This document shows, one piece after another, positions 1 through 44,604 of a stretch of 44,604 bases of DNA. The first letter of the stretch is position 1, and each line of letters begins with the position of its first letter. Both the position numbers and the translations under genes were made by a program. The stretch lies in IMG/VR virus record IMGVR_UViG_3300033149_004711, positions 1 to 44,604 of that record. One strand, given 5' to 3'. The notes beneath the pieces were generated by a model. It ran no database searches. It saw only the letters and a list, made by a program, of their open reading frames with translations, and had not been told where the DNA came from. The DNA is from a virus.

Positions 1-114
1 TGTGTGTGTGTCGTGGGGAAAATTGGATAAAGATAAGCCCATTTTTTGGGGTTTGTGCAGAGTATGCGTAACTTGCTGGAATTATTGGGGATTTGAGGAA
101 ATCTCGATTTAGAA
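1..114. repeat. Left copy of 114-bp terminal direct repeat
   Basis: Bases 1-114 are identical to 44491-44604. The copy begins inside a TG dinucleotide tract. The genome is therefore circular as assembled, or has short terminal repeats. An assembly overlap of a circular or circularly permuted molecule is the simplest reading, because the break falls in a simple repeat that assemblers handle badly. A physical terminal repeat cannot be excluded. Confidence 0.95.
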
Positions 115-116
115 AG

Positions 117-125
117 CTTGTAATT
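117..125 (+). repeat. CTTGTAATT box, inner right copy
   Basis: CTTGTAATT box. With its neighbouring AGAAAG it forms, in reverse complement, AATTACAAGCTTTC, which matches 44322-44335 exactly (14 bp). The inverted pair is centred at 44468.5 in circular coordinates, the middle of the TG tract. Confidence 0.7.
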
Positions 126-148
126 CGTTCATCCCTTCAGCTTTTTGC

Positions 149-159
149 TAATGATTTCG
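149..159 (+). repeat. TAATGATTTCG box 1
   Basis: One of five TAATGATTTC(G/A) boxes confined to the region around the closure point. The others are at 310-320, 43897-43907, 44003-44013 (reverse) and 44228-44238 (reverse). Confidence 0.65.
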
Positions 160-180
160 ATGACTTGGCGGCATTTTTCC

Positions 181-189
181 CTTGTAATT
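181..189 (+). repeat. CTTGTAATT box, outer right copy
   Basis: Second right-hand CTTGTAATT box, exactly 64 bp from the first. The two left-hand inverted copies (44258 and 44322) are also 64 bp apart, so the four boxes are symmetric about the TG tract. Confidence 0.65.
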
Positions 190-309
190 GATTTAGAAGC
201 CTTCGGCTTTTTGCCCTGTCCGGCTTCAGCCCTTTGCCCAATTTCGGCATTCAATTGCCGCAAATTGTCACTCCTTGCTTCCCCCAAGCAAAGCTTGATC
301 TAAAAAGCC

Positions 310-320
310 TAATGATTTCG
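310..320 (+). repeat. TAATGATTTCG box 2, upstream of early promoter
   Basis: TAATGATTTCG box ending 23 bp upstream of the -24 element of the early promoter candidate. It is positioned like an activator site. A sister box lies about 32 bp upstream of the divergent leftward promoter. Confidence 0.6.
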
Positions 321-342
321 CATAATTAGCCTTTAGTCAATC

Positions 343-359
343 TTGGCATGAAAATTGCT
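343..359 (+). promoter_or_regulatory. Candidate sigma-54 (-24/-12) promoter for the rightward operon
   Basis: The sequence TTGGCATGAAAATTGCT fits the sigma-54 consensus TTGGCACG-N4-TTGCW with one difference. The GG (345-346) and GC (357-358) doublets are exactly 12 bp apart, as RpoN requires. Predicted transcription start is near 370, followed by a leader hairpin and the ribosome binding site of the first gene. A sigma-70 reading (TTGGCA plus TATATA) has only a 14-bp spacer. The divergent leftward operon has a near-copy. Function is inferred from sequence only. Confidence 0.6.
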
Positions 360-373
360 TATTATATAAGCAA

Positions 374-389
374 GCAAGCTAAAGCTTGC
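374..389 (+). other. Leader hairpin of the rightward operon
   Basis: GCAAGCT-AA-AGCTTGC is a perfect 7-bp stem located just after the predicted transcription start and about 13 bases before the AGGAGGTGAG ribosome binding site. A 5' stem-loop of this kind could stabilise the mRNA. No U-tract follows, so it is not a terminator. Confidence 0.5.
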
Positions 390-413
390 AAAAGCAAGAA
401 AGGAGGTGAGACA

Positions 414-743
414 ATGAGGTTGAAGCAACTGTGTGAACAACTCGTTGCTGAACTGCGGGAGTGGAACCCCGACAGTGAGGCGGCAAACGAGGTGGAGGAG
501 CACATCGGCAGCATCGGTGTGGTCGAAGAGGTCGAAGACCTCATAGATCGCTACGGGATCACAACCCTGATTGATGCAGTTGTGGAGGTGTGCTTCTTGA
601 AAGAGGAACACGTCCGCACAAACTGGCAAGACCACGCATTAGGGGATGCGTGGCAACGAACGGCGTTGACGTTGAAGAAGGCTTGTGAGCGGATTTCATT
701 TTTTGAAATCCCGCAAGCGGACGGAAGGAGGTGCATAGCATGA
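414..743 (+). CDS. Small acidic protein of unknown function, first rightward gene
   Basis: Encodes 109 residues. ATG 414 follows a strong AAAGGAGGTGAG site (about 399-408) and is preferred to an upstream in-frame start at 348, which precedes the ribosome binding site. The protein is helical and acidic in its middle part and has no family I recognise. As the first gene after the candidate -24/-12 promoter it is probably an early gene. Its stop overlaps the next ATG (ATGA). The first copy of the 17-bp palindrome (693-709) lies inside its 3' end and encodes the residues ISFFEI, so the C-terminus may be constrained by a DNA site. Confidence 0.85.
   Translation: MRLKQLCEQLVAELREWNPDSEAANEVEEHIGSIGVVEEVEDLIDRYGITTLIDAVVEVCFLKEEHVRTNWQDHALGDAWQRTALTLKKACERISFFEIPQADGRRCIA
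693..709. promoter_or_regulatory. 17-bp palindrome copy 1 (ATTTCA-N5-TGAAAT)
   Basis: ATTTCA-TTTTT-TGAAAT, 31 bp upstream of the ATG at 740. The flanks GCGG and CCCGC lengthen the stem, with one bulge. It is the only copy buried well inside a coding region. Likely a protein-binding site shared with five other copies. Confidence 0.8.
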
Positions 744-934
744 AGGCAACGATCGACGAAGACCTCAAGCAGCACTGGAAGTGTGTGGAGTGCGGGCACG
801 TCGAGGAGTACAAGAGGGGCGATGTGTTTCGCTACTACAACGGGCGAAGGTGCGAGTGCGGCGGGTGGATGGTTCTGGAAGGAGGTGATGATGATGGAAG
901 TGAGGGTCGCTTGGACGCCGGACGACGTCCTTGA
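740..934 (+). CDS. Small zinc-ribbon protein
   Basis: Encodes 64 residues. ATG 740 overlaps the previous stop and follows GGAGGTG at 730-ish with good spacing. Residues include CVECGHVEEY in the N-terminal third and CECGG near the middle, giving CxxC plus CxC pairs that look like a zinc ribbon. Such small ribbons in phage early regions are often regulators or host-takeover proteins; no specific function can be assigned. The C-terminus overlaps the next gene by 41 bases. Confidence 0.8.
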   Translation: MKATIDEDLKQHWKCVECGHVEEYKRGDVFRYYNGRRCECGGWMVLEGGDDDGSEGRLDAGRRP

Positions 935-1121
935 GGAGGCGTGGGTGTGTGGGGTTGAGATGACGAAAGAGGGTGCGGAGGTGTTGTTGAGAGAGGTCGA
1001 GGATGACCTCGTCAACGCAATGCTTGAAGCGGGGTGGGAGGTAATTAACAATGCAATCAACAATGCTCTTGACCGAGTGAAGCAAGGAGGTGCACATGAA
1101 CGGAAAACCGAGTGCGTATAG
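894..1121 (+). CDS. Small acidic helical protein of unknown function
   Basis: Encodes 75 residues. Three in-frame ATGs (888, 891, 894) follow GGAAGGAGGTG (877-887); 894 has the best spacing. The protein has acidic helices and no recognisable domain. It overlaps the previous gene by 41 bases and the next by 26, consistent with translational coupling in one operon. Confidence 0.8.
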   Translation: MEVRVAWTPDDVLEEAWVCGVEMTKEGAEVLLREVEDDLVNAMLEAGWEVINNAINNALDRVKQGGAHERKTECV

Positions 1122-1320
1122 CACTGCATTGAGTTTGTGTAAACGTATGGGCGTGCCATTCCACCACGCCTGCACCCTCCAGTTGTTGGGTGAGGCGTGC
1201 TTGATGAGGTGGCACGCCATCGTGACCACACTCATCGAGAGTGGGGAGGGCGTGCCTGAGTGGCTCGCTCAACGGATTGTGGAGAGCTCATGCAAGGTGA
1301 GCGTCGATACAGAGAGGTGA
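1096..1320 (+). CDS. Small hypothetical protein, possible helix-turn-helix-like fold
   Basis: Encodes 74 residues starting MNGKPSAYST; AAGGAGGTG lies at 1083-1091. The first half reads as two short helices around LCKRMGVPFHH, but no clear DNA-binding motif can be named. Unknown function; operon position suggests an early accessory gene. Confidence 0.8.
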   Translation: MNGKPSAYSTALSLCKRMGVPFHHACTLQLLGEACLMRWHAIVTTLIESGEGVPEWLAQRIVESSCKVSVDTER

Positions 1321-1326
1321 GTGTAA

Positions 1327-1548
1327 ATGTTCGAGTGCGGGTATTGTGGTCGCAAAAGTGAGAAGCTGTTGGTTGTGGGGCTCGTTGTGATGGGGGAGTT
1401 GACGAGTGAGTTTTCCTTCCATCCCAAAACGAGCCGCACCGCAACCCAGCAGTGGTTTGTGTGCCCGCACTGCGGCAAAACGGTGTTCAACTCACTCGGG
1501 GAGTTGAAGGGGTGGGTTGAGCAAAAGGTGAAGGGGGGTGTGGTGTGA
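1327..1548 (+). CDS. Zinc-ribbon protein
   Basis: Encodes 73 residues. CGYCGRK at residues 4-10 and CPHCGK around residue 47 form two CxxC knuckles of a classical zinc ribbon separated by a beta-rich spacer. GAGGTGAG precedes ATG 1327. The target is unknown. One of several zinc-binding small proteins in this operon. Confidence 0.82.
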   Translation: MFECGYCGRKSEKLLVVGLVVMGELTSEFSFHPKTSRTATQQWFVCPHCGKTVFNSLGELKGWVEQKVKGGVV

Positions 1549-1763
1549 ATAGCAACAGCAAAAGCAAACATCGTGCTCGCCACATCGAACTCCACCACGC
1601 ATTTGAAGAGTTGGTGGAGGACTGGAGGTATCACACCCAACCCAGCCGTGGAAAGGGGTTGGGGGAGGGGACGGTGTGGGCGAGGGCGGTGAGGGAGTTG
1701 TGGAATTGGTCACAGCGCCAGTGCATTGAACCTGATGCTGTGACCGAGGAGGAGTTAGAGTGA
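1545..1763 (+). CDS. Small basic protein of unknown function
   Basis: Encodes 72 residues from a GTG start that overlaps the previous stop (GTGTGA). Basic N-terminus (SKSKHRARHIE), acidic C-terminus (TEEELE), with tryptophans in a probable helix in between. No family recognised. Overlaps the next gene by four bases. Confidence 0.75.
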   Translation: MNSNSKSKHRARHIELHHAFEELVEDWRYHTQPSRGKGLGEGTVWARAVRELWNWSQRQCIEPDAVTEEELE

Positions 1764-1981
1764 AGCATCTTCACATTGAGGTAGAGGACGCCCTCTACGC
1801 ACGAATAAAGCGGCGTTGTCGCTTCAAAGGTGAGATGTCGCATCTTGTGCGGAGGGCACTGGTGGAGTTTTTTTGTGTGCCTCCAAGCCGTCGGAAGACT
1901 GTGGAGAGCGTGCAACGGCCTTCGGCCGAACCGGTGGAAGGCACACCGACAGAGGAAGGGGTTTTGTGTGAAAAGAGTTGA
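1760..1981 (+). CDS. Ribbon-helix-helix-like small protein
   Basis: Encodes 73 residues from GTG 1760, preceded by GAGGAGG. The first 38 residues (KHLHIEVEDALYARIKRRCR and the following HLVRRALVEFF) fit the CopG/Arc pattern: a short strand with alternating residues, then two helices. Such proteins bind palindromic DNA as dimers, so it is a possible reader of the palindromes in this genome. The C-terminal 30 residues look disordered. Assignment rests on pattern only. Confidence 0.75.
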   Translation: MKHLHIEVEDALYARIKRRCRFKGEMSHLVRRALVEFFCVPPSRRKTVESVQRPSAEPVEGTPTEEGVLCEKS

Positions 1982-2165
1982 GATCAAGATTGGGAAAACC
2001 GTCAACCTCGGCAACTACGAATCGCTTAGAGTGGATGTTGGGTTGGCGCAGGATGTGAGGGATGAGGAAGCGATGGCAAACGTCGCGCAAGCACTGTATG
2101 CGGAGGTGACGGGGTTGCTGTCGCACTTTGTACAAAAACAACTAAGAGGGGAGGTGCCGGAGTGA
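1968..2165 (+). CDS. Conserved-looking phage protein of unknown function
   Basis: Encodes 65 residues. GTG 1968 is chosen because the protein then begins cleanly with KRVEIKIGKTVNLGNYESLR, an alternating beta pattern, and follows AGAGGAAGGGG. Similar short proteins with a GNYES(L/V)R-type motif are, as far as I recall, common in phage early regions, but I cannot name a function. Ends four bases into the next gene. Confidence 0.75.
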   Translation: MKRVEIKIGKTVNLGNYESLRVDVGLAQDVRDEEAMANVAQALYAEVTGLLSHFVQKQLRGEVPE

Positions 2166-2515
2166 TCGTTGTGATGCTAAGCGCCCCTTACGCAAACCTC
2201 ACCGAGAAGGAGCGGGAGGGGGTGAAAGGAGTGCTGCGGTTAACCAGCGAGTGGCTTTGGCAACAAGGGATTGCGTGCGTAACGCCCCACCTAAACACGG
2301 ATGGGCATGATGATGCGGCGGCGCGTGAGCACTATCTCCGTGGGTATGCAGAGATTGCGTCGCGGTGTGATGCTGTGTTGCAGGTGTGTGAGTTCGTGGT
2401 GGCTGGAGAGAGTGAGGGGATGGAGAGGGAACGGAAAGCTGCCCCACGATGGTTCAACTCCGTGGTGGAGTTGGTGAGGTGGTGGCAGGGGTTGCCAGAG
2501 GAGGTGAAGAGGTGA
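2162..2515 (+). CDS. DUF4406 / nucleoside deoxyribosyltransferase-like protein
   Basis: Encodes 117 residues from GTG 2162. The order of motifs matches the deoxyribosyltransferase-like fold: an N-terminal strand with SAPYAN, a middle region with TPHLNTDGHDD, and a central RCDAVLQVCE strand followed by SEGMERER, where members of the family place the catalytic glutamate. Relatives cleave or transfer deoxyribonucleosides, so a role in nucleotide turnover is possible. Specificity cannot be read from the sequence. Confidence 0.7.
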   Translation: MIVVMLSAPYANLTEKEREGVKGVLRLTSEWLWQQGIACVTPHLNTDGHDDAAAREHYLRGYAEIASRCDAVLQVCEFVVAGESEGMERERKAAPRWFNSVVELVRWWQGLPEEVKR

Positions 2516-2751
2516 AGGAACAGAGGATGCGCACATTTTGGTTTAAACCGTTGCACAAAGGCAATGAGTATTTGGTTGCGGTGGAGGTGTCCGGACCGAC
2601 GCAGAAACAGACGCGAAAGCGTCTTGGGCACCTCACGATGAGTCGGAGCGAGTGGGAAGGGTTGAGGGGTGTGTTGTGGTGGGCGAATATGCAGTTTGAC
2701 AAAAGGGGGAAGCTGAACGAGGTTCGCATAGACCAACGGGGGTGGAGATGA
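2512..2751 (+). CDS. Small basic hypothetical protein
   Basis: Encodes 79 residues from GTG 2512, which follows GGAGGTGAAGAG and overlaps the previous stop. Contains a basic stretch, TQKQTRKRLGH, then a helix with several tryptophans. No recognisable domain. Tightly coupled to both neighbours, each by four bases. Confidence 0.75.
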   Translation: MKEQRMRTFWFKPLHKGNEYLVAVEVSGPTQKQTRKRLGHLTMSRSEWEGLRGVLWWANMQFDKRGKLNEVRIDQRGWR

Positions 2752-3383
2752 AGGTTGCGGTTGTCTTCAACACCACACCAACGCGGGTGAGGGTGAGGGT
2801 GCGAGCCCGTTCACCCCAACTCCTCAAGCGCCTACGGCAGGCGTGTGGTGGACACACACGCACTCATCAAAACGGGGGGTGGGTGTGGGTGTGTGGTAGC
2901 CTGTGGCGGGCGAGGTGTGCGGTGAGCGTGCTACGCAACTCCAGCCTCACTGCTCCACAACGCACGATGTTGCGTAGGGCGTGGGAGGTGTTGGAGGTGT
3001 GGGGGGTGGAGAAGGTTGTGAAGGGTGCACCTTCGAGCGGGACGTTGAAGGCAATCGAGAGGTTTAAAGCGACTTATGAGGTTGCAGATAGAGGTAAGGA
3101 GGTGAGGCAACGTGCGTGTAATATTCGGGGCGGACGGGTTGACGTTTGTGGAGGGGGCGGTGCCGAAGGAGTGGCTCAACCACCCAAACCCAGACGATTG
3201 TTCGGTGATCGATGTGCAAGAGTCAGAGGTGGAGGTGGATTGGGTGGGGTTGAGGAAGAAGGTGGAAAGCTTGCGAGCAATGCGCTTGCGTCCGACAGAA
3301 AGCCGGAGTCGCGAAAGGCACAGTCGCGTAGCAAACAAACGCGATGTGCAAGCATCCTTCGATGCGCTCGTGGCAAAGGTTAA
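2748..3383 (+). CDS. Hypothetical protein, probably ends early or is frameshifted near 3100
   Basis: The open frame from ATG 2748 is 211 codons long, but its last 90 codons overlap a better-supported gene at 3112 and look like a shadow (glycine/arginine runs). Stops in the other two frames occur at 3089-3091 and 3103-3105, just before the ribosome binding site of the next gene, where a normal stop would fall. Either a frameshift (real or sequencing) occurred upstream, or the long overlap is genuine. The N-terminal 115 residues are basic, with a beta-rich start. Function unknown. Confidence 0.6.
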   Translation: MKVAVVFNTTPTRVRVRVRARSPQLLKRLRQACGGHTRTHQNGGWVWVCGSLWRARCAVSVLRNSSLTAPQRTMLRRAWEVLEVWGVEKVVKGAPSSGTLKAIERFKATYEVADRGKEVRQRACNIRGGRVDVCGGGGAEGVAQPPKPRRLFGDRCARVRGGGGLGGVEEEGGKLASNALASDRKPESRKAQSRSKQTRCASILRCARGKG

Positions 3384-3447
3384 GGGGATGTCGCAGGAGG
3401 AACTTGTGGAGTTACGGAACGTGCTTACGCAAAAGCGAGGGAGGTAG
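3112..3447 (+). CDS. Hypothetical protein with a C-terminal helical motif shared by two other genes
   Basis: Encodes 111 residues from GTG 3112, which follows a strong AAGGAGGTGAG (3096-3106). The N-terminus is beta-rich. The C-terminal 35 residues (SFDALVAKVKGMSQEELVEL) form an amphipathic helix-turn-helix that resembles the C-termini of the genes at 8846-9100 and 42699-43064. Function unknown. Confidence 0.78.
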   Translation: MRVIFGADGLTFVEGAVPKEWLNHPNPDDCSVIDVQESEVEVDWVGLRKKVESLRAMRLRPTESRSRERHSRVANKRDVQASFDALVAKVKGMSQEELVELRNVLTQKRGR

Positions 3448-3449
3448 GG

Positions 3450-3698
3450 ATGGAGTGGGATAATGATAGTTGTTGGTTGAGAGGGGCTGTTGCGGATCTC
3501 AAGGAGATGCGGGAGTTTGCGATGGAGCAGTGGAGGTTGCGCAACCCCCACAAACCAAAGCCGTTGGGGTGTGTGGATTGTGTGAGGGCAACGTGCTACC
3601 CCGACTGTGCCGGTCCGCACGACGACCCACGCATCAAACGCTTTTTGGTCACCGAAGGGACTACGTCGGTGTGGAGACTGGAGGAGGGGAGGGGATGA
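3450..3698 (+). CDS. Cysteine-containing small protein
   Basis: Encodes 82 residues from ATG 3450, preceded by GAGGGAGGTAG. Four cysteines in CVDCVRATCYPDC could bind a metal, although the spacing (CxxCx4CxxxC) is not a classical ribbon. Directly overlaps the nuclease gene that follows (ATGA), suggesting coupled expression. Confidence 0.75.
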   Translation: MEWDNDSCWLRGAVADLKEMREFAMEQWRLRNPHKPKPLGCVDCVRATCYPDCAGPHDDPRIKRFLVTEGTTSVWRLEEGRG

Positions 3699-4552
3699 TA
3701 GTTGATAACTACACACTGGCAGCGTTTAAACGTTGCCCGCGGTATTACTACTTCAGGCATGAATGCAACCTCGTACCGAAGGCGATAGCGTTAGCACCAC
3801 AATTTGGGATTGCAATCCACGCCGCACTCGAAGCGTTTTATCGGGGGAAGGGTGTGACAGAGGCTGTGAAGGCGTTCGTCGCTGCATACGCACCCACATG
3901 GAAGGATGCGGGGGGTGTGGAGGCGGACGCAAGGCGCACACCCGAAGTGGGTGCGGAGATTGTGGTGGCGTATTGTGAGCGGTTCGCAAACGACCCATTC
4001 CGCACCTATAAGGATTGTGTTGAGGTGGGGTTTGCGCTTGAGTTGTCGGAGAATGTGGTGTATTGTGGGCGGATTGATCGCATCGCAACCGTCCCGCCAA
4101 AGCTCTACGTTGTTGATTGGAAAACGACGAGTGCGCCTTGGATGTTTGTTGAGCGACCAAACGCCCAATTCACTGGGTATGTGTGGGCGTGTCGCGAACT
4201 GCTTGGTGAGGATGTGAGGGATGCTGTCGTTGACCTCATCAAGACGACGCCAGCGTCGCAAAAGGCGCAGAGGGAGGGTGTAGAGAAGTGGGGGGTGGAG
4301 CGGAAGGTTGTCACCTTCTCGCCGGAGGAGGTTGAGGAGTGGAAGTGTGAAGCACGGTGGTGGTGTGGGCAGATTGGGGGGTGTGCGAGGATAGGGGAGT
4401 GGCCGAAGAACACGGAGTCGTGCTTTATGTATAACAAGCGGTGTGAGTACATCGAGTTGTGCAACACGCACGGGGAGATGCGTGATCGCATCGTGGAAGA
4501 GCAGTTTGAGGTGAACGAATGGAAGCCGTACGACGATGTTGCTTGTGCCTAA
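3695..4552 (+). CDS. PD-(D/E)XK nuclease of the Cas4/RecB type, probable 4Fe-4S protein
   Basis: Encodes 285 residues from ATG 3695 after GGAGGGGAGGGG. Features in order: an N-terminal cysteine in FKRCPRYYYF; GIAIHAALEAFY, the family histidine motif; GRIDRIA followed by YVVDWKTT, the catalytic D and D-x-K; QFTGYVW, the QhxxY motif; and a C-terminal cluster CFMYNKRCEYIELC. One N-terminal and three C-terminal cysteines is the iron-sulfur arrangement of Cas4 and AddB-like nucleases. Such phage proteins are DNA exonucleases used in recombination or DNA end processing, consistent with the RecA-like ATPase further on. Confidence 0.88.
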   Translation: MIVDNYTLAAFKRCPRYYYFRHECNLVPKAIALAPQFGIAIHAALEAFYRGKGVTEAVKAFVAAYAPTWKDAGGVEADARRTPEVGAEIVVAYCERFANDPFRTYKDCVEVGFALELSENVVYCGRIDRIATVPPKLYVVDWKTTSAPWMFVERPNAQFTGYVWACRELLGEDVRDAVVDLIKTTPASQKAQREGVEKWGVERKVVTFSPEEVEEWKCEARWWCGQIGGCARIGEWPKNTESCFMYNKRCEYIELCNTHGEMRDRIVEEQFEVNEWKPYDDVACA

Positions 4553-4584
4553 CTGTTGCAGCGGGGGTTGCAGGGGGTGTGTGG

Positions 4585-4806
4585 ATGGGTGTAGGTGAGA
4601 TGAGTGAGTGGGCAGAGGGTGTGAAGGCACAACCGGTGAGGGAGCGGTCGAGGGAGGAGTTGGAGTTCGCGATGCGGTATCATGGTACGTATTGGGCTGT
4701 AAAGGAGGGTGGAGAGTGGTGGTTTGAACGGGGTGGGGAGAGGTGTAAGCTCTTTAACGAAAATGTGGAAAGGAGGCTAAGATGGCAACAGGGAGTGTCG
4801 AATTGA
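4585..4806 (+). CDS. Small hypothetical protein
   Basis: Encodes 73 residues if started at ATG 4585, which follows GGGGGTG. ATG 4519 (inside the nuclease gene) and ATG 4600 are alternatives. Rich in glutamate, arginine and tryptophan; no domain recognised. Its end overlaps the next gene by 25 bases. Confidence 0.68.
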   Translation: MGVGEMSEWAEGVKAQPVRERSREELEFAMRYHGTYWAVKEGGEWWFERGGERCKLFNENVERRLRWQQGVSN

Positions 4807-5066
4807 AGCCGCAGAGGTCGTCGTCCAAACCCGCCTTGATAGAGGAGCGGTTGTGGGAAGTACGCAAAGCTCTCGCAGGGTTGGTGGATGTGTGTACGGA
4901 GCTTGAAGAAGGGGTGGTGACGCAACATGAAGCCCGGGAGATGCCGCCGCCTCGACCGTTATCTGCGTTGCTCGACGCGCTGCCCGGGGAGTTGGGGAGC
5001 GTTGCTGCCGACATCTCTGGACTCGTCAGGCGGTTCAGAGAGATGTTGTTGAAAGGTGAGGTGTGA
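4782..5066 (+). CDS. Hypothetical alpha-helical protein
   Basis: Encodes 94 residues; AAAGGAGG precedes ATG 4782. Two predicted helical stretches (residues 18-45 and 58-90) separated by a proline-rich PPPRP linker. No family recognised. Confidence 0.8.
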   Translation: MATGSVELKPQRSSSKPALIEERLWEVRKALAGLVDVCTELEEGVVTQHEAREMPPPRPLSALLDALPGELGSVAADISGLVRRFREMLLKGEV

Positions 5067-5067
5067 G

Positions 5068-5229
5068 ATGTCGTTTGTGTGGCTGTTATTCTGGGAAGCT
5101 GCGCGTGCAACCCACAACGAACTCGCCGAAACGGCGTTGACGATCCTGTTTGTGTGGGTTGTGTTTGGGGATTTGTTCATCCTACGACACTTGGAGGAGT
5201 TGTGGAGATGGAAGAAGAGACGGGAGTGA
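5068..5229 (+). CDS. Micro-protein with one predicted membrane helix
   Basis: Encodes 53 residues beginning MSFVWLLFWEAARATHNELA and ending WKKRRE. A hydrophobic segment (residues 25-40, TILFVWVVFGDLFIL) and a positively charged C-terminus predict a single inner-membrane span. ATG 5068 lies one base after the previous stop and follows AAAGGTGAGGTG. It overlaps the next gene by 22 bases. Possible functions include membrane-associated takeover or superinfection exclusion, which is speculation. Confidence 0.72.
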   Translation: MSFVWLLFWEAARATHNELAETALTILFVWVVFGDLFILRHLEELWRWKKRRE

Positions 5230-5462
5230 GGCTGTTTGTCCACTACAACTGTGACGATTGTGCGCAGGCACGACGGTTGCTTGAGGATTGTGGGGTTGCG
5301 TTTGAAGTGATACCGATCGCGTCTGTGCAGGGAGTGGTAGAGTTTGCGAAGTGTGGGGGGACATGCGAGACGCCGCTACCGGCGGTGTTTGATGGCGAGA
5401 GGTTGGTTGGGGGGTTGGTGGGGGTGCTGAAGTGGTTGGATGAACGGTTAGAAAGGAGGTGA
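5208..5462 (+). CDS. Glutaredoxin-like thioredoxin-fold protein
   Basis: Encodes 84 residues from ATG 5208, preceded by GGAGGAG. VHYNCDDCAQARRLLEDCGV matches the glutaredoxin strand-CxxC-helix unit (active site CDDC at about residues 14-17). TPLPAVFDGERLVGG supplies the cis-proline loop and the conserved G. Probable electron donor, for example for a ribonucleotide reductase, but none is encoded here, so it would serve a host enzyme or a regulatory role. Confidence 0.85.
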   Translation: MEEETGVRLFVHYNCDDCAQARRLLEDCGVAFEVIPIASVQGVVEFAKCGGTCETPLPAVFDGERLVGGLVGVLKWLDERLERR

Positions 5463-5466
5463 GAGT

Positions 5467-5856
5467 GTGTGTTTAGAAAGGCTGGACAACTTTCGTATCA
5501 AACGAAAGCGTGGATGGCAGTTGTATGCGAAGGGTGAGGATGGGATCAGGCCACTTTACCTCGTGTGGCATTACGCACACTTCGGGGGGCGGCTACCGTT
5601 GAAGGAGGGAGTGTGGGAGGTTGACCCAAGACCGCATACGCACATTCTGCGAACAGTAACCGTCCAATACCCTTCTGGGTTTCATCTATTCGTTAGGAAG
5701 AAGGACGCAGTGCGATGGATGGAGTGGTTACGAGAGCGCGGTGTAGAGGTTACGATGCGGCGGGTACGCTTCAGACAGGTTGTGGCGCGTGGATGGTGGG
5801 CAGGGAAGAAGGTGGTTGTCGTGCGCGAGCGGTTTATTGAACCTTCATTGAACTGA
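5467..5856 (+). CDS. MCL-family phage protein, paralogue 1
   Basis: Encodes 129 residues from GTG 5467, preceded by AAAGGAGGTGAGAGT. It is related to the product of 6090-6578: both start M-C-L-(E/D)-(R/K)-L, then FR-x-(K/R)-R and GWQ/GYQ, and share a GFH-x-(F/Y)-x-RK-DA motif (GFHLFVRKKDA here). An all-beta fold with a C-terminal strand (KKVVVVRERF) is likely. Function unknown. Confidence 0.82.
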   Translation: MCLERLDNFRIKRKRGWQLYAKGEDGIRPLYLVWHYAHFGGRLPLKEGVWEVDPRPHTHILRTVTVQYPSGFHLFVRKKDAVRWMEWLRERGVEVTMRRVRFRQVVARGWWAGKKVVVVRERFIEPSLN

Positions 5857-5869
5857 GGAGGTGGTTGGG

Positions 5870-6100
5870 ATGCGTAGGCGCAGCTTTGTGAGGATGGTGG
5901 AGGAGTTGAATGAGTGTTGTGATCGCTCACTCTCCATCGCCAGCTATGGGGGAGAGTGGCGGTTGCATTCGTATAGAGAAGGCACGCTTTTTGCCCCTGA
6001 TGTGGGTGGTGATGTGTGGGGTGTGAGGTTGCTGCAGGTTGTGGAGGAGGCGTATCGGCGGATGATGAAGGAGAAAGGGGGTGGGATGAATGTGCCTTGA
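5870..6100 (+). CDS. Small hypothetical protein
   Basis: Encodes 76 residues. ATG 5870 is chosen over GTG 5861 because GGAGG sits at 5857-5861. Located between the two MCL paralogues and overlapping the second by 11 bases. No domain recognised. Confidence 0.78.
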   Translation: MRRRSFVRMVEELNECCDRSLSIASYGGEWRLHSYREGTLFAPDVGGDVWGVRLLQVVEEAYRRMMKEKGGGMNVP

Positions 6101-6578
6101 CAAGCTCGGGGAGTTCCGCACACGGCGAAAGGGGTATCAAGTGTTTGAGGTCAAGAATGGTGGTATTGTTCCACTTTATGCAGCGAAAGTTTATGCGTCT
6201 TGGCGTCGGGGTAATGTGTATGTTCCTATAAGGGTGTGGGAGGATGATCAGCGTGATGGGGTGGTTTTTGCGTTCGGTGCTCCGACCTACCACACTGGCT
6301 TTCACATCTACACCCGCAAGGACGCAGCGGTTGCGTTGGCACGTGACACCGCAGCCGGTTGTCGTATCGCGACGGAGGTGAGGGTGGTGGAGTTTGACGA
6401 AGTGGTTGCGAAGGGGGTGTGGAATGGAGACCGTGTGGTGGTAGCGCGGAGACGGCGGGTTGGTGAGCGGGTGTGTTGGTTTAACAGCGATGGAGAGAAA
6501 GGAGGTAATGAAGATGGCGGATTTCAGACCGAAACCGATGGTGGTTGGGGAGGTGAGTACGAAGCTGATCCCGCTTGA
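6090..6578 (+). CDS. MCL-family phage protein, paralogue 2
   Basis: Encodes up to 162 residues. The N-terminal 125 residues align with the 5467 product (MCLDKLGEFRTRRKGYQ and GFHIYTRKDAA). The last 35 or so residues (rich in G, E and D) overlap the next gene by 65 bases and may be a recent extension. The duplication with an unrelated gene between the copies implies divergence after tandem duplication. Confidence 0.8.
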   Translation: MCLDKLGEFRTRRKGYQVFEVKNGGIVPLYAAKVYASWRRGNVYVPIRVWEDDQRDGVVFAFGAPTYHTGFHIYTRKDAAVALARDTAAGCRIATEVRVVEFDEVVAKGVWNGDRVVVARRRRVGERVCWFNSDGEKGGNEDGGFQTETDGGWGGEYEADPA

Positions 6579-7398
6579 AGCGAAACAGGCGGCGTCGTTG
6601 CTCGACAAAATCATGGCAGGGGAGTTTCACATCCACGCCTTGCTTTATGGAAAGAGCGGTGCGGGGAAGACGGTTGGGTTGGGTACACTGCCGCGACCTG
6701 TGGGGGTTGTCGACCTCGCTGGGGGGCTGCTACCCTTAGCGAACGAGACGCAGGTCGAATACGTTAGAGTGCTGCCACGGGCAGCAGAGGGAGCGATATA
6801 CGTTCGAGCGTGGGAGCAAGTGCGGGAGGCGATTACGCTTTTCTCTCAACGAGATGACATAAAGTCGATTGGAATCGACGACATCACAACGTTGAGCGAG
6901 GTTGCGTTGACATACGTGCTTTGGAGCAACAACCACCTTGGGCAAAGTCCGACACAGCCCGAGTGGGGAAGGCAGATGCAGATCATAAGGGATGTGTTGC
7001 ACTTCGCGTTTGCGATGAAGAAGCATGTTGCAGCAACCGCACACCAACAATACCGTCAAGAGGAAGGGACGGGGCGTGGGTGGATGTTGCCCCTGACGAC
7101 AGGGAAGTTGGCAGACGCGTTGCCCGGCATCTTCGACGAGGTGTATCACGCGTCGTCGGAGCTGGTGACCAGCAGGGACGGGAAGCGATCGACACGCTAC
7201 CTTTGGCAAACGCGGGCTGATCGCATCTTCACCGCAAAGTCACGCTTGGGGATGTTGGGGCTAACGGAGGATGTGGAGGATGTGACGATTTCGGACATGA
7301 GGGTTCGGTGGGAGCTGCCGGAGGATGTGGGCTTCCGCAAGATCATGCGACGTGTGGAAGAGTTCCGCGCTAAGCGTGAGAAAGGAGGCGCACAGTGA
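6514..7398 (+). CDS. RecA-like phage ATPase (AAA_24 / Sak4 type)
   Basis: Encodes 294 residues; ATG 6514 lies 8 bases after AAAGGAGGT. Walker A is YGKSGAGKT at about residues 50-58. A Walker B-like strand, IKSIGIDDIT, lies near residue 115. The segment MKKHVAATAHQQYR fits the family sensor region. This family provides phage single-strand annealing or RecA-like recombination and usually sits next to a DUF669 protein, as here. Probably acts in DNA recombination with the PD-(D/E)XK nuclease. Confidence 0.85.
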   Translation: MADFRPKPMVVGEVSTKLIPLEAKQAASLLDKIMAGEFHIHALLYGKSGAGKTVGLGTLPRPVGVVDLAGGLLPLANETQVEYVRVLPRAAEGAIYVRAWEQVREAITLFSQRDDIKSIGIDDITTLSEVALTYVLWSNNHLGQSPTQPEWGRQMQIIRDVLHFAFAMKKHVAATAHQQYRQEEGTGRGWMLPLTTGKLADALPGIFDEVYHASSELVTSRDGKRSTRYLWQTRADRIFTAKSRLGMLGLTEDVEDVTISDMRVRWELPEDVGFRKIMRRVEEFRAKREKGGAQ

Positions 7399-7652
7399 GC
7401 GACGTCGTGGCAGGACTCCACCCCCGCCGCTGCCGCATCCACAGCAGGCTGGAGCATGTGTGGGGTGGGGTGTTTAAGTGTGTGTATTGTGGGTGTTATG
7501 TGCAGATCGTGATGCATGTTGAGTACACCCCCGACGAACTCGCCAACATGGCGGATGCGCTGTTGGGGGTGGAGTGTGGTAAAACAATTGAGTCGGCAAC
7601 GCCGACGGAAGAAGAAGGAGGTGTAGTATGCCAGAAATCGATGTGGGAATGA
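7395..7652 (+). CDS. Small zinc-finger-like protein
   Basis: Encodes 85 residues from GTG 7395, overlapping the ATPase stop; AAAGGAGGCG precedes it. CVYCGCY near residue 30 with an earlier RRCRIHSR may bind zinc. The C-terminus overlaps the next gene by 25 bases. Function unknown. Confidence 0.72.
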   Translation: MSDVVAGLHPRRCRIHSRLEHVWGGVFKCVYCGCYVQIVMHVEYTPDELANMADALLGVECGKTIESATPTEEEGGVVCQKSMWE

Positions 7653-8014
7653 CGCCAGAGGAGCACGAGGAGGCCGCACAGATCGAACCGCTGCCACCAG
7701 ACACCTACGATGTGGAGTTGGAGTCGGTGGAGACGCACACCAGCCAGAAGGGCAACCTTGTGTTCGACTTGCGGTGGAGGGTGATTAACCACCCCGATTA
7801 CAACAACAGAGTGCTGTTCGACCACCCGATGTGGGGTGGGCGGCAGATGCAGGCAATGATTGACGCGACGGGGTTTAGTTGGAGTGGGACGACTGTCAAC
7901 ACCGAAGATATGGTTGGGTTGTCTTGCCAAGCGGTGGTTGATGTTGAGGAGTACACACCAGAGGGTGGGAGACCGCGCAAGACGAACCGGATCGTGGATT
8001 ATGTCGCAATGTGA
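7628..8014 (+). CDS. DUF669-like protein, probable single-strand DNA-binding partner
   Basis: Encodes 128 residues; GAAGGAGGTG precedes ATG 7628. The pattern PPDTYDVELESVE, then GNLVFDLRWRV, and a C-terminal strand pair matches DUF669 proteins, which follow AAA_24 ATPases in many phages and behave like single-strand DNA-binding proteins. Expected to act with the ATPase at 6514. Confidence 0.8.
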   Translation: MPEIDVGMTPEEHEEAAQIEPLPPDTYDVELESVETHTSQKGNLVFDLRWRVINHPDYNNRVLFDHPMWGGRQMQAMIDATGFSWSGTTVNTEDMVGLSCQAVVDVEEYTPEGGRPRKTNRIVDYVAM

Positions 8015-8021
8015 GGAGTGA

Positions 8022-8152
8022 GGCCAGAGTGGCGGAATTGGTAGACGCTTGTCTCAAGGCAGATACTCACGGGCGGAGGGTCTGCAATCACAGAAGCAAT
8101 GCCCTGTCGGAGTTGTAAAGCTGCTGTGCGGGTTCGAGTCCCGCCTCTGGCC
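8022..8152 (+). tRNA. Abnormal Leu-type tRNA-like gene, 131 nt
   Basis: Acceptor GGCCAGAG (8022-8029) pairs perfectly with CTCTGGCC (8145-8152): 8 bp, one more than normal. Next come TG, a D arm GCG-GAATTGGTAGA-CGC (8032-8048) typical of tRNA-Leu, and a T arm GCGGG-TTCGAGT-CCCGC (8128-8144). The anticodon arm is odd: TGTCT/AGATA closes a six-base loop CAAGGC, so CAA (8055-8057, Leu) after T8054 is only a candidate. The variable region (8066-8127) is 62 nt, with an inner TCTG/CAGA hairpin. No CCA is encoded. It may be a degenerate tRNA, an intron-bearing tRNA or a tRNA mimic. Confidence 0.65.
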
Positions 8153-8155
8153 TTT

Positions 8156-8191
8156 GGAGGTAACAAAATGAAAGCCCTCCTCGGGGGGTAG
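8156..8191 (+). promoter_or_regulatory. Leader minigene (7 codons) with self-pairing ribosome binding site
   Basis: GGAGG (8156-8160) is followed by ATG 8168 and seven codons, MKALLGG, ending at TAG 8189-8191, five bases before the next gene. CCTCC inside the minigene (8176-8180) can pair with the GGAGG. Translation of the minigene could control re-initiation at ATG 8196. Confidence 0.5.
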
Positions 8192-8195
8192 AGTA

Positions 8196-8585
8196 ATGAG
8201 TTGGAATCCCGAAAAAGAAGTTCCAAGTTTGGAACTGTGTAAGAAGTTAAGAGAGCTTGGTTATCCTCAAGATGGAGGTGGTCTGTATTGGAATACGAGA
8301 GAAGGCAGAATAGCTATCATAAGACCGTGGAAAAGCTTTAAAGCTCCAAAGCACTTTGTTAAAGCTCCCACTTGCCGAGAGTTGGGGGAGTGTTTGCCTT
8401 CGTTTGTGCACGAGGCGAAGGACGAAAAACAAAAATATCGTATCGGGAATGCAAACTTGGTGGATGATCCGTGGTTTGAGTCTGACACTGAACCCAATGT
8501 TCGTGCTGAAATGCTGATTTGGTTAGTGGAGAATGGATGTGTCAAGTTTTTTGTGCTAAGGCGTGATAAGGATGATGACAGCTAA
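8196..8585 (+). CDS. Phage hypothetical protein between two tRNA-like genes
   Basis: Encodes 129 residues. ATG 8196 follows GGGGGG and the leader minigene. The start, EVPSLELCKKLRELGYPQ, and the tryptophan- and tyrosine-containing beta region after it are of a type I associate with widespread small phage proteins of unknown function. Base composition differs from its neighbours: the strong G+T bias of the coding strand is absent and the gene is richer in A. With a tRNA-like gene on each side it looks like a recently acquired cassette. Confidence 0.85.
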   Translation: MSWNPEKEVPSLELCKKLRELGYPQDGGGLYWNTREGRIAIIRPWKSFKAPKHFVKAPTCRELGECLPSFVHEAKDEKQKYRIGNANLVDDPWFESDTEPNVRAEMLIWLVENGCVKFFVLRRDKDDDS

Positions 8586-8636
8586 GGGAGCACCCCACCA
8601 CCACAACCCGATGGAGGTGAGGGGGTGGGAGTGGAA

Positions 8637-8782
8637 GGACGGAGTGGCGGAAAAAGCGGCCACAGGCCGCGGTAGACGCTGCGAACACGAGTCGGGGAGC
8701 CACACCTCGTTAGGTCAGGAGCGTAGGGGACTGCTACTCGTGGCTGAAGGTCCCCGTGGGGGTTCGAATCCCCCCTCCGTCC
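8637..8782 (+). tRNA. Abnormal tRNA-like gene with a hairpin inserted in the D loop, 146 nt
   Basis: Acceptor GGACGGAG (8637-8644) pairs perfectly with CTCCGTCC (8775-8782), again 8 bp. The T arm is GGGGG-TTCGAAT-CCCCC (8758-8774). The D arm has the same GCG...GGTAGA-CGC frame as the first tRNA-like gene, but the loop carries a perfect hairpin GCGGCC-ACA-GGCCGC (8656-8670). A variable-arm stem GGGGAC/GTCCCC spans 8726-8755. Between them, TGCG/CGTA (8680-8683/8722-8725) encloses an ACGAG/CTCGT hairpin, so the anticodon cannot be read with confidence. No CCA is encoded. Unlikely to be an ordinary decoding tRNA. Confidence 0.6.
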
Positions 8783-8845
8783 CTGCGCGCAACGCGCGTG
8801 TGCGGCACATGCTGCGAAAATCCTATAATGAAAGGAGGTGAAAAA

Positions 8846-9100
8846 GTGAGAGAAGTTGAGGTTAAGAGTAAGGGAACGGTTGTTGGGGTGGTGGATGTGC
8901 CCGAAACCATGGATGAAGTGATGGAGTTGGATGCGGAGAAGGTCGTGCGGTGGGTTGCAAGGGGGATTGTTGAGGATGCACGAAGAGCGGCGTCTCGACC
9001 ACGCCCACTGAGCGAGGATGCGAAGGCGTTGGCGAAAAGGTTCGACAGCTTGTCGCCGGAACAGCGTGAGCAGATCGCTCAGATTTTGGGTGCTATGTAA
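8846..9100 (+). CDS. Hypothetical phage protein with shared C-terminal helical motif
   Basis: Encodes 84 residues from GTG 8846 after AAAGGAGGTGAAAAA (8831-8845); the ATG at 8828 lies upstream of the ribosome binding site and is rejected. The N-terminus is a beta pair (VEVKSKGTVVGVVDVPETMD); the C-terminus, LAKRFDSLSPEQREQIAQIL, resembles those of genes 3112 and 42699. Followed directly by a strong terminator, so it ends a transcription unit. Confidence 0.82.
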   Translation: MREVEVKSKGTVVGVVDVPETMDEVMELDAEKVVRWVARGIVEDARRAASRPRPLSEDAKALAKRFDSLSPEQREQIAQILGAM

Positions 9101-9108
9101 GGCGGTGG

Positions 9109-9140
9109 GGGAGTTGTGTGCAATGCACACACTCCCTTTT
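9109..9140 (+). terminator. Rho-independent terminator of the first rightward unit
   Basis: GGGAG-T-TGTGTGC, loop AAT, GCACACA-CTCCC, then TTTT: a 12-bp stem with a single bulged T, followed by CGTTGTTT. It starts eight bases after the stop of the 8846 gene. The following replication genes therefore need read-through or a new promoter, and a palindrome copy comes immediately after. Confidence 0.85.
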
Positions 9141-9152
9141 CGTTGTTTGGAG

Positions 9153-9169
9153 ATTTCAATAAATGAAAT
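9153..9169. promoter_or_regulatory. 17-bp palindrome copy 2
   Basis: ATTTCA-ATAAA-TGAAAT, placed 13 bp after the terminator and 36 bp before the groES start. A second small hairpin, CGGCA-AGCA-TGCCG, follows. The position suits an operator or promoter element of the replication operon. Confidence 0.85.
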
Positions 9170-9205
9170 TCGGCAAGCATGCCGTTTCGCTAAAAGAGGA
9201 TGTGT

Positions 9206-9493
9206 ATGAGACTAATCCCGTTGCAAGATAGGGTGATTATACGAGAAGTTGAGGGTAAGAACCGCACGAAGGGCGGCATTTGGTTGCCCGACACCGCTGT
9301 GGATAGGCCGGAGGTTGGGGTTGTGCAGGCTGTCGGACCGGCTGTGCGGGAGGGGTTGATTGAAGCTGGAGCGAGGGTTGTGTTTGGGAAGTATGCGGGG
9401 GCTGACATTGAAGTTGGAGGAGTGAGGTTGTTGATTGTGAGGGAGGATGATGTTCTTGCATACATCGAGGAAGGAGAGTGTGATGAGGATTGA
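9206..9493 (+). CDS. groES: GroES-like co-chaperonin
   Basis: Encodes 95 residues, the normal GroES length. ATG 9206 gives MRLIPLQDRVIIREVE, the classical N-terminal strand. The mobile loop KNRTKGGIWLPDTA and the following VGVVQAVGP strand are typical; the C-terminal DDVLAYIE matches the family end. It would cap a GroEL ring, presumably the host's since no GroEL is encoded, as T4 gp31 does for capsid folding. Unlike those cases it sits in the replication operon rather than the head module. Overlaps the next gene by 11 bases. Confidence 0.95.
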   Translation: MRLIPLQDRVIIREVEGKNRTKGGIWLPDTAVDRPEVGVVQAVGPAVREGLIEAGARVVFGKYAGADIEVGGVRLLIVREDDVLAYIEEGECDED

Positions 9494-10715
9494 ACGTGTT
9501 TCGCTTGAGAGTGTTAGGGTTGGCGAGAGAGTGAGGGAGGATGTTGGGGATCTCAACGCGCTTGCGATGTCGATAAAGCGGTATGGGTTGGTGCATCCGA
9601 TTGTTGTTGATGGTGAGGGCAACCTCGTTGCGGGGTTTAGGCGTTTGCGTGCGTGTGAGATGTTGGGGTGGGAGCAGATTGATGCACATGTTCTTGACGA
9701 TGTGGATGAGCTTGGGTTGCGTGAGATAGAGCTTGTCGAGAATATCCAACGAAAGGACTTGGAGTGGCCGGAAAAGGTGAAGAGTGTGCGGGAGTTGTAT
9801 AGGTTGATGCAAGAGAAGCATGGGACGAGTGGGAGGGGGTATGTTGGAGGGTTTGGTGTGCAGGAGCTCGCAGCACTGCTTGGGGTGAGTGTTGGCACAG
9901 TCAGCCAAGACCTACAGCTTGCAGCATTGATTGAAAAAGTTCCGGAGCTGGCGAGTGTAGAGAAGAAGACGACTGCGCTTCGCAAAGTGAAGAAGATGAT
10001 GGATGTTGCGTTGAGGGAGAAACGTGTGGCAGAGCGCTCGGAGATGCCGGAAGGGGTTGTGTTTGTGAACGAGGATTGCAGGGCGTTTATGCGGAGGTGT
10101 GTTGATGAGGGTAAGAAGTTCCATTGTTGCGTGACAGACCCACCTTGGGGGGTTGACCTCGGCGACCTGCGCTTTCAAGAAGCCAACACGGAGTGGGACG
10201 AACAGCAACACGCCCTTGAGTTGATGGAGGAGGCGTTTGGACTGCTTGATCAGGTGTTGGTTGAGGATGCGCATGTTTATGTCTTCTTCGCGATGCGGAA
10301 TTATGATCGGGTACACCGCATGTTGGCGAAGCGGTGGGATGTTGACTGGCTACCCCTAATTTGGAATAAGAGGGTTGGGTCATCCACGATGGTTGTCGAC
10401 CAGAAGTATGTTTCGGCTTATGAGACGATCTTCTTTTGCAAGAAGGGTACGGGTCGCAAGCTCGCCCAACGCACGTCGAACGTCTTCACCTACGACCGCG
10501 TCAGCAAACCCATCCACCCCACACAAAAACCCGTCCAACTGCTTATGCAGTTCATTGAGAACAGCACCGTGCGCGGCGAGAGCGTGTTTGACCCCTTCGC
10601 GGGGAGTGGGAGCACGCTTCGTGCAGCACGGAAGCTCGACCGCGTTGCGGTTGGGTGTGAGAGTGATGAGGTGATGTATGCAAAGGCGTTGGAGATTGTG
10701 GAGGGGGGTGAGTGA
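9483..10715 (+). CDS. ParB/HTH domain fused to a DNA (N4 or N6) methyltransferase
   Basis: Encodes 410 residues from ATG 9483 (GAAGGAGAG upstream). Residues 1-100 are a ParB/Srx-like domain with VVDGEGNLVAGFRRLRA and ENIQRKDL. Residues 125-145, VQELAALLGVSVGTVSQDLQ, are a KorB/ParB-type helix-turn-helix. Residues 195-405 are an amino-methyltransferase with the catalytic DPPW at 219-222 ahead of the AdoMet motif VFDPFAGSGSTL, so beta-class order. It probably methylates adenine or cytosine in phage DNA, protecting it from restriction or marking it. Having both ParB boxes and an HTH suggests targeting to specific sites. Confidence 0.92.
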   Translation: MRIERVSLESVRVGERVREDVGDLNALAMSIKRYGLVHPIVVDGEGNLVAGFRRLRACEMLGWEQIDAHVLDDVDELGLREIELVENIQRKDLEWPEKVKSVRELYRLMQEKHGTSGRGYVGGFGVQELAALLGVSVGTVSQDLQLAALIEKVPELASVEKKTTALRKVKKMMDVALREKRVAERSEMPEGVVFVNEDCRAFMRRCVDEGKKFHCCVTDPPWGVDLGDLRFQEANTEWDEQQHALELMEEAFGLLDQVLVEDAHVYVFFAMRNYDRVHRMLAKRWDVDWLPLIWNKRVGSSTMVVDQKYVSAYETIFFCKKGTGRKLAQRTSNVFTYDRVSKPIHPTQKPVQLLMQFIENSTVRGESVFDPFAGSGSTLRAARKLDRVAVGCESDEVMYAKALEIVEGGE

Positions 10716-10810
10716 TGGACGCGATCGTTATGTTGATAGGAGTGGTGGCGTGGGCGGCGTTGCTTTGCTACATCTGCGACTACATCATCTCGCGTTGGGG
10801 AGGTGAGTGA
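10715..10810 (+). CDS. 31-residue membrane micro-protein
   Basis: ATG 10715 overlaps the methyltransferase stop and follows GGGGGGTGAG. The product, MDAIVMLIGVVAWAALLCYI plus CDYIISRWGGE, is one hydrophobic helix with a short polar tail. Its stop overlaps the polymerase ATG, so it is coupled to both neighbours. It may anchor something at the membrane, or the short frame may only serve translational coupling. Confidence 0.65.
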   Translation: MDAIVMLIGVVAWAALLCYICDYIISRWGGE

Positions 10811-13167
10811 TGGTGAAGTTGAGGAGAGTGCCAGCCGAAGGTCCGAAGGATGCGAAGATTGCGATTGTGGGGTTGGGCCCCGGAGCGACAGAGGAACGGG
10901 AGGGTAGGCCGTTCGTCGGCGCTGCGGGGAGGTTGCTCGACGGTGCGTTGAACCACGCTGGGTTGCTTCGCTCGCAGTGTTATGTCACAAACATCTCCGA
11001 ATACCGCCCGCCTGCAAACAACCTCAACCGCCTCCATGAGGTGGGGATTGACCTTGGGGAGCAGAAGCAACGGCTATACGCCGAGTTGCAGACAGTAAAG
11101 CCGAATGTGATAATAGCGTTGGGGAATGATGTGCTTCGCACCCTCACACAAAAGGATGGGGTGATGGCGTGGAGGGGGAGTGTGTTGGAGTCACCATACG
11201 GGAAGGTCATCCCAACCTTCCACCCCGCCGCGATTGTGCGCGCGTCCCACATGAAGCACCCGTATGAGAAACGGAAAATCCCACTCTACCCCCTCCTCCT
11301 CTTCGACCTACGTAAAGCTGTCCGCGAAGCAGCGTTTCCGGAAGTACGACGCAAGATGCGGAGATTGGTTACAGCACCGAAGTTTGAGCAGGCGGAGGAT
11401 TTTCTGGGGATGTGTATGCGGGCAGAGAAGGTTGCAGTAGACATCGAAACCCTACGGGGTGAGGTTGCGTGTGTGGGGTTTGCGGTGAATGAGGGATATG
11501 CGATGTGCGTCCCGTTTGATACGGGAGTGGGGAGTTATTGGGCGAGCGCGAGGCAGGAAGCGGAGGTGTGGAAAATGGTGATGGAGGTGTTGGCGAATGG
11601 GAAGGTGAAGAAGATTATCCAGAATGCGTTGTTCGAACTGAAGTTCTTGGGAGGACACGATCGCTTACGCGGTGTGTGGTGGGACACAATGCTTGCATCA
11701 CACACCATCTACCCAGAACTACCGCGCGGGCTTGACTTCCTCACCTCAATCTACACCGACATCCCTTACTACAAGCACGAGGGTCGGTATTGGCAACCTG
11801 GGGATGATCCGCATTCGTGGTGGCGCTACAACTGTCTTGATTGCGTAGTGCCATACGAGGTGCAGGAGAAGCAGTGGTGTGAGTTGGAGGAAGCTGGGTT
11901 GTTGGAGCTTTTTCTTGGTGGGGTGATGCCGCAGTTGGGTCCCGCGTGTGAGATGGAGAGCCGTGGGGTGAGGGTTGATTTTGCGCGAGTGGAGCATCAC
12001 AAGAGGGTGCAGGAAGAGAGGGTGAGAGGTGCGCAGGAGCGCTTGGATGCGAAGGCTGGGTGGGAGGTTAACGTCTACTCCACCAAGCAGGTGCAGAAGT
12101 TGCTGTATGATGAGTTGCGGTTGCCAAAGCAACGAAAGGGGCGTGAGAGGAAGGTGACGGCGGACGAAGCCGCGCTTGATAAGTTAGCGCTCAAGTTTCC
12201 TCAGTTGGAGGAACTCCAACTGATCAAACAGATTCGTGCAGCACGCAAACTTATCTCCTCTTACCTACACGATGGAGTGTTCGACGGTGACAGGGTGAGG
12301 TTTGGTGTGTCGGTGGGAGGGACGGAAACTGGGAGGTGGTCAACGGGAAAGACGATTTGGGGAAAGGGGTTGAATATTCAAACAATCCCGCACACACTGC
12401 GTGACATTTTCGTTGCGGATGAGGGGATGGTGTTGATGTACCCCGATGGGAGTCAGGCTGAAGCGAGGGTGGTGGCGTGGCTTGCAGAAGAGGAGAGGTT
12501 GATTGAGGTGTTTGAAAGCGGAAAGAAGGTGCATCGTGTCGTTGCAGCAATGATTTATGGTAAGAGTGAGGATGAGGTGAGTGAGCGTGAGTATGATTTG
12601 GGCAAACGTGCAGTGCATGGCGGGAACTACGGTCTTGGTCCAGAACGCTTTGTGGAGGTTGCGAAGAAGTATGGTGGGATTGATGTTAGCGTAGCTGAAG
12701 CGAGGGAGTTGATTGAACGCTACCACGCCCTTTTCCCCAACATCCGCAATCACTACCAACGCTCAATCCGCGAGCAGCTTCAACGTAACAGGACGCTCGT
12801 GACACCGCTTGGTCGGAAGAGGGTTTTCACCGGAGCGATGGGTGAGGATTTGTTCAAAGAGGGGTATGCGCACGTCGCACAAAGCACGATTGCGGATTGG
12901 CTGAACCGATCGATGGTGAGGGCGTGGTGGAAGGCGCGAGCTGAAGGGGTGGAGGTTGAGTGGTTGGTGCAGATTCACGATGGGGTGTTGCTGCAAGCAG
13001 TGGATGATGCGGAGGTTGTGAGGAGAGTTGCGGAGATTGTGAAGTGGGCGTTTGAATGGGAGTTTCGGTGTGGGAGTAGGATGCTGTGCATCCCGACCGA
13101 CATCAAAGTTGGTAAGGATTGGTTGGAGATGGAGGATGTGAGGAAGGTGTACGGAGGCTGTGGATGA
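10810..13167 (+). CDS. polA: Family A DNA polymerase with N-terminal uracil-DNA-glycosylase-like domain
   Basis: Encodes 785 residues. Residues 1-170 resemble a family 4 uracil-DNA glycosylase (GLGPGATEE, GRPFVGAAGRLL, FHPAA at 137-141) but lack the iron-sulfur cysteines. Residues 200-350 are a 3'-5' exonuclease (DIE at 211-213, NALFELKFL, YNCLDCV). Polymerase motifs: TGRWST at 507, motif A DGSQAEAR at 546-553, motif B GKRAVHGGNYG at 598-608, motif C QIHDG at 721-725. The motif B lysine of Pol I is His603 here. A glycosylase-like domain on a phage Pol A is known from SPO1-type phages. Replicative polymerase of the phage; no 5'-3' nuclease domain. Confidence 0.95.
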   Translation: MVKLRRVPAEGPKDAKIAIVGLGPGATEEREGRPFVGAAGRLLDGALNHAGLLRSQCYVTNISEYRPPANNLNRLHEVGIDLGEQKQRLYAELQTVKPNVIIALGNDVLRTLTQKDGVMAWRGSVLESPYGKVIPTFHPAAIVRASHMKHPYEKRKIPLYPLLLFDLRKAVREAAFPEVRRKMRRLVTAPKFEQAEDFLGMCMRAEKVAVDIETLRGEVACVGFAVNEGYAMCVPFDTGVGSYWASARQEAEVWKMVMEVLANGKVKKIIQNALFELKFLGGHDRLRGVWWDTMLASHTIYPELPRGLDFLTSIYTDIPYYKHEGRYWQPGDDPHSWWRYNCLDCVVPYEVQEKQWCELEEAGLLELFLGGVMPQLGPACEMESRGVRVDFARVEHHKRVQEERVRGAQERLDAKAGWEVNVYSTKQVQKLLYDELRLPKQRKGRERKVTADEAALDKLALKFPQLEELQLIKQIRAARKLISSYLHDGVFDGDRVRFGVSVGGTETGRWSTGKTIWGKGLNIQTIPHTLRDIFVADEGMVLMYPDGSQAEARVVAWLAEEERLIEVFESGKKVHRVVAAMIYGKSEDEVSEREYDLGKRAVHGGNYGLGPERFVEVAKKYGGIDVSVAEARELIERYHALFPNIRNHYQRSIREQLQRNRTLVTPLGRKRVFTGAMGEDLFKEGYAHVAQSTIADWLNRSMVRAWWKARAEGVEVEWLVQIHDGVLLQAVDDAEVVRRVAEIVKWAFEWEFRCGSRMLCIPTDIKVGKDWLEMEDVRKVYGGCG

Positions 13168-14351
13168 GGAAGGAGTCGTGGCTCAAACGTTATCTTCGCT
13201 ACACCCATCGCAGCGAGGCGAATGAGCAATTCCACTTTTGGGCAGGGGTGTCATGCATCGCAGGTGTGCTTGAGCGGAGTGTGTGGATTGACACAGGGCA
13301 TGGGTATCGGCTCTACCCCAATATGTACATCTTGCTTGTAGCGAAGTCGGGGAAGCGTAAAACGAGCGCGGCTGACTTCTCAATTCCACTCCTTGAGGAG
13401 GTGGGGGTGACGGTGTTTAGAGAGAAGATCACGAATGCCGCGCTGACGCGGTATTTGCATAATCAGTGTGAGTTGGATGAGGATGGAGGGGTGGTGAAGC
13501 CCGCCGCGGGGTTTCTTTACACCGGCGAAGCCGCGGTGTTGTTTAGCAGGGAGTCGATGGTTGACGGCTTGATGAACACCCTGACAAGCATCTACCTCTG
13601 CCCTGACCTTTGGACGTCGGTGACAAAAACGCAGGGGGTGGATAGGTTGTATCATGTTTGCCTGAATTTGTTAGGTGCAACCGTACCAGACCTGCTCGCG
13701 AAGTGGGTGGGGGAGGTGTTGTTTAGTGGGTTTATGGCGCGGTTGATTATCGTAACGGGTGGGGAGAAGCGTAAGCGTCCGCTGTTCTACGGCGCGAGGG
13801 AGGAGGAGTTGGTGTTGTATGAAGAGTTGACGCGAGACTTACGGGAGATGCGGAAGTTGAAAGGGGAGTTTGTGGTGACGGAGGAGTGTGTGAGGTTTCT
13901 CGAAGCGTGGTATGCGAATCGCGAGCCCCCCGAAGATGAGCGGTTTGACGGATTTTTTGAACGAGAGCATGATCACGTCCTGAAGATCGCGATGGTGTTG
14001 GCGGTGAGTGAGGGTAAGGGGTTGGTGGTGGATGTGCCGCAGGCAGAAGCTGCGATCATGGCGGTCGAGAACATAAAGGCTGGGATGTCTGAGGTGTATG
14101 CGGGGTTTGGTACGCATGTGCAAGCAGAACACATCGCGAGGTTGCGCGAGCAGTTGAAGGAAGCTGGGGGTGTAGTGCCTCACTCAGTGTTGTTGCGCAA
14201 AAATTGGTATAGGATGACGCGCGATGACTTCAACGCCGCGATCGGGTTGTTGTCTGAGTCGGGGGAGGTTGTGCAGGTTAGGTTGAAGGGAGGACGGGGG
14301 TATGTGTTGTCGGAGGTGTTGGAGGAGGAGAGAGGGGGTAGCGATGACTGA
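13164..14351 (+). CDS. DUF3987-like replicative helicase/primase-associated ATPase
   Basis: Encodes 395 residues. ATG 13164 follows GGAGG at about 13153 and overlaps the polymerase stop. ILLVAKSGKRKT near residue 60 is a degenerate Walker A; HVCLNLLGATVPDLL around residue 175 matches the family's Walker B/sensor region. The C-terminus holds a winged-helix-like segment (RMTRDDFNAAIGLLSESGEV). DUF3987 proteins are phage and plasmid replication helicases. It is the last rightward gene and converges with the ATP-grasp gene 38 bp away; no terminator is visible between them. Confidence 0.8.
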   Translation: MRKESWLKRYLRYTHRSEANEQFHFWAGVSCIAGVLERSVWIDTGHGYRLYPNMYILLVAKSGKRKTSAADFSIPLLEEVGVTVFREKITNAALTRYLHNQCELDEDGGVVKPAAGFLYTGEAAVLFSRESMVDGLMNTLTSIYLCPDLWTSVTKTQGVDRLYHVCLNLLGATVPDLLAKWVGEVLFSGFMARLIIVTGGEKRKRPLFYGAREEELVLYEELTRDLREMRKLKGEFVVTEECVRFLEAWYANREPPEDERFDGFFEREHDHVLKIAMVLAVSEGKGLVVDVPQAEAAIMAVENIKAGMSEVYAGFGTHVQAEHIARLREQLKEAGGVVPHSVLLRKNWYRMTRDDFNAAIGLLSESGEVVQVRLKGGRGYVLSEVLEEERGGSDD

Positions 14352-14389
14352 CCTTACTCCGACTGTTCGAGAAGTGAGCGGGCGAAGCG

Positions 14390-15640
14390 TTAGAAGGCGA
14401 GTAACGGCAACTGCTCAATTGCGCGGTTGTGCACATCAGTGCGATACTGTTTGTTTGCAACCTCGACAGCATCGAGGGTTGTGTAGACGGCTTGCGCCGC
14501 GCGTTCGATCGACGGCGACCTTGCCACCGCAGTCAACACATTCCCATCCGCCCCACTCACATAATACTCCTTCCCGATACGCATTGCATCACTCAGGTAG
14601 ATTTGCGCGGGTGCGCGGTGGGGCAGACCGATGCGGTGTTGTTTTGGTTTACCTGCGAAGGGGTAGGGTGGGGTTGAGAGTCGAACGCCAACGGCAAAGT
14701 CGGATGTTGAAAGGGGGAAGCGGTGGGCAGTGCCGTTAAGCATATCGTAGATGAGGTTGCTGATCGGTTCGTCGAGCAACTCATTGATGGTTTGGATCGC
14801 GTCGTAGCCGAACCGGGGGGTGAATTCGAGGAAGTAGATGTCACCATGCTCGTCGAGGATTGTGTTGACGTCAACCGGTCCGACATAGCGTGATGCAGCG
14901 AGGATTGGCTCGATGCGTTGAAGCGTAGCTTCGTAGATGCGCGGGGTTGTGGAAGGAACGGTCATGACAACGTTCCCGGCACAGCCAGTGTTGGGGCCCA
15001 ACCCACCATTCATAAACTTCTTTTCCTCGAACGTGCAATTGAACGGTCGGAGGAACTGCTTACCATCCCACCATCCTTCAAACGACAACTCTACACCCCC
15101 AACAAAATCTTCAAGCACGACAGGCATCCGCTGTTGGGGCAAGAGGGTGCGGATGATGTCAAGCTCGCGCAGCATGTCCTCCCACGACGAACTGACGTAC
15201 GTTAGGTCGGTTGACGCGTTGTTGCAGGGTTTGAGGACGAGCCTGCGCTTAACCTTCCTCACATACGCTTTCATACCGTCGACATCACTCGACCAAAACT
15301 TCTTCGCACGCGGCACTTTAATCCCAACTTCCTCACACAACTTGATCGCACCAGCGCGGTCGAGCTCAAGCCAGTCGGCGAGCGACGCCGCCCCAAAAAC
15401 GGGGTGGCCGCGTTGGATCGCGCGATCCGCAGCCTTCCCAAACCCACTCATATCGTAGATGACATAACGCCCGGACTCAAAAAAGCTGTCGGGGGTGTGT
15501 TGCTTTGGGAGGATGCCGTCGTACATTTGTTTGTGGTGGCGGTCGTGGATGTAAACACGGATGTCATCACCACGCTTCGCCATACGCAACGCGATGGGTA
15601 AGAAGTCGCCGTATTTTGAGATTAACGCAAATTTGTGCAT
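14390..15640 (-). CDS. ATP-grasp ligase, PurD-like
   Basis: Encodes 416 residues; GGAGGCACG precedes ATG 15640. The N-terminal Rossmann-like part starts MHKFALISKYGDFLPIALRM. The ATP-grasp core includes RRLVLKPCNN near residue 135, PVVLEDFVGG, and IYFLEFTPRFGYDAIQ with the metal-binding E and R. It resembles phosphoribosylamine-glycine ligase, but no other purine gene is present. A carboxylate-amine ligation on a phage molecule (modified base, peptide or glycan) is an alternative. Last gene of the leftward block, with a palindrome copy 15 bp upstream of its start. Confidence 0.82.
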   Translation of the reverse strand: MHKFALISKYGDFLPIALRMAKRGDDIRVYIHDRHHKQMYDGILPKQHTPDSFFESGRYVIYDMSGFGKAADRAIQRGHPVFGAASLADWLELDRAGAIKLCEEVGIKVPRAKKFWSSDVDGMKAYVRKVKRRLVLKPCNNASTDLTYVSSSWEDMLRELDIIRTLLPQQRMPVVLEDFVGGVELSFEGWWDGKQFLRPFNCTFEEKKFMNGGLGPNTGCAGNVVMTVPSTTPRIYEATLQRIEPILAASRYVGPVDVNTILDEHGDIYFLEFTPRFGYDAIQTINELLDEPISNLIYDMLNGTAHRFPLSTSDFAVGVRLSTPPYPFAGKPKQHRIGLPHRAPAQIYLSDAMRIGKEYYVSGADGNVLTAVARSPSIERAAQAVYTTLDAVEVANKQYRTDVHNRAIEQLPLLAF

Positions 15641-15655
15641 CGTGCCTCCATGCGG

Positions 15656-15672
15656 ATTTCATTTAATGAAAT
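15656..15672. promoter_or_regulatory. 17-bp palindrome copy 3
   Basis: ATTTCA-TTTAA-TGAAAT, 15 bp upstream of the ATP-grasp start on the minus strand. The TGA stop of the preceding gene (15659-15661) lies inside it. Flank GCGG matches copies 1 and 6. Confidence 0.85.
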
Positions 15673-15829
15673 TCTTCTGCCCAACAGGAACTCCAATCGG
15701 TCCACGCCCCCTGCCCCTACCAAGCCCCCGTCCCTTACCCCGCGACCGAATCCTTCGTCCACCCAACCCTGCCGCGAACCCCTCGGGGGTCCCAGCTTTC
15801 ACCCGTCCCAACCTTCTTGTCACCCTCAC
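15659..15829 (-). CDS. 56-residue glycine/arginine-rich basic protein
   Basis: GTG 15829 lies six bases after GGAGG (15836-15840). The product starts MRVTRRLGRVKAGTPEGFAA and continues with GGRRIRSRGKGRG and GRGRGRG, ending GQKNFIK. It is strongly basic with RG repeats, as in nucleic-acid-binding or virion DNA-packing proteins. Located directly after the largest ejection protein gene, so it might be a minor virion or DNA-condensing protein. Its stop codon is formed by the palindrome. Confidence 0.7.
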   Translation of the reverse strand: MRVTRRLGRVKAGTPEGFAAGLGGRRIRSRGKGRGLGRGRGRGPIGVPVGQKNFIK

Positions 15830-15845
15830 ACCACACCTCCTACCA

Positions 15846-18800
15846 TCATCGTTGTTTTTGTAACACTCTCCTCTTCAGCTCTGCCAACGACGTAGCAGGC
15901 TTCTGTGGTAACGGTTCTGTACGCCCGACAACCATCTGCCACGGCGTCGCCCCTGCCTTTGCCCCCGACACAACCTTCTTGGCTTGTCCAACACCCGGCA
16001 CTCCCATCGCCTTCCCAGTAATCTCCGGCCACGTCGCACGCGTCGGCGGCCATCCAGCAACCTTTGACGTAACCGCACCAGCCAGCTCTCCAACTGCCCC
16101 AAACGGGCTACTCCCAAACCTCACCGCACCCCCAGGTCCGGGCACTACCTCACTGACCTCCTTCACCGCCCTCCACACCGCAACCTCCCACGGCTCACCC
16201 TCGTCAAGCGCACGGTCGAGTGCGTTGAAAGGTGTGGGGAATGGTGAGGGGATGCCCAGAATGTCTTCATAGAACGTGTTTAGCAACGTCGCACCGACGA
16301 CAAGCGTTGCGAGCTTGTTGACGCGGGTGCGCATACTCATCCCAACTTTACCCACTCCAAGCACGTCCTTCGTGATAAACCCCCATTGGTTGATGACGAA
16401 GGTTTGGAAGAGGGTGAGGGCACGTCCGAGCGCATGCGCTTGGATTGGCGCGATGTCCGTACGTGCAGCACTGGCTTGGGTGCGTATAACAACATCATCT
16501 GCAAAGCGAAACGCCGCCTTCCCACTCAACCCCAACTCTTCAACAGCGTGCGCGTGTGCACCAAGCCACACCGCCTTTGCGGTGAGCATGTCGAGGTATT
16601 GCAAGGGTGCGATACCTGCCCTACCGATCTGCAACCGTGCACGCCCCACCGTCGTCCCGGCTGCCCTGATTGCGGGGCTGCGTGCAGCCGCCATCCTTTT
16701 TGTGATGAACCCAAGGTTGGACGTGAGGTCGTGCAGTGCGGTGTCAAACTCCCGTCCGATGAGCACATTGCTGTGGTCGAGTGCGTAGCGTGTAGCGCGT
16801 GCGTTCGCGGGGCGCGCTGCATCGAGCAGCACCTCCGCAATCCCACGTGATGTGTACTTCGGTCCGATTTCGACTGCTGCGTGTAGGATGGCTGTGGGTT
16901 GGATGAGAGCAGAACGGAAGCTTGCGCTCAGGATAGAAAAGGTGATGTTGCGATTGAGGGTAAGGAGTGCGCGGTCAAGCGGGCCTGTCGAAACCGTCCC
17001 CGCCCCCACCTGCCTATTCAACCAATCGCTGATAAGGCGGTAGGCGTGCGGGTTGGACTCTTGCAACGAAAACCTCTCAACGACCTTCCCCGTTTCATCC
17101 TTGATTGGGATCGTTCCCAACAACTCTCGTGCCCGTGCGTGAGCGGGTGCAGTGTGGATGTATTGCAACGCGCGCTCACTATACATCTTAAAGATGCGGT
17201 CGGCGCGTAGCTCAAGCGGTTCGATGCTGCGCTTGCGTGTGGTTTCGTGCACGAAGCGTGGACTCGCGAGCCTGAAGAATTTCTCGGTCGGTGTTGTGAT
17301 GGGACTGACGCCCTGCTCTGCACCCCGCACAACCGTGCGAAAGAACGTGAAGTAGTCCTCAACCTCCTCAAACGGCTCCTTGCCGTTGAGCACCCTCGCC
17401 TCGTTCACTCTATCGTAGAATTCCTTGAGCTTAGCACGCATCGCTTCATACATCCACTTCTCACTCTCAGCCAGTTCGGTGTCGACACCCGGAATCTCCT
17501 TCACCCGCATCACCTTCAACGTTTCTAACCCCCCGGGTTGCTTTGCGATCGCGTATGCACCAATTCTCTTCCAACTCTTACTGCGCAACCCCAACCTCTT
17601 CCCTTCCCCATCGACCCACTCCACCAACGCCTTCATTTCCCTTCTCCACCCTGCGTTCGTCATAACCATCGGATCGCAGAAAAGCTCGCGTGCGATTGGG
17701 TGAATGCGTTCGAACATGCGTGGGGCAGTCTCGATTGAGAAGTCTATCCTACTCAACCTAAACTTATCATACACACTTTTCTGCACCGGTGTTTTTGCAA
17801 TCGCGCGCAATGCTTCGAGGTCGGTGTTGTAGACTGGGGGGCGTCCATCGCGTTGCTTGACAACCTTCAGCACCTCCATCGGTGCGTCGTGGGTGAGCCC
17901 ACGTAAGTCTTGTATCTCCATCTCGCCGTACTTGATACCATCATACCCGCGAGCGACAGCTTCGCGCGCAACCATCTGATCGACGTGCATCAACTCCTCA
18001 CCATCCATCTCGCTGAATGGTTTGCTGAAACGCTTTTCGGCTTCCTTTACATAATCCCTTCCCTTAAACCACTTATACCAAAGGTACTCCGTTGGTGCTC
18101 CTTCAAACGGCTCAACCTCCTTTTGTGGGATTTCTAACAGGTTTTTGAACTCAAGCTCCGTTGCCTTGTACCACCGCGGATCACACCACGATGGGGTTTC
18201 GACGTAGTAGAACGTCCCAGCGGAGATTTCCCCTTCAGGCCGACTGCGTATATACCTATACCCAACCACAACGCGCTTGTTGCCTTCAGACGCACCCGAC
18301 ACCGCCTTCCCGACCGCAACCGTCCCATCAGGCTTCAACACCACGTTCGAGTCCCCTAACTGCCACCCCTTGACCTCCGGCAGAGTCTTCTTCGCTTCTG
18401 GCGGTCTGAACACAGGCGCACGCAACCACGGTTTACCCTTAGCCATGACCTCCACATCCTTCACAACCTTCATCTCAGCCAGTTTTCGTACCACACGTGC
18501 AGCCACCCCACGTAGTAGTGGTGGGGCAACTGTCCACAACCCCGCGTCGGCTGCAAACCCTGTCAACCCCGCGCGTGTTGCGATTGGCTCTTTCAACATC
18601 GCCTCAATCTCCGCCTCACTCAACCCCGCTTCGCGGAGGTGGCGTCGGGCCGGCTCCATCCAGTGTTCCGCAAACCGTTCTGCGAGCGGACGGATCGCTG
18701 CCGAAGGCGCTTGCATCGCGGCAAGGGGTGCAGCGGCTGCAACCGCTGGGATTTTCATTGCGGTGCGGAGTTGCCGTTCTCCATACTCAGCAGCTTGTTG

Positions 18801-19073
18801 TGCGGTGCGTTGTGCCCGCTCAGGACCCTCCTTGAGGTAGTCCCACACACGCCGTCCCACATCCTGCCACCACGGGGTTTCCTGCACGTATTGGTCGAAC
18901 TCCTCCTCACTCATCCCCCTACCTCGCACCTCCCCTTCCGCGTAGTCGGTGAGTTGTGTGAGTATCTGCTTGCCTTGGTCGTCAAGACGCCCCTCCTCAC
19001 CAAGCTTGGTCAACCTCTCAATCTCGGAGAGAACGTCCCGAAGCCGACTATCTTCCTGTAACCTTTCTTGCAC
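15846..19073 (-). CDS. Large internal virion (ejection) protein, polyvalent type
   Basis: Encodes 1075 residues from GTG 19073. The first 110 residues are charged and helical; an alanine-rich stretch follows at about 115-135 (PAVAAAAPLAAMQAP). Residues 280-410 are beta-rich (TFYYVETPSW) with AVARGYDGIKYGE-type sequence, as in polyvalent ADP-ribosyltransferase-like or peptidase-like modules. The C-terminal 400 residues are helical with hydrophobic segments. Size, position at the end of the tail genes and company of two smaller helical proteins fit a podovirus ejection protein such as T7 gp16. Enzymatic function is not proven. Confidence 0.75.
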   Translation of the reverse strand: MQERLQEDSRLRDVLSEIERLTKLGEEGRLDDQGKQILTQLTDYAEGEVRGRGMSEEEFDQYVQETPWWQDVGRRVWDYLKEGPERAQRTAQQAAEYGERQLRTAMKIPAVAAAAPLAAMQAPSAAIRPLAERFAEHWMEPARRHLREAGLSEAEIEAMLKEPIATRAGLTGFAADAGLWTVAPPLLRGVAARVVRKLAEMKVVKDVEVMAKGKPWLRAPVFRPPEAKKTLPEVKGWQLGDSNVVLKPDGTVAVGKAVSGASEGNKRVVVGYRYIRSRPEGEISAGTFYYVETPSWCDPRWYKATELEFKNLLEIPQKEVEPFEGAPTEYLWYKWFKGRDYVKEAEKRFSKPFSEMDGEELMHVDQMVAREAVARGYDGIKYGEMEIQDLRGLTHDAPMEVLKVVKQRDGRPPVYNTDLEALRAIAKTPVQKSVYDKFRLSRIDFSIETAPRMFERIHPIARELFCDPMVMTNAGWRREMKALVEWVDGEGKRLGLRSKSWKRIGAYAIAKQPGGLETLKVMRVKEIPGVDTELAESEKWMYEAMRAKLKEFYDRVNEARVLNGKEPFEEVEDYFTFFRTVVRGAEQGVSPITTPTEKFFRLASPRFVHETTRKRSIEPLELRADRIFKMYSERALQYIHTAPAHARARELLGTIPIKDETGKVVERFSLQESNPHAYRLISDWLNRQVGAGTVSTGPLDRALLTLNRNITFSILSASFRSALIQPTAILHAAVEIGPKYTSRGIAEVLLDAARPANARATRYALDHSNVLIGREFDTALHDLTSNLGFITKRMAAARSPAIRAAGTTVGRARLQIGRAGIAPLQYLDMLTAKAVWLGAHAHAVEELGLSGKAAFRFADDVVIRTQASAARTDIAPIQAHALGRALTLFQTFVINQWGFITKDVLGVGKVGMSMRTRVNKLATLVVGATLLNTFYEDILGIPSPFPTPFNALDRALDEGEPWEVAVWRAVKEVSEVVPGPGGAVRFGSSPFGAVGELAGAVTSKVAGWPPTRATWPEITGKAMGVPGVGQAKKVVSGAKAGATPWQMVVGRTEPLPQKPATSLAELKRRVLQKQR

Positions 19074-19929
19074 GATTCAATAACTCCTCCACCGACGCGT
19101 CCGCCGACGGTGGCGATGACGGTGGTGTTTGTGGCTGTGGTGGTTGTTGGAGTGGACGCACACCCCACGCATCTGGCCAGAGTTTGTGCTCCTCCGTATA
19201 CAACTCAAACCCCTGTGGGTTGAAGACGTAGGTGTTATACCACGGTAACATCGCTTTGCGCGCTTCGGTGGGTAAGCCGGAGAAGGCGACGAGTGCATCC
19301 GCAGCCATCTTCGCACGTGGGTCAGCCTTCGCAGCCGCGTTGACACGCGCAATCGTTTCGCGTGACTCGACATCCATCTTTTGTAGTTGCTCGCGTAACT
19401 CCCTCGCCTTCCTTGCCAACTCCTTTTGCACCCTCAATCGTTCATCCTGCATCTCCTTTTGCGCACGCAGCCGCTCCTCCTGCAACTCCTTTTGTGCCTT
19501 CGCCCTCCCCGTTGCCACCTCGCGCTGCGCCTGCAACTGCTTCTCCAACCGCTCCCCAGCTTGTGTCTCTCTAAACCTCATCGCTTCCGTCACACCTCCT
19601 ACAGCCTGTGCAGCAGCTGACTCAAGCAACGCCGGGTCTTTGCGTATGCGTTCCTCAATGAGTTTGGAAAGCTTTTTGGGTGGGCGTACGTAGTTGCCAG
19701 CCTCATCACGCGGAAAACTAACCCTACCATCCGTAGCCTGCTCCACTCTTGCTGCAAACTGATTGAATTGTGGTTGAGGGAGGTCGGAGAAGTCGTAACC
19801 CATGTTGTTGAGTGCAGCGAGGGCGTTGAGGGTGGCTTGTCGTGCACTCTCCCTCTCCCTCGCTTTTATCGTATACGCCGCAATCACCGCGTCGGTGATG
19901 GGCGTGCCGGAGTACCCGCTTCCGTACAT
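19048..19929 (-). CDS. Coiled-coil internal virion protein
   Basis: Encodes 293 residues; AGAGGTGATGC precedes ATG 19929. Residues 120-200 are a long coiled coil made of near-repeats, QKELQEERLRAQ and QKEMQDERLRVQ. The C-terminus is proline-rich (PPQPQTPPSSPP) and overlaps the large ejection protein gene by 26 bases. Likely one of three DNA-ejection or core proteins. Confidence 0.75.
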   Translation of the reverse strand: MYGSGYSGTPITDAVIAAYTIKARERESARQATLNALAALNNMGYDFSDLPQPQFNQFAARVEQATDGRVSFPRDEAGNYVRPPKKLSKLIEERIRKDPALLESAAAQAVGGVTEAMRFRETQAGERLEKQLQAQREVATGRAKAQKELQEERLRAQKEMQDERLRVQKELARKARELREQLQKMDVESRETIARVNAAAKADPRAKMAADALVAFSGLPTEARKAMLPWYNTYVFNPQGFELYTEEHKLWPDAWGVRPLQQPPQPQTPPSSPPSADASVEELLNRARKVTGR

Positions 19930-19944
19930 GCATCACCTCTCAAT

Positions 19945-20721
19945 CTAAAACGACGGGCTCGGTTTGCGAAGTGCGGCGGCCAAAATCGCCGCACCAACAA
20001 TGTCCCCACCCAGCCCCCACATCGGGGAAGGTCCTGTGGTTGACGAGATCGAGGTCGGCATCCCCACACCGCTTGCTTGCACCGCGTAGGGCAAGAAGCC
20101 GTATTGAGTGCGTCCATACTCAGCAATCTGCCGTTGGATCGCGACGTCCTCCGGCGACATTTGCATCAACGCAGCCTGTAGGGGCATTGCCAACGTTTCA
20201 TAAGGCGCGCGTGTGTAGGTGGGGGCTAACTGTAACGCCCCCATCCGCCTCCGCATCGCGTTCTCATACGACGACATCGCAATCTCTGAAAGGAGACGGT
20301 CAAAGTCCGCCGTCGACTTTGCTAAATACTCCCCCGCCGCGTACGCCCCCGCACTCGTCCTGCCGGGTCTGCCGTAGGTTTCTGCCAACTGCGCGAGGTC
20401 ACTCTCGCGCTGCGTCCTCAACTGCCGTTGGAGTGCGTCGTATAAGCCAGAGACGTCGAACGGCTCCCCAGTCTCCAGCATCGCCGACAGCGCGGCGGAC
20501 GCTTCAGGTGGCGTCTGCCACGCTTGCTTGTCCATCAAGGTTTGGTATGCTGACTCCGTCGCGCCCATCCACGGGGCTGGCTGTGCCGCGTACGGACCCG
20601 GCCACATCTCCCAACTCTCGCCCACCCTCGGTGCGAGGTATGGGAACAGATACTGGCTCTGAAACCGCCGTTGTTCCCTGCTCGGACCGCTGTAACTCTT
20701 GCTCTTGCTTCCTCCACCCAT
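19945..20721 (-). CDS. Internal virion / ejection-type protein
   Basis: Encodes 258 residues. ATG 20721 follows GGGAGGAAATTGAAG; the start MGGGSKSKSYSGPS is of a type seen in small podovirus ejection proteins. Middle part alanine-rich and helical; C-terminus with a glycine-rich hydrophobic helix (GLGGDIVGAAILAAALR). Overlaps the GNAT gene by 218 bases. Confidence 0.72.
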   Translation of the reverse strand: MGGGSKSKSYSGPSREQRRFQSQYLFPYLAPRVGESWEMWPGPYAAQPAPWMGATESAYQTLMDKQAWQTPPEASAALSAMLETGEPFDVSGLYDALQRQLRTQRESDLAQLAETYGRPGRTSAGAYAAGEYLAKSTADFDRLLSEIAMSSYENAMRRRMGALQLAPTYTRAPYETLAMPLQAALMQMSPEDVAIQRQIAEYGRTQYGFLPYAVQASGVGMPTSISSTTGPSPMWGLGGDIVGAAILAAALRKPSPSF

Positions 20722-21220
20722 CTTCAATTTCCTCCCTTAAAACACCAAAAAGGTGATAATCATACAACCTATCGTTGTGCGGAAACGCCTTCCTAACCAC
20801 CCCCTCTTCCACCAAACCGACACGCTTAATGAAGCGGATGGTGGCACGTGCATATGCGGGCGCGTAGGTTGAAAGGCGTTGTAAGTTAAGGGTTTGTATG
20901 ACCCAACCGATCATCTCCCTCACAACCTCCTCCCGACCCTTAAGCCTCCTGTCCCAGAAGAAGATGTGCGCTTCTGCATCAACCCCCACCACGATGTTGT
21001 TGCACCACATCACCCCCACCCACTCAGCATCGTCGTTCTGGAACTCAAACCACAGCGACTCTGGGTCGGTGAGCAGTTGCATAAACCACTTAACATCCCC
21101 TCTGAGGTGGTTGGGTAGGATTTGTGGGAATTTTTGAAACATCCTCCACAAAAACTTTGTTTTTTCTGGCGTCAACACCAAAGGCTCAACGTTGGGGGGT
21201 AAAGGTGGTTGTGGTAGCAT
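20504..21220 (-). CDS. GNAT-family acetyltransferase with disordered tail
   Basis: Encodes 238 residues; GAGGTGAAGT precedes ATG 21220. GWVIQTLNLQRLSTYAPAYA followed by ATIRFIKRVGLVEEG matches the GNAT core (a variable acetyl-CoA loop, then the N...A helix and GF/GL turn). The last 70 residues overlap the next gene and look disordered, so the natural C-terminus may lie near 20720 if a frameshift is present. GNAT proteins occur next to podovirus tail and ejection genes; the substrate is unknown. Confidence 0.75.
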   Translation of the reverse strand: MLPQPPLPPNVEPLVLTPEKTKFLWRMFQKFPQILPNHLRGDVKWFMQLLTDPESLWFEFQNDDAEWVGVMWCNNIVVGVDAEAHIFFWDRRLKGREEVVREMIGWVIQTLNLQRLSTYAPAYARATIRFIKRVGLVEEGVVRKAFPHNDRLYDYHLFGVLREEIEDGWRKQEQELQRSEQGTTAVSEPVSVPIPRTEGGRELGDVAGSVRGTASPVDGRDGVSIPNLDGQASVADAT

Positions 21221-21223
21221 ACT

Positions 21224-21589
21224 TCACCTCAAAATTAAAATGTTCAACTTAGCATTATCTGCTGTGCACTTAACGTAAAGTTCTGAGTCGGTCCAATCAC
21301 CCCGTCTCGAATCATACACCACCCCATCCCTGTCGATGTTCCAGATGTAGTGGGTGGGTATACGACCGAGTCCGTGAGTGATTGTGATTTCCGTCCCCGC
21401 TGCACCGCTGTCATCAGTCGAGAAGGAGTAGGATGCGAGGTTGTGCACCTCAACAAGCCCGTTTAGCACATCAGCAAGGTGACGGAAGTGGGAGTTGAGT
21501 GCGAAGAGCAACTCGTCGAAGAATCGCAACACCTGCGCATCCTCCAACTCCTTTGGGGTTGATGGTAGGAATGGTGTGCTTATAATCAT
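21224..21589 (-). CDS. Small tail-associated structural protein
   Basis: Encodes 121 residues. The N-terminal helix is followed by a beta domain with TEITITHGLGRIPTHYIW, a motif typical of phage fibre and tail-surface domains. The 23423 product has the related AHGLGAIPDVVLV. Overlaps the nozzle gene by four bases. Confidence 0.72.
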   Translation of the reverse strand: MIISTPFLPSTPKELEDAQVLRFFDELLFALNSHFRHLADVLNGLVEVHNLASYSFSTDDSGAAGTEITITHGLGRIPTHYIWNIDRDGVVYDSRRGDWTDSELYVKCTADNAKLNILILR

Positions 21590-23421
21590 TCTCCAACCCT
21601 CCCTGCATCCAACGCGCGTAGGGTTAGGTGGGTGATGTGGAACGTTTCGGACGCTTCCTCTTGCTTCATGCGAAACCTAAAAGCTACGCACGTGGTCCAA
21701 AAGTAGATGGTTTTGCGTTTGACCTCATACGTCTCCCCCGCCTCAAGCGTCACCTCCTGCTCCCCCGTCCAGTTGTGTCCCCCGTCGGTGCTGACAGCAC
21801 AGCTTAGGGTGATGGGGGTGGTGGAGGTGTAAGTCAGCTCCACCTCACTGATGGTTATACGGTGGTCGGGGTCATACCCAAAGCTCTTCGCTGTGTAATC
21901 AGGGGTTTGCACATCAACCTCGAAAGCAGTGCCGTTGTGGGAGAGAGCTTCGTCGGTCAGCTCATAAATCTTGCGGTCGCTGAGTGCGACGAGGTTGGTG
22001 GGGTTGCCAGCACCCAACCTGCGATCATCCCAGCGTCCGGGTGCAGTATCCCAAGTCCAACTGACGTTATCCCACGTAGCCGACTCCTCCCGTTGGTAGA
22101 ATCCTAAGCCTGTGAGCACTGGCATAGAGCCTTGTGCGTAAGTCTCATCCTTTAGGTTGAGCACCCACGTCCAGTTCAGCTGCGTCGATGCTCCATACGG
22201 CACAAACACATACCACTCGTTCGTTTCTTCGGTGTAGAGGGATGCGATTATCCCCAACTTCTCAGGGTTCAGCCGATCAAAAAACTCCTCCTTCACTGGC
22301 TCACCCACATAATCAAGTGATGATCCGTTGTAGGAGTAAATGTTGTCGGCAGCGACGAAAAGGTGCTCATCGCCGAGGTTGAGAAACGCTTGTGGCGCAT
22401 AGCACCCCACGCCATGCACCCTTGTTGTGCCTGTGAAGGTGATGGCTGGGACGGTGTAGCCTGTCCGATACCCGTGCACAATCGTGCGTTCCTTGTAGAC
22501 GATGAGTTGGTTGCCGAGGACGTCCATAGTTGTGATGAAGTCGGAGGTGTCGAGGAGGTCCTCATACCCCGACCCCGTCCCCGTCCAATCAGTTTCGTCA
22601 GAAATCGTTGGCCACCGCACACGGTGGGGGTATGTTGTGCCGCCTTCGACTGTGTGGGCGATGACGGGGCGTTCGGCAAAATTGCGGATCACCTTAGCTG
22701 GGGGGCAGTCGGCACTCAAGCGTTGGAGCGCGGAGGCTGAGCCGTCCCAGTACAGCACGGGGTCGACGCCTTGACTGAACAAAAATTTGTCGTTGAACAC
22801 CTCCGCAGCGAAGAAGTCCTCACTCGTACCGCCGAAGTAACGGTCGATTGTGTACGACGCGCTGGAGTGTGCTGGGTACGCTGAGGTGAGGGTGAGTTCG
22901 GTGTTGCTAACAACATCAGCAACCGTCACCCATGTGCCCTCTGAGTCAATCTTGAAGCGATCGCCGACTCGCACCTCACTCGCCCACGCAGTGCCACTAC
23001 CAGTGACGGTTGTAGTGCCGTCGGTGGTGGCAGTACCGGTGGTGTAGTACCACGGTAGGCGAGTCGCGACGCCGGTTGTGAGGTCGTAGTAGTAGCAGGA
23101 CTTTTGGCACAAGAACATAAGGTATTGCGAACCGTCGGTTTTGTAGAACTGATCAATGTAGAGCACGTCGGAGTCAAGCGGGGTGTCGTAGAACACCTGC
23201 AACCCCGGTACCTTCAACAACTCCCCTTTGTAAGGACGGACGTTTTTGCACACTGCAAGGTAGCCCAGTGGTAGGTCGGAGGGTGGGACTGTGTACATGA
23301 GTCCACGGAGTGGGTGCACGACCAGCTCACCAGGTTTGAGGAGTGTGTGCTTGCCTCCACCGCGAGGTTGATAACGCCCTGTTAGGTTGTAGAGGTAGTT
23401 GGAATCTCGTGGTCGTCTCAT
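21586..23421 (-). CDS. Beta-propeller tail nozzle/hub-type structural protein
   Basis: Encodes 611 residues. Beta-rich throughout, with blade-like repeats of the pattern D-x-x-Y-W-D-G and N-x-x-Y-S-Y-N-G (DPVLYWDGSA, DNIYSYNGSS) and ETNEWYVFVPYG. This resembles podovirus tail nozzle or P22 gp10-like accessory proteins that bind beneath the portal. Position between connector and ejection genes agrees. Exact homology not established. Confidence 0.7.
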   Translation of the reverse strand: MRRPRDSNYLYNLTGRYQPRGGGKHTLLKPGELVVHPLRGLMYTVPPSDLPLGYLAVCKNVRPYKGELLKVPGLQVFYDTPLDSDVLYIDQFYKTDGSQYLMFLCQKSCYYYDLTTGVATRLPWYYTTGTATTDGTTTVTGSGTAWASEVRVGDRFKIDSEGTWVTVADVVSNTELTLTSAYPAHSSASYTIDRYFGGTSEDFFAAEVFNDKFLFSQGVDPVLYWDGSASALQRLSADCPPAKVIRNFAERPVIAHTVEGGTTYPHRVRWPTISDETDWTGTGSGYEDLLDTSDFITTMDVLGNQLIVYKERTIVHGYRTGYTVPAITFTGTTRVHGVGCYAPQAFLNLGDEHLFVAADNIYSYNGSSLDYVGEPVKEEFFDRLNPEKLGIIASLYTEETNEWYVFVPYGASTQLNWTWVLNLKDETYAQGSMPVLTGLGFYQREESATWDNVSWTWDTAPGRWDDRRLGAGNPTNLVALSDRKIYELTDEALSHNGTAFEVDVQTPDYTAKSFGYDPDHRITISEVELTYTSTTPITLSCAVSTDGGHNWTGEQEVTLEAGETYEVKRKTIYFWTTCVAFRFRMKQEEASETFHITHLTLRALDAGRVGE

Positions 23422-23422
23422 C

Positions 23423-24244
23423 TTATGGCCATATTATTGCTGTGATACGTGCATACGCCCAATCAGCCTTCGTACCACCCCACTGAAAGTAACCTTCCAA
23501 CGTTTTGAGCACAACATTGGTTGCATCCCATTTGAGTTGACAACCTTCGTGGGGGGCGGTCCAGTTCTCTCGCCCATCCCCAGCCACAGTTGGTTGGTAG
23601 ATTGTGGTGGGAGAGGCGCTGTCGGCGGCTTGCACAAGCACAACATCAGGGATTGCTCCCAGTCCGTGCGCCTTGGTGTACTCTGCATTATTGCTTACAG
23701 CAAACCACCCACTGTCATACTTCGTCACCGCAACAGCCGACGCCTCACTCGATGCCTTGTCGTCCGCGTACTTTTTGTCGACAAGCTGTTCGTCTGTGTC
23801 GAATGTTGGGTGTGAGTCATATTTGACGACGCCAGATAGGTCGCGAGAGCCGTCGGCGAGGAGGTATTGCGTGTGGTCGTCGTCGCTGAGTCCGTCGAGC
23901 ACCCCATGATCCCTGACAGCGATCGTTTCAAGCGACCCAGTGGTGGCGTTGTAGCGCCGAACCTTGCCGGTGTCCGACTCGTCAAAGAGCGCACCGTCTG
24001 GTGGTGCGGTTGAGGAGAGATAGACTTGTATTTGGTCAGCAGTGCCACGGTAAACAACACCAACACCACCCGGGGTGTGTTTGCCTCGTGTGTCGTCGCC
24101 GTCCATCGAACCGTGTTCGACTTCAAAAGTTTCGCGCACCGCAACCTTCAGCTCCCGTATACGATCATCCCCGCTTGTGAGGGACTCTGTCCCACTCGGC
24201 GTTGCTTCAAACGCACTATCCCAATCAATGCTAAATGTTGGCAT
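23423..24244 (-). CDS. Tail fibre / tail surface protein
   Basis: Encodes 273 residues; AAGAGGTTGAATC precedes ATG 24244. Contains DDHTQYLLADGSRDLSG, a sequence type frequent in phage fibre stalks, and a C-terminal beta domain with KAHGLGAIPDVVLV and a YFQWGGTKADWAYARI end. Preceded by palindrome copy 4 at 20 bp. Confidence 0.78.
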   Translation of the reverse strand: MPTFSIDWDSAFEATPSGTESLTSGDDRIRELKVAVRETFEVEHGSMDGDDTRGKHTPGGVGVVYRGTADQIQVYLSSTAPPDGALFDESDTGKVRRYNATTGSLETIAVRDHGVLDGLSDDDHTQYLLADGSRDLSGVVKYDSHPTFDTDEQLVDKKYADDKASSEASAVAVTKYDSGWFAVSNNAEYTKAHGLGAIPDVVLVQAADSASPTTIYQPTVAGDGRENWTAPHEGCQLKWDATNVVLKTLEGYFQWGGTKADWAYARITAIIWP

Positions 24245-24264
24245 GATTCAACCTCTTGCTTAAG

Positions 24265-24281
24265 ATTTCAATTATTGAAAT
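24265..24281. promoter_or_regulatory. 17-bp palindrome copy 4
   Basis: ATTTCA-ATTAT-TGAAAT, 20 bp upstream of the 24244 start on the minus strand. The TAA stop of the upstream membrane-protein gene lies in its spacer. Confidence 0.85.
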
Positions 24282-24466
24282 TCGAGCCCCCGTACGTCTC
24301 GTTCCTTCAATCGTCCCTTGATAAACGCGACGTCTTGTGCAATTTCGTTGATCGTCTCACACATCTTGTCATGCTGGTTACACACCTTCCCGTTTTGCCT
24401 AACGTAGCGAAGTAATGCTGCGAGCACCGCAACATTCGCTGCGAGTACACCCTCAATCGCAATCAT
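24272..24466 (-). CDS. Small one-helix membrane protein, possible holin
   Basis: Encodes 64 residues from ATG 24466 (GAGG about ten bases upstream); a TTG at 24475 is an alternative. Residues 1-20, MIAIEGVLAANVAVLAALLR, form one membrane helix followed by a charged region ending GRLKERDVRGLEFQ. It lies directly after the M15 peptidase, the usual neighbour of a holin or spanin-like protein. Function inferred from this context. Confidence 0.65.
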   Translation of the reverse strand: MIAIEGVLAANVAVLAALLRYVRQNGKVCNQHDKMCETINEIAQDVAFIKGRLKERDVRGLEFQ

Positions 24467-24467
24467 T

Positions 24468-24833
24468 TCACACAAGCCTCACAAAGTAGTCGTACACACC
24501 ATCAACCCTCCTCCAAATCAACAAGTGCTCTCGCACGTCAACATGCCACCCCGGGTTGTTCCACTGAGGATACCACCCAACGCCCTTGAACCCAACCTGC
24601 AACAACAACTCAAACTGCCTCCACCAATCCTTGTGCCCACTGATGTGAAAGTCCACCGCCATCTTCTTGCCGTGGTAGCCACGCCGATCCTCATACCCAC
24701 AATGCACAACAACGGGGTGTCTGATTGCGTCGCGGAACGCCTGCAGTTTGAACATCAACTCCCTGTTCATATCCACTGCCCCCAACTCTTCAGGGGTGAA
24801 GTTGGGAACGTGTTCCCAATCCTCCGGAGACAT
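24468..24833 (-). CDS. M15-family peptidase (probable endolysin or tail lysin)
   Basis: Encodes 121 residues. ATG 24833 follows AAAGGGAG; an upstream start at 24881 lacks one. The zinc-site motifs of the M15 (D-Ala-D-Ala carboxypeptidase-like) fold are present: HGKKMAVD (His54, Asp61) and WHVD (His97, Asp99). It would cleave peptidoglycan peptide cross-links. Next to a possible holin it is the best lysis-enzyme candidate, but location inside the tail module also allows a role in cell entry. Confidence 0.82.
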   Translation of the reverse strand: MSPEDWEHVPNFTPEELGAVDMNRELMFKLQAFRDAIRHPVVVHCGYEDRRGYHGKKMAVDFHISGHKDWWRQFELLLQVGFKGVGWYPQWNNPGWHVDVREHLLIWRRVDGVYDYFVRLV

Positions 24834-24849
24834 CCACTCCCTTTCCGCC

Positions 24850-25464
24850 CTACTCAACCGCAATCTCAAGCCCGAAATCACTCTCCTCCGCCTCCTTTTC
24901 GAGTTGCGTCAAGCGCGACCGCACTAACGCAAGGTAGTCGTTCTTTGCCTTAACCGATCGATCAATCTGACCGAGATCGTCAAACGCCCTGAATTTTGCC
25001 CCAAGCAAAATCGCCTCGTCCCACTCCGCTGCCAACAACGAATTTTGTGTAGCAGAAAGGTCGGGTGGACGACGTTGATACCTCAACTTTAGTTCCCAAG
25101 AGTCGTCGCTATAAGGATCGATCTCAATGTTCAACCCATACCGTGCGTAGTAGGCAGGCACTCCAGTAGTCCACTGCCGGTTGTCGAGATCGCGGTATGT
25201 GATGGGTTTCAACCGAGAGCCACGGGTGTGGTCGCGCACGCTGATGACGGCAAAGCAATCCGACGGGAGCGGTATGACTCGCTGCTCAGCTGCAACAGTC
25301 CCATACACACGCCGCTCCAACTCCGGGTGGATGATGCCACTCCACAACTCCCGATACGCCATGTTGAGTTTGCGCAGCCGCCACGCTTCTCCAAACACAT
25401 CATCCGCACGGTTGCCCACCGCGACGAGCAACTCTGCAAGTAGGTCACTTGTTGTGTACGCCAT
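24850..25464 (-). CDS. Head-tail connector / tail adaptor protein
   Basis: Encodes 204 residues; GGAG lies nine bases before ATG 25464. The helical N-terminus (SDLLAELLVAVGNRADDVFG, then KLNMAYRELWS) and a beta core with PLPSDCF and VPAYYARYG resemble podovirus adaptor proteins that bind the portal. Placement before the nozzle protein supports this. Confidence 0.72.
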   Translation of the reverse strand: MAYTTSDLLAELLVAVGNRADDVFGEAWRLRKLNMAYRELWSGIIHPELERRVYGTVAAEQRVIPLPSDCFAVISVRDHTRGSRLKPITYRDLDNRQWTTGVPAYYARYGLNIEIDPYSDDSWELKLRYQRRPPDLSATQNSLLAAEWDEAILLGAKFRAFDDLGQIDRSVKAKNDYLALVRSRLTQLEKEAEESDFGLEIAVE

Positions 25465-25679
25465 CACTTAATCTCCTGTGGCTCATTCTCATCCGGGAGA
25501 CGCAGGAAGCGTTTGAAGTAAAGGTGTCCGGGGTTGTCTGCACACCGCGGACACACAACATACCCATCCGTCCTTCCCCCAATCGGGTGTTGGCGTGACA
25601 GGCGTGACTTGGGATACTCAAACCCACACACATCACACTCAACCCACTCCTCCCCCGTGATCCGTACGTTCCGTGGCAT
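25464..25679 (-). CDS. Zinc-ribbon protein in the tail module
   Basis: Encodes 71 residues; GGAGGAAGCAG precedes ATG 25679. CDVCGFEYPKSRL and CPRCADN form a two-knuckle ribbon. The C-terminal extension of the neighbouring fibre (25865) also has two CxxC pairs. Role unknown; possibly assembly or structural. Confidence 0.78.
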   Translation of the reverse strand: MPRNVRITGEEWVECDVCGFEYPKSRLSRQHPIGGRTDGYVVCPRCADNPGHLYFKRFLRLPDENEPQEIK

Positions 25680-25872
25680 CTGCTTCCTCCATCTCAATTC
25701 TATGCGACGCCATCTCCTCCAACACAGACAACGCACCATGCGTCCGCGTTAACTCGTTGATGAGCGCGTCGCGTTGTTGGGTGAGTGATGTGAGCTGCAC
25801 GCTCACAGCAGAAAGCTGGCGTGTTAGGTCAGTAACACGGATTTTTAACTCGTCTACTTTACTCTTAAGCAT
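25639..25872 (-). CDS. Coiled-coil small protein
   Basis: Encodes 77 residues from ATG 25872. Residues 1-60 show continuous heptads (LKSKVDELKIRVTDLTRQLS) with no glycine or proline. It overlaps the zinc-ribbon gene by 41 bases and the fibre gene by 8. Perhaps a fibre-assembly or attachment protein. Confidence 0.72.
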   Translation of the reverse strand: MLKSKVDELKIRVTDLTRQLSAVSVQLTSLTQQRDALINELTRTHGALSVLEEMASHRIEMEEADATERTDHGGGVG

Positions 25873-28510
25873 GTGCTGTCCTCCTACACCATTCGCATAC
25901 TGGAACGGTCGCGATTTTGAACTGTCCGTCAGCCTGACGCTCAGGTCCCTTCTTCACCACAAACACAATCCTATCCCCCACTGCAAAACGCCGTCCGCAC
26001 GCATAACACTCAACATCCGTCAGTTCGAGGTCTGAGAGTGTCCCATGCAGGTTCACGGCATACACATCCGTCCACCGATTGGACGGTCCACCACATTTCT
26101 TTGTGTTGTCCGACTCCGGCATGATGCCCGCTGACGCGTCATCCATCAACGTGATGCCGTTCTGGTGGATGAACACTCGATCCACCCCACCAGTCTTCAC
26201 CATCAACCCATACACCGTCTCATACCGTCCTTGGAGTTCGACGTTGGTAGTATCCCCATACAAGCGGAGAGGGTAGGTGTTAGGGATTGACAAACCGAGA
26301 GTTGAGGTGATGTGGGTTGCACCGCCGGAGAGTGCGCCTCCAGATTGGAAGCGTAAGCTTTTGCCCGACGCAACAAGCCCCCCACCACCCATCACCCACA
26401 ACCCGTTTGAGAGTGAGATGTAGGCGTTGTAGGATGGGATGAAGAAGCCAAGAGCGCTGCTCGTTTTCTTCACCGTGTAGGAAGTGTCCCACGCGAGCTG
26501 TTGCCCCTCCGCCATCTTTAGCACGATGTTGGTAGAGATATCCGCCCCAGCCACATCAAAAACGCACTCCGACAGCGTCGCCTTCGGCGCGAAGATGTAC
26601 CCACCACGGGAAGCCGCGTCGGCGGATTGCAGGCGTAGCACACGCTTCCAATTGCCGCGGATGATGAACGCCGAATCTGCTCTGAACGCGTCGTAGGACG
26701 AACGTGGATCATCTGTCATCACAGCCATTACGATGCCGTTGTGAGTCCATTTGGATGAAGCAGTGTCGTGCACGAGGATGCGGTGTTGTCCGACGCAAGA
26801 CGACCCCCCTCCCGCCGTTGATTCTACCGTAAGTTGCCCCTCCTGTACGCCGTAGTAGGTCCCAAGTGATGTACCCTCCACCAACGCATCGTACGTCACA
26901 ACATTCATGTCAACATGCTGGTCGTCAGACCCATCACCACCATCATACGCGATCTTAGCGTAGGAGAGGATTGTAGCGTTGTTGTAAGCGGGACCGAGTG
27001 CGTGCAAGTCGTGGATTAACGCTGCGGTGCGGTTCTTTTGTCGGTGGGTCATGTTGGAGCACACCTTCGCGTAGTATGCTGCAACACCTGTTGGGTCCGC
27101 AGTACTGCCCCCGTAGGTGTGGTCGGACGTCAGCAACGACCCGTATAGGTATTCGATGTTGTAGTTGGGGTAGCGGTAGAGAGTGTTTTGTGTAGGGGTC
27201 CAGTTGACGTCCTTTGTGTGGCGGACGCGCTTGACCGACGAGCTGGCGTTCAGCGAGTCGTTTGCGTCTGTGGACCACAACCCACTCGCGGCGGCGATTA
27301 GGTCGTAGTCGTTCGATGCGTAGTCGCGGTAGTAGAGTTTGTGGTCATCCGAGCTGATGTAGAGACGTCCATAGAGGCGACTACCTACACCGGGAGAGAG
27401 GAGGGTGGAAGGGTCGACTTCTGCCATCTTTAGGGGGTAGCCTAAACGGAGCTGTCCCGCACTGCCTGACGCCATCTGGAACGCCCAAGGTTCGTCGACC
27501 GTCACCTCATCATCCCCAACCTCGATGAAGAACGTCATGTTCCCAACAGCCCAGTCTGCGTCCTTGATCTCAAGCCCGTCCGCCCATGTACGTATACGCC
27601 ACCGACGCGAGTCAACACCACCCTTGTCGTGCCACAGCGTCACCTGCGCCGCACCCCCATCACCGCTCACCACCGCACCTGTACCCCCGTGGACGTGGAG
27701 CTTGCCCGTCATGCCGGAGGCAATCCCAATCCCAACATTACCACTCAACGCAAAGTAGGCGCTTGTAGCGTCGCCCTCAACTGTCGACCACACCGCACTT
27801 GCGATTGTGGATGTTATGATCTTCCCAGTCGCCTCGTCATAATAGAGATACTCGCCTTGCGTGAACGACGCTGCATCCACCTCAATCCCGCCAATCGCAC
27901 TCGCGTCATCCACCACACCATCATCATCAGCGTCGTAGACACTCTTAAGCATATCGCCCCCACCGCTCGTGGGTGTGTCCCACGTCGGTACTTGCCCATC
28001 ACCCTGCGATTTGAGATATTGTCCGTCAGCACCCGGCGCAAGCACAACCCAACTCGACCCGTTGTAGTACATCACCGCACCTTTGACGGGTGAGGATGGT
28101 GAAGGGAGTTTGGCGTTTAGCTGTGTTTGGATGGGTGCGGCGACGCCGTGAAGGTAGGAAAACTCGGTCTCGGTGACAGAGTAAGGAGAGATTTCGGTGG
28201 GGGTGTGGACGTGTGATTGAAGAGGGAAGATGTTGATGTAGTCAATCGTGCGTGTCGTCAGCCCGCTTTTTTCGATCACAATCTTAAACTCTTGCGACTT
28301 TGCGTCGTAGTCGGAGTCGTCAACCCAAAATTCAAAATAGCCATCGTCGTCGGTGGTTACCTTGCTGTATGCAATTGCACTCCCACCACTCTCCGCGCTG
28401 TAGATTGTTGCTAAAGTGGTTGTGCCTGCGAGGTAGACGGTGACCGTTGCGCCTGATTGGACGTTGCCTGCTTCGTCGGCGATGTAACCGTAGTGGTGAA
28501 AACGACTCAT
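25865..28510 (-). CDS. Long tail fibre with duplicated N-domain and C-terminal zinc finger
   Basis: Encodes 881 residues; ATG 28510 is chosen because the protein then starts MSRFHHYGYIADEAGNV, matching the paralogue at 29524-30990. The first 90 residues (TVTVYLAGTTTLATIYSAES, ending TIDYINIFP) are shared and probably attach to the tail. The middle is long and beta-rich. Near the C-terminus NRWTDVYAVNL is typical of fibre ends. The last 50 residues hold CYACGRRF and CEWCRR, an unexpected two-knuckle zinc motif. Receptor-binding role inferred. Confidence 0.85.
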   Translation of the reverse strand: MSRFHHYGYIADEAGNVQSGATVTVYLAGTTTLATIYSAESGGSAIAYSKVTTDDDGYFEFWVDDSDYDAKSQEFKIVIEKSGLTTRTIDYINIFPLQSHVHTPTEISPYSVTETEFSYLHGVAAPIQTQLNAKLPSPSSPVKGAVMYYNGSSWVVLAPGADGQYLKSQGDGQVPTWDTPTSGGGDMLKSVYDADDDGVVDDASAIGGIEVDAASFTQGEYLYYDEATGKIITSTIASAVWSTVEGDATSAYFALSGNVGIGIASGMTGKLHVHGGTGAVVSGDGGAAQVTLWHDKGGVDSRRWRIRTWADGLEIKDADWAVGNMTFFIEVGDDEVTVDEPWAFQMASGSAGQLRLGYPLKMAEVDPSTLLSPGVGSRLYGRLYISSDDHKLYYRDYASNDYDLIAAASGLWSTDANDSLNASSSVKRVRHTKDVNWTPTQNTLYRYPNYNIEYLYGSLLTSDHTYGGSTADPTGVAAYYAKVCSNMTHRQKNRTAALIHDLHALGPAYNNATILSYAKIAYDGGDGSDDQHVDMNVVTYDALVEGTSLGTYYGVQEGQLTVESTAGGGSSCVGQHRILVHDTASSKWTHNGIVMAVMTDDPRSSYDAFRADSAFIIRGNWKRVLRLQSADAASRGGYIFAPKATLSECVFDVAGADISTNIVLKMAEGQQLAWDTSYTVKKTSSALGFFIPSYNAYISLSNGLWVMGGGGLVASGKSLRFQSGGALSGGATHITSTLGLSIPNTYPLRLYGDTTNVELQGRYETVYGLMVKTGGVDRVFIHQNGITLMDDASAGIMPESDNTKKCGGPSNRWTDVYAVNLHGTLSDLELTDVECYACGRRFAVGDRIVFVVKKGPERQADGQFKIATVPVCEWCRRTAHA

Positions 28511-29199
28511 CCGCTTACTCCTATGATTTTGGAGGGTGATGTAAGACCCAACGCCTTCAAGGGCGATGTGACACCAAGAAACTTTCCAGACCATTCCGAC
28601 TGAAGGTCGAGGTTCGCTATGGTTGCTGTGACACAGCGATCATACCCAGGGTTAACAGACTGCGTTGCGTAGCAGTATCGGAAATCTGTCTTCGCATGCA
28701 ACGACAGACTTAAGGTTTCAAGCAAGTTCGTGCGTGCGGCATCACTGTAGATGTAGCAGTAGAGAGTGCCGTAAGTGCCGACAGACTCGTCGCGTTTGAA
28801 TTTGAGGTAGAAGCTGTCTGCGTCATAGGTGGAGCTATCGTCACGGGCTCCAGACCCTGATGCGACCTCGTGGAGTCTTATATACCACTTCCCCGTATCC
28901 TCATCCCACTCATAGCTAACGCCAAGCTCGTCACCACCACCAGCATGTATGGTATGCCAATCGTCCACAAGGTTCGTCAAGCTGTGTGCCAGCGCCCATG
29001 CTCCATCACCACTCCCAGATGTAAGGGTAAGATCAAGCAGGTGCTCAAAATCACCCTTGAAGTGGTCAACCCCAAAGTCCTTGTAAACGTACGCGTCTTC
29101 ATCCATACCCAAAGCGCTTACGTCCACTGTGTTGGCAGAAACGGTGATGTGACCGTTCGGATCAACTTCGGTGTATGTCGTAAAATCTTCAACTGCCAC
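28507..29199 (-). CDS. Tail-associated lectin-like beta protein
   Basis: Encodes 230 residues. Beta-sandwich-like pattern with GDFEHLLDLTLTSGSGDGAW, KWYIRLHEVASG and FYLKFKRDES resembles concanavalin-like domains that bind glycans. The C-terminus, LDLQSEWSGKFLGVTSP, is a short tail. Located between two fibres, so it probably decorates or extends the receptor-binding apparatus. Confidence 0.72.
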   Translation of the reverse strand: MAVEDFTTYTEVDPNGHITVSANTVDVSALGMDEDAYVYKDFGVDHFKGDFEHLLDLTLTSGSGDGAWALAHSLTNLVDDWHTIHAGGGDELGVSYEWDEDTGKWYIRLHEVASGSGARDDSSTYDADSFYLKFKRDESVGTYGTLYCYIYSDAARTNLLETLSLSLHAKTDFRYCYATQSVNPGYDRCVTATIANLDLQSEWSGKFLGVTSPLKALGLTSPSKIIGVSG

Positions 29200-29527
29200 C
29201 TACCACATCCTCCTCTGTAGGTTGCCAGCGTGCTTTGTGCCGTGCTTGCTCACGCAACGCGTTAAGCTCAGCCCACACAACGCGCTCGTACGCGGGTTCG
29301 AACACACCCACGACGAACCGCCCCCACTCCTCGCGCGTTAACCGCGGCTTCCACGCAGGCAACTGGGCTTTCACACACCGTGGCAACTTCAAATACTCCT
29401 CCTTCGACAGCTCCCCCCTACGCCACGCACCAACCCGATTGTGCAGCCGCCGCAGCCGCTCCTCCAACGCATAACAATACTCAAGCTTGTCTCCAATCGT
29501 CACACAATCACTCGGATACTTCATCAT
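29189..29527 (-). CDS. Hypothetical helical protein between fibre genes
   Basis: Encodes 112 residues; GGAGGTGGC precedes ATG 29527. Helical and rich in R, E and W. It overlaps both neighbours by four to eleven bases. Fibre chaperones are often small helical proteins in this position, but no family is recognised. Confidence 0.72.
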   Translation of the reverse strand: MMKYPSDCVTIGDKLEYCYALEERLRRLHNRVGAWRRGELSKEEYLKLPRCVKAQLPAWKPRLTREEWGRFVVGVFEPAYERVVWAELNALREQARHKARWQPTEEDVVGGS

Positions 29528-30990
29528 GCCACCTCCGCATACGCTGCATCGCCTACAAACACCACCGTATCGCTCGCGACAGCCCAACCACAAATCCTCA
29601 CAACATCCCCACTCCCGCTCGGTCTCGTTGCTGTCGGAACACCTGGGGTTGTTGAGACGTAGAGCTCGTCGCCTGTTGTGTAGGAGAACGCGCTTGATCT
29701 GAGTGTACCTTTCCACAAAAACGTTCCTTGCGCGTCCGCCCCAACACTGCCTGTTGCCATCATCAGCAACCCCTTCGTCGTTGCTTCTGCATCCGCGTCA
29801 GCCTTCCACACCTTCCCATCACTCTTGAAATACCCAACTTGCCCAACGGTGAACGCCTCCCCAGCGGTGACGTCGTCAAACACAATGCCGGTGAAATCAC
29901 CATCGGATGGCAACGACACCTTGAATAGAAGCGTGTGGCTGTTGAGATCAAGATCGCCTCCAAGCTGGGGTGAGGTGTCGTCGACAACGCTCACCAACCG
30001 CCGCGAGGCGTCCTCCTCAACTCGTCGAACCCACTGTTCGAGTGCCTCAAAGTAGTCGGATTTGACGTCTGCCGCCAGCACAACCTTCCCAACCTTATCG
30101 ACGTGCGTACGCAACCCGTCGCGGTTTAGGCTCGCGTAGCTATCAAACCGCATGAAGTCAAACCATCTCGGCTCGCTTGCACTCCCAAGGTTAAGTTGAA
30201 AGCGGAGTACGCCCGCATCCTCGACAATCCTAAACTCCTTCGCACCTGCCTCACTCCCCGCAATCCTCAACCCCGGCTTGTTCGCATACAACCTGAGATG
30301 GTCTTCGAGTTGCAAAATGTCCTGCGCGTAACGTTTGAGCGCAACGTCCGTTGCCGCACTCCCACTCCCCCACCTCACCGTGCCGTCCGCATCAACCTGC
30401 ACGCGAGGGTAGGCGTCACCACTCACACTCGCAGCGAACGCCGCGCGTGACGACGCCCCTAAGCCAAGTGCGCCGTAGCCCTTACAAAACGTGCCATAGG
30501 TCTTAAATGCGTACGCGTCCGCCACACCACGCGCCTGCACCGAGCCATCAACATCCAACACTTCCAACGGCGCATCTACCAAAACACCAATGCGTTTGTT
30601 GAGGGAGTCGAAGTTGAAGACATACGTCCCATCCGCCTGTTGGAGCTGGAAGGCTGTCGTCGAATCATACGATGGTTTGAGGTGGGTGTGGGTGTGGGAA
30701 GCGATGGGGAAGATGTTGATGTAGTCGATTGTTTGCGTTGTCAACCCCGACTTCTCGATCACGATCTTAAATTCTTGTGTGAGCTCGTCGTAGTCGTCGG
30801 TGTCGACCCAAAACTCGAAGTAGCCGGATGAGTTGGTTGTTACCTGACTCGTCGCGACCGCACTCCCACCACTCTCCGAATCGTAGATTGTTGCGAGTGT
30901 GTCCGTCCCTGCGAGGTAGACCGTGATGGTTGCGTTCGCTTGCGCGTTACCTGCTTGGTCGGTTATGGTGTTGAAGTAGTGCGCCCTCAC
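29524..30990 (-). CDS. Second tail fibre, paralogue of 25865-28510
   Basis: Encodes 488 residues from ATG 30990. Residues 1-92 are about 70 percent identical to the N-terminus of the long fibre (TITVYLAGTDTLATIYDSES and FKIVIEKSGLTTQTIDYIN). The remainder differs, with LEVLDVDGSVQARG fibre-stalk sequence and a beta-rich C-terminus. Two fibres on a common attachment domain suggest two receptor specificities or a long and a short fibre. Confidence 0.84.
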   Translation of the reverse strand: MRAHYFNTITDQAGNAQANATITVYLAGTDTLATIYDSESGGSAVATSQVTTNSSGYFEFWVDTDDYDELTQEFKIVIEKSGLTTQTIDYINIFPIASHTHTHLKPSYDSTTAFQLQQADGTYVFNFDSLNKRIGVLVDAPLEVLDVDGSVQARGVADAYAFKTYGTFCKGYGALGLGASSRAAFAASVSGDAYPRVQVDADGTVRWGSGSAATDVALKRYAQDILQLEDHLRLYANKPGLRIAGSEAGAKEFRIVEDAGVLRFQLNLGSASEPRWFDFMRFDSYASLNRDGLRTHVDKVGKVVLAADVKSDYFEALEQWVRRVEEDASRRLVSVVDDTSPQLGGDLDLNSHTLLFKVSLPSDGDFTGIVFDDVTAGEAFTVGQVGYFKSDGKVWKADADAEATTKGLLMMATGSVGADAQGTFLWKGTLRSSAFSYTTGDELYVSTTPGVPTATRPSGSGDVVRICGWAVASDTVVFVGDAAYAEVA

Positions 30991-31394
30991 TCTTCATCCT
31001 CCTTAAACAACCCAGTTGGGTTGAACCCTTCTAACTGCACCCCACGCAAACAAAGACGGTCTTGTGTGATGACGCCTGTGTCATCCGCAATCTTCTCTTT
31101 TGGTACTGGGTCAGGCGTCCACCCCACCACCCCTGCGGCGTCGACGTGGTAGACTTGTTGTGCGAGTGTGCCCGCAAGGAACGTGCTGTGCATCGTGATG
31201 GTGTTTGTGTCCCCAACCAGCGTCGCTGACAACGCGGGCTCTGCTGTGAGGGTGACGTCGTCGGTTGAGTCTTGTAGGTATTGCATACTCGCTGCGCCTT
31301 CGAGTGCCAACCCACGCAACGCCACCGCGGGGTCATGCACCTGTGCTTCGAGCTCTAACTCTTCTTGTGCCCAATCCATCATCCACTCTCCCAC
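30987..31394 (-). CDS. Tail-module structural protein of unknown function
   Basis: Encodes 135 residues. Acidic helical N-terminus, then a beta-rich region (ITMHSTFLAGTLAQQVYHVD) and a C-terminus ending FKEDEE. Overlaps the fibre gene by four bases. Probably a virion protein by position. Confidence 0.72.
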   Translation of the reverse strand: MGEWMMDWAQEELELEAQVHDPAVALRGLALEGAASMQYLQDSTDDVTLTAEPALSATLVGDTNTITMHSTFLAGTLAQQVYHVDAAGVVGWTPDPVPKEKIADDTGVITQDRLCLRGVQLEGFNPTGLFKEDEE

Positions 31395-31399
31395 TCACA

Positions 31400-31699
31400 T
31401 CACATCAGGAACACGAGCAAGTGACCCGAGTCGAGTGTGGGGACTTTCAACCCCGTACTCCAAAACCCCTTCGTGCCAAACCGAATGGTTTGGTTCTCGT
31501 TAGCGGTAGCGGGATCGAATTTGTATATTTGATCACCATTCGCTTGCTGTACCTCACACTCATCGTTGTCAGATGTGGGTTGTACCCACACGATTTGGTT
31601 AATCTTTAACTTCATCGTAGTTGTGCCATCCATCAACGTCTTTGCTGTAGCAGACGCTGTGTCGATGTACAACGGATTGCGTCCTAAATCATCAGCCAT
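31400..31699 (-). CDS. Small structural protein of unknown function
   Basis: Encodes 99 residues; GGAG lies nine bases before ATG 31699. Beta-rich (MKLKINQIVWVQPTSDNDEC), with DTASATAKTLMDG resembling head-decoration domains. It overlaps the glycosyltransferase stop by eight bases. Function unknown. Confidence 0.7.
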   Translation of the reverse strand: MADDLGRNPLYIDTASATAKTLMDGTTTMKLKINQIVWVQPTSDNDECEVQQANGDQIYKFDPATANENQTIRFGTKGFWSTGLKVPTLDSGHLLVFLM

Positions 31700-32564
31700 T
31701 CTTTTGGTCTCCAAACTTACGCATTTGAGCTTTGAGTACGTTCCACACCATCCGAGGGTCGCCGTAGCCCGACGCAACATACCTGCCTGTCGCGAGGTCG
31801 ATGGGGTCCGCCCACGAAATGCTTAGGGGTTGTTGGTGCGAAGGCCAAAGCATGTAGGTAGGCAACCCAAGCACCGTGCGAATGATGCCCAACCCGCTTG
31901 AGAACCCAATGTAGAAGTCGAGCAGTTTGTGCACCTCCACAGCCTCCCCAAACGTCGTCCGCCCCACAATGTTGTACACCCCTGAGTTGCACCCTTCGAG
32001 CCCACGAGTTAGGTCATCCCAACTGCCGCCCAGCAGGACGACTGCGAACCCCTCCGCCACAACCCGCTTGATCAAATCCACCCACTCATCATACCCCCAC
32101 GTCTTCCATGCTACAGCACCGCGGTAGCTTGCCGCACTCAGCCCAACCCTCGGTTTCGGGACGCCACGCAACAAGGCGAGTGCCCGTTCGTGCATTTGAG
32201 GCGTCGTGCGGAGTGCGTAGTGGTAGGAGGTGTGTAAATCGGGTAGGTATGTGTGGAGAGGTTTACCCCTTTCGAGGTGGTGGTTGGGTTGAAGCAAAAA
32301 TCGCCCAGCACCCCGCGCGACGACATCATTCCAAGAAGTGTAGGGGTTGAGTTGTTCGAAGGAGAGGATGTCACGATATTCAAAATCGCCGTAACCCCCA
32401 AACTCAAACTTGCTTCCAAGCAATCGAATGTAGTCCTCTGCGCGGTATGGCCACCCATCCGCAACCTCAATCATAATCCTGCTTTGAGGAGCGTTGATGA
32501 GCTTGCTGATGAGCCACGAAATATCGCCGATGCCTGACGGGACCCCGATTTTTATGGTGTGCAT
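31692..32564 (-). CDS. Glycosyltransferase family 9-like (heptosyltransferase-like)
   Basis: Encodes 290 residues; GGAGGCAACACC precedes ATG 32564. The N-terminal GVPSGIGDISWLISKL is the GT9 loop. FAVVLLGGSWDD in the C-terminal half, then FYIGFSSGLGIIRTVLG and PTYMLWPS, match the sugar-nucleotide-binding half of heptosyltransferases. It probably transfers a sugar to a virion protein or surface glycan. Clustered with a methyltransferase and a GT2 enzyme. Confidence 0.85.
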   Translation of the reverse strand: MHTIKIGVPSGIGDISWLISKLINAPQSRIMIEVADGWPYRAEDYIRLLGSKFEFGGYGDFEYRDILSFEQLNPYTSWNDVVARGAGRFLLQPNHHLERGKPLHTYLPDLHTSYHYALRTTPQMHERALALLRGVPKPRVGLSAASYRGAVAWKTWGYDEWVDLIKRVVAEGFAVVLLGGSWDDLTRGLEGCNSGVYNIVGRTTFGEAVEVHKLLDFYIGFSSGLGIIRTVLGLPTYMLWPSHQQPLSISWADPIDLATGRYVASGYGDPRMVWNVLKAQMRKFGDQKNG

Positions 32565-33025
32565 GGTGTTGCCTCCGTGTTGATTTGATAGTATTGAATC
32601 GTCATGTTGACGACGCGAAAGCCGTTGTGTGTTAGAAGCTTGTGGAGTGTGTGTGGAGTATACCCCCACTTGTGGAAGTCAAGTCCGTTGTTCTGCCCTC
32701 CATACAACACCCGCATCGCTGTGTGGCGGTCACGATCCCAATTCACGAACGCCCATTCGAGGTTGGGGACTGTCAGCAGCAGCCTACCACCCTCGCGCAG
32801 CAAGCACGACCACCACCACACCGCTCGCTTCGCCTCGTCGTGGGTCAGGTGCTCAAGCACATGGCTTGCGTAGAGTGTGTCGACTGAGTGTTCACGGAAC
32901 GGCATCGCACGCATGTCTGCGACAACGTCCGGTCCCACCTCAATCCTTCGATCAACGGCGAAGTACGCAGCGTTGTGGAAGGGCATCCGACACTCACCCG
33001 CTCCTATGTCGACGATAACACGCAT
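32552..33025 (-). CDS. SAM-dependent methyltransferase (type 11)
   Basis: Encodes 157 residues. VIVDIGAGECRMPF is motif I (short glycine loop), DVVADMRAMPF the acidic loop, SVDTLYASHVLEHL the post-motif, and LREGGRLLLTVPN motif IV. Small class I enzymes of this kind methylate sugars or small molecules. Sitting between two glycosyltransferases, it likely caps or methylates the same glycan. Confidence 0.88.
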   Translation of the reverse strand: MRVIVDIGAGECRMPFHNAAYFAVDRRIEVGPDVVADMRAMPFREHSVDTLYASHVLEHLTHDEAKRAVWWWSCLLREGGRLLLTVPNLEWAFVNWDRDRHTAMRVLYGGQNNGLDFHKWGYTPHTLHKLLTHNGFRVVNMTIQYYQINTEATPCTP

Positions 33026-33908
33026 ACTCTAATGGTAACCACACAAACGACGGTTTTGGTGTTGCTTCAATGCGAGCAGCCGCCTTACGACCACGTTCCT
33101 CAAACGTCTCCCCCACCCCATGGGGGCGCTTCGTCCAGTTTGCGGCACACTCCGCGTAGACAGGGTTGTGTACATGCTCCCCAAAACTTGAACCACCACC
33201 ATAATGGAAGACTGGAGGGGTTGGCACTTGCACACACCAACACTCGGTGCTATTCCACACCCAATCACCAAAATCCTCGTCGGGTTGGTAGATGTCCTCA
33301 AAGAACCCTCCCATCTCAACCCACAACTCGCGCTTTAGCGCAAAAGCAGAGCCAGAGCTGTGCCCACGAAAACGCGGACTCGCCACACACCCCCACTTCG
33401 ACTCGTAATCCATCCCCACATGCACCCCCTTCTGCCAGTCGCGGTGGGTGTAGAACTCCTCGCGCGAGGTGAGTATGCCATGACGCATGAGGTCCTCCGC
33501 AAAAATGACTGACCACCCAACCATCCCAAGCGGGAGGTGTGCGTTTGCTTCGGTGAAGTACACCATATACTCCCACCACCCGGGAGAGACGATTTGATCG
33601 TCCGAGAGGAGGGCAACCCACTCACCAAGACAGCAACGAACGCCGAGGTTGTAGTTGCCGGACACACCCAACCACCTCCCAGCCTTCACATACTCAACCC
33701 CACAACGTTTACACACACGCGCGAGCTCCACCACGGCGTCGGGGTTCTCGTGGCGCGGTCCGTCGTCGCAGACGACGATTCGGCGGGGGGAGATGGGGTC
33801 GGAAAGGATGCTTTCGAGCAACCTCCCGACCCTCACCGCGGCGGTTGCTGGGGTGTTGGGACGCTCAGCACCGCTGTAACACATTATAGCAAGCTCGGTC
33901 AATGCCAC
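32994..33908 (-). CDS. Glycosyltransferase family 2
   Basis: Encodes 304 residues from GTG 33908; ATG 33884 is an alternative. RRIVVCDDGP, WVALLSDDQIV (DxD-like) and QPDEDFGDWVWN, with the catalytic ED, are GT-A family 2 landmarks. Predicted to transfer a sugar from a nucleotide donor. Overlaps the methyltransferase by 32 bases. Confidence 0.88.
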   Translation of the reverse strand: MALTELAIMCYSGAERPNTPATAAVRVGRLLESILSDPISPRRIVVCDDGPRHENPDAVVELARVCKRCGVEYVKAGRWLGVSGNYNLGVRCCLGEWVALLSDDQIVSPGWWEYMVYFTEANAHLPLGMVGWSVIFAEDLMRHGILTSREEFYTHRDWQKGVHVGMDYESKWGCVASPRFRGHSSGSAFALKRELWVEMGGFFEDIYQPDEDFGDWVWNSTECWCVQVPTPPVFHYGGGSSFGEHVHNPVYAECAANWTKRPHGVGETFEERGRKAAARIEATPKPSFVWLPLEYACYRRHRSG

Positions 33909-34183
33909 GCTTTTCGCCCCACTGCGAGATCGAAACAAAACCGATTGCCCTGCACGCTGGGACCCCTCAACCGCACCCCTGCACGCAACGCCCACGACAT
34001 CCACCGACACACGACTCGCTCAGTATCAAAGTCGTAACGCCACGCACGGATTGGGATTGTGAGGGGGATCACCACAACCAACGCGAAGCGGGTAAAACGC
34101 CGCGCTGGACCCGCAGGGCGTCGGTAGTTGAGTCCCCAACGCAAGCAAGATCCCTCATCGTGTCGATGTACCAACCACATCAC
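33899..34183 (-). CDS. Small arginine-rich membrane-like protein
   Basis: Encodes up to 94 residues (GTG 34183 or ATG 34180, overlapping the previous stop). One hydrophobic stretch (FTRFALVVVIPLTIPIRAW) is flanked by arginines. Very basic composition lowers confidence that it is translated, but the start overlap, GGGAG site and lack of any other gene in this gap support it. Confidence 0.5.
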   Translation of the reverse strand: MMWLVHRHDEGSCLRWGLNYRRPAGPARRFTRFALVVVIPLTIPIRAWRYDFDTERVVCRWMSWALRAGVRLRGPSVQGNRFCFDLAVGRKAWH

Positions 34184-34410
34184 ACCGCACTCCCTGCACT
34201 GTCTTGCGTCGCAACGGTGGGCTTATTCGTACCATACCGCAACCCACCGCTCGTGTCAGGCCAGTAGTAGTAGGTAGTGCCGTTCACATCGAGCGCAAGG
34301 CAACTGAAGTAGGTGTCGTGGGACTCAACGTGGAGAATCCCCACACCGGGATGATTCTCCGACCCTACACTACACACAACATCAACATCTGTTTTAGTTA
34401 ATCTCGACAT
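34180..34410 (-). CDS. Small virion-module protein
   Basis: Encodes 76 residues; GGAGG precedes ATG 34410. Beta-rich (TYFSCLALDVNGTTYYYWPD). First gene after the capsid-palindrome interval. No family recognised. Confidence 0.72.
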   Translation of the reverse strand: MSRLTKTDVDVVCSVGSENHPGVGILHVESHDTYFSCLALDVNGTTYYYWPDTSGGLRYGTNKPTVATQDSAGSAV

Positions 34411-34429
34411 TCAAACCTCCAAACCCGAA

Positions 34430-34489
34430 GGGTGTGAGGGGCGCGTGTGCGCCCCGAATTTCATTCAATGAAATCCAGCCCTCACGCCC
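34430..34489. other. Nested inverted repeats around capsid stop and palindrome copy 5
   Basis: GGGTGTGAGGG (34430-34440) pairs with CCCTCACGCCC (34479-34489): 11 bp with one G-T. The loop contains GGGGCGC-GTGT-GCGCCCC (34438-34455) and palindrome copy 5. The outer and inner stems share bases and exclude each other. The capsid stop (34482-34484) is in the outer stem. No U-tract, so attenuation, mRNA 3' protection or partial termination is more likely than a classical terminator. Confidence 0.6.
34458..34474. promoter_or_regulatory. 17-bp palindrome copy 5
   Basis: ATTTCA-TTCAA-TGAAAT in the 71-bp gap after the major capsid gene, 47 bp before the next start on the minus strand. Confidence 0.85.
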
Positions 34490-35387
34490 CGCTCGTACCC
34501 CAAACGCCTCTCCACTCGCCAAAGCCTGTTACCAACCGCTGGTAAGCCTTGAACTTAGCATCACCAGTGTCGAAGTCGTCTGAGTTCTCAAGCCGTAGGC
34601 GCTCGCGCCAGAAGTAGTTCAAATCGTGCACTCCTTGCCGTGTGAGGACAAAGAACGCGTCGGTGTCCGTCAGGTAATGGCAGATCATGTACTGCAACCC
34701 CTCATCCTTCAACGGGTTGATCTCGTTGTTGGCGGTGTAGGGTTTGTACTCTGACTGTAACACCTCTTTCGCCACCCACTTGTTGGATGGGTGGATTAGC
34801 ACCAACGACGGGACGAGCCCCCCGATAACCATATTGCTATCATCCGGGGTCATCTCCATGTTGTTGAGTGCTGACTGCATCGCAGTCACCGACAAATCCA
34901 TGTCGGTGCTGGGTCTGTTCGCGTACGTCCCCCCACGCAAGAGGGTGTGCGCGGTGTGGCAAAGCGCAAGTCCATCAAAGCCAGTATAGACCGAACCGCT
35001 AAACGCATCGTTCAACACCCCCCACGCTTGCACTTCCTGCCGGTAGCGCGCTGCGCGTGCAAGGGCTTGACTCATACGCCTCGCAGGTCCGTAAAGGTCA
35101 TCGGCGTACATCTCATGCGTTACTCTAAACCCCAACGCGAATGGGACCATGGTGTAACGCACCTTATCGCCGATTTTTGGTGCGTCGTAGGTGATACCCT
35201 TACCTTCGGGCTTTTCTGGCATTGTGCCTAAACCACTAACTTTCACATCTTCCTCGTACGCCCGAGTGCTGTCCATCACGTTGAACACACGCGGGTATTC
35301 GAGTGGCACCAGCTCAAACTCTTGAAAAAACACCTTCCTCAACCCCGGTGCTAAGAGGTCGGAGAAAGCTCCTGTCCGCATAACCAT
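34482..35387 (-). CDS. Major capsid protein (Mu gpT-like, HK97 fold)
   Basis: Encodes 301 residues; GAGGTGACGTAA precedes ATG 35387. LPxP-type elements of Mu-like head proteins are visible: FRVTHEMYADDLYG, ARAARYRQEVQAWGVLNDAF and GFDGLALCHTAH, then the C-terminal VTGFGEWRGVWG. No prohead protease gene was recognised. Structural lattice protein of the head. Confidence 0.88.
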   Translation of the reverse strand: MVMRTGAFSDLLAPGLRKVFFQEFELVPLEYPRVFNVMDSTRAYEEDVKVSGLGTMPEKPEGKGITYDAPKIGDKVRYTMVPFALGFRVTHEMYADDLYGPARRMSQALARAARYRQEVQAWGVLNDAFSGSVYTGFDGLALCHTAHTLLRGGTYANRPSTDMDLSVTAMQSALNNMEMTPDDSNMVIGGLVPSLVLIHPSNKWVAKEVLQSEYKPYTANNEINPLKDEGLQYMICHYLTDTDAFFVLTRQGVHDLNYFWRERLRLENSDDFDTGDAKFKAYQRLVTGFGEWRGVWGTSGA

Positions 35388-35425
35388 TTACGTCACCTCA
35401 ACTCTTCGTTCCACTCCAAACCGCA

Positions 35426-35923
35426 TCAGCTTGTGGTTTGTAGCTGACAATACTTCTGCTCAAACTGGAACAACACTCTCCCATACTTATCACCCTCGCT
35501 ATCCAGCCTGCTCAACGCGAGTATGATCACGCGGTGGTTGGACGTATCCTCAACATCCACATACACCTTACTATTCGTGGTATCGCGATACACCCCATAG
35601 CTGTTTCCAACGAGGGTTTTAGCCGTAACAGCGCTTGCTCCAGTGCTGTGGTACACATTCGCCCTGAAAACGGTGTCGTGGTTAGGGATGTAAACCCCAA
35701 CCTCATGTGTGCCGTCAGAGGCGTCGTTGTGCGCGTCGTCTGCCGCCACACCCAAAATCGCGGATGGGTCATCACCACACTCCGTCACATACCCACTGCT
35801 TAGGTACACCAACTCCCCCGCTTTGAATGTCTGCGACGCAGCTTCTGGGAAAGTTAGAACCTGTGGGCTGTTGCCGGAGATGGTGTGATCAACCATAATA
35901 GATTGTTGTGCAATTGTTGCCAT
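35426..35923 (-). CDS. Capsid decoration / head stabilising protein
   Basis: Encodes 165 residues; GGAGG lies six bases before ATG 35923. All-beta, with FKAGELVYLSSGYVTE and AILGVAADDAHND, resembling head-decoration proteins encoded just upstream of capsid genes. The position directly before the capsid gene supports this. Confidence 0.75.
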   Translation of the reverse strand: MATIAQQSIMVDHTISGNSPQVLTFPEAASQTFKAGELVYLSSGYVTECGDDPSAILGVAADDAHNDASDGTHEVGVYIPNHDTVFRANVYHSTGASAVTAKTLVGNSYGVYRDTTNSKVYVDVEDTSNHRVIILALSRLDSEGDKYGRVLFQFEQKYCQLQTTS

Positions 35924-35942
35924 TAGCAACCTCCATCACTCA

Positions 35943-36356
35943 TCACTTACTTTCATCGTCCACAATAAGATCGCGGACGTCTACTCCACGACCTCTCACC
36001 TCTCTCTCAACCGCCTTGACCACTTCTTTGAAGGGTCGTTTTGCTTCGCGGTGAACTGCGAGGTTGCGCTCCCTAAACGCTTCCTCAATCGCCTGTGCCC
36101 TCTCCTCCGGCATCTCACACAACACAAGGTCGCCCACCCTGATTGTTGTGTCGACTTGCTTGCCCACCTCCGTAACGCGCAATTTCGACCGCTCCTTCCG
36201 GTCCACAACCTTAAACCCCTTTGCGCGCTGTCGTGTGAGTTGTGTGGGGTGTGCAGTACTCACCCACCGGAATCTAACTCCGGGGTAGTGCTCCTTACCC
36301 CTAACCTCCGTTGGATCGAACCCAAGCTTGTGTATGTCAATTTTCGGGTCTGGCAT
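35943..36356 (-). CDS. Head-module protein of unknown function
   Basis: Encodes 137 residues. GFDPTEVRGKEHYPGVRFRW near the start, then VRVGDLVLCEMPEERAQ-like beta/helix regions and a basic helical C-terminus. Between scaffold and decoration genes, so probably a minor head protein or assembly factor. Confidence 0.75.
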   Translation of the reverse strand: MPDPKIDIHKLGFDPTEVRGKEHYPGVRFRWVSTAHPTQLTRQRAKGFKVVDRKERSKLRVTEVGKQVDTTIRVGDLVLCEMPEERAQAIEEAFRERNLAVHREAKRPFKEVVKAVEREVRGRGVDVRDLIVDDESK

Positions 36357-36373
36357 CTCTCTTCACCTCCTCA

Positions 36374-37123
36374 CTACTCCTTCTTTCCCGTTGCAACCCT
36401 ACCCTCCACCGCCTCGGCTTTCGCCCACTCTGCATACTCATCCTCACTCATCCCAAACACCTGTGCATACCGCTTTTGATCCTCCGTCAACTCCACCTTC
36501 TTCGGTGGCGGTGGTGCTGGAGGTGAAGGTGGGATGTCCTGCACTCCAGCCTTTTTTCGTGCCTCTTCGAGTATCCGATCTGCCTCTCTCACCCTCGCTA
36601 CATCGAAAACCGTCTTCAGCACCCCCGGTTGGGATTTTGCTTGCGGCGGCATGTTTGCAAGAATCTTCTTAACCTCCTCCTCATACTTCTCGAACTCTGG
36701 GAAGTTTGTCGAATCCCGCCGCGCTAACTCCATCTGCACCTGCAAGTTGTGCTCGATTTGCGTCTCCACCAACGGCTGAATGCGTTTGTCGAACAACGTC
36801 GAAATCACCTTCGTGGGGGCTTTCTCCAACTCTTCACGCAACTTCTCATCATCTAAGTCATCATCCCCATCCGACTTCGTCCCACCAGCTCCCGCTGTGG
36901 TCGTTGATGGCGTTGGGGGTTGGTGGTGCTTCTGCAACTGATCGATGTACTCCTGCGTCGTCTGCAACTGACTTTGTAGCTCCTGCACCTTCTTCTCATA
37001 CTCCGCCGCACTCATCACAACTTCCTTCAAATCCTTGCCGCGTAGCGGCTCAGGCACATCCTCACCCTCCAGCGTCACCCTAAGCTCCTTACCTTCCTCA
37101 TCCACAAAAAACTTATCACCCAT
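36374..37123 (-). CDS. Capsid scaffolding protein
   Basis: Encodes 249 residues; GGAGGATTAA precedes ATG 37123. Highly charged and helical: a coiled coil at residues 35-70 (SAAEYEKKVQELQSQLQ), an acidic low-complexity stretch DGDDDLDDEK, a proline run PPSPPAPPPP, and a basic C-terminal helix. Composition and position between portal and capsid are characteristic of scaffold proteins. Confidence 0.82.
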   Translation of the reverse strand: MGDKFFVDEEGKELRVTLEGEDVPEPLRGKDLKEVVMSAAEYEKKVQELQSQLQTTQEYIDQLQKHHQPPTPSTTTAGAGGTKSDGDDDLDDEKLREELEKAPTKVISTLFDKRIQPLVETQIEHNLQVQMELARRDSTNFPEFEKYEEEVKKILANMPPQAKSQPGVLKTVFDVARVREADRILEEARKKAGVQDIPPSPPAPPPPKKVELTEDQKRYAQVFGMSEDEYAEWAKAEAVEGRVATGKKE

Positions 37124-37139
37124 TTAATCCTCCACGGTT

Positions 37140-37376
37140 CTAAACCTCTAACTGTTCGTTTAAAATATCCTGCGGTATACGAAGCGCACGCTCAAACGCG
37201 TCCCGCATCCCCATCAGATAGTCGAAATCGCGTTGTGCAACACCACGCTTCATCGCCTGCCGTTCCACCTGCTCAATCATCTCCCCCAGACGTGCTTTAT
37301 ACACCCTCCATCCACGGCTGCTGCGCAACACGTCCAGGTCCTCCCGCAGCTGTGCCAGCTCCACCGACTCCGCCAC
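37140..37376 (-). CDS. Small helical protein following the portal gene
   Basis: Encodes 78 residues from GTG 37376, overlapping the portal C-terminus by 80 bases. Mostly helical (QLREDLDVLRSSRGWRVYKA). Similar small helical proteins follow portal genes in many phages. Function unknown. Confidence 0.72.
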   Translation of the reverse strand: MAESVELAQLREDLDVLRSSRGWRVYKARLGEMIEQVERQAMKRGVAQRDFDYLMGMRDAFERALRIPQDILNEQLEV

Positions 37377-39171
37377 CTACACCACCTCCTTGCTCACCAG
37401 TGGGTGTTTGTGTTCGTACTGCTTGTGTCATCAACTCCATCGCGAAGATTGCGTCGAGGTCAGGCAAAAACCTCTCCGCGTCCTTCATGTCAAACGCTTT
37501 TAGCGTACGACGCATTAGCTCACTCGCGCCCTTCGCTGCCTCCTCCGCGAACTCCCTCACCGCCGCCGGAACTTGTGGGCTTGTAGCCAACTCCAACCCC
37601 TCAACCATGCGGGTGTAGAAAGTGGTGATGAGGCCGAATAGGGATACAAGGGATTGTTGTTCGATTGGACGGCTGTGTGCGGTACTCGCAGCTGTCACCT
37701 CAAGCGTGACCTTATCACGCATCATCCCAGCAGGGAAGCGTAACAACTGCTTCATCCAATACTTCCCTTCCTCACCCAACACCTCATAATCAGCACCCTT
37801 CGGCTTGAACTGTGCGTAGAGCTGCAATACCTGCATCCCCACCTTCCGCATCACATACCGCATCTCCCTCAACGTCGTGTCAAACCTCCTCCCGCTCTCT
37901 TGCAACAGCGCAAGGGTTGAGGTTGCCGTCGCGGCATAGCTCACAATCGGCGACTCGCGCCCAAGGTTGTAGTCGGAGACACCCACACGCCTCTCAGCCA
38001 TATCCCGCATCATTGCTATCAGGTTGAACGAAGATGGGTATACCTCACCAAACCGCATCCCGATCACGTCACGCTCCGGATCATCGAGCTCGATCACCTT
38101 CATTGGATAAATGCGCGTGCCTTGCTTCACACCACACCCCTTCCTCACCTTCAACAACAGCGTGTTTGCTGACGTTGCGTTGTCGATCGTTTGGTTGAGC
38201 AGGGTTGTCATGGCGTCCTGCAACGGCTCAAGCATGTGCATCACTCCAACACCCGCGAGTGAGTGTTCGCGCGGGAAGTAAGTGCCGAGGTGGAGCGTGC
38301 GCTCCCCATGCTCATACCTATTCCCATCAACCCGTAGCAACGCTGGTGCGTCCTTACTCACCACAACCACAAGCTCCTCCGTCACACCATCCCCATCGAT
38401 GTCGAACCCGCACTGGATGATGTAAAGCTCATAATGTTCGGGTGTGATTGGTTGACGCTGTTGCGTCTCCGCCCGATGTTGTTCGATTTCGGAGTAGTAG
38501 GCTTTCGCCGTGCTCTTCACCCTCTCCACATCATGCAGATACCCACACGCTTCCCACCGCTTCAACTCCTCCCATCCCATCCTCACCCTATACCCACACC
38601 ACAACGGGTCTTCGATGACGCGTGGGAGACCGCGGTAGTAGAGGTCAGTCCACGGGATCGGTTCGATCGCGGGTCCGTCATACACAACCCGCTCCCTCAC
38701 TCCCCCACCTTCCTGCGGGTAACGCTTGCGCACTGTTCGCCATGGTAGGTTGAATGCCCCCAGCCCAACCTTAATCGTCTCCATCACCCAGTGGCGCATC
38801 ACCGCATACAACCCCAACCTCTCCTCCTGCACCCACTCTAAGAAGCGTTGCACGTTCTCTGCGAGTTCAACCCACTCCGCGCTCCTTGCCCGCACGCTCC
38901 AAAACGGCTCAACGCCCCACAACGTATTCATAAGGCGGGAGTAGATTGCGTCGACCATAATCCCCGCCAGCGGTGCGACTAAGTTGGAAGCTTTGTACCA
39001 TGGAAAGGTTTTGATTTTGCGTTCCGGCTCTGCATCATACATCCGTTCGTACTTCAACGCCTTCTCATCCCGGTCCGCGAACTCAAACTCCGCCAACGTC
39101 AGCTCATCCACAAGCCAACGAAGCAACCGCTTCTCAACCTCTTCACTCAGCTTTAGGGGTGGTATCGCCAT
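37297..39171 (-). CDS. Portal protein
   Basis: Encodes 624 residues from ATG 39171 (AGGAGGAAGGGT upstream). PWYKASNLVAPLAGIMVDAI, EPIPWTDLY, a central beta/helix core and a long helical C-terminus match podovirus-type portals. It ends in a glycine-rich tail (GGGVGGGVGGAGTAAGG). The dodecameric ring is the DNA gate of the head. Confidence 0.86.
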   Translation of the reverse strand: MAIPPLKLSEEVEKRLLRWLVDELTLAEFEFADRDEKALKYERMYDAEPERKIKTFPWYKASNLVAPLAGIMVDAIYSRLMNTLWGVEPFWSVRARSAEWVELAENVQRFLEWVQEERLGLYAVMRHWVMETIKVGLGAFNLPWRTVRKRYPQEGGGVRERVVYDGPAIEPIPWTDLYYRGLPRVIEDPLWCGYRVRMGWEELKRWEACGYLHDVERVKSTAKAYYSEIEQHRAETQQRQPITPEHYELYIIQCGFDIDGDGVTEELVVVVSKDAPALLRVDGNRYEHGERTLHLGTYFPREHSLAGVGVMHMLEPLQDAMTTLLNQTIDNATSANTLLLKVRKGCGVKQGTRIYPMKVIELDDPERDVIGMRFGEVYPSSFNLIAMMRDMAERRVGVSDYNLGRESPIVSYAATATSTLALLQESGRRFDTTLREMRYVMRKVGMQVLQLYAQFKPKGADYEVLGEEGKYWMKQLLRFPAGMMRDKVTLEVTAASTAHSRPIEQQSLVSLFGLITTFYTRMVEGLELATSPQVPAAVREFAEEAAKGASELMRRTLKAFDMKDAERFLPDLDAIFAMELMTQAVRTQTPTGEQGGGVGGGVGGAGTAAGGPGRVAQQPWMEGV

Positions 39172-39313
39172 ACCCTTCCTCCTCAAGCACGATGCGTTCA
39201 GCTTCGTGCATCCGCTCCTCGATTTGGCGGAACAACCGCCTAATCTCCACAAACTTAAGCATCAACCGTTCATACAACCGATTGATTTCGGTGGGTTTGT
39301 GCATCTCACTCAT
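39143..39313 (-). CDS. 56-residue charged coiled-coil protein upstream of portal
   Basis: ATG 39313 gives MSEMHKPTEINRLYERLMLK followed by FVEIRRLFRQIEERMHEAER and ending TTPKAE. Continuous helix with charged heptads. Starts eight bases inside the previous gene and overlaps the portal start by 29. Too short for many gene finders but has the same coupled-overlap style as its neighbours. Function unknown. Confidence 0.7.
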   Translation of the reverse strand: MSEMHKPTEINRLYERLMLKFVEIRRLFRQIEERMHEAERIVLEEEGYGDTTPKAE

Positions 39314-39491
39314 CCCTAATCATCGGTTCGGCGATGCTAAACAACTCTTCAAGCAACGCCCCCATGCACTCAACGAATTCGTCGAGGGAGATTTTGCCAT
39401 CATCAGCCCGTGCCTCAGTCATCCCTTTAGCAAACGCAACGATCGCCTTAATCGACGGGATGATTATTGGTACGTAATCCTTAAAAGCCAT
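39306..39491 (-). CDS. Small protein with a hydrophobic N-terminal helix
   Basis: Encodes 61 residues; AAAGGAGGTATAGAGG precedes ATG 39491. YVPIIIPSIKAIVAFAKGM may insert into or lie on a membrane. The region DDGKISLDEFVE looks partly like an EF-hand loop but lacks the first acidic ligand. Unknown function between terminase and portal genes. Confidence 0.72.
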   Translation of the reverse strand: MAFKDYVPIIIPSIKAIVAFAKGMTEARADDGKISLDEFVECMGALLEELFSIAEPMIRDE

Positions 39492-39506
39492 CCTCTATAC
39501 CTCCTT

Positions 39507-39695
39507 TCACTTACCTCTCCTCACCCCTTTCGCACCCCCACGTTTGTGTGAGCCGCGTGTGGGTCGCCACCCGTGGTCCACCGCACGTAGCAGACGCGCC
39601 TGCCGTTCTGCTTTTGCTTTGGTTGTGCTCTTTGCCTTGACGCCGTGAGGCGTCCGAACTTGGTAGCCGTTAACTTTACGAATTGTGACTGGCAT
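39507..39695 (-). CDS. Small very basic phage protein
   Basis: Encodes 62 residues from MPVTIRKVNGYQVRTPHGVK. Basic C-terminus (RGSHKRGGAKGVRRGK). Short basic proteins with the KVxGYxVRTPxGxKAK start lie downstream of terminase genes in several phages, as I recall; the function is not known. Confidence 0.78.
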   Translation of the reverse strand: MPVTIRKVNGYQVRTPHGVKAKSTTKAKAERQARLLRAVDHGWRPTRGSHKRGGAKGVRRGK

Positions 39696-39970
39696 CACTC
39701 GCCCCTCGTTTTTGTGATAAAGATATCATGCTTGGCGAACTCTAACATCCCCATCGCGCTCGTCAGTCGCATGTCACCCCTCCACCAAGCAACGATTGCC
39801 CCACCATAATCGTCCTCGTCGACGTCCGCAATGATGATGAGGTTGTCCAACCTCCCTTCTTCGACATATTGCCTTACACACTCAAACACACTCTCAAGGT
39901 CGTTGAAACATCGCCGTTTGTCGATGTAGCGGACGCCGCTACGTTTACCCTCAATACCCTGTAACTGCAC
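39695..39970 (-). CDS. Hypothetical protein next to terminase
   Basis: Encodes 91 residues from GTG 39970, overlapping terL by 20 bases. Alternating beta/alpha pattern with LDNLIIIADVDEDDYGGAI; the acidic DVDEDD might bind metal. No family recognised. Confidence 0.72.
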   Translation of the reverse strand: MQLQGIEGKRSGVRYIDKRRCFNDLESVFECVRQYVEEGRLDNLIIIADVDEDDYGGAIVAWWRGDMRLTSAMGMLEFAKHDIFITKTRGE

Positions 39971-41606
39971 TCATGCTCTCCAAAAACAACTCCTCCTCAC
40001 ACTCCCCCTCTTCAACCTCTTCGGTCGAATACGGTCTTCGCAACTCCTCCAACGCATACGCCACCGCATCAAGCACATCCTTCGTCTTCGACATTGGGAA
40101 GTAGGGGTATTCTTCAAGAAACTCCGCACAATCCTCTCCGATCCACAACGCACCCATCGCCCCAAAGCGTTGGATGCTATCGCGAATGCGCGACTCCTTA
40201 CTGATCTTCGTGCTTGTCTTGAGCGGGATGATGTTGATGTAATCAGGACGTCGCCCCTCACGCCTACGCTGCTCCATCTCTTTGCGGTATAACTCCACAA
40301 GATACCCTTGATTGCCAACCGTCTCAACGCCAAGCATGCGTGGGTGCCATTTTGCGTACAACTCAAACGACTTCTCAATCACCTCGGTGATGGGTTTGCG
40401 ACTCGCATACGTTTGGAGCACAAGTGCGTTGCCCCTCGGTGACATCCCCAACACCGCGAGCGCGCGCCGTGCTGCTGAAGGCTTCTCGTCCATCGACGGA
40501 TCGAACACCATCACAATATCAAGGTCGCGGAGGTACGTCCGCTCCTCCCCACAAGCGATGTAGGGTTCGCGTGCCGCGTCAAGCTTCAGCTTGTAGCGTC
40601 GAAGCCACGAATCACGGAAGTCGACACGGTCTGGGTCGCGTGGGTCGTTGAGGTATTGGCTGGAGTAGTGGGCGAAGTTACGTTCGCGCAAAAAGCTTAA
40701 CCCTTGGAGAGAGAACTCCTCCGGGAAGATTGGCTTGCCATCCTCAACGGCTTGACGGATGTAAACGTCGTAGCGACCATCGTGGTCGATGATGTATTGG
40801 TAGAGATCGAACTGTCCCCATCGCGTCCCACTAATCACATCGATTCCGCGTTCGGGTGAGATGAAAAGGCTGTCAGCGTAGTCAAACCAAGTTATCGTCT
40901 TCCGCATTACCTCCTCACTCTCCATCGCCTCCTTACCGATTAAATCATCTTTGATCTGCACGTCGTAGTGACGTGACTGCGCAGCCCCTCCAACGCCAAT
41001 CGTCTCAATCGTTGCCTCACTCCAATGCCCCTCACGCCTCAACGTCATAGCCTTCTCACTCCACTTCGATCCATGCTTTCGTTTGTCAGGCAGCAGCTCC
41101 GGAAAGAGCCATCGGAGGATTGCGTTCCGATCCCAATGCCCCTCAATCTCAAGCAAGAACTTCTCCGCGTTGGTCGCCGACTCATTCGATAGGAGGATGC
41201 GCAACTCATTACCCGCCACCCCTGCCCACGGCACCTGCTCTTGCAACGTCAACCACACAGCAAATGCTTTCGTTGCAATCGTTGTTTTGTAATGTCCACG
41301 GGGTAGGAGTTGGAGCTTGCGCGGTTTGCTCAAATCCTGCACCCAATCACAAACCTCGCGATGGAGGTGTGATGTGAGTTTGTCGTATTGCAACACCCCC
41401 TTTGCAAGGAAGTAGAGGGAGGCTCTTGCGTCGGCGCGCAACCGTTCCCGCAACTCATCTTGTTCGCTTGATGTGCGTTCGCCAATAAGCCGCTCAAGTG
41501 CGGGTTGGGTCGCACTCTCAATCCGCTTCCCTATCCTCTGCCTTTCCGTTACCGTTCCCATCCTCTCCTGACTCCAACTCTGCAAGTTGTTGAAGGGCTT
41601 CCTCAC
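39951..41606 (-). CDS. terL: Terminase large subunit
   Basis: Encodes 551 residues from GTG 41606, six bases after GGAGG (41613-41617); ATG 41561 is an alternative. The ATPase has a deviant Walker A, LLPRGHYKTT, near residue 101, and Walker B YDVQIKDDLIG. The RNase H-like nuclease shows VMVFDPSMDE, GVETVGNQG and DVLDAVAYAL. It packages DNA into proheads and cuts the concatemer. The mechanism (headful or cos) cannot be decided from sequence. Confidence 0.93.
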   Translation of the reverse strand: MRKPFNNLQSWSQERMGTVTERQRIGKRIESATQPALERLIGERTSSEQDELRERLRADARASLYFLAKGVLQYDKLTSHLHREVCDWVQDLSKPRKLQLLPRGHYKTTIATKAFAVWLTLQEQVPWAGVAGNELRILLSNESATNAEKFLLEIEGHWDRNAILRWLFPELLPDKRKHGSKWSEKAMTLRREGHWSEATIETIGVGGAAQSRHYDVQIKDDLIGKEAMESEEVMRKTITWFDYADSLFISPERGIDVISGTRWGQFDLYQYIIDHDGRYDVYIRQAVEDGKPIFPEEFSLQGLSFLRERNFAHYSSQYLNDPRDPDRVDFRDSWLRRYKLKLDAAREPYIACGEERTYLRDLDIVMVFDPSMDEKPSAARRALAVLGMSPRGNALVLQTYASRKPITEVIEKSFELYAKWHPRMLGVETVGNQGYLVELYRKEMEQRRREGRRPDYINIIPLKTSTKISKESRIRDSIQRFGAMGALWIGEDCAEFLEEYPYFPMSKTKDVLDAVAYALEELRRPYSTEEVEEGECEEELFLESMSAVTGY

Positions 41607-42054
41607 GTTGGTCCTCCGGAATAAGCCCCGCTTCCAACTTACTCACAAGCAGTAGTTTGACGACACGATTGTCGAAGTAGACTGAGGGTTGCTTATCACC
41701 CTCAAGGCGAGTGATTTTGGGTGCGCCCGCACGATCGAGGATTTCGAGTGCGCTGATCTGTTGAATCCGTTCACTCTCCGACGTCTCCATCAAATCGACG
41801 AGCTTTTTTGCCGCCTTTAACGACTTACTTCGGAGGTAGCGCACGGGGTCAGCGATGGCGTTGGTGATACGCTCCTCCAACGCTTGTAGCTCTTTTTGGA
41901 ATAGTGGTGAGTTCGCAATCACCCCAACGTGCTCCCGCGACATCCCCAACTCCTGCGCGATCGCGGTGTAGGTTTGTCCACACGCCACCCTCCGCAGGAT
42001 TTCACGATGGCGAGGCGTCAGCCTTGTTAGTGATGCGTGTGCGTGAGTCGACAC
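41518..42054 (-). CDS. terS: Terminase small subunit
   Basis: Encodes 178 residues. GTG 42054 is chosen because AAAGGAGTGGAGG precedes it and a promoter lies upstream; longer frames read through the promoter region. The helix-turn-helix RLTPRHREILRRVACGQTYT and AIAQELGMSREHV recognises packaging DNA; the central helices fit oligomerisation. It overlaps terL by 89 bases. Confidence 0.87.
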   Translation of the reverse strand: MSTHAHASLTRLTPRHREILRRVACGQTYTAIAQELGMSREHVGVIANSPLFQKELQALEERITNAIADPVRYLRSKSLKAAKKLVDLMETSESERIQQISALEILDRAGAPKITRLEGDKQPSVYFDNRVVKLLLVSKLEAGLIPEDQREEALQQLAELESGEDGNGNGKAEDREAD

Positions 42055-42129
42055 TTTCCTCCACTCCTTTTGCAAAACAGCGCTTGCGCCCTCTCCTCCT
42101 TTGGTTGTGTGACAGCTTGCTTTGATTGT

Positions 42130-42158
42130 AGCGTAGCATAAAAAGGCAATGAAGTCAA
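42130..42158 (-). promoter_or_regulatory. Sigma-70-type promoter for the terminase-to-tail operon
   Basis: On the minus strand TTGACT (42153-42158) and TACGCT (42130-42135) are 17 bp apart, and TGC precedes the -10 as an extended -10. Predicted start is near 42123, giving about 70 bases of leader before terS. Confidence 0.72.
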
Positions 42159-42222
42159 CAAAAAAGTTGGTGGGTGGGGGTTTTGAAGTGCGCGGAAGTA
42201 TTGAGGAAGTGAGGAGGCTGTG

Positions 42223-42247
42223 GTACGTTTCGGTACGCTTCCGTACG
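42223..42247. promoter_or_regulatory. Three GTACG boxes phased by 10 bp
   Basis: GTACG occurs at 42223, 42233 and 42243, exactly one helical turn apart, 65-90 bp upstream of the -35 element of the terS promoter. This looks like an activator or repressor array on one face of the helix. Confidence 0.6.
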
Positions 42248-42281
42248 GATAGATTGTGAATAGCGCGTTGTGGGGGGGCTT

Positions 42282-42306
42282 TTGCGCAGCAGCGCAACGA
42301 TTTTTT
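42282..42306 (+). terminator. Terminator-like stem-loop reading rightward
   Basis: TTGCGC-AGCA-GCGCAA (42282-42297), then CGA and six T. It could stop plus-strand (antisense) transcription towards the accessory block. No plus-strand gene precedes it, so its role is uncertain. Confidence 0.4.
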
Positions 42307-42413
42307 CGCCACCCCTCCCCCGCTTGCTTGCGCCAAAATGTTTTGGTAGTGCTGGAGTTTGATTGAATGAGTGAAAAAAGAGAGATGATGGAATTGGAAG
42401 GAGGAAAGGAAAG

Positions 42414-42445
42414 CAATAAAAAAGGCATCCTGAATTAGGATGCCT
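42414..42445 (-). terminator. Terminator of the three-gene accessory block
   Basis: On the minus strand AGGCATCC-TAATTCA-GGATGCCT, a perfect 8-bp stem, is followed by a T-rich tract. It lies 28 bases after the last accessory gene and separates it from the terS promoter. Confidence 0.85.
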
Positions 42446-42472
42446 ATAAAGTCAGAAGCAATCGAAGAAAGC

Positions 42473-42661
42473 TTAGGGCTTCGAGGATCTCCGAACGATC
42501 CCTGCAAGCGCCCCCCATCGGATTGCGAGCGCTTGCCATTCGCCTGCTTCAGCCAGCTTTCGGACGAGCATGGCTTCAGCAGCCAGCCGCTCGCCCCGAA
42601 TCTCCTGCTCCTTTTGCTTGCAATCGATAACGACTGCAAGCAATTCTTGTAGGTCGTCCAT
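42473..42661 (-). CDS. Accessory small helical protein
   Basis: Encodes 62 residues; ATG 42661 is eight bases after AAAGGAGG. Helical (MDDLQELLAVVIDCKQKEQE). The coding sequence contains strong hairpins such as GCTTGCA...TGCAAGC and GCAAGCG...CGCTTGC. Lacks the G+T coding bias of the rest of the genome. Function unknown. Confidence 0.78.
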   Translation of the reverse strand: MDDLQELLAVVIDCKQKEQEIRGERLAAEAMLVRKLAEAGEWQALAIRWGALAGIVRRSSKP

Positions 42662-42698
42662 TCTCATCACCTCCTTTCGCCAAAAAGAAAAAGGGGGC

Positions 42699-43064
42699 TT
42701 AGCGCCCCCCGAATCCTGCCCCGATGAGCTGTTCGAGCAACTCAAGGGCTTCAGCCCGCTTTTCCGGCGGCAAGCCATCAAGCCGGCTTGCGACCGAACG
42801 GGCTTCTTTCGAAATCCCGCTCGCCGGCCTCTTAGCAGTGAGCGAGCCATCTTTCGATCGCTCGATGATCGAACGAGCGATCTTCAAAGCCTCGGCGACA
42901 TCCTTGCCGCCGGTGGCATTCGTGATCTTCTGCCTTATAGCGAAAAGCAGAAGATCGTCCCTGACCTCTTCTGCGATCTCCTCCACGGAGATCGTCAAGG
43001 AATGCTCGCCTATTTGAAGGGTGAGCATCCCATTCTCGATTTTTGAGCTAATTTTCCTTTCCAT
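42699..43064 (-). CDS. Accessory protein with beta N-domain and shared C-terminal helices
   Basis: Encodes 121 residues; AGAAAGGAGACGAAGC precedes ATG 43064. N-terminal strands (KISSKIENGMLTLQIGEHS), helices, and the C-terminal VASRLDGLPPEKRAEALELL, resembling genes 3112 and 8846. Many perfect hairpins lie in the coding sequence, such as GATCTTCTGC/GCAGAAGATC and GATCGCTCG/CGAGCGATC. Probably an early gene. Confidence 0.8.
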   Translation of the reverse strand: MERKISSKIENGMLTLQIGEHSLTISVEEIAEEVRDDLLLFAIRQKITNATGGKDVAEALKIARSIIERSKDGSLTAKRPASGISKEARSVASRLDGLPPEKRAEALELLEQLIGAGFGGR

Positions 43065-43099
43065 GCTTCGTCTCCTTTCTCTCCCTTTTCGGGAGGTAA

Positions 43100-43150
43100 A
43101 ATAATAATAAAAAAGGGAGACCGGGATGACGAAGACCATCCCAGCCTCCC
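43100..43150 (-). terminator. Terminator after the first leftward gene
   Basis: On the minus strand GGGAGGCTGGGATG (43137-43150) pairs with CATCCCGGTCTCCC (43115-43128), about 13 of 14 positions, followed by TTTTTTATTATTATTTT. Transcription of 43246-43746 should end here for the most part. Confidence 0.85.
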
Positions 43151-43245
43151 TTCGATTCCCCACTTTTTCCAGCCTCCCGTTGGGTCGCCCGACTGAAGTC
43201 CCTCAGCAAAGGGTCGGGGTGGGGACGACTTCGTGTTTCCCCGGA

Positions 43246-43746
43246 TTAGAAGTCCGCTTCAGCTCGGACTTCCCGCAAGGCTTGTTCTTCAGCCTTGCGG
43301 ATTAGGTCACTATACTTGACCCCTTTCGGGGTCTTGTATATAGTGACCTTGAGGTCAGACTCGTAGTCCGACCCCTCCCAATCATGTAGGTGTTTATACA
43401 CCCACACGATATAGACGACCCTGTCTGGGTCGTCCAACCGGGAAAGGGATTCCAGCACGGACTCCCCTTCCCAGGTTTTTCGTTGGGAGTAGGCATAATT
43501 GCTGCCCCACTCCCCTGCCTGACTGACAGCATCCTGCAAGATGCTGCCGTCAGCCATGACGAAATGCACCGACTCCTTTGAGTCAGTGCGTCCCATGCTC
43601 CCGTCCCAGTAATACTGGGATGGGATACAAGCGAGCAGATTTTCATCCGCTCGCTTAACCGTGATGGAGTCGGCATTGCCGACCCCGTCGAGTTCCCGTA
43701 AGAACGGGAACTCTTTAAAAAACCCTTCCAGCTTAAACTTATTCAT
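43246..43746 (-). CDS. Accessory protein whose coding sequence is tiled with hairpins
   Basis: Encodes 166 residues; GAAAGGGGGTTTTT precedes ATG 43746. First gene of the leftward block. No domain recognised; acidic and aromatic residues alternate (VVYIVWVYKHLHDWEGSDYE). Fourteen consecutive stem-loops cover 43250-43713, many perfect over 7-10 bp (see findings). The G+T coding bias is absent. Could be an early takeover gene, or a sequence under strong RNA-structure selection. Confidence 0.82.
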   Translation of the reverse strand: MNKFKLEGFFKEFPFLRELDGVGNADSITVKRADENLLACIPSQYYWDGSMGRTDSKESVHFVMADGSILQDAVSQAGEWGSNYAYSQRKTWEGESVLESLSRLDDPDRVVYIVWVYKHLHDWEGSDYESDLKVTIYKTPKGVKYSDLIRKAEEQALREVRAEADF

Positions 43747-43847
43747 AAAAACCCCCTTTCTTTGTGCCCCCGTGCACCGCAGAGGGGAGCAGGTTGATAA
43801 TCTTTTTCCCCCTGCAAAGGGGAAAAATTTTATTTGCCTTCATATAC

Positions 43848-43864
43848 TGCATTATCCATGCCAA
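43848..43864 (-). promoter_or_regulatory. Candidate sigma-54 (-24/-12) promoter for the leftward block
   Basis: The minus strand reads TTGGCATGGATAATGCA. GG and GC doublets are 12 bp apart, and the first 8 bases plus the upstream ATC are identical to the rightward promoter candidate at 343. Predicted start near 43836, with about 90 bases of leader to ATG 43746. The -12 element is ATGC instead of TTGC. Confidence 0.58.
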
Positions 43865-43896
43865 GATCACGCTTAGCGCAAATTTTTCAAAAAGCT

Positions 43897-43907
43897 TAAT
43901 GATTTCA
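43897..43907 (+). repeat. TAATGATTTCA box 3, upstream of the leftward promoter
   Basis: Lies about 32 bp upstream of the -24 element of the leftward promoter, mirroring the box at 310 near the rightward one. Confidence 0.6.
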
Positions 43908-44002
43908 GCATGATAGAAACTTCCCGGATCATCCCAAAATCCCCTTGCAAGCCCCAAAAGCTCAAAACCGTCCCCCAAAAGCAAGGGAGGGGTGTAAGGC
44001 AT

Positions 44003-44013
44003 TGAAATCATTA
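44003..44013 (-). repeat. TAATGATTTCA box 4 (reverse)
   Basis: Reverse-complement copy, TGAAATCATTA, in the left half of the region. Confidence 0.6.
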
Positions 44014-44195
44014 AGCCTTTTGCTTGCCGCAAATCGTCACTCTCTGCCAAAAAATGCTCGCTCACCCCGCTTTCCCAAAAAGCCTTGCGCTCACCCCAAT
44101 TGCATTCTTACAATGCCCCACAATGCACCGCAAGGCACGTTGCGTGCCCAAACGGTGGAGGGCGCAGAGGGTGGAGGGCGACGTTGGGTGAGCGG

Positions 44196-44212
44196 ATTTC
44201 ATCGATTGAAAT
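44196..44212. promoter_or_regulatory. 17-bp palindrome copy 6
   Basis: ATTTCA-TCGAT-TGAAAT with the GAGCGG flank also found at copy 1. It lies in the putative origin region with no gene start nearby, unlike the other copies. Confidence 0.85.
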
Positions 44213-44227
44213 TTGGATGTAAGTATG

Positions 44228-44238
44228 CGAAATCATTA
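44228..44238 (-). repeat. TAATGATTTCG box 5 (reverse)
   Basis: Reverse-complement copy, CGAAATCATTA, 20 bp before the outer left CTTGTAATT box. Confidence 0.6.
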
Positions 44239-44257
44239 AGGATAATTTTTCTAAATA

Positions 44258-44266
44258 AATTACAAG
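44258..44266 (-). repeat. CTTGTAATT box, outer left copy (reverse)
   Basis: AATTACAAG on the plus strand. Mirror partner of 181-189 about the TG tract. Confidence 0.65.
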
Positions 44267-44321
44267 CCGATCCTCGCCCTAAGTCCTTGACTTCGCAAGC
44301 TTTTTTCATGCAAAACGCACA

Positions 44322-44335
44322 AATTACAAGCTTTC
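44322..44335 (-). repeat. CTTGTAATT box, inner left copy (reverse)
   Basis: AATTACAAGCTTTC, exact 14-bp inverted match to 112-125. Mirror partner of the inner right copy. Confidence 0.7.
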
Positions 44336-44433
44336 AGAATCAGAAAATCTCCAATTCCTCAATAATTTCAAGCACTTACACGAACTCTGCACAAAGGCTG
44401 AAAATCGGGCGTATCTACATCCCAGACCCTCTG

Positions 44434-44604
<171 letters not shown>

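What the first reader, a model, noticed from the sequence alone, without database searches (positions are those of the whole stretch)
693..44212. Six dispersed copies of a 17-bp palindrome ATTTCA-N5-TGAAAT
Copies at 693, 9153, 15656, 24265, 34458 and 44196 have identical 6-bp arms and exactly 5-bp spacers of differing sequence. By chance, 12 fixed bases are expected about 0.003 times in 44.5 kb. Five lie 15-47 bp before a gene start; the sixth is in the putative origin. Two contain the stop codon of the upstream gene and one lies inside a gene's 3' end. Spacing between most copies is 6.5-10 kb. Invariant arms with a free spacer are the signature of a dimeric DNA-binding protein: an operator series like mycobacteriophage stoperators, or a partition/condensation-type site.
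Basis: partly seen in the sequence, partly recalled or inferred. Interest (0 to 1): 0.82.

Follow-up and report, generated by a model that had tools for sequence, protein, structure and literature searches.

The report
Evenly spaced phage ParB loading sites
This phage carries six evenly spread copies of a short mirror-image DNA sequence that most likely serve as landing pads for its own ParB-like clamp protein fused to a DNA-methylating enzyme; about twenty related phages carry the same arrangement with their own versions of the sequence, so it looks like an unrecognised way for a phage to mark or coat its own genome.

Summary
The six ATTTCA-N5-TGAAAT copies are real, exact and far beyond chance. 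They are one case of a wider pattern. Among 46 related phage genomes, 21 have a dispersed dyad series of 4-13 copies. Most have their own arm sequence, but the geometry is shared. One distant relative, G018, has the same arms. The sites lie in intergenic gaps, no nearer to starts than to stops in wide gaps, with uncompensated arm changes. They are spaced more evenly than random in all 21 genomes. This argues against promoters, operators and RNA hairpins. The best candidate binder is the phage's own ParB_N-HTH-adenine methyltransferase (9450-10715). It is the only HTH protein shared with G018. None of 9 genomes without it has a clear series. Its HTH resembles Noc/ParB. The known ParB-family half-site of VirB and P1 ParB box A is this same arm. 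Cluster O mycobacteriophages, with a 17-bp dyad of unknown function and a ParB_N-HTH protein, fit too. I read the sites as parS-like loading sites for a ParB-methyltransferase clamp; clamp and methylation steps are untested.

The parts
693..709 (.). dyad site 1, ATTTCA-TTTTT-TGAAAT, in the 3' end of ORF 414-743 and 30 bp before ATG 740
9153..9169 (.). dyad site 2, ATTTCA-ATAAA-TGAAAT, 36 bp before the GroES-like gene (9206) and 280 bp before the ParB-HTH-MTase gene
15656..15672 (.). dyad site 3, ATTTCA-TTTAA-TGAAAT, 15 bp before the ATP-grasp gene (14390-15640, minus strand)
24265..24281 (.). dyad site 4, ATTTCA-ATTAT-TGAAAT, overlaps the stop codon of ORF 24272-24466 and is 20 bp before gene 23423-24244
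34458..34474 (.). dyad site 5, ATTTCA-TTCAA-TGAAAT, just after the major head protein gene (34482-35387, minus strand)
44196..44212 (.). dyad site 6, ATTTCA-TCGAT-TGAAAT, in the long noncoding region between the divergent gene arms
9450..10715 (+). ParB_N-HTH-N6/N4 DNA methyltransferase, the proposed reader of the sites (true start may be the ATG at 9483)
   Evidence: Pfam ParB_N and N6_N4_Mtase; Noc/ParB matches; model with pLDDT 87
9513..9749 (+). ParB_N domain, residues 22-100, with CTP-box-like motifs SIxxxGxxxP and GxRRxRA
   Evidence: motif definitions from PMC10653881
9858..9938 (+). ParB-type helix-turn-helix, helices at residues 137-144 and 148-163
10047..10712 (+). adenine-N6 methyltransferase domain, residues 200-421, with DPPW and DPFAGSG motifs
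   Evidence: closest solved folds M.BceJIV, M1.HpyAVI and CcrM, Z about 25

Best explanation
The six palindromes are parS-like nucleation sites for the phage's own ParB-family protein, the ParB_N-HTH-methyltransferase at 9450-10715. A dimer would bind one site through its two HTH domains, one per ATTTCA arm. By analogy with ParB, Noc, KorB and VirB it would then close as a CTP-dependent clamp and slide into the flanking DNA. One site every 6-10 kb lets clamps cover the whole 44-kb circle, so the attached methyltransferase (and the protein coat) acts on phage DNA in preference to host DNA. Shown here: the site series, its geometry and even spacing, its link to this protein family, and the match of the arms to published ParB-family half-sites. 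Inferred: that this protein binds the sites. Inferred by analogy only: CTP clamp, sliding, and self-directed methylation.
For: (1) 21 of 46 related genomes have such a series. Of 35 genomes with the ParB-HTH-MTase, 20 have one; of 9 without it, none is clear (Kuura borderline); Fisher about 0.002 (my arithmetic). The exception, G014, is a partial contig that begins at the polymerase, just past where the gene lies in relatives. (2) G018, the only other genome with the same arms, shares five proteins with the window by tblastn, and only this one has an HTH. (3) VirB binds ATTTCAGtATGAAAT and P1 ParB box A is (A/G)(A/T)G(G)AAAT (PMC6410309): the same half-site. (4) The protein matches Noc/ParB through the HTH and has SIxxxGxxxP and GxRRxRA motifs. 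(5) Core half-sites lie in one register from the dyad centre in the odd-centred genomes; genomes with a longer HTH loop have even-centred sites. (6) Residues 148 and 149, at the start of the recognition helix, covary with core bases. (7) Even spacing in 21 of 21 genomes. (8) Cluster O phage Firecracker has a ParB_N-HTH protein and a 17-bp dyad series with TGTTC in the same register. (9) Phage ParB_N-MTases without the HTH (Twister6, Blautia phage) occur in genomes without a series. (10) A site lies within 280 bp upstream of the ParB gene in 7 of 20 genomes, including the window.
Against: 15 genomes with the ParB-HTH-MTase have no series that I could detect. The HTH covariation is post hoc and confounded by descent; a whole-region similarity scan did not single out the HTH. 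The window's arms are 5 bp apart, against 3 in the VirB site, and 2 bp inserted there weakened VirB binding. The acidic residues of both CTP boxes are replaced (A and F). Firecracker gp94 has no methyltransferase, so methylation cannot be the whole purpose in all such phages. No binding, CTP or methylation data exist.
Confidence: 0.66

Rival explanations
1. The ParB-family protein reads the sites, but as a KorB-like global regulator: it sits at or slides to promoters and represses or times phage operons; the methyltransferase is incidental.
For: KorB of RK2 is a CTP clamp that silences promoters up to 1.5 kb from its operator (PMC11790492). Many sites lie 10-40 bp before a start codon. Terminase small subunit genes have a site upstream in 5 of 9 genomes, and the ParB gene itself has one close by in several.
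Against: In tandem gaps the sites hug the upstream stop (median 13 bp) more than the start (31 bp), and in wide gaps only 12 of 35 are nearer the start. Even spacing is not needed for operators. Sigma-70-like promoters in window 1-20000 are no more frequent than in shuffles and none lies at a site.
Confidence: 0.2
2. The sites are operators or stoperators of a separate, fast-diverging phage repressor (immunity-type), as in L5-like phages.
For: Dispersed intergenic sites whose sequence differs between relatives, as in Cluster A mycobacteriophages.
Against: Stoperators are asymmetric and oriented with transcription; these are symmetric. No integrase or repressor was recognised, and no other HTH protein is shared between the two genomes with identical arms.
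Confidence: 0.08
3. The palindromes act as RNA hairpins in mRNA leaders (translation start, processing or stability).
For: Inverted repeats just 5' of ribosome-binding sites; in G040 the spacer carries a GGAG next to the start.
Against: Arm changes are not compensated: 357 deviant arms, but only 10 sites with the matching change on the other arm. Several series have a 1-base centre, poor for an RNA loop. Sites also occur inside genes and far from starts.
Confidence: 0.03
4. Sites for a host factor (a bacterial regulator) that each phage has adopted from its own host.
For: Relatives, presumably with different hosts, have different arm sequences.
Against: The shared register of the core and the link to a phage protein family point to one phage-borne reader.
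Confidence: 0.03

Closest known systems
Cluster O mycobacteriophage 17-bp repeats (Corndog, Firecracker; PMC4351075)
   Same: Dispersed, invariant-arm dyads with an A/T-rich spacer, 17 bp; a ParB_N-HTH protein in the same genome; TGTTC in the same register as in G024 and G026; authors judged a transcription role unlikely
   Different: More than 30 copies per genome, a third inside genes; the ParB protein has no methyltransferase; arms TGTTCGG; unrelated phage
VirB and P1 ParB sites (PMC6410309)
   Same: Half-site ATTTCA/TGAAAT; ParB-family HTH; inverted repeat needed for VirB
   Different: Arms 3 bp apart; sites regulate virulence promoters or serve partition; not spread evenly over a phage genome; no methyltransferase
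Noc with its dispersed NBS sites, and ParB with parS (PMC7383237, PMC8429893)
   Same: ParB_N and HTH homologous over residues 4-191; dispersed sites that nucleate CTP-dependent spreading
   Different: Bacterial chromosome proteins with a C-terminal domain other than a methyltransferase; arms nearly adjacent
KorB operators of plasmid RK2 (PMC11790492)
   Same: ParB-family clamp that loads at palindromic sites and acts at a distance from them
   Different: Plasmid partition and repression with KorA; no methyltransferase
Stoperators of Cluster A mycobacteriophages (PMC6550527)
   Same: Many intergenic sites per phage genome; sequence diverges between relatives
   Different: Asymmetric 13 bp, oriented with transcription, bound by an immunity repressor in temperate phages

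Membership tests
ParB/parS-type system | ParB_N domain in the putative reader | tested here: met
   Pfam ParB_N 4e-10; Noc/ParB chains at 1e-10 to 1e-12
ParB/parS-type system | CTP boxes ELxxSIxxxGxxxP and GERRxRA | tested here: inconclusive
   Window has ALAMSIKRYGLVHP and GFRRLRA: frame kept, acidic residues replaced; G62 and R65 invariant in 36 relatives
ParB/parS-type system | ParB-type HTH | tested here: met
   Noc alignment runs through the HTH; model helices 137-144 and 148-163
ParB/parS-type system | palindromic site with ParB-family half-site | tested here: met
   ATTTCA/TGAAAT equals the VirB icsP site arms and fits P1 box A, but with a 5-bp spacer
ParB/parS-type system | ParA partner | tested here: inconclusive
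   No ParA among the window proteins scanned; not every protein was scanned; VirB also works without ParA
ParB/parS-type system | sites clustered near the origin or par locus | tested here: not met
   Sites spread evenly over the circle
ParB/parS-type system | CTP-dependent clamp closure and sliding | not testable with these tools
   needs biochemistry
Stoperator series | asymmetric site oriented with transcription | tested here: not met
   perfect dyads
Stoperator series | cognate immunity repressor in a temperate phage | tested here: inconclusive
   no integrase or repressor recognised, but most small proteins have no family match
Start-associated sequences (Cluster K) | asymmetric 13-bp repeat tied to translation starts | tested here: not met
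   symmetric; in wide gaps 12 of 35 sites nearer the start than the stop
Cluster O-type dispersed dyads | 17-bp dyad with invariant arms and A/T-rich spacer, dispersed | tested here: met
Cluster O-type dispersed dyads | ParB_N-HTH protein in the genome | tested here: met

The most novel reading that the evidence does not exclude
A phage uses dispersed parS-like sites to load a ParB clamp fused to a DNA methyltransferase, which then slides along and methylates only DNA that carries the sites: a self-recognition system that marks the phage genome and spares the host's, with each phage lineage evolving its own password sequence.
Probability: 0.3. Interest if true: 0.92.

Novelty: new variant of a known kind. 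Interest (0 to 1): 0.76.

Why it matters
ParB proteins are known as CTP-driven DNA clamps for chromosome and plasmid segregation and, in a few cases, gene control. A large group of phages that put such a module on a DNA methyltransferase, with evenly spaced cognate sites that differ from phage to phage, would extend the ParB/parS principle to phage genome marking or coating. It would also offer a testable answer to the 17-bp repeats of Cluster O mycobacteriophages, whose function was left open in 2015. The set of about 14 arm sequences with their cognate HTH domains is a natural data set for how ParB-family DNA recognition diversifies.

Tried and rejected
RNA hairpin: rejected on uncompensated arm changes. 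Start- or promoter-associated element: the first impression from median 22 bp to the start was undone by the equal closeness to upstream stops and by wide gaps. N4-like hairpin promoter read by a virion RNA polymerase: the large virion protein 15846-19073 has no Pfam match, the sites precede late as well as early genes, and no support was found. Ribbon-helix-helix protein at 1760: no relatives in series genomes. Terminase small subunit as reader: recognised in only 9 of 17 series genomes in the first clustering and not in the window. A Mantel-type scan for the specificity region was inconclusive. Generic ParB_N-MTase phages tested as an outgroup: Parageobacillus, Blautia and Twister6 genomes show no series; Vibrio phage D93 shows a different clustered motif. 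In the structure comparison only the methyltransferase part was effectively tested; ParB structures did not appear there although the sequence search finds them. A search for papers on the phiC31 conserved inverted repeats found none in the library. Viral scans with single polymerase and portal sequences found no relatives.
Full report
Observation. The motif ATTTCA-N5-TGAAAT occurs six times, at the six stated places, with no mismatches; shuffled sequence gives 0.01 on average. No further copy exists with one or two mismatches. An unbiased scan over all gapped palindromes (arms 5-7, spacer up to 20) returns this family as the strongest in the genome (log10 P -18.5 against about -4 for the best shuffle). 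The record has a 114-bp terminal repeat, i.e. a complete 44,490-bp circle, so the last and first copies are 987 bp apart across the junction; the other spacings are 6.5-10.2 kb.

The phage. My gene calls and Pfam/PHROG searches show a phage with an early arm (exonuclease, AAA ATPase, GroES, ParB-methyltransferase, UDG-polymerase A fusion, DUF3987) on the plus strand and a late arm (virion proteins, portal, terminase) on the minus strand. The host is unknown. Annotated relatives are ctLwi270 (MW202554), Desulfofustis phage LS06-2018-MD01 (OP947158), vir526 (BK063670), Mel-JY34, Kuura and ctMlz233.

Relatives have their own series. The Desulfofustis phage has GTCCCAA-N1-TTGGGAC, six exact and three near copies, dispersed just as in the window. 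I then fetched 80 loci with a related polymerase from viral contigs, took the whole sequence of 39 records and scanned 46 genomes in all. Seventeen have a strong dispersed series, each well beyond shuffled sequence; a mismatch-tolerant intergenic scan adds four. Examples: GTTCAAT-N1-ATTGAAC, TGTTCA-N5-TGAACA, GGTAAAT-N1-ATTTACC, TTGAATA-N5-TATTCAA, GGTTAAT-N1-ATTAACC, CTAATTAC-N5-GTAATTAG, TTATG-N4-CATAA. One record, G018, carries the window's own arms (four exact copies and one near); its polymerase is only 36% identical, so the motif is kept over a long distance.

Shared geometry. Aligned from the dyad centre, the core half-sites occupy the same positions (about 2-8 from the centre) in the odd-centred genomes, with a second, outer box at 9-12. 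Six genomes have even-centred sites with the outer box at 12-15; these are the ones whose ParB-like protein has a longer loop in its HTH region.

What the sites are not. Changes in one arm are not matched by the compensating change in the other (357 deviant arms, 10 matched sites), so they are protein half-sites, not RNA stems. The sites lie mostly in intergenic gaps (14 of 159 inside genes), and the median of 22 bp to a start codon reflects the small gaps: they are on average closer to the upstream stop (13 bp) than to the start (31 bp), and in wide gaps only 12 of 35 are closer to the start. Their spacing around the genome is more even than random in all 21 genomes tested (combined P 4e-11 against uniform and 1e-23 against random intergenic placement, both overstated because some genomes share ancestry). 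Even coverage fits loading or coating sites better than operators.

Which protein reads them. Of the proteins that the window shares with G018, only the ParB_N-HTH-methyltransferase carries a DNA-binding HTH. Of 35 genomes with this protein 20 have a series; of 9 without it none is clear (Kuura, in GC-rich sequence, is borderline); Fisher P is about 0.002 by my arithmetic. The window protein is homologous to ParB, Spo0J and Noc through the HTH. Its model is confident (pLDDT 87) and its C-terminal half matches adenine-N6 methyltransferases M.BceJIV, M1.HpyAVI and CcrM, with the catalytic DP(P) motif kept in 36 relatives. Residue 148, at the start of the recognition helix, is lysine in exactly the three genomes with a G:C pair at core position 5, and residue 149 is glycine in all seven CTT-core genomes and one of seven others; among about 1,900 columns of six proteins such associations are rare, though not unique. 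Residue 148 aligns with position 173 of ParB/Noc, one of the four published specificity residues (PMC7383237; the alignment is mine). This covariation was found post hoc and a region-wide test was inconclusive; I count it as suggestive only. In 7 of 20 genomes, the window included, a site lies within 280 bp upstream of the ParB gene.

Literature match. VirB, a CTP-binding ParB relative, binds 5'-ATTTCAGtATGAAAT-3', and P1 ParB box A is (A/G)(A/T)G(G)AAAT (PMC6410309; PMC10653881). These are the window's arms, with a 3-bp instead of a 5-bp spacer. Cluster O mycobacteriophages carry more than 30 copies of TGTTCGG-N3-CCGAACA with unknown function and a ParB-like protein (PMC4351075). That protein in Firecracker is ParB_N plus an HTH related to the ones here (26% over 174 residues, E 4e-8) but without a methyltransferase; TGTTC lies in the same register as in G024 and G026. 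Phage ParB_N-methyltransferases that lack the HTH (Twister6, Blautia phage) sit in genomes without a series.

Mechanism and likelihood. Step 1, a dimer of the ParB-HTH-MTase binds each palindrome: likely (about 0.75-0.8). Step 2, the site loads a CTP clamp that slides into flanking DNA, as for ParB, Noc, KorB and VirB: plausible by homology; the CTP boxes are recognisable but their acidic residue is replaced in the window protein. Step 3, even spacing serves full coverage of the phage genome, for methylation of self DNA, protection or compaction: inferred. Firecracker's lack of a methyltransferase suggests that coating or organisation may be the general function and methylation an addition in this group. 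A KorB-like regulatory role remains the main rival.

Limits. Gene calls are from a simple script; the fetched records are unnamed environmental phages; 15 genomes with the protein show no series that I could detect; no experiment has tested any step.

Noticed in passing
window 44319-44422 and 25-128: Imperfect 104-nt inverted repeat (72%) whose arms face each other across the circle junction, in the long noncoding region between the divergent arms; possible origin or divergent promoter region.
   Followed up: no
window 28201-28484 and 30684-30967: Two 284-nt stretches 72% identical, the 5' parts of two tail-fibre-like genes: a duplication.
   Followed up: no
window 9115-9131: Intrinsic-terminator-like hairpin (TGTGTGCAATGCACACA followed by a T-rich run) just upstream of site 9153 and the GroES gene.
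   Followed up: no
window 10807-13167: Uracil-DNA glycosylase domain fused to a family A DNA polymerase; the fusion is shared by most of the relatives found.
   Followed up: partly
L216 (Vibrio phage D93, record 29443-79442): Five to six copies of ATATTA-N7-TAATAT between about 50 and 72 kb of the record; that phage has a ParB_N-methyltransferase without HTH and an annotated transcriptional regulator.
   Followed up: no
DesulfP (L018), G016, G024, G030, G039: A site lies upstream of the terminase small subunit gene in 5 of the 9 series genomes in which that gene was recognised.
   Followed up: partly
G024 14339/14379 and 43320/43360; G039 19484/19530: Paired sites 40-46 bp apart, unlike the single sites elsewhere.
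   Followed up: no

Follow-up and report, generated by a model that had tools for sequence, protein, structure and literature searches.

Two tRNA-framed elements of a virus and an apparently widespread phage family of tRNA mimics with exchangeable inserts

The window analysed here, the whole 44.6-kb virus record (44,604 nt) with its early region of Sak4/SSB/ParB-methylase/UDG-PolA/primase genes, raises the question of what two tRNA-like elements that flank a single gene might be. A sequence-only reading had described them as deformed tRNA-like genes around a foreign-looking gene, and had offered tRNA mimics, tRNA genes with small introns or the ends of a mobile cassette as possible identities. 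The two elements, W1 (8022-8152) and W2 (8637-8782), both lie on the plus strand and have the lengths of 131 and 146 nt that were first reported for them. W1 is located between an SSB-like gene that ends at 8014 and a gene that starts at 8196, and W2 between 8585, where the latter gene ends, and the start that follows near 8847. The gene between the elements (8196-8585, plus strand, 129 aa) is AT-richer than the window (44% GC against 55%); it matches the uncharacterised phage family phrog_31971 and is not clearly foreign. Elsewhere in the window, we observed a phage-encoded GroES-like (Cpn10) gene (9200-9493), a DNA methyltransferase with a fused ParB-like domain (9447-10715) and a single open reading frame (10807-13167) in which a uracil-DNA-glycosylase domain is fused to a 3'-5' exonuclease and a family A DNA polymerase.

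Anatomy of the two elements

Each element is closed by a perfect acceptor stem of 8 bp (8/8 pairs in both), formed by GGCCAGAG (8022-8029) and CTCTGGCC (8145-8152) in W1 and by GGACGGAG (8637-8644) and CTCCGTCC (8775-8782) in W2, with no encoded CCA after either 3' strand. The Leu-type D arm reads TGGCGGAATTGGTAGACGC in W1 (8030-8048) and TGGCGGAAAA-AGCGGCCACAGGCCGC-GGTAGACGC in W2, and the D loop of W2 holds the hairpin GCGGCC-ACA-GGCCGC (8656-8670) directly before G18-G19. The T arms, GCGGG-TTCGAGT-CCCGC in W1 (8128-8144, stem 8128-8132/8140-8144) and GGGGG-TTCGAAT-CCCCC in W2 (8758-8774, stem 8758-8762/8770-8774), have 5/5 stem pairs and standard loops. Neither element has a 7-nt anticodon loop, and the initial description of the locus proved accurate. 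Compensatory pairs distinguish W1 from W2 in the acceptor and T stems. The D-arm pattern has 2 matches in the window where 0.01 are expected by chance, and a scan of the window with the full scaffold returned exactly W1 and W2, with 0 matches in 20 randomised windows. No sigma-70 promoter was seen in the window. On the minus strand, the W2 D-loop hairpin (8656-8670) and its A-run read as an intrinsic terminator, probably by chance.

The place usually taken by the anticodon arm and variable region, ~32 nt in all, is occupied by an insert of 79 nt in W1 (8049-8127) and of 78 nt in W2 (8680-8757). The insert of W1 contains a candidate helix (8090-8097/8120-8127) and a candidate loop-loop pairing (8071-8074/8101-8104). 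The insert of W2 is predicted to form an H-type pseudoknot, in which stem 1 would pair CACGAGT (8686-8692) with ACTCGTG (8736-8742) and stem 2 GGGGAC (8726-8731) with GTCCCC (8750-8755), CGGGGA at 8693-8698 being an alternative 5' strand for stem 2.

Programs that recognise tRNAs largely pass over the two elements. ARAGORN run by default on the window gave no match to W1 or W2, and with introns allowed it gave only nonsense intron models for them. Against the Rfam tRNA model W1 reaches 33.5 bits (cut-off 29), in the sensitive scan only; W2 fails the tRNA cut-off and scores 19.8 bits against tRNA-Sec, below the cut-off of 47. The elbow signatures of a tRNA and its acceptor, D and T arms are all present in W1 and W2, and a 5-bp anticodon stem with a 7-nt loop carrying U33 and a purine at position 37 is absent from both. 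Having no anticodon arm, W1, W2 and their kin therefore cannot act as ordinary tRNAs and probably serve some other purpose in infection.

The tRNA frame in other phages

Searches for close relatives of this phage, by protein and by DNA, returned only distant polymerase and terminase relatives, and a partly syntenic Desulfofustis phage stretch that was scanned contained no such element, so that the assignment of W1 and W2 rests on family resemblance: on the frame, the missing anticodon arm and the site of the D-loop hairpin. The earlier suggestion of tRNA mimics is supported, and it proves to apply to a large phage family. With a pattern of Leu-type D arm, spacer and T arm, we found inserts of 60-90 nt within this frame in at least 120 IMG/VR contigs, and in nearly all of the IMG/VR matches listed the acceptor strands are complementary and the anticodon arm is absent. 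The family counts are lower bounds and not a census, and the pattern itself imposed the Leu-type D arm; class-I frames carry inserts too, and a control with a Ser-type scaffold gave 0 matches with a strict pattern. Run on 84,980 genomes, the same pattern retrieved 104 stretches. Some of these are duplicated pieces of tRNA and others are true members of the family, most of which come from Bacteroidota and some from other groups. An isolated phage, Bacteroides phage BS-TP2, carries an unannotated element between its DUF2303 and NinG genes, at ~19,550 in PQ571275.

An unbiased scan for the acceptor TAGTCAGG, without length or T-arm limits, returned at least 102 complete elements. In the 102 TAGTCAGG-type elements among the matches listed, the inserts range from 23 to ~122 nt with a median of ~62, two longer values being discounted as coming from adjacent elements. 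D-loop hairpins of 21-28 nt are present in 9/102 of these elements, again among the matches listed; they always stand before GG18-19, the site of the W2 hairpin, and show compensatory changes. The W1 acceptor occurs elsewhere only in L086, among the matches listed. Across 89 distinct frames, 85-100% of the acceptor and T-stem pairs are formed, and both stems covary, most positions using 3-4 types of Watson-Crick pair. At the outermost acceptor position (-1:73), pairing is seen in 72% of cases against 54-63% expected, an enrichment so mild that an acceptor of 8 bp does not define the family. CCA is not encoded in the family. Comparison of these sequences shows that selection maintains a Leu-type tRNA frame, made up of the acceptor stem, a D arm with GG18-19 and a T arm with TTCRANT. 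This phage RNA family is widespread and apparently undescribed: we found no description of it in Rfam or in the literature searched, a body that leaves most subscription papers, including the main ones on Y RNAs, outside.

This conservation bears on the reading of the elements as decaying pseudo-tRNA genes or as remnants of integration sites. Partial tRNA copies are common in prokaryotic genomes, and several of our matches among genome contigs are tandem or truncated tRNA pieces, as that reading would have it; against it, the acceptor and T stems of the family are intact and show compensatory changes, the D-loop hairpins covary, and the elements lie mid-genome, with 1-4 copies per record that differ within a phage, so that we consider decay very unlikely. 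The idea that the elements mark the ends of a mobile cassette found no support either: W1 and W2 differ in acceptor and insert, and elsewhere single elements are found beside unrelated genes.

Among known tRNAs, a close likeness in the D arm (TGGCGGAA(T)TGGTAGACGC), T arm and acceptor stem is to the class II tRNA-Leu, from which the phage elements differ in having no anticodon arm, in the frequent pairing of position 73 with -1, in the extended insert and, in some, in the D-loop hairpin. Kinship with tRNA-Sec, also raised by the sequence-only reading, stands as far as the count of 8+5 bp goes, and this long stack of acceptor and T stem is shared with allo-tRNAs as well; it does not extend to the D arm, which is Leu-type with a 3-bp stem, to the anticodon, which is missing, to the Rfam tRNA-Sec score of W2, which is far below cut-off, or to the eighth acceptor pair, which is weakly conserved and not general in the family.

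If the elements were tRNA genes with small introns, splicing would return ordinary tRNAs, and two observations are compatible with this: the insert lies close to the usual intron site, and intron-like inserts do occur in class-I phage tRNA genes. Yet neither W1 nor W2 gains a proper anticodon arm by any single excision, the best one restoring 4 pairs in W1 (2 of them Watson-Crick) and 3 in W2. In the Leu-scaffold set, an excision that restores a perfect Watson-Crick anticodon stem with U33 and R37 exists in 5% of cases against 1% of shuffles, at scattered positions, and a split-stem test gave 0-1%, the level of the shuffles; the arm is thus restored about as rarely as in shuffled sequence. The same excision test on the class-I control set gave 35% against 1% in shuffles, with sensible anticodons, and the test therefore has power. 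We regard introns as the least likely of the explanations considered here, close to negligible for these elements.

The class-I frames from IMG/VR hold features of their own. In one set of class-I tRNA genes of phages (L356, L358, L359, L309, L331, L395 and others), an insert of 22-52 nt usually lies between anticodon-stem positions 28/29 or 29/30; once it is taken out, a perfect anticodon arm (Lys, Asn, Arg, Ile, Gly, Thr) results in 23/66 cases against 1% of shuffles, and many of these inserts share a hairpin followed by ACAGCAA. They are possibly a new small tRNA intron or a bulged domain. A second class-I group (L318, L330, L344, L353, L361, L364, L369) has a conserved insert of the form stem - TCATGGTGAAGGACCAAAT - stem, whose stems covary (CCTCC/GGAGG, CCGG/CCGG, CCGC/GCGG). 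In L360, L363, L406 and L418, a class-I tRNA gene with the anticodon loop CTGTGGC has an insert that holds a second T-arm-like sequence.

Structure and exchange of the inserts

The inserts of the family are predicted to favour H-type pseudoknots. With stem 2 allowed to end at most 4 bases from the T stem, and with dinucleotide shuffles as control, the predicted pseudoknot was better than the shuffle mean in 110/133 non-redundant inserts (negative z; Wilcoxon p 7e-13), and about a quarter of the 133 fell in the best 5% of shuffles, ~5 times the expected number. This excess is greater than that of the nested topology of a normal tRNA, and a conserved nested anticodon-like arm, considered as a candidate, was rejected as weaker than the pseudoknot. 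The z-score is -2.7 for W2 and -0.4 for W1, whose insert is no better than shuffled sequence in this respect. The shortest inserts (L264, L270, L296) are nearly pure pseudoknots, and stem 2 shows compensatory changes in four groups of relatives (L030/L120, L093/L254, L161/L179, L092/L126). Alignments of larger, looser groups of inserts gave no consensus helix. A search for known RNA families inside the inserts found none, its only matches being to tRNA and falling on the frame. For the inserts of W1 and W2 we found no significant sequence relatives; a 20-nt likeness between W2 and L078, situated at the same place in both predicted pseudoknots and not significant by sequence alone (P 0.28), may serve as only a lead.

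Three Leu-type elements (L042, L182, L221) were observed to share the arrangement hairpin - TGGCA - stem - GAGAGTCCGGATGCTAAA - stem - GTAAGTCC, and the palindrome TCCGGA of this group, which becomes TCGCGA in L182, could mean dimer contacts. A Pistol ribozyme was observed in L215 (2569-2630), ~2 kb from a member element and in a stretch that also holds a tRNA gene.

The loci L027 and L040 are 93% identical over the 150 nt upstream, 99% downstream and 100% in both the 5' and the 3' frame, and their inserts, of 73 and 60 nt, are unrelated (gapped alignments of unrelated sequence give ~0.65-0.75, and values in that range were read as no relation). The pair L068/L263 likewise combines homologous flanks with unrelated inserts. 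At the same time, inserts that are 100% identical are found in L025/L093, L266/L306 and L302/L254; the flanks of L025 and L093 are unrelated, and L302 and L254 differ downstream and in the D-loop hairpin, which L302 has and L254 lacks. Identical or near-identical inserts recur in unrelated contexts in L025/L093, L026/L083 and L087/L040, and L085 and L040 share such an insert under different acceptors. These comparisons, made at the level of sequence, show the insert to be a module that is exchanged between near-identical phages and recurs in unrelated ones.

Possible roles of the elements

The elements are intergenic, with the exception of one that lies inside a large ORF. Of the 66 others flanked on each side by a large ORF, as predicted by a simple ORF caller, 53 run in the direction of both neighbours and 1 runs against both. 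W1 itself occupies the gap between two co-directional genes. The genes beside the elements vary in function, from terminase and thymidylate synthase to anti-repressor, integrase and exonuclease, and no conserved neighbour gene or protein partner was found beside the elements. Such an arrangement, together with neighbours of any function and a conservation limited to the parts seen by RNase P, is compatible with tRNA punctuation, in which the elements would act in cis as signals for the cleavage and stability of polycistronic messages of the phage: RNase P, along with 3' nucleases, would cut at the frame and separate the neighbouring genes, and the insert would just fold on itself and drift. 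Drift agrees poorly with the compensatory stems kept in the inserts and with inserts that are common, intact, to unrelated contexts. Moreover, 13/66 elements do not share the direction of both neighbours, and in some elements the position of a promoter box would let transcription start at the 5' end of the RNA itself: TAnnTTTG, the -7 box of Bacteroidota, begins 10-13 nt upstream of 11/144 elements against ~0.5 expected from background, several of these 11 loci being related to each other. Punctuation thus appears to us an unlikely explanation, though the least unlikely of the alternatives. A match of the elements in antisense to the phage's own DNA was in no excess over chance, the test for relatives covering the stretches retrieved.

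The elements also invite comparison with the bacterial Y RNAs (YrlA/YrlB, RF02553), non-coding RNAs whose D, T and acceptor helices resemble those of a tRNA and which hold a separate module for protein binding at the place of the anticodon arm. A function as a tether, in which the insert binds the ring protein Ro60/Rsr and the tRNA-like part binds, for example, PNPase, would draw on the tRNA-like domain of bacterial Y RNAs, which carries tRNA modifications (PMC8394870), on elements with the same frame that adjoin Ro60 genes in four cyanobacteria, and on one element of a Rhodobacteraceae contig that has a weak relative of Ro60 nearby. We think it improbable for the phage family, more so than punctuation, given that TROVE/Ro60 genes are present in 2/49 family records, far from the element, and absent from the window's record; that W1 scores 16.5 bits against Rfam YrlA, whose cut-off is 69; and that the basal stem of YrlA joins the two ends of the RNA, whereas RNAs of the W1/W2 type end in the acceptor stem and have a hypervariable, exchanged insert. 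The cyanobacterial tRNA-framed elements themselves (L138, L158, L169 and L214, with three in L158) are probably Y RNAs, in ordinary tRNA orientation and with a nested conserved module, the identity of the Ro60-like genes having been read from the sequence and from shared descent across the four genomes.

With tmRNA, the elements have in common a tRNA-like domain joined to pseudoknots and the absence of an anticodon, and they differ from it in their full D stem, far shorter length and lack of a tag reading frame; the tmRNA model and ARAGORN gave no match to W1 or W2, the permissive mode yielding only overlapping models with no recognised tag. The RNAs of type III toxin-antitoxin systems, which are pseudoknot antitoxins, are small, variable, pseudoknotted modules like the phage inserts; the phage elements differ in having a tRNA frame, no tandem repeats and no recognised toxin gene nearby.

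On balance, we find it somewhat more likely than not that W1 and W2 belong to a widespread family of phage RNAs that mimic tRNA, stand alone and carry exchangeable effector modules. The parts of this reading differ in strength. From the sequence comparisons, we are confident of the element anatomy, the family and the module swapping taken jointly; a decoy or effector role of the RNA we propose only tentatively. In such a mimic, a structured insert takes the place of the anticodon and variable domain and is often predicted to form an H-type pseudoknot, with stem 2 abutting the T arm. The RNA would be transcribed along with the flanking operon or else, as in some phages, from a dedicated promoter, and, from what is known of tRNA processing, host RNase P and 3' processing would mature it. 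Enzymes that modify tRNAs or read their elbow would accept the frame as a tRNA and, if RNase P and the elbow-reading enzymes do so, the frame would therefore be a stable carrier. Least certain is the part of the exposed insert, which, as the effector, would act on a host factor in trans and would most likely decoy or inhibit it.

Conflict with host functions would explain the diversity and exchange of the inserts, which by analogy resemble those of conflict genes. With similar caution, we hypothesise that phages may use the tRNA chassis as a universal carrier on which RNA effectors can be interchanged. These small structured RNAs would form a type-switching arsenal, swapped by recombination in the constant arms and aimed at variable functions of the host or of rivals. 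Mimicry of tRNA by non-coding RNA is already known from tmRNA and Y RNAs; in Rfam and in the papers searched, we met no phage family with a constant tRNA frame whose functional part is hypervariable and exchanged between genomes. Standard annotation misses this family, as ARAGORN does by default, and Rfam recovers it in part only, labelled as tRNA. Being found in an isolated phage too, the family may offer a direct handle on the part played by phage RNA, and not protein, in conflict with the host.

What the first reader, a model, noticed from the sequence alone, without database searches (positions are those of the whole stretch)
43246..43746. A coding sequence made of fourteen consecutive hairpins
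Stems cover nearly all of 43250-43713. Examples: 43250/43271 (7 bp), CCGCAAGGCT/AGCCTTGCGG 43273-43300 (10 bp), nested GGTCACTATA/TATAGTGACC around GACCCC/GGGGTC 43305-43348, GACGACCC/GGGTCGTC 43414-43434, CAGCATC/GATGCTG inside 43519-43553, 43566-43589, 43600-43624 (11 bp), 43629-43656, GTCGGC/GCCGAC 43669-43683 and GAGTTCCCGT/ACGGGAACTC 43690-43713. By chance about 0.4 perfect stems of 7 bp or more with short loops are expected in 500 bases. The message must code and fold at once; possible reasons are mRNA protection, translation control, a single-stranded DNA stage, or a hairpin-correcting mutation process.
Basis: partly seen in the sequence, partly recalled or inferred. Interest (0 to 1): 0.85.

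Follow-up and report, generated by a model that had tools for sequence, protein, structure and literature searches.

The report
Phage gene folded into fourteen hairpins
A phage gene with no known relative is written so that almost its whole message folds into fourteen back-to-back hairpins while still encoding a protein; it folds more than twice as strongly, relative to shuffled controls, as the genes of a classic RNA virus, and its function is unknown.

Summary
CDS 43246-43746 (-), 166 aa, an orphan, folds into exactly fourteen consecutive local stem-loops. They start 34 nt after the ATG and end at the base before the stop codon. Folding energy is z = -19.8 against dinucleotide shuffles and z = -11.9 against synonymous-codon shuffles (0 of 300). 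The excess over synonymous shuffles is -19.1 kcal/mol per 100 nt. MS2 genes give -7 to -8.5; lambda, T7, phiX174 and related-phage genes are mostly weaker (strongest lambda reading frames -9). The frame scores as coding.

The two downstream genes (42699-43064, 42473-42661) are also hairpin-rich, at MS2 level. Each of the three is followed by an intrinsic terminator, so the feature is a cassette larger than reported. Sense-strand folding beats antisense by more than composition predicts. The amino-acid order of the first gene is itself hairpin-prone (0 of 200 permutations), so RNA structure has probably shaped the protein too.

Best reading: a translated, sense-RNA-selected, probably nuclease-resistant short mRNA. 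The selection is well supported; the purpose is inferred. No homologue was found, so covariation could not be tested. ssDNA-stage and hairpin-correction readings fit less well. It is a new, extreme variant of a known kind.

The parts
43246..43746 (-). Gene 1: 166-aa orphan CDS carrying the fourteen-hairpin array
   Evidence: ORF and translation; in-frame codon score +0.24 against -0.02 or less in the other five frames; synonymous-shuffle z -11.9
43752..43760 (-). Ribosome-binding site GAAAGGGGG, 5 nt before the ATG of gene 1
   Evidence: sequence
43714..43746 (-). Start region of gene 1 without local hairpins (first 33 nt of the CDS); first 40-nt windows fold more weakly than shuffles
43690..43713 (-). 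Hairpin 1, 10 bp, loop 4
43663..43689 (-). Hairpin 2, 11 pairs, loop 3
43628..43657 (-). Hairpin 3, 13 pairs, GAAA tetraloop
43599..43625 (-). Hairpin 4, 11 pairs, loop 3
43559..43596 (-). Hairpin 5, 16 pairs, loop 4
43516..43556 (-). Hairpin 6, 17 pairs, loop 4
43485..43514 (-). Hairpin 7, 11 pairs, loop 7
43440..43472 (-). Hairpin 8, 13 pairs, loop 5
43412..43436 (-). Hairpin 9, 10 pairs, loop 5
43381..43410 (-). Hairpin 10, 13 pairs, loop 4
43351..43375 (-). Hairpin 11, 11 pairs, loop 3
43304..43349 (-). Hairpin 12, 12 outer pairs around a 6-bp inner stem with a GAAA tetraloop (43318-43333)
43273..43300 (-). Hairpin 13, 10 bp, loop 8
43249..43272 (-). Hairpin 14, 8 bp, loop 8; ends at the base before the stop codon
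43112..43153 (-). Intrinsic terminator after gene 1 (19 pairs, UUCG loop, T tail)
42699..43064 (-). Gene 2: 121-aa orphan CDS (start taken as the ATG at 43064, preceded by AAAGGAG), also hairpin-rich; mean 40-nt dLFE -3.9
42692..42710 (-). Intrinsic terminator overlapping the end of gene 2
42473..42661 (-). Gene 3: 62-aa CDS, hairpin-rich; excess -8.7 kcal/mol per 100 nt
42423..42445 (-). Intrinsic terminator after gene 3

Best explanation
Gene 1 is a real protein-coding gene of a 44.6-kb tailed phage whose mRNA has been selected, as sense RNA, to fold into an unbroken row of short local hairpins. It is the extreme member of a cassette of three small hairpin-coded genes, each with its own terminator, at the head of the leftward (structural) gene arm. 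Shown: the array, its excess over synonymous controls, its confinement to the coding sequence with the start region left open, the coding signal, and a bias of the amino-acid order itself. Inferred: each hairpin (8-17 bp, loop 3-8, spaced about 33 nt) can be opened by one ribosome and refold behind it. Together with the 3' terminator hairpin, the array leaves no unpaired run longer than 8 nt for single-strand-specific RNases or 3' exonucleases to attack, giving a long-lived short message. In effect it is a natural 'superfolder' mRNA. Which nuclease, host or defence-related, supplies the pressure is not known.
For: Synonymous-codon shuffle z -11.9, 0 of 300, while most other window genes lie between -2.7 and +2 and the strongest others at -5.2, -4.2 and -3.4. 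Excess -19.1 kcal/mol per 100 nt against -7 to -8.5 for MS2 genes and about 0 to -3 for T7 and phiX174 genes. 40-nt dLFE -5.0 against -1.5 to -1.9 for MS2. Array starts at CDS nt 34 and ends at the base before the stop codon. In-frame codon score like other window genes. Sense-minus-antisense MFE -43.9 against -24.2 +/- 6.5 in synonymous shuffles. Longest unpaired run after the start region is 8 nt. Strong terminator directly downstream. Amino-acid order itself hairpin-prone, 0 of 200 permutations. The profile 'weak at the start, strong inside' is the known signature of selection on coding-mRNA folding (PMC7063772). Engineered superfolder mRNAs gain stability and expression (PMC8940940). RNase E cuts unpaired, A/U-rich sites (PMC4619774).
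Against: No homologue, so no covariation test and no conservation of either the protein or the structure. All structure is predicted, not probed. One metagenomic contig only. The sense-strand excess is moderate for gene 1 (z about -3) and not significant for genes 2 and 3. Computed mRNA structure does not generally predict mRNA abundance in E. coli (stated in PMC4619774), so the stability step is an inference. Unlike the average profile, the folding does not fade much before the stop codon.
Confidence: 0.5

Rival explanations
1. Dual-function RNA: the array is primarily a structured regulatory or decoy RNA (binding a host or phage RNA-binding protein, or sRNAs) and the ORF is secondary, as in S. 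aureus RNAIII (about 14 stem-loops with a small ORF; from memory).
For: The structure has shaped the amino-acid order as well as the codons (0 of 200 permutations), so RNA constraint competes with protein constraint. The transcript is short and has its own terminator. The protein is an orphan and folds poorly in silico without an alignment.
Against: Open frame of 166 codons with a ribosome-binding site, an open start region, native codon preferences and GC3, and hairpins that stop at the start region and the stop codon. No Rfam match. Only simple local hairpins, no multibranch architecture.
Confidence: 0.2
2. Hardening against an RNA-targeting defence: the three genes must be expressed while a host ribonuclease (toxin, HEPN nuclease, Cas13-like) degrades unpaired RNA, so their mRNAs are double-stranded almost throughout.
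For: Protection is restricted to three small genes rather than the whole genome, which fits genes needed at a particular moment. No long unpaired stretch remains.
Against: No known function for the proteins, no known host, no defence system in view. General mRNA stability explains the same facts.
Confidence: 0.12
3. DNA-level cause: a single-stranded DNA stage, cruciform function, or a template-switching (quasi-palindrome correcting) mutation process that generates perfect inverted repeats.
For: Arms are often perfect. Amino-acid positions are involved as well as silent ones, which a sequence-blind process would produce. The antisense strand also folds strongly (z -15.8).
Against: 20 G-U pairs on the sense strand against 4 on the antisense fold, with an energy asymmetry beyond composition. 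The array respects the start region and the stop codon, which a DNA process would not know. The reading frame is kept. The structural arm downstream of the cassette is ordinary. Most phiX174 (ssDNA) genes show no comparable excess (F gene -2.4, others about -1 to 0).
Confidence: 0.1
4. A run of inserted palindromic mobile elements (as with Rickettsia palindromic elements inside genes; from memory).
For: Such elements do insert in frame in coding sequences.
Against: The fourteen hairpins share no direct repeats with each other and differ in length, loop and sequence.
Confidence: 0.02

Closest known systems
Selection on local mRNA folding in coding sequences (dLFE profile; PMC7063772)
   Same: Weak folding at the start of the CDS, stronger than expected inside, measured against synonymous controls
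   Different: There it is a weak average over many genes; here a single gene reaches about -5 kcal/mol per 40-nt window, while most other genes of the phage are near zero
Structured coding genomes of ssRNA phages (MS2) and genome-scale ordered RNA structure of RNA viruses
   Same: Coding RNA under selection to fold; MS2 genes also beat synonymous shuffles
   Different: Here it is a dsDNA tailed phage, confined to three genes; gene 1 has more than twice the excess of any MS2 gene tested and uses only short local hairpins
Engineered 'superfolder' mRNAs (PMC8940940)
   Same: Coding sequence arranged to be nearly fully paired with a protein still made
   Different: Natural, bacterial-virus context; stability not measured; the amino-acid sequence also appears bent to the structure
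Dual-function structured RNAs such as S. aureus RNAIII (from memory)
   Same: Short transcript with about fourteen stem-loops and an ORF
   Different: Here the ORF covers the entire array instead of a small part
Large ornate phage RNAs (GOLLD, ROOL; Rfam)
   Same: Phage-borne, several hundred nt, strongly folded
   Different: No Rfam match; coding; a row of simple hairpins without a multibranch core

Membership tests
Protein-coding gene | Open frame with start, ribosome-binding site and genome-typical codon preference | tested here: met
   166 codons; RBS 43752-43760; codon score +0.24 in frame, -0.02 or less in the other five frames; GC by codon position like the other genes
Protein-coding gene | Conservation of the protein in homologues | tested here: inconclusive
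   No homologue in viral contigs, bacterial/archaeal genomes, phages, plasmids, Pfam, PHROGs, PDB; absence does not disprove
Selected RNA structure in a coding sequence | Folds better than sequences with the same protein and codons | tested here: met
   z -11.9, 0 of 300
Selected RNA structure in a coding sequence | Sense-strand specificity (G-U tolerated, A-C not) | tested here: met
   Gene 1: 20 G-U in the sense fold against 4 in the antisense fold; MFE asymmetry -43.9 against -24.2 +/- 6.5; not significant for genes 2 and 3
Selected RNA structure in a coding sequence | Compensatory substitutions across homologues | not testable with these tools
   no homologues found
Known structured RNA family (Rfam) | Match to a covariance model at the gathering score | tested here: not met
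   0 matches in the window
Nuclease-resistant mRNA | Longer half-life than a shuffled control | not testable with these tools
   needs experiment
Genome-scale ordered RNA structure | Structure spread over the whole genome | tested here: not met
   Most other window genes near zero excess

The most novel reading that the evidence does not exclude
A dsDNA phage gene in which selection for an almost fully double-stranded message is strong enough to have shaped the protein sequence itself. The purpose would be to keep the message translatable while host or defence ribonucleases destroy ordinary phage mRNA: a natural nuclease-proof 'superfolder' gene cassette.
Probability: 0.2. Interest if true: 0.88.

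Novelty: new variant of a known kind. Interest (0 to 1): 0.7.

Why it matters
Selection on coding-mRNA structure is normally a weak statistical average. Here a single natural gene shows it at an extreme, more than twice the excess of MS2, next to ordinary genes of the same genome that serve as controls. That makes it a clean test case for what mRNA structure buys a bacterium-infecting virus (stability, translation pacing, evasion of RNA-cutting defences) and for how far an RNA fold can dictate a protein sequence. It also offers a natural comparison for engineered structured mRNAs.

Tried and rejected
Homologue searches for the protein: viral contigs twice, genome contigs, phage and plasmid tblastn, the full records of 12 TerL relatives, phmmer against all ORFs of the fetched loci, Pfam, PHROGs, PDB. 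No real hit. The single weak tblastn hit (Pseudomonas phage PRS-1, E 0.8) has an internal stop and reads across no matching ORF, so it was rejected as chance. AlphaFold2 from the single sequence gave mean pLDDT 51.5, pTM 0.49, and no Foldseek match better than E 1e-3 in BFVD or PDB, so no function from the fold. Scans with gene 2 and the portal in viral contigs, and TerL in genome contigs, gave no close relative. A sliding scan of eight related or similar phages found isolated structured patches, the strongest being one long hairpin in MW202554 at 35682-35993 and a gene of vir526 at 2338-2649, but no consecutive array. Repeated palindromic elements were rejected: no direct repeats among the hairpins. 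A constrained-position compatibility count gave only a mild signal and was replaced by the permutation test. Literature searches found no report of a comparable dsDNA-phage gene, but only open-access papers are held. Searches failed (file naming); one search hit the time limit after most results.

Full report
WHAT WAS CLAIMED. A 501-base coding sequence (43246-43746, minus strand) was said to consist of fourteen consecutive hairpins, far beyond chance.

The ORF is there. Folding the coding strand gives 14 local helices of at least 8 pairs, covering 66% of the gene; synonymous-codon shuffles give 6.5 on average and at most 11 in 100. With flanks the sense strand folds at -297.7 kcal/mol against -174.5 +/- 6.2 for dinucleotide shuffles (z -19.8) and the antisense strand at z -15.8. 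The more demanding control, synonymous-codon shuffling, gives z -11.9 with none of 300 shuffles near it.

HOW EXCEPTIONAL IT IS. On a chunked measure the gene exceeds its synonymous controls by 19.1 kcal/mol per 100 nt. The same measure gives -7.0 to -8.5 for the three MS2 genes tested, +0.6 to -2.7 for T7 genes, +0.2 to -2.4 for phiX174 genes, a mean of -1.3 in lambda (strongest reading frames about -9, on the minus strand), and no gene below -7.0 in the four related phages scanned gene by gene. In 40-nt windows, the measure of Peeri and Tuller (PMC7063772), the mean dLFE is -5.0, against -1.5 to -1.9 for MS2 and within about 1.2 of zero for all other window genes tested except genes 2 and 3.

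IT IS LARGER THAN REPORTED. The next two genes on the same strand, 42699-43064 (121 aa, start taken as the ATG at 43064 behind AAAGGAG) and 42473-42661 (62 aa), are also hairpin-rich, with excess -7.7 and -8.7 kcal/mol per 100 nt and mean dLFE -3.9 and -2.0. Each of the three genes is followed by an intrinsic terminator: 43153-43112 (19 pairs, UUCG loop), 42710-42692 and 42445-42423. Genes 1 and 2 in particular have start regions folding more weakly than expected. After the terminase small subunit the structural arm (terminase, portal, capsid) is mostly ordinary.

SURROUNDINGS. The record is a 44.6-kb virus contig. The leftward arm carries terminase, an SU10-like portal and capsid genes. The rightward arm carries a PD-(D/E)XK nuclease, an AAA protein, a ParB/methylase fusion, a UDG-PolA fusion and a DUF3987 protein. 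The same two-armed layout is seen in 44-kb relatives such as MW202554, Desulfofustis phage LS06-2018-MD01 and vir526. Copies of TGAAATCATTAAG cluster in the non-coding region near both contig ends, as expected of a shared control region if the genome is circular (inference).

IS IT REALLY CODING? Yes, as far as sequence can tell. The in-frame codon score is +0.24, in the range of the other genes, and the remaining five frames score -0.02 or less. GC by codon position is 0.56/0.37/0.65 against 0.59/0.43/0.65 for the big genes. There is a ribosome-binding site, and the array begins 34 nt into the gene and ends at the base before the stop codon. The protein is an orphan in every collection searched. 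A single-sequence AlphaFold2 model is of low confidence and matches nothing.

RNA OR DNA? In the sense fold 20 of 186 pairs are G-U; in the antisense fold 4 of 168. Part of this is composition, but the energy advantage of the sense strand (-43.9 kcal/mol) still exceeds that of synonymous shuffles (-24.2 +/- 6.5), about three standard deviations. Genes 2 and 3 alone do not show this significantly. With the respect for start and stop, this favours selection on sense RNA over a single-stranded DNA stage or a template-switching mutation process.

THE PROTEIN IS BENT TOO. If only codon choice were at work, synonymous shuffles would carry no more hairpins than sequences with permuted amino-acid order. 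In gene 1 they carry about four times as many perfect stems of 7 bp or more (1.15 against 0.26 +/- 0.14; 0 of 200 permutations reach it). Gene 2, the decoration gene and the capsid gene show nothing of the kind. So the amino-acid order itself is hairpin-prone. This could mean strong RNA selection on a tolerant protein, or that hairpins arose as inverted duplications and were kept.

HOW IT PROBABLY WORKS. Best supported (0.5): a translated message made nuclease-resistant by a row of short hairpins. The stems are 8-17 bp with loops of 3-8 nt and a period of about 33 nt, about one ribosome footprint. After the start region no unpaired run exceeds 8 nt, and the 3' end is closed by a strong terminator. 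RNase E cuts unpaired A/U-rich sites (PMC4619774), and artificial highly structured mRNAs can gain both stability and expression (PMC8940940). The stability step is inference; in E. coli, computed structure does not by itself predict abundance (PMC4619774). Rivals are a dual-function RNA (0.2), hardening against an RNA-cutting defence (0.12), a DNA-level cause (0.1), and inserted palindromic elements (0.02).

LIMITS. No homologue means no covariation. There is one metagenomic contig. Structure is predicted, not measured. The wider survey covers a dozen phages plus short contigs, not all phages. One step, searching for the best- or worst-folding synonymous version of this virus gene, was left out and referred.

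Noticed in passing
window 43895-43907, 44003-44015, 44228-44240, 44358-44370, 308-320: Five copies (0-2 mismatches) of TGAAATCATTAAG in the non-coding region near both contig ends; chance 0.54. Looks like an operator or promoter element of the divergent control region, and suggests that the contig ends are neighbours in a circular genome.
   Followed up: partly
window 44434-44502: A long (GT)n dinucleotide run in the non-coding control region.
   Followed up: no
window 10807-13167: Uracil-DNA glycosylase domain fused in front of a family A DNA polymerase with 3'-5' exonuclease; full-length matches in several other ~44-kb phages.
   Followed up: partly
window 9447-10715: ParB N-terminal domain fused to an N6/N4 DNA methylase.
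   Followed up: no
L013 35682-35993: In Manatee Spring phage MW202554 an annotated early gene is largely one long hairpin (synonymous-shuffle z -8.3).
   Followed up: partly
L013 20584-21867: A 427-aa gene in the capsid position of MW202554 (which I read as the major capsid gene) folds better than synonymous shuffles over its whole length (z -8.0) though only mildly in local chunks.
   Followed up: partly
L016 2338-2649 and 36802-37509: Two genes of Methanomicrobiales virus vir526 with coding structure near the level of MS2 genes.
   Followed up: partly
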